Assembly (NCBI GenBank): GCA_937906975.1
Contig: CALCUN010000150.1
Coordinates: 1-20,863 of the forward strand
From: an uncultured Bacteroidales bacterium
Lineage (GTDB): Bacteria > Bacteroidota > Bacteroidia > Bacteroidales > P3
DNA length: 20,863 nt
Reading direction: 5' to 3'
The position numbers and the translations under genes are program-made. Shown here in pieces: positions 1 through 20,863 of the stretch (positions are counted from its first letter, which is position 1; every line of letters begins with the position of its first letter). Under the pieces are notes generated by a model that was given only the letters and a program-made list of their open reading frames with translations, was not told the origin of the DNA and ran no database searches.

Positions 1-848
1 AAATCGTTGGCTTTTTCAAAGGCTTTTACAACTTCCAAAACGGAATATCCTCTGCCTGTTCCAACGTTATATATCTCTAATCCGCAGTTCTTATTGATTG
101 CTTTTAAGGCACTTACGTGTGCTTTTGCCAAATCTACAACGTGAATGTAATCTCTTACGCCTGTGCCGTCTGCTGTGTTGTAATCGTTGCCGAATACATT
201 GAGTTTTTCTCGTTTTCCTATGGCTACCTGCGTGATATACGGCATAAGATTATTCGGAATGCCGTTCGGATTCTCGCCTATTCTGCCGCTTTTGTGTGCT
301 CCAATAGGGTTGAAATATCTAAGCAAGACTACATTCCACTCTTTATCTGCTTTTTGTATATCTGTAAGCACCTGCTCCAACATACTTTTGGTCCAACCGT
401 ACGGATTTGTGCAAACGCCTTTCGGACAGTTTTCTGTGATCGGCATTTCGGCAGGTTCTCCGTAAATTGTGGCTGATGAGGAGAATATTATGTTCTTACA
501 GTTATGTTTTTCAAGTATTTGCATCAAGACAAGTGTGCCGTTGATGTTGTTTTCGTAATAAAGCCAAGGTTTTTCAACGCTTTCTCCAACTGCTTTCAAA
601 CCTGCGAAATGTATGCATGCATCAAATTTATGTGCAGTCATTATCTTTTCAAGTCCTTCCTTGTCGCGAATATCTACTTCATAGAATGGAATTTGCTCTA
701 CTTTGCAAAGTTCTGCCACTCTTTTGAGCGATTCTTTCGATGAGTTACTCAAATTATCGACTACCACCGCACTATGCCCTGCCTGATAAAGTTCCACCAA
801 TGTATGCGAGCCTATAAATCCCGCTCCACCTGTTACTAAGATTTGCAT
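1..848 (-). CDS. galE: UDP-glucose 4-epimerase GalE (3' end cut by window edge)
   Basis: Interconverts UDP-glucose and UDP-galactose in the cytoplasm, supplying galactose precursors. The frame opens at ATG (846-848) and runs without a stop to the window edge, giving 282 codons; GalE is usually about 340, so roughly the last 60 residues lie outside. Visible are the N-terminal NAD-binding loop GGAGFIGS (residues 7-14), the catalytic Ser region SSSATIYGEP and the YGWTK form of YxxxK, then RYFNPIGAH and the substrate-region GVRDYIHVVDLA. All are GalE-specific, which makes the sugar specificity more certain than for a generic epimerase. It starts about 10 bases after the GT2 gene ends, so it is probably co-transcribed as a distal gene of the cluster. 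It is richer in G+C than its neighbours (29 of 60 bases at 421-480), which suits an older chromosomal gene flanking a variable cluster. Confidence 0.95.
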   Translation of the reverse strand, partial: MQILVTGGAGFIGSHTLVELYQAGHSAVVVDNLSNSSKESLKRVAELCKVEQIPFYEVDIRDKEGLEKIMTAHKFDACIHFAGLKAVGESVEKPWLYYENNINGTLVLMQILEKHNCKNIIFSSSATIYGEPAEMPITENCPKGVCTNPYGWTKSMLEQVLTDIQKADKEWNVVLLRYFNPIGAHKSGRIGENPNGIPNNLMPYITQVAIGKREKLNVFGNDYNTADGTGVRDYIHVVDLAKAHVSALKAINKNCGLEIYNVGTGRGYSVLEVVKAFEKAND

Positions 849-858
849 GATGGGTTAA

Positions 859-1773
859 TTAGTATCTAACTCTGTTTAATTTATAATAAACTTTTGGTGC
901 ATATAGATTTAACATCCTACCTATCCATACCATCAGGAGACGCATAGGTGATGTTCTGCGAATATATTTCAAATAATCTTTATTTGAATGTAATGGATGA
1001 TTAAAATATTTTTTTCTTTCGGACAAAGGTATACTTTTTATATAATCTTCTATCTCTTTTGGACTTTTATGATCATTATCACATCTACCACAGAAGTTTG
1101 CAGTCAGCAAAACCGGGATATGCTTTTTTCGTGCCATATTAGAGTAGTCGTAATCTGCTGCTCCATGTTGAAAGCCTTCATAAAAGATCCCAATCTTCCC
1201 CACCACATCTTTTGCAACTAAAAAAATATTTGCATTAGTCGTATCACACAACTGTGGCTTTCCAATAGGATTAAGTCTTATTGATTTGCCCAGGAAACGA
1301 TTTGTCCACACATTTCCTCCATATGTCATTTTTGTATGATCATTTTTTGATGTTGTTATACCTGAATAAACACCTGATTGTTTATAGTTATCTAAGCAAT
1401 ATTTATGAGTATCAAATAATTCGATAAATAAATTATCCAACAAATCAGTATCATCATTAAGCAACAGATAAAAATCCCATTCGCTGTGTTTTTTTAATGC
1501 TTCCTTCCATGCAAATCTCATACCTCCTGCCCAAAATAGATTTCCAGTACCTTGAAGAATGGTAATATCTTTGTCTGAGAAGTAGGTTTTGACTGCATCA
1601 CCTGTACCATCAGTACATCCATCATCAGTTAAATATACAAAGAGGTCTATTTTATCATCATTTTGCTTATTATATACATCAAGGACTTGATATAATGATG
1701 TCAAGCAACTTAATGTTTGATCCTTGCGATTAAAACAAGTTAAAATAACTGCTATTTTCATTATTCTATTCAT
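859..1773 (-). CDS. Family 2 glycosyltransferase (rhamnosyltransferase-like)
   Basis: A GT-A fold transferase of 304 residues, expected to add one sugar of the repeat unit on undecaprenyl-PP on the cytoplasmic side. The N-terminal strand MKIAVILTCFNR is followed by DDGCTDGT (residues 50-57), the nucleotide-binding acidic pair, and NDDTD (106-110), the DXD-type metal-binding motif. GNLFWAGGMRFAW (78-89) resembles the GNxG.AGG segment of WbbL-type rhamnosyltransferases, but donor and acceptor cannot be read from sequence. There are no membrane spans. Translation may start at M1 (1771-1773) or at M5, which aligns better with family N-termini; M1 lies one base after the stop of the upstream acyltransferase gene. 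One of only two glycosyltransferases in the window. Confidence 0.88.
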   Translation of the reverse strand: MNRIMKIAVILTCFNRKDQTLSCLTSLYQVLDVYNKQNDDKIDLFVYLTDDGCTDGTGDAVKTYFSDKDITILQGTGNLFWAGGMRFAWKEALKKHSEWDFYLLLNDDTDLLDNLFIELFDTHKYCLDNYKQSGVYSGITTSKNDHTKMTYGGNVWTNRFLGKSIRLNPIGKPQLCDTTNANIFLVAKDVVGKIGIFYEGFQHGAADYDYSNMARKKHIPVLLTANFCGRCDNDHKSPKEIEDYIKSIPLSERKKYFNHPLHSNKDYLKYIRRTSPMRLLMVWIGRMLNLYAPKVYYKLNRVRY

Positions 1774-1774
1774 T

Positions 1775-2401
1775 TCAAACTTTTAACGTTTTTACTACAC
1801 ATGCAGGATTACCACATACAACACTATACGATGGAACATCTTTAGAAACAACAGAGCCCGCACCAACAACAGAACCCTCGCCAATTGTAACACCTTTTAA
1901 TATAATACATCTAGCCCCAATAAATACATTATTTTTAATAACAATTGGAGATTTTTTTGTTTTCTCATTCTTATTAATCAATCTATCTTTCCAATTAATT
2001 GGATGGGAATCTGTATCGCTTATTAAACAACCTGAACCTATTAACACATTATCTCCTATTGTAATAGATGTTGTAGCACATAGTGTTGAACCAGATATTC
2101 CAACATTGTTTCCTATTATTATTTTACTTCCATGTGCTGCTATATTAAAAACACAAGGCTGTATCAAACCTATAGAATTAGATTTTATTTTATTATTACA
2201 TTTAAAATTGTCTCCTATTACTAATTTACCATTTTTGGTGCCTAATAAGAGACGATTAAAAAAATTATTTTTTATAATTTTTACCCCCCCCGAAAATTTA
2301 TTAGTGTAATTTATAGAAACTCCACTATATAGTTGATAATATAAAGAGGGAATAATTGTAAATAACAAGTTGTATATTAATTTTAAATACTTCTTCATCA
2401 T
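1775..2401 (-). CDS. Left-handed beta-helix (hexapeptide) O-acyltransferase
   Basis: A 208-residue acyltransferase of the hexapeptide-repeat family, most likely an acetyl-CoA-dependent O-acetyltransferase acting on the polysaccharide or its lipid-linked precursor. Repeats of the [IV]-G-x-x type run from about residue 60 to 190 (IGDN, IGNN, IGDN, IGSG, IKNN, IGAR, IGEG), with the usual catalytic His in SDTDSHPINW (H133). The C-terminal GNPACVVK is the standard closing turn. Residues 1-25 are hydrophobic and may touch the membrane. Codons 37-40 (TCG GGG GGG GTA) form a G8 tract; any single-base slip there would truncate the protein near residue 40, so expression may be phase variable. Locally very AT-rich (12 of 60 G+C at 2221-2280), suggesting horizontal acquisition. 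It lies between manC and the GT2 gene with gaps of 9 and 1 bases. Confidence 0.88.
   Translation of the reverse strand: MMKKYLKLIYNLLFTIIPSLYYQLYSGVSINYTNKFSGGVKIIKNNFFNRLLLGTKNGKLVIGDNFKCNNKIKSNSIGLIQPCVFNIAAHGSKIIIGNNVGISGSTLCATTSITIGDNVLIGSGCLISDTDSHPINWKDRLINKNEKTKKSPIVIKNNVFIGARCIILKGVTIGEGSVVGAGSVVSKDVPSYSVVCGNPACVVKTLKV
2284..2291 (-). repeat. G8 homopolymer (coding strand) in acyltransferase gene
   Basis: Eight consecutive C on the plus strand, read as G8 in the minus-strand acyltransferase gene across codons Ser37-Gly-Gly-Val40. The gene is in frame at G8. Such a tract is unexpected in DNA this AT-rich and is a plausible slipped-strand mispairing site. Confidence 0.85.
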
Positions 2402-2410
2402 GTTCTTTAT

Positions 2411-3448
2411 TTATGTATTAGCTTCATTAAACTCTTTTATACGTTGTTCTTCGCTACGTTTACATATTAGCAATTGTCCATTCTTTTCAGACACTATATA
2501 GCCATTTAATCCTTGTAATACAACTTTCTTTGCATCTTCCGTATGAACAACACAATCATTACATTCAAAAAATCTCACATTTCCTACAGAGGCATTTTCA
2601 TACTCGTCTTTCTGCAATTTATCATATAACGAAGCCCAATTACCTAAATCACTCCATCCAAAATCTGCTGGATGTGTAAAGACTTTATTTTCTTTTGATG
2701 CCGGTTCCATAACCGCAAAGTCAATGGAAATCTTTTCGCATTGTGGAAATATTTCTTTCACATTACCTGTTGTCATAATATTGTCCATATCTCCTGCAAT
2801 GTTTTGTTTGTATTTTGTAATAGATCGTACTATTGTATTTACATTCCATATAAATATACCTGCATTCCACAAGTAATTACCTTTGTCTAAATACGTCTGT
2901 GCAGTTTGTAAATCTGGTTTTTCTTTAAATTCTTTTACTTTACAAATTTTACCTTTTATATTATCGGAAGTTTCTACATAACCATAGCCTGTTTCTGGTC
3001 GTGAAGGTTTTATTCCAATAGTAACAATAGCATCTTTATCTGTCGTAAAATCAAGTGCATTGTTTATTACTCTACGAAATTCTTCAACATTCATTACAAC
3101 AGCATCGGCAGGCGTTACAACTACATTTGCATTTGGATTTTCTTTTCGTATGTTCCAACACGCCAATGCTATACAAGGTGCAGTATTACGAGCAGCCGGC
3201 TCTGCCAATATATGATTTTCTGGAATTGTTGGCAATTGCTTACGTACTATATCTACATAACTTTCATTTGTTACGATCCAAAAATTTTCATCATTACATA
3301 CGCCTTTGAATCTATCTACCGTAAGTTGTATCAGCGTTCTTCCACAACCAAGTATATCTATAAATTGCTTTGGATATTCGGGTGTACTCAATGGCCAAAA
3401 TCTACTGCCTACACCCCCCGCCATTATTACTACATGGGTATTGTTCAT
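2411..3448 (-). CDS. manC: Mannose-1-phosphate guanylyltransferase (short form)
   Basis: Makes GDP-D-mannose from GTP and mannose-1-phosphate, the first committed step to GDP-L-fucose via Gmd and Fcl nearby. The 345-residue protein carries the pyrophosphorylase signature MAGGVGSRFWPLS (9-21) followed by YPKQF, the EPAARNTAPCIAL segment, and the sugar-binding KEFKEKPD and LWNAGIFIW motifs. It ends at about 345 residues, so it lacks the C-terminal mannose-6-phosphate isomerase domain of the long ManC/AlgA form; the isomerase must be encoded elsewhere. The G6 run at 3414-3419 encodes the essential Gly-Gly-Val of the signature and is short enough to be ordinary. It starts 19 bases after fcl ends, consistent with one transcript. 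Confidence 0.95.
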   Translation of the reverse strand: MNNTHVVIMAGGVGSRFWPLSTPEYPKQFIDILGCGRTLIQLTVDRFKGVCNDENFWIVTNESYVDIVRKQLPTIPENHILAEPAARNTAPCIALACWNIRKENPNANVVVTPADAVVMNVEEFRRVINNALDFTTDKDAIVTIGIKPSRPETGYGYVETSDNIKGKICKVKEFKEKPDLQTAQTYLDKGNYLWNAGIFIWNVNTIVRSITKYKQNIAGDMDNIMTTGNVKEIFPQCEKISIDFAVMEPASKENKVFTHPADFGWSDLGNWASLYDKLQKDEYENASVGNVRFFECNDCVVHTEDAKKVVLQGLNGYIVSEKNGQLLICKRSEEQRIKEFNEANT

Positions 3449-3467
3449 AATTGTTGTTTTATCATTA

Positions 3468-4409
3468 TTATCTTTCTGCTCTCATTGGATTGTTAAGAAA
3501 ATCTGCATAACTTAAACGTATTCCATCTTCAAGTTCCACTTTATATTTCCAGCCAAGACTTTCTGCTTTACTTACATCTAATAATTTTCTAGGTGTTCCG
3601 TTCGGACGACTTGTATCCCATTTTATTTTACCTTCGTATCCTACTATCTTTGCAACTAACTCCGTCAAATCTTTTATACTTATCTCCTTTCCTGTTCCTG
3701 CATTAACAGTTTCATTTCCAGTGTAATTATTCATCAAAAACACACAAAGATTTGCCAAATCATCAACATATAAAAATTCTCTCAATGGGCTACCATCTCC
3801 CCAACAAGTTACTTCATTGAGCCCATTCTCTTTTGCTTCATGAAAACGACGTATCAACGCAGGTAATACATGAGAATGTTCAGGGTGATAATTGTCATTA
3901 GGACCATAAAGATTTGTCGGCATAAGACTTATAAAATCTGTACCATATTGAACATTCAAATATTCGCAATATTTCAAACCACTTATTTTTGCAAGAGCGT
4001 ATGCTTCATTAGTTTTTTCTAACTCTCCTGTAAGTAGATAACTTTCTTTTATTGGTTGTGGCGCCATACGAGGATAAATACAACTACTACCTAAGAATTC
4101 AAGTTTTTTACAACCATTACGCCATGCAGCATTAATGACATTCATTTCCAAAATCATATTGTCGTACATAAAATCTGCCAATGACGACTGATTTGCAACA
4201 ATACCACCTACTTTTGCCGCTGCAAAAAAAACATACTCTGGTTTTTCAGTTTCAAAGAAATCATTTACCGCTTGTTGATTACACAAATCTAATTCCTTAT
4301 GTGTACGAGTTATTATATCATTATATCCTTGACGTTGTAATTCTCTAACTATAGCCGAGCCAACCATTCCTTGATGACCTGCAACATATATTTTACTATT
4401 CTTTTCCAT
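3468..4409 (-). CDS. fcl: GDP-L-fucose synthase (epimerase/reductase)
   Basis: Converts GDP-4-keto-6-deoxy-mannose to GDP-L-fucose with NADPH. This is a 313-residue extended SDR with the family-specific nucleotide loop GHQGMVGSAI (11-20), in which His replaces the usual second Gly region, the AAAKVGGI segment (63-70), and the catalytic GSSCIYP (107-113) with YxxxK as YALAK (Y137, K141). C110 in GSSC corresponds to the conserved active-site Cys of the family. NLYGPNDNY and REFLYVDDLA are also typical. The length matches characterised Fcl proteins. The partner dehydratase Gmd lies three genes upstream, with an apparent fucose-import module between them, which is not the usual adjacent gmd-fcl order. 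Confidence 0.96.
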   Translation of the reverse strand: MEKNSKIYVAGHQGMVGSAIVRELQRQGYNDIITRTHKELDLCNQQAVNDFFETEKPEYVFFAAAKVGGIVANQSSLADFMYDNMILEMNVINAAWRNGCKKLEFLGSSCIYPRMAPQPIKESYLLTGELEKTNEAYALAKISGLKYCEYLNVQYGTDFISLMPTNLYGPNDNYHPEHSHVLPALIRRFHEAKENGLNEVTCWGDGSPLREFLYVDDLANLCVFLMNNYTGNETVNAGTGKEISIKDLTELVAKIVGYEGKIKWDTSRPNGTPRKLLDVSKAESLGWKYKVELEDGIRLSYADFLNNPMRAER

Positions 4410-4421
4410 AATAAATTCTAT

Positions 4422-4745
4422 TTAAAATATTCTTTCCATTATTTGCCATTTCTCATCACTACGAGCATCTGCTCTACAACCTTGGAATTGCGACACGTAA
4501 GCTTCCCATTCTGCTTGTCGAGGCAATTTTGACAATAATGCCATATCACGCTCCCAATCAAAATCATCTACTGTATCACATATCATAAATAGAATATTTC
4601 CTTTACAATAAATCTGCATATCAAGTATTCCTACTCTACGTTGTCCTTCTATAATTTCTGGCCATACATTAGTATGTACTTCTACATACTTAGAAATCAT
4701 CTCCTCATCATTAACAAGTTGAAGTGTTTGGCAATATCGTTTCAT
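4422..4745 (-). CDS. L-rhamnose/L-fucose mutarotase family protein (COG3254)
   Basis: A 107-residue single-domain protein of the L-rhamnose mutarotase (DUF718) family, which interconverts alpha and beta anomers of a deoxyhexose. Family residues visible are Y20, H24 and the WPE triplet (28-30) of the segment HTNVWPEI, then a Trp-rich C-terminal part with the W-E-x-Y pattern (80-83). Family members are about 100-110 residues, so it is complete. Its ATG overlaps the stop of the fucP-like gene by 4 bases, implying translational coupling. That context favours L-fucose as substrate, presenting the right anomer of imported sugar to the kinase. It is not related to FucU, the RbsD-type fucose mutarotase. 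Substrate choice is inference; rhamnose cannot be excluded from sequence. Confidence 0.82.
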   Translation of the reverse strand: MKRYCQTLQLVNDEEMISKYVEVHTNVWPEIIEGQRRVGILDMQIYCKGNILFMICDTVDDFDWERDMALLSKLPRQAEWEAYVSQFQGCRADARSDEKWQIMERIF

Positions 4746-6037
4746 ATTCTATTTCTACTAATATTTAAAGAGTATATCATAATTACAACGAACGAAAGCA
4801 ATGGAATAATAAAACTAATATTTATTGAAGACATTCCAAGCAATCTATTTCCATCTATTATAACTGCTTGTAAAGGTGGCAATAAACTTCCTCCTAAAAT
4901 TGCCATTATAAGTCCTGCTGCTCCTAATTTCGCATCATCACCTACATCATTGAGTGCTATTCCGTATATAGTTGGAAACATTAAACTCATACACGCTGAA
5001 ACTGCAACTAAACTATATAATCCCAAACGGCCTCCAACAAAAATAACACCTAACATTAAACAAATAGCAAGACATGAAAATAAAGTCAGTAATTTTGAAG
5101 CCTTAATATATTTCATCAGCCACGTACAAATAAACCTACTTACACAAAAAGCAATCATTGCAATTATATTGTACTTTTGAGAAGTAACCTCTGCATCAAG
5201 TTCAGACATTCCCTCTTTCATAAAGACAGAAGTACCATATTGTATTATAAATGTCCAACACATTATCTGGACTCCTACATAAAAGAATTGAGTTACAACT
5301 CCATACCTATAACGTTTATTAGACCACAACCTTTTTACTATTTTAGTAATACTTTCAGAAACATTTTCTTTGGTATCACGAGATTTTGGTAAAAACACCG
5401 CGAATAAAACAAACATAACAATTAACACAATACCTATTACTATATATGGAGCAGATAACACTGATAAATCAGCTTCTTTTATCATCTCAAATTGAGATTC
5501 ACTAAGTATCGCTCGTTCACTTGTACTTAAAGGATTTAATTTATTTTGTATAAAATTCATTGCAACATACATACCCAAAAGAGAGCCTATTGGGTTAAAT
5601 GCTTGTGCAAGATTTAATCGTCTTGTAGCATTTTCTGAATTTCCCATAGACAATATGTAAGGATTTGCCGATGTCTCCAAAAACGATAATCCACAAGTGA
5701 GTATAAAATAAGATAAGAGGAAAGGATAATAACTGCCAATCAATTGAGCAGGTAAAAACATCAATGATCCTACTGCATATAACCCCAAACCCACTAAAAG
5801 CCCCACTTTATAACTAAATTTACGTATAAACAATGCTGCTGGTAATGCCATACAAAAATAACCTCCATAGAATGCAACTTGCACTAACGTTCCATCAGTA
5901 ACACTCATTCTAAATATTTTAGAAAAAGCCTTTACCATTGGATTTGTTATATCATTAGCAAATCCCCACAAAGCAAAGCAAATTGTTACAAGTACAAAAG
6001 CTAATAAATACTTCTTTTCTATTGTTTTTGATTTCAT
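4742..6037 (-). CDS. fucP: L-fucose:H+ symporter, major facilitator superfamily
   Basis: An inner-membrane transporter of 431 residues with about 12 hydrophobic segments, close to E. coli FucP in length. GFANDITNPMVKAFSKIF (25-42) follows TM1 and is characteristic of Bacteroidetes FucP. LSFLETSANPYIL (118-130) holds the Glu (E121) matching the essential acidic residue of FucP, and Asn125. No fucose isomerase, fuculokinase or aldolase gene is nearby, so this copy appears to serve anabolism: bringing L-fucose in for activation and incorporation into surface glycan rather than for growth. It sits between the mutarotase (4-base overlap) and the NTase-kinase fusion (5-base gap), a tight three-gene unit. 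Exact sugar specificity is inferred from family and context. Confidence 0.88.
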   Translation of the reverse strand: MKSKTIEKKYLLAFVLVTICFALWGFANDITNPMVKAFSKIFRMSVTDGTLVQVAFYGGYFCMALPAALFIRKFSYKVGLLVGLGLYAVGSLMFLPAQLIGSYYPFLLSYFILTCGLSFLETSANPYILSMGNSENATRRLNLAQAFNPIGSLLGMYVAMNFIQNKLNPLSTSERAILSESQFEMIKEADLSVLSAPYIVIGIVLIVMFVLFAVFLPKSRDTKENVSESITKIVKRLWSNKRYRYGVVTQFFYVGVQIMCWTFIIQYGTSVFMKEGMSELDAEVTSQKYNIIAMIAFCVSRFICTWLMKYIKASKLLTLFSCLAICLMLGVIFVGGRLGLYSLVAVSACMSLMFPTIYGIALNDVGDDAKLGAAGLIMAILGGSLLPPLQAVIIDGNRLLGMSSINISFIIPLLSFVVIMIYSLNISRNRI

Positions 6038-6042
6038 TTCTA

Positions 6043-7209
6043 TTACGAATTATTGCGACGTATTTTCAACACTATTGCTTCTGGATATTTATCTACAAAT
6101 TTCATTGCATCTTCTACAACACAAGCCAAATATCCACCACCACCTGCACCTGGCATTTTATAAGCCATTACTACATCCTTATATTTGTCAATATAGCTTT
6201 GTACACTTCCTTGAATCATAGCAGGGAACATGGCTATTTGAGCATTAAAACTATCTTGATATGATTGAGCGAACCCTTTCAAATCCAATGTATGAATAGA
6301 CTTCCAACAACGAACAGCAGCATCTGCCAAAGCAGCAACCTTTTCTCTCGTAATATTACTTCCTTCTACTACTGAACAATCAACACAACGAGGTTCCATA
6401 GGGATCATTATCAAATGCTGTTCTAACCATGATAGGATAGATTCTTCATTACAAGTTTCAATAGTCTCGGGCCAAAATTTACTATCATAATAATGTCTCG
6501 ATAAACCAGGAACACATATACCAATAGCATCTTGTGCTCCACTAACTATACCGTCACAACGTTCTGGATTATTCTCATAGCAAAAAATCAAGCGTGCTAA
6601 TGTTTCTGGGTTCATATCTGGCAATTGATTCGGCCATATACTACGAATAACATTACGCGTAGATGTACTAAGTCCACAACGTTCTCTTATTTCAAAAGTT
6701 GGTTCCAACGATATTGTTATTGCCCACCCTGGAAAATATTTACTTACATAAGGTTGATCTATCCATGTACCAGCAATATCTAATCTTGTCGGTATTTTAC
6801 AAAAAGTTTTCTTTAAATCAGTGCTACTACGAGCTTCCAATCCTTTATATGGTGTACGATCAAGAACAATATATTCTATACCACATTCTTTACAAAGTTT
6901 GCGTTTACTTTCGCTGTCTCCATCGCTATTCACAACCAAAATATCAGGTTTAACTATATCAAGCGTAGGTATAAAATCTAATATTCCACTACCTGCATTA
7001 ATATATGCCTCTTTTACATAGCGAATACTCTTAACCATAAAAAGACGTTCTTCCTCGCTATATGTAGTATTATGATGTTTATAGTTCAATATTGTTTTAT
7101 CACTACCTATACCCACATATAGTTCACCATATTCTGCTGCTTGTCTAAAAAATTCTATATGCCCAGAATGCAACAAATCATAACAACCACTAACAAAAAC
7201 TTTTTTCAT
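6043..7209 (-). CDS. Fusion: HxGH nucleotidyltransferase + GHMP sugar kinase (putative fucose activation enzyme)
   Basis: A 388-residue two-domain protein. Residues 1-135 are a cytidylyltransferase-like Rossmann domain: SGCYDLLHSGH (7-17) contains the HxGH motif, SDGDSESK (95-102) follows, and RSST (127-130) corresponds to the second nucleotide-binding motif. Residues 137-388 are a GHMP kinase: PTRLDIAGTWID (140-151) is motif 1, SGAQDAIG (223-230) stands where the phosphate-binding motif 2 is expected but lacks its usual Gly-Leu-Ser-Ser form, and MPGAGGGGY (352-360) is motif 3. The kinase part would phosphorylate a free sugar at C1 and the other domain would add a nucleotide. Next to FucP and a mutarotase, L-fucose is the likeliest substrate. 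It is unrelated in layout to Fkp (about 950 residues, kinase at the C-terminus with a different pyrophosphorylase). HxGH enzymes normally use CTP or ATP, so the nucleotide made is uncertain. Domain calls are firm, substrate is inference. Confidence 0.8.
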   Translation of the reverse strand: MKKVFVSGCYDLLHSGHIEFFRQAAEYGELYVGIGSDKTILNYKHHNTTYSEEERLFMVKSIRYVKEAYINAGSGILDFIPTLDIVKPDILVVNSDGDSESKRKLCKECGIEYIVLDRTPYKGLEARSSTDLKKTFCKIPTRLDIAGTWIDQPYVSKYFPGWAITISLEPTFEIRERCGLSTSTRNVIRSIWPNQLPDMNPETLARLIFCYENNPERCDGIVSGAQDAIGICVPGLSRHYYDSKFWPETIETCNEESILSWLEQHLIMIPMEPRCVDCSVVEGSNITREKVAALADAAVRCWKSIHTLDLKGFAQSYQDSFNAQIAMFPAMIQGSVQSYIDKYKDVVMAYKMPGAGGGGYLACVVEDAMKFVDKYPEAIVLKIRRNNS

Positions 7210-7231
7210 ATAAGTGTTAATGAAATAATTA

Positions 7232-8335
7232 CTACTTCACAATACCTTTTTCTAAATATTCTGCAAGATTCATACGTACTTTTGCCGCTGCACCTTCTGA
7301 AGCAATCTTTGCCATATCATGCTCTACCATTATCTTAACAAGTTCTTCAAAAGTTGTTTTAGCAGGATTCCAACCTAATTTAGCCCTTGCTTTAGTTGGA
7401 TCTCCCCACAAATTAACAACATCTGTAGGACGATAAAAATCTTCTGATACAGCAACAAGAGTTTTACCAATAAGATGCTCCGGTCCAGAAACACATATTC
7501 CTTTTTCCTCCATATCTTCACCTTCAAACTTCAATTCAATTCCTGCATATTTAAAAGCTAAATAAGTAAAGTCTCTCACAGAGTGTTGAACACCAGTTGC
7601 TATAACAAAATCTTCAGGTTTATCATTTTGAAGAATCAACCACATACATTCCACATAATCTTTTGCATACCCCCAATCTCTTAATGAAGAAAGGTTTCCT
7701 AAATACAAACAATCTTGCAAACCTTGTGCAATACGTGCAGCAGCAAGAGTGATTTTTCGTGTTACGAACGTTTCCCCTCTACGTTCAGACTCATGATTAA
7801 ATAATATTCCTGAGCAACAGAACATATTATATGCCTCACGATATTCCTTTACTATCCAATATCCATATAATTTTGCTACTGCATATGGTGAATATGGGTG
7901 AAATGGAGTATTTTCATTTTGAGGTACTTCTTCCACTTTACCATAAAGTTCAGATGTAGAAGCCTGATATATGCGACATGTATTCTCTAATCCGCAAGCT
8001 CGCACTGCCTCCAATACTCTAAGAACTCCCGTTGCATCAATATCAGCTGTAAATTCAGGAGAATCAAAACTAACCTGAACATGACTTTGTGCTGCAAGAT
8101 TATATATTTCATAAGGTTTTACCATTCCTATAACCTTTACCAACGACATAGAATCTCCCAAATCACCATAATGAAGATGAAAGTGTGGATGCCCCTCAAG
8201 ATGAGCAATACGCTCACGATAATCCACCGAACTACGACGTATTATACCATGAACATCATATCCTTTTTCTATTAAAAATTCGCTCAAATAACTACCATCT
8301 TGACCGGTAACTCCTGTAATAAGTGCTTTTTTCAT
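7232..8335 (-). CDS. gmd: GDP-mannose 4,6-dehydratase
   Basis: Dehydrates GDP-D-mannose to GDP-4-keto-6-deoxy-D-mannose, the substrate of Fcl in this cluster. The 367-residue extended SDR shows [11 protein letters not shown] (7-17), IIRRSS (31-36) for NADP binding, the catalytic triad region ASTSELYG (T127, S128, E129) and YAVAK (Y151, K155). [15 protein letters not shown] and [10 protein letters not shown] are also Gmd-specific. Length is as expected. It is the first gene after the 369-base non-coding gap, so if an internal promoter exists there, Gmd would head a separate fucose transcript. Its stop lies 22 bases before the start of the NTase-kinase fusion. Confidence 0.97.
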
Positions 8336-8425
8336 AATATATTAATTTTAGTCTATTAAATATGTATTTAACATCAAATACATTAGAATCATTTTTAAAT
8401 TACTATAATAAATCTATCAGTAATT

Positions 8426-8444
8426 AAAAAATAAGAAGACTTAT
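8426..8444 (-). terminator. Weak terminator-like hairpin
   Basis: Read on the minus strand, a 5-bp stem ATAAG/CTTAT with a 4-base TCTT loop is followed directly by a run of T (plus-strand A at 8426-8430). The stem is short and AT-rich, so it is at best a weak intrinsic terminator for transcripts coming from the GT4 gene, and could be chance in this composition. Confidence 0.2.
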
Positions 8445-8526
8445 CACTAGCAAATAAACACGACTAATAATAACGTTTTTTCTCCATTAATTTAAATAGA
8501 TTTATATTTGTATATGATTTCTATCC

Positions 8527-8561
8527 TATAGATATAACTATAAATAGGGTTCCTATCTATA
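8527..8561. repeat. 8-bp inverted repeat with nested dyad in intergenic region
   Basis: TATAGATA (8527-8534) and TATCTATA (8554-8561) are perfect inverted copies separated by 19 bases. Inside the spacer, ATAGG (8544-8548) and CCTAT (8552-8556) form a competing smaller dyad that shares bases with the right arm. It could be an operator or an RNA structure, but in AT-rich DNA an 8-bp match is not decisive. Confidence 0.35.
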
Positions 8562-8704
8562 TTTTCACAAATCCTTTTACTAACATTCTATGAAACTTCT
8601 GTGTAGAAAAGCTCAGATTCTCCCCTGATGTAGCAAAAAAGTTATTTATCAATCTTGAAGACTAAGTATTAAAACGTATAATATTTTTGTGATTTTTTAC
8701 GAAA

Positions 8705-9856
8705 TTACAAAATCTCTTCTAATTGTTTTATCAAATTACTGTTATCAAAAGTAAAATCAGTTATTTCTTTTTTTATATTTGAATATAGTTCTTGATTATT
8801 TAACAATTCTGTTATTACTTGTGATACATCTTCTAATCGCACTATCCTACCATTCACTCCATCTTCAATATATTCGTAAATGGTTGGAAAATCTGTCGAA
8901 ACGACAGGTGTAGACAATATCTTGGCTTCGTTTACCACTCTTGGACAAGCCTCTGACGATGAAAGGCACACATATAAATAGGCTCTCTTAATATAAAAAT
9001 GGGGGTTGCTTTTGCCTCCAAGCATTTTTACATAGTCTTCGACTTTGTGCTTTAGTATCTCATTAGCTATAGTTTGCTTTTCCTCACCATCACCTATCAC
9101 ATACCATACAAATTGCAATCCATTATCCACAAGTTTGCGAGCAATAGATGGTATTTGATCAAAGCGTTTCACTTTATTGAGTCGCCCAAGCGATACTAAA
9201 ATTATTTTATCGGTATCGATGTCGAAGCGATTATCATAGTCGTCAATATCGGCTTGCGATGTTATAAGAGAGGAATCCTGCGGATTATAAATACAATGAG
9301 TTTTTTTGTCGTATTCAGGATAAATTTTGACGAAATTATCTCTGGTTTTTTCAGAAACGCACACCACATGATTGTATTTTTCGTAAAAAGATTCTTTACG
9401 ACCATGAAGCGTTTTAAAATACTCGTTATAGTCACACCTTACCCATGCTACACGATTTTTTGCATTGATAAGCGAAACTACATACGAAGCATGCCCCTCT
9501 TGACACGCGACCACAGTGTCGAAAACTCGATTGCCAATGCATGAAGATATAGATTGTTTAACTAAGAACTGACGGATTTTAGGATAGTGGGCTAATTTTC
9601 GGATGCCTGCAGCCAATATTCGGCGGAGCCAATTCTTTTCTTCTCGCCATCCCCAAAGAGCTAATGCCTGTGCAACGAAATTAGTTTTTAGTCGAGGTAT
9701 ACTATCATACATCCATTGCAGTATACCTTGTTCATTGAGACACCATACTGTTATATCATATTTGGTTTTATCCAACACCGACACGAGGTTACGTACACTT
9801 ACAGTAGTGCCTCCAATCCCAAATGATAGCAATACAAATAATATCTTTTTTTTCAC
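8705..9856 (-). CDS. Family 4 glycosyltransferase (GT-B fold)
   Basis: A 383-residue retaining GT4 transferase, expected to extend the lipid-linked repeat unit on the cytoplasmic face. The N-terminal domain has the acceptor-side glycine loop FGIGGTT (12-18). The C-terminal donor domain starts with VSLGRLNKVKR (221-231), holding the phosphate-binding Arg and Lys, and contains the E-x7-E motif EACPRVVNE (E302, E310). Donor sugar is not readable. The start is GTG (9854-9856): no in-frame ATG occurs before residue 50, and GTGA overlaps the TGA stop of the polymerase gene, indicating coupling. Base composition changes inside the gene: 32 of 60 bases are G+C at 9601-9660 but only 13 of 60 at 8701-8760, so it may be a recombinant gene. 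Confidence 0.9.
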   Translation of the reverse strand: MKKKILFVLLSFGIGGTTVSVRNLVSVLDKTKYDITVWCLNEQGILQWMYDSIPRLKTNFVAQALALWGWREEKNWLRRILAAGIRKLAHYPKIRQFLVKQSISSCIGNRVFDTVVACQEGHASYVVSLINAKNRVAWVRCDYNEYFKTLHGRKESFYEKYNHVVCVSEKTRDNFVKIYPEYDKKTHCIYNPQDSSLITSQADIDDYDNRFDIDTDKIILVSLGRLNKVKRFDQIPSIARKLVDNGLQFVWYVIGDGEEKQTIANEILKHKVEDYVKMLGGKSNPHFYIKRAYLYVCLSSSEACPRVVNEAKILSTPVVSTDFPTIYEYIEDGVNGRIVRLEDVSQVITELLNNQELYSNIKKEITDFTFDNSNLIKQLEEIL

Positions 9857-11058
9857 GAGTTAAATGGTTTAAGTGAAGTAGGATTTCCTAATCCATTCTG
9901 ACAATAACCTATCAATACTCCAAGACAAATAAAATATTGAGGAAATTCCCATGCCCATGCAGTTAGAAACAAAAACAACATCCCAAGTAAGCCACCCAGC
10001 ATACAACGTCCATTTTTTTTATCTTTCTTAACTTTTCGTAAAATTCTAATCCCAACCCAATAATAAAGCATTAGGAATAACAAAAAACCAATAATCCCAT
10101 TATCTGAAAGTTGAACGATATATTCTGAATGTATATACGAAAGAAAATCACTTTCTTGTTGAACACGAGATTGCAACACACCAACTCCCAACAATGGACT
10201 ATCTAAAAAATTCATCCATCCATAATAATAATGGGGGGCTCTATCTCCCAATAAATAGATAAATTCAGGTGCATTTGATGGCAGCATGTATTGTTCTTGT
10301 TGTCTTTCAAGATAATCCATTCTTTCCCCCATAAATGTATTACTCATTAAATAATTATAGCCCCATATTCCAATCAATGCACATCCTATAACAATTATCC
10401 ATGATTTTATGCTTTTCAAATTAAAATAAGATAATAAGTAAAAACACAACAATAATATTCCAAAACCAAATGCTTTTCTTGTTCCAGACATAGCTAACAC
10501 AAAAATAACTACTATTGAAAGTAGTACAAACCACAATGTTTTTAGTTTCCCACATCTATTAAGCAATATAAGGTAAAATATAGAAAACGAAGATATTATT
10601 GCATATGCATTTCCTAACTCATTATTATATCCTAAATCTCTATATAAAATACCGGAATCAAAATAATAACCACTTAACATATAAATAATATGAGTAATCA
10701 TACACAACCACAATAATTTATATGAATTTTCTTTGTATTCTTTGACAACAATCGTTAGAGTTACTAATGGAATAAAAATCTTTCTATACAAGGCAAAAAC
10801 ACCTATTGGGTTACTATGTGGGTGTATATAATAATTTATAAAAACATAAAAACACCAAATTAACCAAAATACTATTGGTTTTTTAAATTGTAAATTAGAA
10901 AATTGTCGTCCATTAAAAATAACTACAATAATTGATAAAAATATCAATACATAACCAGTACTATCTATTTCTGAAATAAACTTAACAAATATATCATAGT
11001 TTATAACAAGAAAAATAAATAAATAATTTACAATTGATATTATCTTATTATTACTCAT
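9853..11058 (-). CDS. wzy: O-antigen/capsule polymerase-like membrane protein (Wzy type)
   Basis: A 401-residue multispan protein with about 10-12 hydrophobic segments and few charged residues outside loops, as in Wzy polymerases. It would join repeat units on the periplasmic face after Wzx flipping. A large soluble loop lies around residues 240-310, and the segment following it, SYIHSEYIVQLSDNGIIG, resembles the H-x-x-Y...GxxG signature of the O-antigen ligase/polymerase (Wzy_C) family. Sequence identity among Wzy proteins is low, so the call rests on topology, this motif and the presence of Wzx in the cluster; a WaaL-type ligase is the alternative. Its start overlaps the end of the ATP-grasp gene by 8 bases and its stop overlaps the GT4 start, placing it in a coupled series. 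Confidence 0.8.
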   Translation of the reverse strand: MSNNKIISIVNYLFIFLVINYDIFVKFISEIDSTGYVLIFLSIIVVIFNGRQFSNLQFKKPIVFWLIWCFYVFINYYIHPHSNPIGVFALYRKIFIPLVTLTIVVKEYKENSYKLLWLCMITHIIYMLSGYYFDSGILYRDLGYNNELGNAYAIISSFSIFYLILLNRCGKLKTLWFVLLSIVVIFVLAMSGTRKAFGFGILLLCFYLLSYFNLKSIKSWIIVIGCALIGIWGYNYLMSNTFMGERMDYLERQQEQYMLPSNAPEFIYLLGDRAPHYYYGWMNFLDSPLLGVGVLQSRVQQESDFLSYIHSEYIVQLSDNGIIGFLLFLMLYYWVGIRILRKVKKDKKNGRCMLGGLLGMLFLFLTAWAWEFPQYFICLGVLIGYCQNGLGNPTSLKPFNS

Positions 11059-12079
11059 TGTAATTTCTTAAAATATAACTTCTTAATGATTTTATATATT
11101 CTCTCTCTAAGATTGACTTTTCTTCATATCTTACCCATTTTCCATCATTTATAGAATAATAATGAGTAGAATATTCCAAAGTTGCTGTTCCAAAATGCAA
11201 ACACTGAAACTCTATTAAATAAAATCCTTTTCCATCATAAGCAACGTCTATTGAAAGTACAGGCACATTTAATGTATCATATATTGATTTTGAAAAATCT
11301 AAAATTCCATTTGGCAGTTCTGGTTCATAATTTAATCTCCCGCCACCACTAGCCCTAAAATCATTATCACGATTTTGGCGGCTAAGAATATAATATTTAT
11401 CAGCAAATACAAGTACCTTAAAATCTCCACTTAAATTAGGAATAAAATTCTGTATAATAAATTTATTCCTATGATTTGAATGAATAGGTTTATTAATTTT
11501 ACCTAACATTATCAATACTTTTTGTTTAAAAGAATTGATTTTATTACAATTTTCTTTTTCAATAAATTGTAGAGATTGTTCTTTATTTCTGAATAAAGCA
11601 ACGCCATTACTACCTGCTCCTTCAGCAGTTTTAAATACACAGGGATAATTAACGTTTTCTATGTTATCTATAAATTCTTCATTGCACCCATATATTTTTG
11701 AGTGAATACCAGTATTAATATCAGCTAATTCAATATCTCGAAGCATTTCCATAAGGGCTTTATTATGGTGAGCTCTCATATACCTCCATTCTGGGATCAA
11801 AATTGCTCCTTTTCTTGAGAGTACATATAACATATCTTCCATATATCCTTTATAAATTAGTCCAGGATCTTCGGAAGATGTATAAATATAATATTGACCG
11901 AAATAATTTTTTGATATATCAATATCTGAATATTTAATAAAATTCAATTCAACTCCTTCTTCTTGAGCATATTTTTGTAATTTATTCAAATCCATTGTAA
12001 GAATATGCTTATTTTTGTAGATTTCAATTGAAGACTGAAACCAACCTCTATAATTTGTAAGTACGTTTATTTTTATCAT
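11051..12079 (-). CDS. ATP-grasp ligase of unknown substrate
   Basis: A 342-residue cytoplasmic protein with an ATP-grasp fold. Visible are FKTAEGAGSNGV (149-160), with K150 and the flexible glycine loop for ATP phosphates, the segment IIQNFIPNLSGDFKVLVF (208-225), the arginine-bearing SRQNRDNDFRASGGG (233-247), and the metal-binding end SIDVAYDGKGFYLIEFQ (D278, E290). The pattern resembles RimK-type amino-acid ligases. The N-terminal 120 residues match no domain I recognise. ATP-grasp enzymes join a carboxylate to an amine, thiol or hydroxyl, so in this setting it might attach an amino acid to a uronic acid such as the predicted GalNAcA, or to the glycan. It lies between the CapA-like gene and wzy. 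Fold is well supported; role is inference. Confidence 0.75.
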   Translation of the reverse strand: MIKINVLTNYRGWFQSSIEIYKNKHILTMDLNKLQKYAQEEGVELNFIKYSDIDISKNYFGQYYIYTSSEDPGLIYKGYMEDMLYVLSRKGAILIPEWRYMRAHHNKALMEMLRDIELADINTGIHSKIYGCNEEFIDNIENVNYPCVFKTAEGAGSNGVALFRNKEQSLQFIEKENCNKINSFKQKVLIMLGKINKPIHSNHRNKFIIQNFIPNLSGDFKVLVFADKYYILSRQNRDNDFRASGGGRLNYEPELPNGILDFSKSIYDTLNVPVLSIDVAYDGKGFYLIEFQCLHFGTATLEYSTHYYSINDGKWVRYEEKSILEREYIKSLRSYILRNYNE

Positions 12080-12089
12080 ATAGTTAAAG

Positions 12090-13193
12090 CTATTTTTTTA
12101 ACAATTCAAACATTACATCTTTATGTGCTTCGCAACGAAACAAATTTAATATAACATTTTTCTTATATCTAGTAAGAAATGAAGGTAATAAACCTTTTGC
12201 TTTCAAGATTTTTAGATATTTATTACTGTATGGTTCAAGAAATTGTAAGAAACTCTTATTTTTTACCATCGCTAAAAAATGTTCATATAAAAGTCTATCA
12301 TCAGCAATAACAGAATTTAGTTTATCTATATGTTTATAAAATTCATCATTATCGTTAGTAAACGATACTATAGGATTTTCAGCACATTGTATATATGGTA
12401 ATAATTGATAAGTATTACTATCTTTGTTCAGATTGAGTTCTACTGCATAACCAGTATTCCACAAATTATCCTTTGGATTGTTATCAAAGCAGAAATTGCC
12501 TAATCCATAAAATATATGCTTGCCCAAATATTCTTCATAACCACTATAGCAATGTTGATGATGATTGACTACAACATCGGCACCTTGTTCAATAAAAAAA
12601 CGGTAGGTTTCTTTCATTCGTGGCGATGGAAGTTGATAGTGCTCAGTACCTCCATGTACTATGACTAATACATAATCTGAGTTTTTCTTAGCTTCTGCTA
12701 TTTTATGTATATTAGTAATCAAATTAAGGGGAGCTGAACCTCCTGAAGTTTTTGTAGCTATTGTCCATTCATTCTCACAAATATTTATAACAGCTAGTTT
12801 TTCACCAGCAATTTCTTTGTAAAGTATTTTTTCAGCTTCTTCAATGTTAATTCCACCACCTAGATAATCTATATTATTTTCATTACATGCTCTTAATGTA
12901 TCTAAAACACCTTTATCGCCAAAATCGTAGAAATGATTATTTGCCAAAGTTACACAATCAAAACCTGCATACTTGACTGCTTTCATAGCATTTGAATGAC
13001 ATCTTAAGTTTGGACCTGTTTTATCTATTGGTTTAGCCTCTCCTTCTACTATAGGTGATTCAAAATTAATTATAGAGTAGTCTACTTGAGAAGTCATACT
13101 TTTAACTTCATCAAAATAACTATAATTGCTGGATTCTGTCATATTTTTCACTCTGTTACGAGGAACAAAATCTCCTGTTACTAAAATTTTCAT
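12090..13193 (-). CDS. CapA-family (PGA_cap) metallophosphatase-like protein
   Basis: A 367-residue protein of the CapA/PgsA calcineurin-like phosphoesterase family, whose founding members act in poly-gamma-glutamate capsule synthesis. The metal-site motifs are in order: GD (7-8), NFESPIV (43-49), the family signature ANNHFYDFGDKG (84-95), HGGTEHY (180-186), NHHQHCYSGYE (210-220) and YGLGNF (229-234). Unlike many CapA proteins it starts straight into the first core strand (MKILVTGDF), with no signal peptide or membrane anchor, so it looks cytoplasmic. The 130 or so C-terminal residues are not assignable. It overlaps wzx by 4 bases and precedes the ATP-grasp gene by 10, a pairing that hints at a shared amino-acid-linked modification. 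PgsB, PgsC and PgsE are absent, so a polyglutamate capsule is not indicated. Confidence 0.85.
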   Translation of the reverse strand: MKILVTGDFVPRNRVKNMTESSNYSYFDEVKSMTSQVDYSIINFESPIVEGEAKPIDKTGPNLRCHSNAMKAVKYAGFDCVTLANNHFYDFGDKGVLDTLRACNENNIDYLGGGINIEEAEKILYKEIAGEKLAVINICENEWTIATKTSGGSAPLNLITNIHKIAEAKKNSDYVLVIVHGGTEHYQLPSPRMKETYRFFIEQGADVVVNHHQHCYSGYEEYLGKHIFYGLGNFCFDNNPKDNLWNTGYAVELNLNKDSNTYQLLPYIQCAENPIVSFTNDNDEFYKHIDKLNSVIADDRLLYEHFLAMVKNKSFLQFLEPYSNKYLKILKAKGLLPSFLTRYKKNVILNLFRCEAHKDVMFELLKK

Positions 13194-14656
13194 TTTCTTT
13201 TAATCGTTTTTAATGCTGTTTGTTTTAATGAATTTATTGTAGAACGATCACCGGGAAATAAAAGATAGAGGCTGAGAAAATATACAGTCACACAAAGCAA
13301 TATCCAGACAAATGACATCACTATACCATCACTAACACGTAACAGTGAATAGCCAACAATTGCCATAATCAACGAACTGATAAATTGAGGTATAACATTT
13401 GCCACCATTTTCCATGGAGATTGTTTTATTATTATATATACAGCAATCATGTTTACCAATACCAATTCCAATCGAATTAATGAGCGTGTTATATATAATG
13501 CTTCAAAGCCATATTGTCCAGAAATTATAACAGCAGGAATAAGAACTAACACATGAAGTATTTGAACTATTACCGATATGCGAGGCTTGCCAATAGCAGG
13601 ATATACGGGCGAACAAAAACGTGCAAAAACAATCGTTATAGCTTCCATCAACCCCCACAGTCCAAGTATAGGTACGGCCTCTACCCATTGTTCGCCAAGC
13701 ATCACATTAGTTATCAAATCTTGAAAAACAAATATTCCTACACCAAGAGGGATCAAAATCAAACCTGTCATCTTTTGAAACTTTAGCAACACTCTTCTCA
13801 TTTCTGGTAGATCGTTTTGCAAACGTGCCAGAGATGGCATTACCACCGGCAAAACTATAGCAGTAATAAGAGTAACTATATATCCTACTATGGAAATAGA
13901 TGTACGATATAGTCCCAAACTATAAGCATCTAAATATCGGCTTATAAAGAAAATGTCAGCATAAGCTGTAGCCCATACTAACAAAGAATCGACAAGGCTC
14001 CAACTGCAAAACGAAAACATCTCTTTAAGTATAGCAAAACTATAAAATCTGCGAGGTTTCCAATTGGATTTAATTAAAAAGAAAATAGCATTAGCTAAAT
14101 TCATTGCTAAACTTCCTAATACTAAAGCCCAATAGTTACGTAACCAAAATGCTAAAGGTATTGTTATAAACATTGGAATTAATATAGATACTAAACGTGT
14201 CCAAAAAAGAGTTTTGAAGTCAAAATCACGTTTCATTAACGCCATTTGAATGCTACAAAAACCTGTAAGAGGTATGCCGGCACACGATACCATCAACACC
14301 AATCCCAATCCGGGACTACCTACCAACACAGCCAATGGTTGGCAAAATATGGCAATGATGGCCCACAATGCAAAACTCATCACCAAATTTGACCAAAATG
14401 CCACATTGGTATGTTGTTCACGCTCCTCATCATTTTTAAATTCTTTTTGTATGAGGTATTTTTGGAATCCAGCATCGGCAAAAATATCTGCTAAAGCAAT
14501 GATGATACTAAAAGTAGCCACCACTCCGTATGCTTCAGGTGTAAGCAAACGAGCCATAACCATAGCGGTGATAGGAGTAATCAACTTCGACAATATCTCT
14601 GCAAATGCAGACCACTTTGTAGCGTTTACAATTTTCTTATTTAAGTTTTCTGACAT
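13190..14656 (-). CDS. wzx: Polysaccharide repeat-unit flippase (Wzx, MOP superfamily)
   Basis: A 488-residue integral membrane protein with about 14 hydrophobic segments, the standard length and topology for Wzx/PST transporters. It moves undecaprenyl-PP-linked repeat units across the inner membrane. The N-terminus, with NATKWSAFAEILSKLITPI and then VMARLLTPEAYGVVATFSII, is characteristic of the polysaccharide_synt family, as is the YLDAYSLGLY segment in the middle. Its presence with Wzy shows a Wzx/Wzy-dependent export route rather than an ABC transporter. The stop overlaps the CapA-like gene start (ATGA). The 5' third is less AT-rich than the remainder (30 of 60 G+C at 14281-14340), another sign of mosaic ancestry. 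Confidence 0.93.
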   Translation of the reverse strand: MSENLNKKIVNATKWSAFAEILSKLITPITAMVMARLLTPEAYGVVATFSIIIALADIFADAGFQKYLIQKEFKNDEEREQHTNVAFWSNLVMSFALWAIIAIFCQPLAVLVGSPGLGLVLMVSCAGIPLTGFCSIQMALMKRDFDFKTLFWTRLVSILIPMFITIPLAFWLRNYWALVLGSLAMNLANAIFFLIKSNWKPRRFYSFAILKEMFSFCSWSLVDSLLVWATAYADIFFISRYLDAYSLGLYRTSISIVGYIVTLITAIVLPVVMPSLARLQNDLPEMRRVLLKFQKMTGLILIPLGVGIFVFQDLITNVMLGEQWVEAVPILGLWGLMEAITIVFARFCSPVYPAIGKPRISVIVQILHVLVLIPAVIISGQYGFEALYITRSLIRLELVLVNMIAVYIIIKQSPWKMVANVIPQFISSLIMAIVGYSLLRVSDGIVMSFVWILLCVTVYFLSLYLLFPGDRSTINSLKQTALKTIKRK

Positions 14657-14680
14657 GAAATTAAAAATTACTTTCCAATT

Positions 14681-15708
14681 TTATCCAATAAGAAATTTAC
14701 CAATTTTGGTTTTAAGTAAGAGTAGCGATAGTAAGTAAGAAATAGGCAAAACCAATGTAAAACCTAACCATGGCAACCAATATGGTCCTACAATTGATGC
14801 AAAATCGGTATTATAATACAATGCTTTTAGCAAAAACTGATGTGTCAGATATATACCAAAACAACACGAAGCCAAACTAATAGTAAATTTGCTCAATTGT
14901 TTGTGTTGTGTGTAATACACCATTGTAATATAAAATGTAAGTGTACCAATTGTCGCATAAATCAATTGGCAAGTACTGCGTGCCGAACCGGTCAACAATC
15001 TATATAATCGCAAATCTTGTTCGCCAATAACAATGCTTTCTTTCAAAGAGCGAAACAGTACAAATACGACTATGAATATCATCCAACTTATTATAAGGCT
15101 TTTAGGAGTGATAAGTTCCTTTATACGTTCTGAATGTTTATATATCACATATCCAAGATAGAAATAGAAAATATAGTTAGTGGTAGCACCTAATTGAAAT
15201 GGCAACGACAATGGCCAGAACAGATTTATCAATATAAAAAATAGTAGTTTCCAACCATCGCCAATCTTTATTTTATTAAGTATCACCACTCCAACAAAAC
15301 ACCAAAACAGCATGGGTAAGTACCACATATGTCCGCAACCATTCACTACACTATACAAAAAGTTGCCAATTCCTTCATATTCATAAAAAATAAAGAAATA
15401 AGGGATACTAAATATTATACTTGGCAATATCAATCTTTGTAACTTACTGATAATCACCCCCCCGATTTGCATAGCGTTATTTTTTGAAAGGCAAACAAAT
15501 AACCCGATATAAAAACGAATGCCTCTAATGTAAACGCAAATGCAGTTCGAGCAATCCATTTATATGTAGGAATATCTATACAACCTTCCGGTTTTGCCCA
15601 TCCGCCTTGAAAACAAGTAAACGCATGCATGAACACAATAAGTACAGCTAATATAGTTCTCATCAAAGTTACTTCATCAAGTTTTATTATTTTCATTTGT
15701 GATTCCAT
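14681..15708 (-). pseudogene. Acyltransferase family 3, frameshifted at a G7 tract (probably phase-off)
   Basis: Two overlapping frames together make one integral-membrane acyltransferase of the OafA/acyltransferase-3 family, which O-acylates surface sugars. The upstream piece (15454-15708, 84 residues) has the family N-terminus with R17 and H28 (RTILAVLIVFMHA) and EAFVFISGYLFAF, then runs through TCG GGG GGG into TGA. The downstream piece, in another frame, continues with VIISKLQRLILPSIIFSIP and about eight more hydrophobic segments to 14681. Adding one G to the G7 tract at 15457-15463 joins them as SGGVIISK, giving 342 residues, normal for the family. The downstream piece's own ATG (15557-15559) encodes sequence unlike the family and is not a real start. 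Either a switchable gene in its off state or a homopolymer sequencing error. M5 is an alternative start. Confidence 0.88.
15457..15463 (-). repeat. G7 tract at the acyltransferase-3 frameshift
   Basis: Seven G on the coding strand, followed immediately by TGA in the upstream frame. At G8 the reading becomes TCG GGG GGG GTG, the same Ser/Met-Gly-Gly-Val arrangement seen at the in-frame G8 tracts of the two hexapeptide acyltransferases. It is the single change needed to restore the full-length protein. Confidence 0.85.
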
Positions 15709-15743
15709 TATTTTTTGTTCTATTCAAAGAAAAATATTCTAAT

Positions 15744-15824
15744 CTACAAATTTCTTTCGTTCAAAATTCGTTCATGTTCTTTTATTTGTTCTTCTGTGAA
15801 ACGAAATTGAGTCTTGCTGAAAAA
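15744..15824 (-). pseudogene. 3' remnant of a hexapeptide acyltransferase gene
   Basis: In the 161-base gap between the KAS III gene and the acyltransferase-3 gene, a 26-codon open stretch ends in TAG (15744-15746). It reads QFRFTEEQIKEHERILNER near its end. This closely matches the C-terminal part of the acyltransferase at 17855-18493, which has GFRFTPEEIIEHEKQQYDES just after its last hexapeptide turn. An upstream in-frame stop, no start codon and no beta-helix repeats show it is only the tail of a lost gene. The loss probably occurred by deletion or gene replacement at the boundary of the acyl cassette. It lies about 36 bases before the acyltransferase-3 start. Confidence 0.65.
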
Positions 15825-15869
15825 AATATATAATTAAAGTTATTTTTCATGCAAACAAAATATAGTTCA

Positions 15870-16874
15870 TTAAAATTTCAATATTGTACCACCCCAACTC
15901 AATCCGACTCCAAATCCACAAGTCATAACAGTCATGCCGGATTTGATTTTTCCATCCTTTATAGAATCTTTCAGTGCAATAAATATAGTGGAAGATACAG
16001 TATTTCCAACATTTGTTAAATCAATATAAAATTTATCCTTAGGTAATCCACATACTTTACGTATTGTATTTAGCATGAACTTATTTGCTTGATGAAAAAC
16101 AAAATAATCTATATTCTCTTTAGCCAAAGAGCTTTTTTCTAATAATTGATTCATCATAGTTGGTACAGTTTCTAATGTAAAATTGAATATAGCACCACCA
16201 TTCATATAAAGATAATCATCTCTTCTTATATGACCTTCAGAATCTCTAGACTCAGCCCCTGTCGCATTCTTTTCACGAGAAGCTCCGGTTTTTAAAATTA
16301 AATGTTCTGCTCCTTTACCATCGGTTCCCAAAACAAAATCACCTATTTCAGCAAACCCTTCTGAAGAAATAAGACATGCAGCTGCTCCATCTCCAAAAAT
16401 CGAACGATTGCTTTTGTCATCGGGATGCAAGTATTTATTATATGTTTCAGCTGTAAGCAATAATACATTGTTTGCTATTCCACTTTGAACAAGACCTTTT
16501 GCCAATGCCAACCCATATATACAACCTGAACATCCAAGATTATAATCAAATGCTCCTGATGTCGTTGGTATTCCCAAACGATTTTGTAAAACACATGCAG
16601 ACGAAGGTAAAAAATAATCCGGACTTTGTGTACATAGCATCAAAAAATCAATAGATTCGGGCACAATATTATATTCTTGAAAAAGATTTCTTGCTGCTAA
16701 TTCTGCTAAATCTCCTGCTGTTTCGGTCGGGGTTGCGATATGACGAGAATTCACACCAACCTTATCTGCTACTTTTTCTACACTCCATTCAGGAAATTCC
16801 TTTACCAGTTCTTCATTAGTCACAATTTGCGAAGGCAAATAATAACTAATTGCTTTTATAAATGCTTTTTTCAT
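15870..16874 (-). CDS. 3-oxoacyl-ACP synthase III (KAS III/FabH-like), cluster-dedicated
   Basis: A 334-residue thiolase-fold condensing enzyme. KAS III joins an acyl-CoA primer, typically acetyl-CoA, to malonyl-ACP, making a 3-oxoacyl-ACP. The catalytic triad is intact: Cys115 in NLGCSGCIYG, His261 in FHQANKFML, and Asn291 in NVGNTVSST. The C-terminal GFGVGLSWGG is also standard. Its ATG overlaps the stop of the SDR gene by 4 bases and the ACP gene is next upstream, so it belongs to a small acyl-ACP cassette rather than to housekeeping lipid synthesis. With one KAS III and no elongating KAS, dehydratase or enoyl reductase, a short product such as acetoacetyl- or 3-hydroxybutyryl-ACP is the simplest prediction. 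Confidence 0.92.
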   Translation of the reverse strand: MKKAFIKAISYYLPSQIVTNEELVKEFPEWSVEKVADKVGVNSRHIATPTETAGDLAELAARNLFQEYNIVPESIDFLMLCTQSPDYFLPSSACVLQNRLGIPTTSGAFDYNLGCSGCIYGLALAKGLVQSGIANNVLLLTAETYNKYLHPDDKSNRSIFGDGAAACLISSEGFAEIGDFVLGTDGKGAEHLILKTGASREKNATGAESRDSEGHIRRDDYLYMNGGAIFNFTLETVPTMMNQLLEKSSLAKENIDYFVFHQANKFMLNTIRKVCGLPKDKFYIDLTNVGNTVSSTIFIALKDSIKDGKIKSGMTVMTCGFGVGLSWGGTILKF

Positions 16875-17623
16875 AATTTATTTCCCCCCCCTGTTATATC
16901 AATACAACTATTTGTCATCCATGAAGAGGCATCTGATAAAAGATACACTGCTAGATTTGCAACATCTTCTGGTTTGCCATATCGTTTTAAAGGATAATTC
17001 TTTTCTGACTCTTTTAGTTGCTCAATAGTTATTTCGTTCTGCAAAATTAAATCAGTCCAAACCATAGCCGGAGAAATACAATTAACTCTAATTCCGCGTG
17101 GTGATAATTCTAATGCAAGACACTTTGAATATGCAATTAAAGCTCCTTTCGATGCACTATAAATGGAGTTTCCCATACTGGGATAATCTACAGATTTTGA
17201 AGCAATGAAAACTATAGATGAATTTTTATTTATTTTCTTCTGTCTTAGTAACGCAGCTTGCAATAATACAGCTCCATAAAAATTGGCTTTCATCACCATA
17301 TCTACATCCTTTTCTGTTACCATTTTAGCAGGCATACGATGCCCTATGCCTGCACAATGAACAACACCATCTAATTGTGGAACTTCTGTGGATAGAGTAT
17401 CTATATCACTTTGCTGTGATAAATCGGCATCAATAATTAAATTTTCATCACCTTGCATCATCGATAAAGTATGCTGTAATTTTTCTTTAGAGCGACCACT
17501 AATAATAACTTTTCCGCTCATTTTAGATACCGTAACGGCAATTGATTGACCTATTCCTGATGATGCACCGGTAACCAATATTGTTTTTCCTGCTAACGAA
17601 AAGGGATTAAAAGTATATTCCAT
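16871..17623 (-). CDS. SDR oxidoreductase, FabG-like 3-oxoacyl-ACP reductase
   Basis: A 250-residue classical short-chain dehydrogenase. The cofactor loop is TGASSGIGQS (18-27) with an Arg in SGRSKEK favouring NADPH, the catalytic residues are Ser in IASKSVDYPS (about 142-144), Y155 and K159 of YSASK, and the C-terminus ends in the family ITGGG. Between an ACP gene (1-base stop/start overlap) and a KAS III gene (4-base overlap), the likeliest reaction is reduction of the 3-oxoacyl-ACP to 3-hydroxyacyl-ACP. A G8 tract lies seven codons from the end. Loss of one G would add about ten residues past the normal stop; gain of one G would end the protein nearly normally. Slippage would thus mainly alter coupling to the KAS III gene. 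A sugar-nucleotide reductase is a less likely alternative. Confidence 0.85.
   Translation of the reverse strand: MEYTFNPFSLAGKTILVTGASSGIGQSIAVTVSKMSGKVIISGRSKEKLQHTLSMMQGDENLIIDADLSQQSDIDTLSTEVPQLDGVVHCAGIGHRMPAKMVTEKDVDMVMKANFYGAVLLQAALLRQKKINKNSSIVFIASKSVDYPSMGNSIYSASKGALIAYSKCLALELSPRGIRVNCISPAMVWTDLILQNEITIEQLKESEKNYPLKRYGKPEDVANLAVYLLSDASSWMTNSCIDITGGGNKL
16884..16891 (-). repeat. G8 tract near the 3' end of the SDR gene
   Basis: Eight G on the coding strand encoding Gly-Gly-Gly of ITGGGNKL, ten bases before the overlapping ATG of the KAS III gene. In frame as read. Confidence 0.85.
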
Positions 17624-17850
17624 TACTTACTATTTATCAGATTGTATACATCTTCTACAGTTATACATTTTTTCAATTCTTCACCTGAGATAACTTTATC
17701 ATAACTAACTTTTGCCATAGCTATAAGCATCATACCTACAAGTGAACTCCATTCTTCCAAATCATGGAATTTAGTTTCAAATTGAATTTCGTTAGGATCT
17801 GTATCCTCAAACTGTTCAGCAAAATTTGCTAAGAATTCTATTTTATTCAT
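17623..17850 (-). CDS. Acyl carrier protein, cluster-dedicated
   Basis: A 75-residue acidic, helical protein of ACP/PCP size. It carries the growing acyl chain as a thioester on 4'-phosphopantetheine. The attachment serine is best placed at S36 in EEWSSLVGMMLI, where SSL replaces the common DSL. The preceding segment (FEDTDPNEIQFETKFHDL) and the C-terminal TVEDVYNLI match helix I/loop and helix IV of the family. The missing Asp before the Ser marks it as a specialised carrier, not the fatty-acid ACP. It starts 4 bases after the hexapeptide acyltransferase gene ends and its stop shares one base with the SDR start. Confidence 0.85.
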   Translation of the reverse strand: MNKIEFLANFAEQFEDTDPNEIQFETKFHDLEEWSSLVGMMLIAMAKVSYDKVISGEELKKCITVEDVYNLINSK

Positions 17851-17854
17851 GATA

Positions 17855-18493
17855 TTAAATTTTTGTTACTTGTTTTATTTCTTTTATTCTGTTTAAAAAA
17901 TATTTTTCATAGTTCTTTGAAAGTAAATCATACGGAAGACGTTCACTCTCATCATATTGTTGTTTTTCATGTTCTATTATTTCTTCAGGAGTAAATCTAA
18001 AACCTATTACTTTACATGGATTTCCTATAACTACAGCATACGGAGGAATGTTATTCCTTACAACACTTCCTCCCCCAACTTCACATCCTCTACCCAGTCT
18101 TACTCCTGATAGTAAAATAACATGATTTCCTATCCACACATCTTCTTCCACAACAATGTCTTTATCCATCTCTTTATTTATATCCATCTTATCTTTAACT
18201 TTATCATCAATTTGCTTGAGGTTCAAGCCTACAATAGACATATGGTTTCCTGTAATTGCAGTAAATCCAAACGCAGCTCCCGAATTCCTCTTAAAAATCA
18301 CCTTAGCTCTCGTATTCATAATTACCCCCCCCATATCAATATTTGTATTTTCTTCCATATACAAATTATTGGGATTGTAAACTTTTACAGACATTTCTAT
18401 TCGAGAACTTTTTGTAATATGAGGATAATTTGTTTTTTTCCAAAAAGAAAGGATGTGTTTTACAAACGATTTTAATCCTATGATAAATTTCAT
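17855..18493 (-). CDS. Hexapeptide-repeat acyltransferase heading the acyl cassette
   Basis: A 212-residue left-handed beta-helix transferase. Hexapeptide turns are visible around 50-70 and again at 115-160 (VEEDVWIGNHVILLSGVRLGRGCEVGGG), with a candidate catalytic His in ITGNHMSIVG (H84) and the closing IGNPCKVIGFRFT. The last 45 residues form a charged helical tail. As the gene immediately before a dedicated ACP, it is the leading candidate to transfer the acyl group made by the KAS III/SDR pair onto a sugar amine or hydroxyl, possibly from ACP rather than CoA. That is inference; an acetyl-CoA enzyme is equally compatible with the fold. Codons 54-57 (ATG GGG GGG GTA) form a G8 tract, and slippage would truncate the protein near residue 57. 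Confidence 0.85.
   Translation of the reverse strand: MKFIIGLKSFVKHILSFWKKTNYPHITKSSRIEMSVKVYNPNNLYMEENTNIDMGGVIMNTRAKVIFKRNSGAAFGFTAITGNHMSIVGLNLKQIDDKVKDKMDINKEMDKDIVVEEDVWIGNHVILLSGVRLGRGCEVGGGSVVRNNIPPYAVVIGNPCKVIGFRFTPEEIIEHEKQQYDESERLPYDLLSKNYEKYFLNRIKEIKQVTKI
18325..18332 (-). repeat. G8 tract in the cassette acyltransferase gene
   Basis: Eight G on the coding strand spanning Met54-Gly-Gly-Val57, in frame as read. It occupies the same xxG GGG GGG GTx codon pattern as the tract in the acyltransferase gene at 1775-2401. Confidence 0.85.
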
Positions 18494-18519
18494 CGCAAAT
18501 ACGTTATTATATTGATTAA

Positions 18520-18527
18520 CAAATATA
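18520..18527 (-). promoter_or_regulatory. Possible Bacteroidetes -7 promoter element before the acyl cassette
   Basis: On the minus strand TATATTTG matches the Bacteroidetes -7 consensus TAnnTTTG exactly. It is 26 bases upstream of the ATG of the cassette acyltransferase, inside a 38-base gap that is wider than most others here. No good -33 TTTG box sits at the usual 19-21 base spacing, so this is a candidate only. Confidence 0.28.
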
Positions 18528-18531
18528 CATA

Positions 18532-19800
18532 TTACAATCTACCATCCACCATTTCTTTATCCAAGAAACCTTTTACATCAAAGATAACGTGTTTTTCGTT
18601 GCCTAAGGCTTTTACATCAAGTTCGGCAAATTCTTTGTGCGATACTGCAAGTATTATAGCATCGTATTTACTGGTAGGAACATCATTAGTTATATCTATA
18701 TCGTATTCATGTTTTGCAATAGCGGGGCTTGCCCAAGGGTCGTAGATATCGATATTCAAATTGTATTCGTTCAAGGCTTTTACAATGTCTGCCACCTTGG
18801 TATTGCGGCAATCAGGACAGTTTTCTTTAAAGGTAAAGCCTAATATCAATATATTTGAATTCAACACTTGTATGCCTTTCTTTAGCATTAGTTTTATAGT
18901 TTGGTCGGCAACGTAGGCACCCATACTGTCGTTCATACGGCGGCCTGCCAAAATAATTTCAGGGTTATAACCGTAAGTCATAGCACATTGTGCCAAATAA
19001 TATGGATCTACACCTATACAGTGTCCACCAACTAATCCCGGTTTAAATGGCAAGAAATTCCATTTGGTGGAAGCAGCATCCAACACATCGTTGGTATCAA
19101 TACCCATTTTGGTAAATATCTTAGATAGCTCATTTACAAAAGCAATATTAATATCACGTTGTGAGTTTTCAATAACCTTTGCAGCTTCTGCAACCTTCAT
19201 TGTTGGGGCAAGGTGTGTACCTGCTGTAATTACAGAAGAATAAACATCATCTACAATTTTTCCTATTTCTGGTGTTGAGCCTGAAGTTACTTTCTTTATT
19301 TTTTCTACTGTATGCAATTTATCTCCGGGGTTTATTCTTTCTGGTGAATAACCTGCAAAGAAATCTACGTTAAATTTCAATCCCGATACTTTTTCTACTA
19401 CTGGAATACATTCGTCTTCTGTTACTCCTGGATAGACTGTGGATTCATAGACTACTATATCGCCTTTGTTTATTACTTTTCCTACTGTTGTTGAGGCTCC
19501 ATACAACGGAGTAAGGTCTGGATTGTTATTTTCATCAACAGGTGTTGGTACTGCTACTACATAAAAATTACAATCGCGAATAGCTTCAATGTCTGCTGTA
19601 CACACAAATCCATGATTATTTATTGCATCTTGTAATAGTTCATCTGATACTTCTAATGTTGCGTCATGTCCTGCCATAAGAGCTTCGCAACGTTTGGTAT
19701 TCATATCAAAACCTACTGTTTTGTATTTTGTAGAAAAAAGACGAGCCAATGGCAAACCCACATAGCCTAGCCCTATTACACATATTTTAATCTCGTTCAT
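18532..19800 (-). CDS. UDP-N-acetylhexosamine 6-dehydrogenase (WbpA/TviB/VipA type)
   Basis: A 422-residue NAD-dependent nucleotide-sugar dehydrogenase that oxidises C6 of a UDP-HexNAc twice to the uronic acid. The N-terminal NAD loop is VIGLGYVGLPLA (8-19), AVPTPVDEN follows, then YESTVYPG (118-125). The active-site Lys lies in EAAKVIEN (K208) and the catalytic Cys in GGHCIGVDPYY (C261). The sequence is of the TviB/WbpA type rather than UDP-glucose dehydrogenase. Paired with the WbpP/TviC-type epimerase 19 bases upstream, it predicts UDP-GalNAcA, as in Vi antigen and Pseudomonas O6 biosynthesis. G+C is higher than in the central genes. Confidence 0.93.
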   Translation of the reverse strand: MNEIKICVIGLGYVGLPLARLFSTKYKTVGFDMNTKRCEALMAGHDATLEVSDELLQDAINNHGFVCTADIEAIRDCNFYVVAVPTPVDENNNPDLTPLYGASTTVGKVINKGDIVVYESTVYPGVTEDECIPVVEKVSGLKFNVDFFAGYSPERINPGDKLHTVEKIKKVTSGSTPEIGKIVDDVYSSVITAGTHLAPTMKVAEAAKVIENSQRDINIAFVNELSKIFTKMGIDTNDVLDAASTKWNFLPFKPGLVGGHCIGVDPYYLAQCAMTYGYNPEIILAGRRMNDSMGAYVADQTIKLMLKKGIQVLNSNILILGFTFKENCPDCRNTKVADIVKALNEYNLNIDIYDPWASPAIAKHEYDIDITNDVPTSKYDAIILAVSHKEFAELDVKALGNEKHVIFDVKGFLDKEMVDGRL

Positions 19801-19819
19801 ATATTTCGTTATTAGTCTT

Positions 19820-20794
19820 TTACAAATTATTTTTATACCATTCTATTGCCTCGTTTAATCCTCTTGCAAAATCATATTCCGGATCATAACCAAGCATTTG
19901 TTTTGCTTTACTTATATCTGCATTTGAGTGTTTAATGTCGCCTTTGCGATCTGGTCCGAATATTGGTTCAATGTCTTTGCCAAGTGCTTTGGTCAATGAG
20001 TAATATATATCTATCAAATACTCTCTTCCACCGTATGCTATATTAAACGCTTCACCCGCCACTTCCGAAGATGCAAGACATGCTTTAAGATTGGCTTCTA
20101 TTACATTTTCTATGTAAGTAAAATCACGACTTTGTTTTCCATCTCCGTTGATTGTTGGCTGTTCGTTGTTCAAAAGTTGTTTTATAAACTTTGGTATTAC
20201 AGCAGCGTATGCTCCGTGAGGGTCTTGTCTGCGACCAAAAACGTTAAAATAACGCATTCCGTATGTGTCAAGCCCATAGTGCTTGGTATATTGTTTCGCC
20301 CATTCTTCATCGCATCGTTTTGTTAATGCGTATGGCGAAAGAAGATTTCCTTCCCTTCCTTCTTTCTTTGGAAGATTTGGTTCATCACCATAAACAGAAG
20401 AACTTGAAGCATAGACAAACTTCTTAACTCCATTTTGACGTGCTGCTTCCATCATATTCAACGTTCCTTGTATATTGTTTGCACAATAAAACAACGGCAT
20501 TTCTATACTGCGTGGCACACTTCCCCATGCAGCTTGGTTTAGCACATAATCCACACCATCGCAAGCCTTCATACAAGTGTCAAAATCCTTTATATCTCCC
20601 TTAATAAATTCGTAATTAGGATTACCCAAAAACATATCCACATTAGCCTGTTTGCCTGTGGATAAATCATCAAGACAACGCACCTTATATCCAAGATTCA
20701 AAATAGCTTCACACAAATTAGAGCCAATAAAACCCGCTCCCCCTGTTACTAAAAATAAAGAATCTTTCGGAAATTGTAAATGTTTATATGACAT
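19820..20794 (-). CDS. UDP-N-acetylglucosamine 4-epimerase (WbpP/TviC type)
   Basis: A 324-residue extended SDR that interconverts UDP-GlcNAc (or UDP-GlcNAcA) and the galacto form. It has an N-terminal extension before VTGGAGFIGSNL (16-27), the DDLSTGKQANV segment, a QAAWGSVPRSIE motif typical of this epimerase subgroup, the catalytic SSSSVYGDEP region and YALTK (Y155, K159). RYFNVFGRRQDPHGAYAAVIP (substrate loop) distinguishes WbpP-like enzymes from GalE, which is also present in this window with a different loop. It comes 12 bases after the partial upstream gene and immediately before the dehydrogenase, the same pairing as tviB/tviC. Confidence 0.92.
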   Translation of the reverse strand: MSYKHLQFPKDSLFLVTGGAGFIGSNLCEAILNLGYKVRCLDDLSTGKQANVDMFLGNPNYEFIKGDIKDFDTCMKACDGVDYVLNQAAWGSVPRSIEMPLFYCANNIQGTLNMMEAARQNGVKKFVYASSSSVYGDEPNLPKKEGREGNLLSPYALTKRCDEEWAKQYTKHYGLDTYGMRYFNVFGRRQDPHGAYAAVIPKFIKQLLNNEQPTINGDGKQSRDFTYIENVIEANLKACLASSEVAGEAFNIAYGGREYLIDIYYSLTKALGKDIEPIFGPDRKGDIKHSNADISKAKQMLGYDPEYDFARGLNEAIEWYKNNL

Positions 20795-20806
20795 ATTTTA
20801 ATTCTT

Positions 20807-20863
20807 TTATCTTCCTTTATACATCTCTTCGTAGTACTTTTCGTAGTCTCCACTTGTGATGTT
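20807..20863 (-). CDS. C-terminal tail of an unidentified gene (5' part outside window)
   Basis: An open frame enters from the right edge and ends at TAA (20807-20809) after 18 codons, reading ITSGDYEKYYEEMYKGR near its end. Spacing of 12 bases to the epimerase start fits a co-transcribed upstream gene. The tail is short, charged and rich in tyrosine (four in YEKYYEEMY). Tyrosine clusters at the C-terminus are typical of Wzc-type bacterial tyrosine autokinases, which often sit at this place in capsule clusters, but this is too little sequence to assign a family. Confidence 0.55.
   Translation of the reverse strand, partial: NITSGDYEKYYEEMYKGR

Follow-up and report, generated by a model that had tools for sequence, protein, structure and literature searches.

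Four runs of guanine on the coding strand of a 20,863-nucleotide stretch of DNA from an uncultured Bacteroidales bacterium (contig CALCUN010000150.1; the whole stretch is referred to here as the window) are best read as slipped-strand contingency loci for surface acylation, a reading that we consider probable. All four tracts of this AT-rich locus sit in acyl-pathway genes, and one of these genes, encoding an acyltransferase-3 (AT3) enzyme, is split at its tract, which is the best evidence for slippage. In this explanation, the product of the locus would be a capsule or exopolysaccharide; the operon probably starts beyond the window's edge. The tracts and the genes that surround them are as follows.

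1775..2401, minus strand: hex1, a hexapeptide-repeat acyltransferase gene, in frame
2284..2291, minus strand: G8 tract, codons 37-40 of hex1, gene in frame
14681..15463, minus strand: AT3 C-terminal piece, 260 aa counted from the tract (PF01757, E 1.2e-17)
15454..15708, minus strand: AT3 N-terminal piece, 84 aa, with R-X10-H signature and a stop directly after the tract
15457..15463, minus strand: G7 tract in the AT3 gene, at the junction of two gene halves in different frames
15870..16874, minus strand: beta-ketoacyl-ACP synthase III-like protein (NF006829, 273.6 bits, cut-off 249)
16871..17623, minus strand: SDR family reductase (FabG-like), its stop overlapping the next gene's start by 4 bases
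16884..16891, minus strand: G8 tract encoding the SDR's C-terminal Gly-Gly-Gly, codons 245-247 of 250
17623..17850, minus strand: acyl-carrier-protein (ACP)-like protein, 75 aa (NCBIfam match weak at E 2.2e-4 and well short of the cut-off)
17855..18493, minus strand: hex2, a hexapeptide-repeat acyltransferase gene, in frame
18325..18332, minus strand: G8 tract, codons 54-57 of hex2, gene in frame

The break in the AT3 gene coincides exactly with the G7 tract, and the two halves are open in different frames. The Pfam Acyl_transf_3 match covers positions 3-60 on the N-terminal side and 72-325 on the C-terminal side, with the N-terminal piece scoring slightly below the Pfam cut-off of 31 (28.7 bits, E 8.6e-7) and carrying the R-X10-H motif that the available portion of PMC9558356 gives as an AT3 signature. 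A sequence-only reading of the same DNA had overlooked this split and ascribed one codon pattern to all three acyltransferase tracts; the pattern fails for AT3, where the N-terminal frame stops after the tract and the rest of the gene lies in another frame. AT3 is thus apparently in an off state in this assembly, judging from its reading frames.

Since no AT3-subfamily DNA was found, variation at this site was judged by protein length. Protein searches found 438 AT3 relatives, and the counts that follow refer to the 120 listed. While 105 of these are full length with a normal N-terminus, the other 15, some of which may be contig-edge pieces, include 10 that break at the tract site or just beyond. 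Eight of the 15 begin at residues 84-95 of P0001, the top-scoring relative, which is itself full length and 92% identical over the C-terminal piece; the tract site corresponds to residues 83-85. Across 108 parsed relatives, the longest glycine run at this site, which is a loop in the predicted fold, had a length of 0 to 5. At the DNA level, genomes gave matches to AT3 in 1/251, 2/349, 1/393 and 0/48 cases (E thresholds of 1e-15, 1e-40, 1e-60 and 1e-80, respectively). These matches were distant (33% identity for the 1/251 match), and the stretches fetched around them were free of G6+ runs on the coding strand. Searching 80 loci with the window's AT3 pieces detected no AT3 relative, nor did one scan of viral contigs.

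We also compared the tracts with chance expectation. The coordinates and lengths (8, 7, 8 and 8) that the sequence-only reading gave for the four tracts were correct, the runs appearing as C on the plus strand and as G on the coding minus strand, and no further G or C run of at least 7 occurs elsewhere in the window. Its estimate that G makes up about one-sixth of the bases was too low, coding-strand G being 19.8%; the excess of G8 runs that it claimed held up nonetheless, with three observed against both a codon-shuffle and a genome background. When synonymous codons were permuted among the window's genes in 5000 rounds, with the tracts' own GGG codons retained in the pool, shuffled windows carried a mean of 0.075 and a maximum of 2 G8+ runs, and three were reached in 0/5000. 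Across 207 Mb from 60 Bacteroidales genomes, the density of G8+ runs is 3.9 per Mb, which gives 0.08 expected per window. The Poisson probability of three or more is 8.5e-5 at this mean density and 0.009 at the density of the G-run-richest of the 60 genomes, although both values are optimistic because the window was chosen for looking odd. The excess holds for the set of three G8 tracts; the AT3 G7 alone is unexceptional, with G7+ runs averaging 0.23 per shuffle.

Two other features of G runs were considered and set aside. TAA follows many G8+ runs, as if selected as an off-frame stop, but it is also present where the gene lies on the opposite strand and between genes. The 80 loci are not strikingly rich in G8+ runs overall (39 observed, 24.9 expected from base content); the break in their run-length distribution is sharpest in loci below 43% G+C, and many of their G8+ runs are the SDR tract.

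Gaining or losing one unit would stop hex1, hex2 and AT3 alike, since both non-open frames end within 9 codons past each of the three tracts. For hex1 and hex2, G8 is indeed the in-frame state, as had been claimed. From the chance statistics and this frame logic, slipped-strand variation of hex1 and hex2 is a fair inference. Relatives of hex1 and hex2 at the DNA level are either without the tract or too remote: the hex1 tract has no aligned DNA site among the 80 loci, and hex1 itself has a single match in 393 genomes (52% identity), which does not have the glycine pair. Only P0178, among 120 hex1 relatives listed, starts at the tract site. At hex2 the tract was present in 0/13 aligned DNA sites of relatives (26-56% identity), which leans against slippage on the sequence-only reading's own view that mixed glycine codons in orthologues would speak against it.

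The SDR tract presents a different case. The SDR is no acyltransferase; its gene is flanked by the genes for the ACP-like protein, which had no match in a Pfam search, and the ketoacyl-ACP synthase. Nor does its tract work as an on/off switch: the SDR domain match stops at residue 246 of 250, all three frames retain the domain, and a frame change affects nothing beyond the tail and the boundary with the following gene. Past the tract, the three frames give a GGGNKL end, a GGK end or 14 residues from the glycine pair. The tails of 120 SDR relatives fall into shape classes of 92, 27 and 1, the pattern expected from three frames.

Tract length at the SDR site varies among relatives. A G7-G9 run occurs in 17/64 relatives parsed and no G run longer than 2 in 29/64, so that mixed glycine codons are found in part of the set only, and the tract was gained or lost at least 11 times on the tree. 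L051 and L052, which are 95.6% identical over 15 kb, carry G8 and G9, respectively, although an assembly error is possible in the L052 SDR because it has an additional 1-base indel away from the tract. In L008, L016 and L021, the synthase frame is open back through the SDR tract, so a slip could fuse SDR and synthase. Among viral contigs, 25 pattern matches to the SDR included no relative. It is conceivable, though we hold this only tentatively, that the Bacteroidales SDR end is a repeatedly re-evolved poly-G rheostat that swaps the tail and resets coupling to the synthase while both genes stay alive; in that case, the supply of acyl donors and each of three acyl-transfer steps would change independently of one another, amounting to a combinatorial code at the surface.

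Comparing tract lengths in relatives, a check proposed with the sequence-only reading, gave mixed results: length and tail vary at the SDR, AT3 varies as judged by protein length alone, and the DNA relatives of hex1 and hex2 do not lend themselves to the comparison. The evidence comes from one assembly of one strain of the species, and the length differences are between relatives. Among the G8+ runs read from ten relatives' genomes and judged by eye, none was recognized as lying in an acylation gene.

We considered whether the tracts might be hypermutable yet unselected, with GGG codons gathered where glycine runs are tolerated (in a loop, in a C-terminal tail or ahead of the hexapeptide repeats) and slippage a non-adaptive side effect. 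The AT3 site falls in a poorly conserved loop, between helices 60-78 and 85-108 of the predicted fold; the SDR tail lies beyond the domain match, and 29/64 of the SDR relatives parsed have no run longer than 2 there; and relatives' genomes also carry G8+ runs in unrelated genes and intergenically. However, GGGGGG encodes Gly-Gly at the SDR site in 17/64 relatives (27%), whereas elsewhere in long open frames it encodes 46/2273 such pairs (2%; binomial, 9e-15). G8+ runs are also commoner in AT3 ORFs (3/28) than in the other ORFs of the 80 loci (13/1119; Fisher, 0.006), and all four tracts of the window lie in the acyl pathway. We therefore regard this explanation as unlikely.

It is less likely still that AT3 is a decaying pseudogene, or its G7 an assembly indel error, with the other tracts due to chance. 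Homopolymers are prone to error, the data are a single assembly, and P0002 (93%) and P0003 (90%), which are also short, may be contig-edge pieces. On the other hand, neither AT3 half has a second break, and the remaining listed ORFs of the window appear intact. Same-site breaks also recur in independent relatives: P0015 and P0033 have an N-terminus like the window's out-of-frame AT3 piece as far as the site, and L030 carries a different AT3 broken at a G8 tract that falls on the same Pfam boundary. Finally, RNA polymerase can slip on homopolymer runs, and the SDR gene's stop and the start that follows it overlap, an arrangement shared with translationally coupled pairs, but transcriptional slippage or programmed frameshifting, giving a fixed ratio of two products from unchanged DNA, is very improbable given that close relatives differ in tract length or tail frame and that the gene is intact in relatives without the run, so that the tract is not required.

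Slipped-strand mispairing at replication, in the reading that we favor, would add or remove one base in the roughly 8-base coding-strand poly-G of hex1, hex2 and AT3; translation in the changed frame would end within a few codons, and each enzyme would be switched on or off per cell, reversibly. In this assembly, hex1 and hex2 would be read through and AT3 off. The tract in the SDR tail would alter the enzyme's last residues and perhaps the passage of translation to the ketoacyl-ACP synthase. The sequences themselves show the tracts, their excess over chance, the AT3 split, the early ends of the alternative frames and AT3 relatives both broken and unbroken at the site; slippage itself, together with its reversibility, its rate, the independence of the switches and their effect on the surface, is what we infer from these data. 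The slipped-strand proposal of the sequence-only reading thus fares well for AT3, which is split and recurrently broken in relatives, and fairly for hex1 and hex2, but not for the SDR as a simple switch.

Surface variation known from Bacteroidales relies on DNA inversion, by which entire capsules are switched on or off. With the operon start probably beyond it, the window gave no convincing inverted-repeat pair among the 25 longest of 89 (72-86% complementary, with one short pair at 94%, and 509-14037 nt apart), and its 9 weak tandem arrays include none at the G tracts. A second layer, in which slippage tunes the acylation of one capsule, could account for escape from phages and antibodies within a single capsule type. 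Such poly-G switching is easily missed, since assemblies keep a single tract length and gene callers report a gene in the off state as a shortened protein; existing metagenome reads are suited to examining the sites at the SDR end and the AT3 loop. The mechanism is classical, and its use in Bacteroidales is undescribed within the literature searchable here.

NeuO is a hexapeptide-repeat enzyme, and neuO switches through heptanucleotide repeats. Phase-variable O-acetyltransferases described in the accessible parts of the sources are Haemophilus influenzae oafA, an AT3 that switches through tetranucleotide repeats (PMC9558356), and Escherichia coli K1 NeuO (PMC3046976). Like these, the window's enzymes belong to families that O-acetylate surface sugars and are switched on and off there; unlike the oafA and neuO repeats, the tracts are homopolymeric G and occur in several acylation genes within one locus. 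The Campylobacter jejuni poly-G contingency loci, for example cgtB (PMC6437147 and PMC6321876, in excerpt), similarly combine a G tract within a gene for surface glycans, loss of frame when the tract changes length, and several loci per genome. They differ in that C. jejuni belongs to another phylum and cgtB encodes a glycosyltransferase, while the window's tracts are in acyl-pathway genes only and are known from sequence alone. Closer in setting, an acetyltransferase-related gene of Bacteroides fragilis PSI/9 is frameshifted by one added base in a C run, with slipped-strand variation suggested (PMC3090145, in the part available): as here, a polysaccharide locus has a frameshift at a homopolymer in an acetyltransferase-related gene, but that run is 4 C, short for slippage, and the available part offers a suggestion for one gene and no tract set. 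The invertible promoters of Bacteroides capsules (PMC11868660 and PMC3090145, as far as these were accessible) likewise create capsule diversity through phase variation in the same order, but act by DNA inversion rather than by the slippage proposed for the window.

Comparison with its relatives marks the window as a Bacteroidales polysaccharide locus of gut type; every gene recognised in it lies on the minus strand. Its species is probably absent from the species-genome collection, because the closest match there to its beta-ketoacyl-ACP synthase III-like protein (synthase, 15870-16874) was only 77% identical. The features that concern us are as follows.

Across the window, minus strand: GDP-mannose-pyrophosphorylase-like gene, fucose permease, flippase, Wzy-like polymerase, glycosyltransferases and UDP-sugar dehydrogenase
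Within the window, minus strand: run of hexapeptide acyltransferase, ACP-like protein, FabG-like reductase (SDR), ketoacyl-ACP synthase III-like protein and acyltransferase-3 (AT3)
2284-2291, minus strand: G8 in the first hexapeptide acyltransferase (hex1), codons 37-40 of 208, gene open
15454-15708, minus strand: AT3 N-terminal piece, 84 residues, matching Acyl_transf_3 positions 3-60 at 28.7 bits, just below the Pfam cut-off of 31
15457-15463, minus strand: G7 in AT3
16884-16891, minus strand: G8 in SDR
18325-18332, minus strand: G8 in the second hexapeptide acyltransferase (hex2), codons 54-57 of 212, gene open

The genes at 3468-4409 and 7232-8335 look, from their sequence, like those of GDP-fucose synthesis. 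Also within the locus, at 4422-7209, the fucose permease (fucP) lies together with a rhaM-family mutarotase and a cytidylyltransferase-like protein whose C-terminus matches fucokinase over a short stretch, a combination that suggests salvage of external fucose.

The runs of 8, 7, 8 and 8 G reported by the sequence-only reading were all present, and no further G or C run of at least 7 was found elsewhere in the window. Coding-strand G runs of lengths 1 to 6 numbered 2515, 639, 74, 16, 5 and 1, followed by one of length 7 and three of length 8. Codon shuffling yielded a mean of 0.075 runs of 8 or longer and never reached three in 5000 shuffles, while the order-wide background (810 G8+ runs in 207 Mb from 60 genomes) was 0.08 per window; since the window had been chosen for oddness, the chance P values make the case look stronger than it is.

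AT3 is, as this assembly reads, off frame. The N-terminal piece meets a stop just past the G tract, and the C-terminal piece matches Acyl_transf_3 positions 72-325 in a different frame. Because the R-X10-H pattern, described as essential in AT3 enzymes (PMC9558356), sits in the N-terminal piece, the C-terminal piece should be inactive by itself. A protein search with the C-terminal piece returned 438 relatives, and among the best 120 of these, 105 had a complete N-terminus. Relative to P0001, a full-length reference 92% identical whose residues 83-85 form the tract site, 8 of the 15 others in this best 120 start at residues 84-95, two (P0015 and P0033) carry an N-terminus like the window's out-of-frame one that runs into the tract site, and five start at residues 27, 44, 118, 128 and 128. 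The short proteins include two of the closest among the matches listed (P0002, 93%; P0003, 90%), and some may be contig-edge pieces. In 108 parsed relatives, the longest Gly run at this site was 0 (9 proteins), 1 (51), 2 (21), 3 (24), 4 (1) or 5 (2). In an AlphaFold model of P0001 with 20 sequences (mean pLDDT 87), the site falls within the loop that joins helices 60-78 and 85-108, and extra glycines can be accommodated there. An AT3 of a different kind in a relative's locus (L030) was broken at a G8, with the same Pfam boundary as in the window's AT3.

In hex1 and hex2, both alternative frames terminate at most 9 codons from the tract, so that a slip would remove the Pfam-matched hexapeptide repeats. 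Beyond this frame logic, it is the chance statistics that point to these two genes as candidate switches. None of 13 aligned hex2 sites in relatives (26-56% identity) had a tract, the hex1 site had no alignment in the 80 relatives' loci, and hex1 had a single distant match, without the Gly pair, in 393 genomes. Among the best 120 of 3110 hex1 protein relatives, one 99% identical (P0121) was intact and only P0178 started at the tract site.

The SDR tract codes for Gly-Gly-Gly at residues 245-247 of 250, and the SDR stop overlaps the synthase start. The domain match extends only to residue 246, so the domain is kept in every frame. Reading on from the tract, one frame ends with GGGNKL, another with GGK, and the third yields a tail that is 14 residues long from the Gly pair onward. 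The best 120 of 6240 SDR proteins had 92 GG-x-x-L-like tails, 27 shorter ones and one (P0354) extended by 32 residues; the 27 shorter tails among the matches listed comprised 17 GGGQ, 4 GGGK, 2 GGGE and 4 others. From these protein sequences, we infer that the three tail kinds correspond to three frames of one tract. Near 9973 in three relatives' loci (L008, L016 and L021), the synthase frame is open backward through the SDR tract, and a change in tract length there could fuse SDR to the synthase.

All but two (L037 and L038) of the 66 loci that hold an SDR relative could be parsed. In these 64, the motif's longest run of G measured 2 nt in 29 loci, 3-6 nt in 18, 7 nt in 2, 8 nt in 12 and 9 nt in 3, so that the distribution is two-peaked. 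GGGGGG occurred at 17/64 of these sites versus 46/2273 Gly-Gly pairs elsewhere in the same loci (binomial 9e-15), the latter from 1280 other long open frames, including shadow frames and excluding frames with a C-terminal Gly-Gly. In a tree built from the window and 63 loci (64 rows, 18 of them carrying the tract), the tract label needed 14 changes, and well-supported branches forced 11 of these. This was hardly fewer than with shuffled labels (mean 15.8; 90/500 as low as 14), which argues for rapid gain and loss of the tract across rows that carry the labels Prevotellaceae, Bacteroidaceae and Tannerellaceae. Two loci 95.6% identical over 15 kb differed at the site (G8 in L051, G9 in L052), a difference that may reflect an assembly fault because the L052 SDR gene has a second one-base indel.

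Outside the SDR site, a Pfam scan of 10 tract-bearing ORFs, hand-picked from L001-L056 (L035, L053 and L063 left out; L007 is a near-copy of L004), identified 4 AT3, 1 hexapeptide, 1 GDSL acylhydrolase, 1 FdtA, 1 pyruvyl transferase and 2 glycosyltransferases. With AT3 ORFs set by a home-made profile and 60 SDR-like ORFs (14 with G8+) kept apart, G8+ runs occurred in 3/28 AT3 ORFs versus 13/1119 others (Fisher P = 0.006, on small numbers). This contrast is, if anything, understated because the 13 include an AT3 missed by the profile (L030) and three ORFs overlapping the SDR tract (L008, L016 and L021). Counting against it, no acylation gene was recognised at the G8+ runs examined in the genomes of ten relatives. 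Individual runs noted in relatives included a G9 at which an FdtA/WxcM-like gene is apparently split (L020, 8179); a G8 right at the beginning of a GDSL acylhydrolase ORF, with the likely start codon in another frame (L029, 13245); an in-frame G11 within an ORF resembling an O-antigen polymerase or ligase (L100, 1501, from genome G005, which also holds L031); and an in-frame run of 8 C on the coding strand of a distant AT3-like ORF (TTACCCCCCCC; L111, 1699).

TAA followed G8+ in 21/67 cases, in a set that included 30 loci selected because they carried G9 runs, compared with ~2% for G3-G5, 1/129 for G6 and 2/24 for G7. In the 60 genomes, 86/810 G8+ runs were followed by TAA versus 23/810 for the mirror pattern. 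Such sites include 2284 and 18325 in the window, L011 4018, L017 7523, L033 9018, L049 3449, L056 8450, L070 5062 and others, and lie in either orientation relative to genes as well as between them.

We propose slipped-strand contingency of acyl decoration, which would explain why AT3 is split, why relatives break repeatedly at one loop and why hex1 and hex2 carry G8 in frame. Of the multi-gene set put forward by the sequence-only reading, these three genes are retained on those grounds, while SDR does not fit as a simple on/off switch, its domain being kept in all frames. A separate explanation is required for the SDR tract, which may switch the tail or the coupling, or may be a hypermutable end that is tolerated.

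Among the matches listed from the open-licence PMC literature, we found no description of poly-G contingency genes in Bacteroidales. In the passages covered, a recent review (PMC11868660) cites Bacteroides as an example of phase variation by inversion and by means it does not specify further, but not as one of slippage. The nearest precedent is a B. fragilis acetyltransferase-related gene for which slipped-strand variation was suggested (PMC3090145); there the frameshifted run is 4 C, whereas the window carries coding-strand runs of G7-G8.
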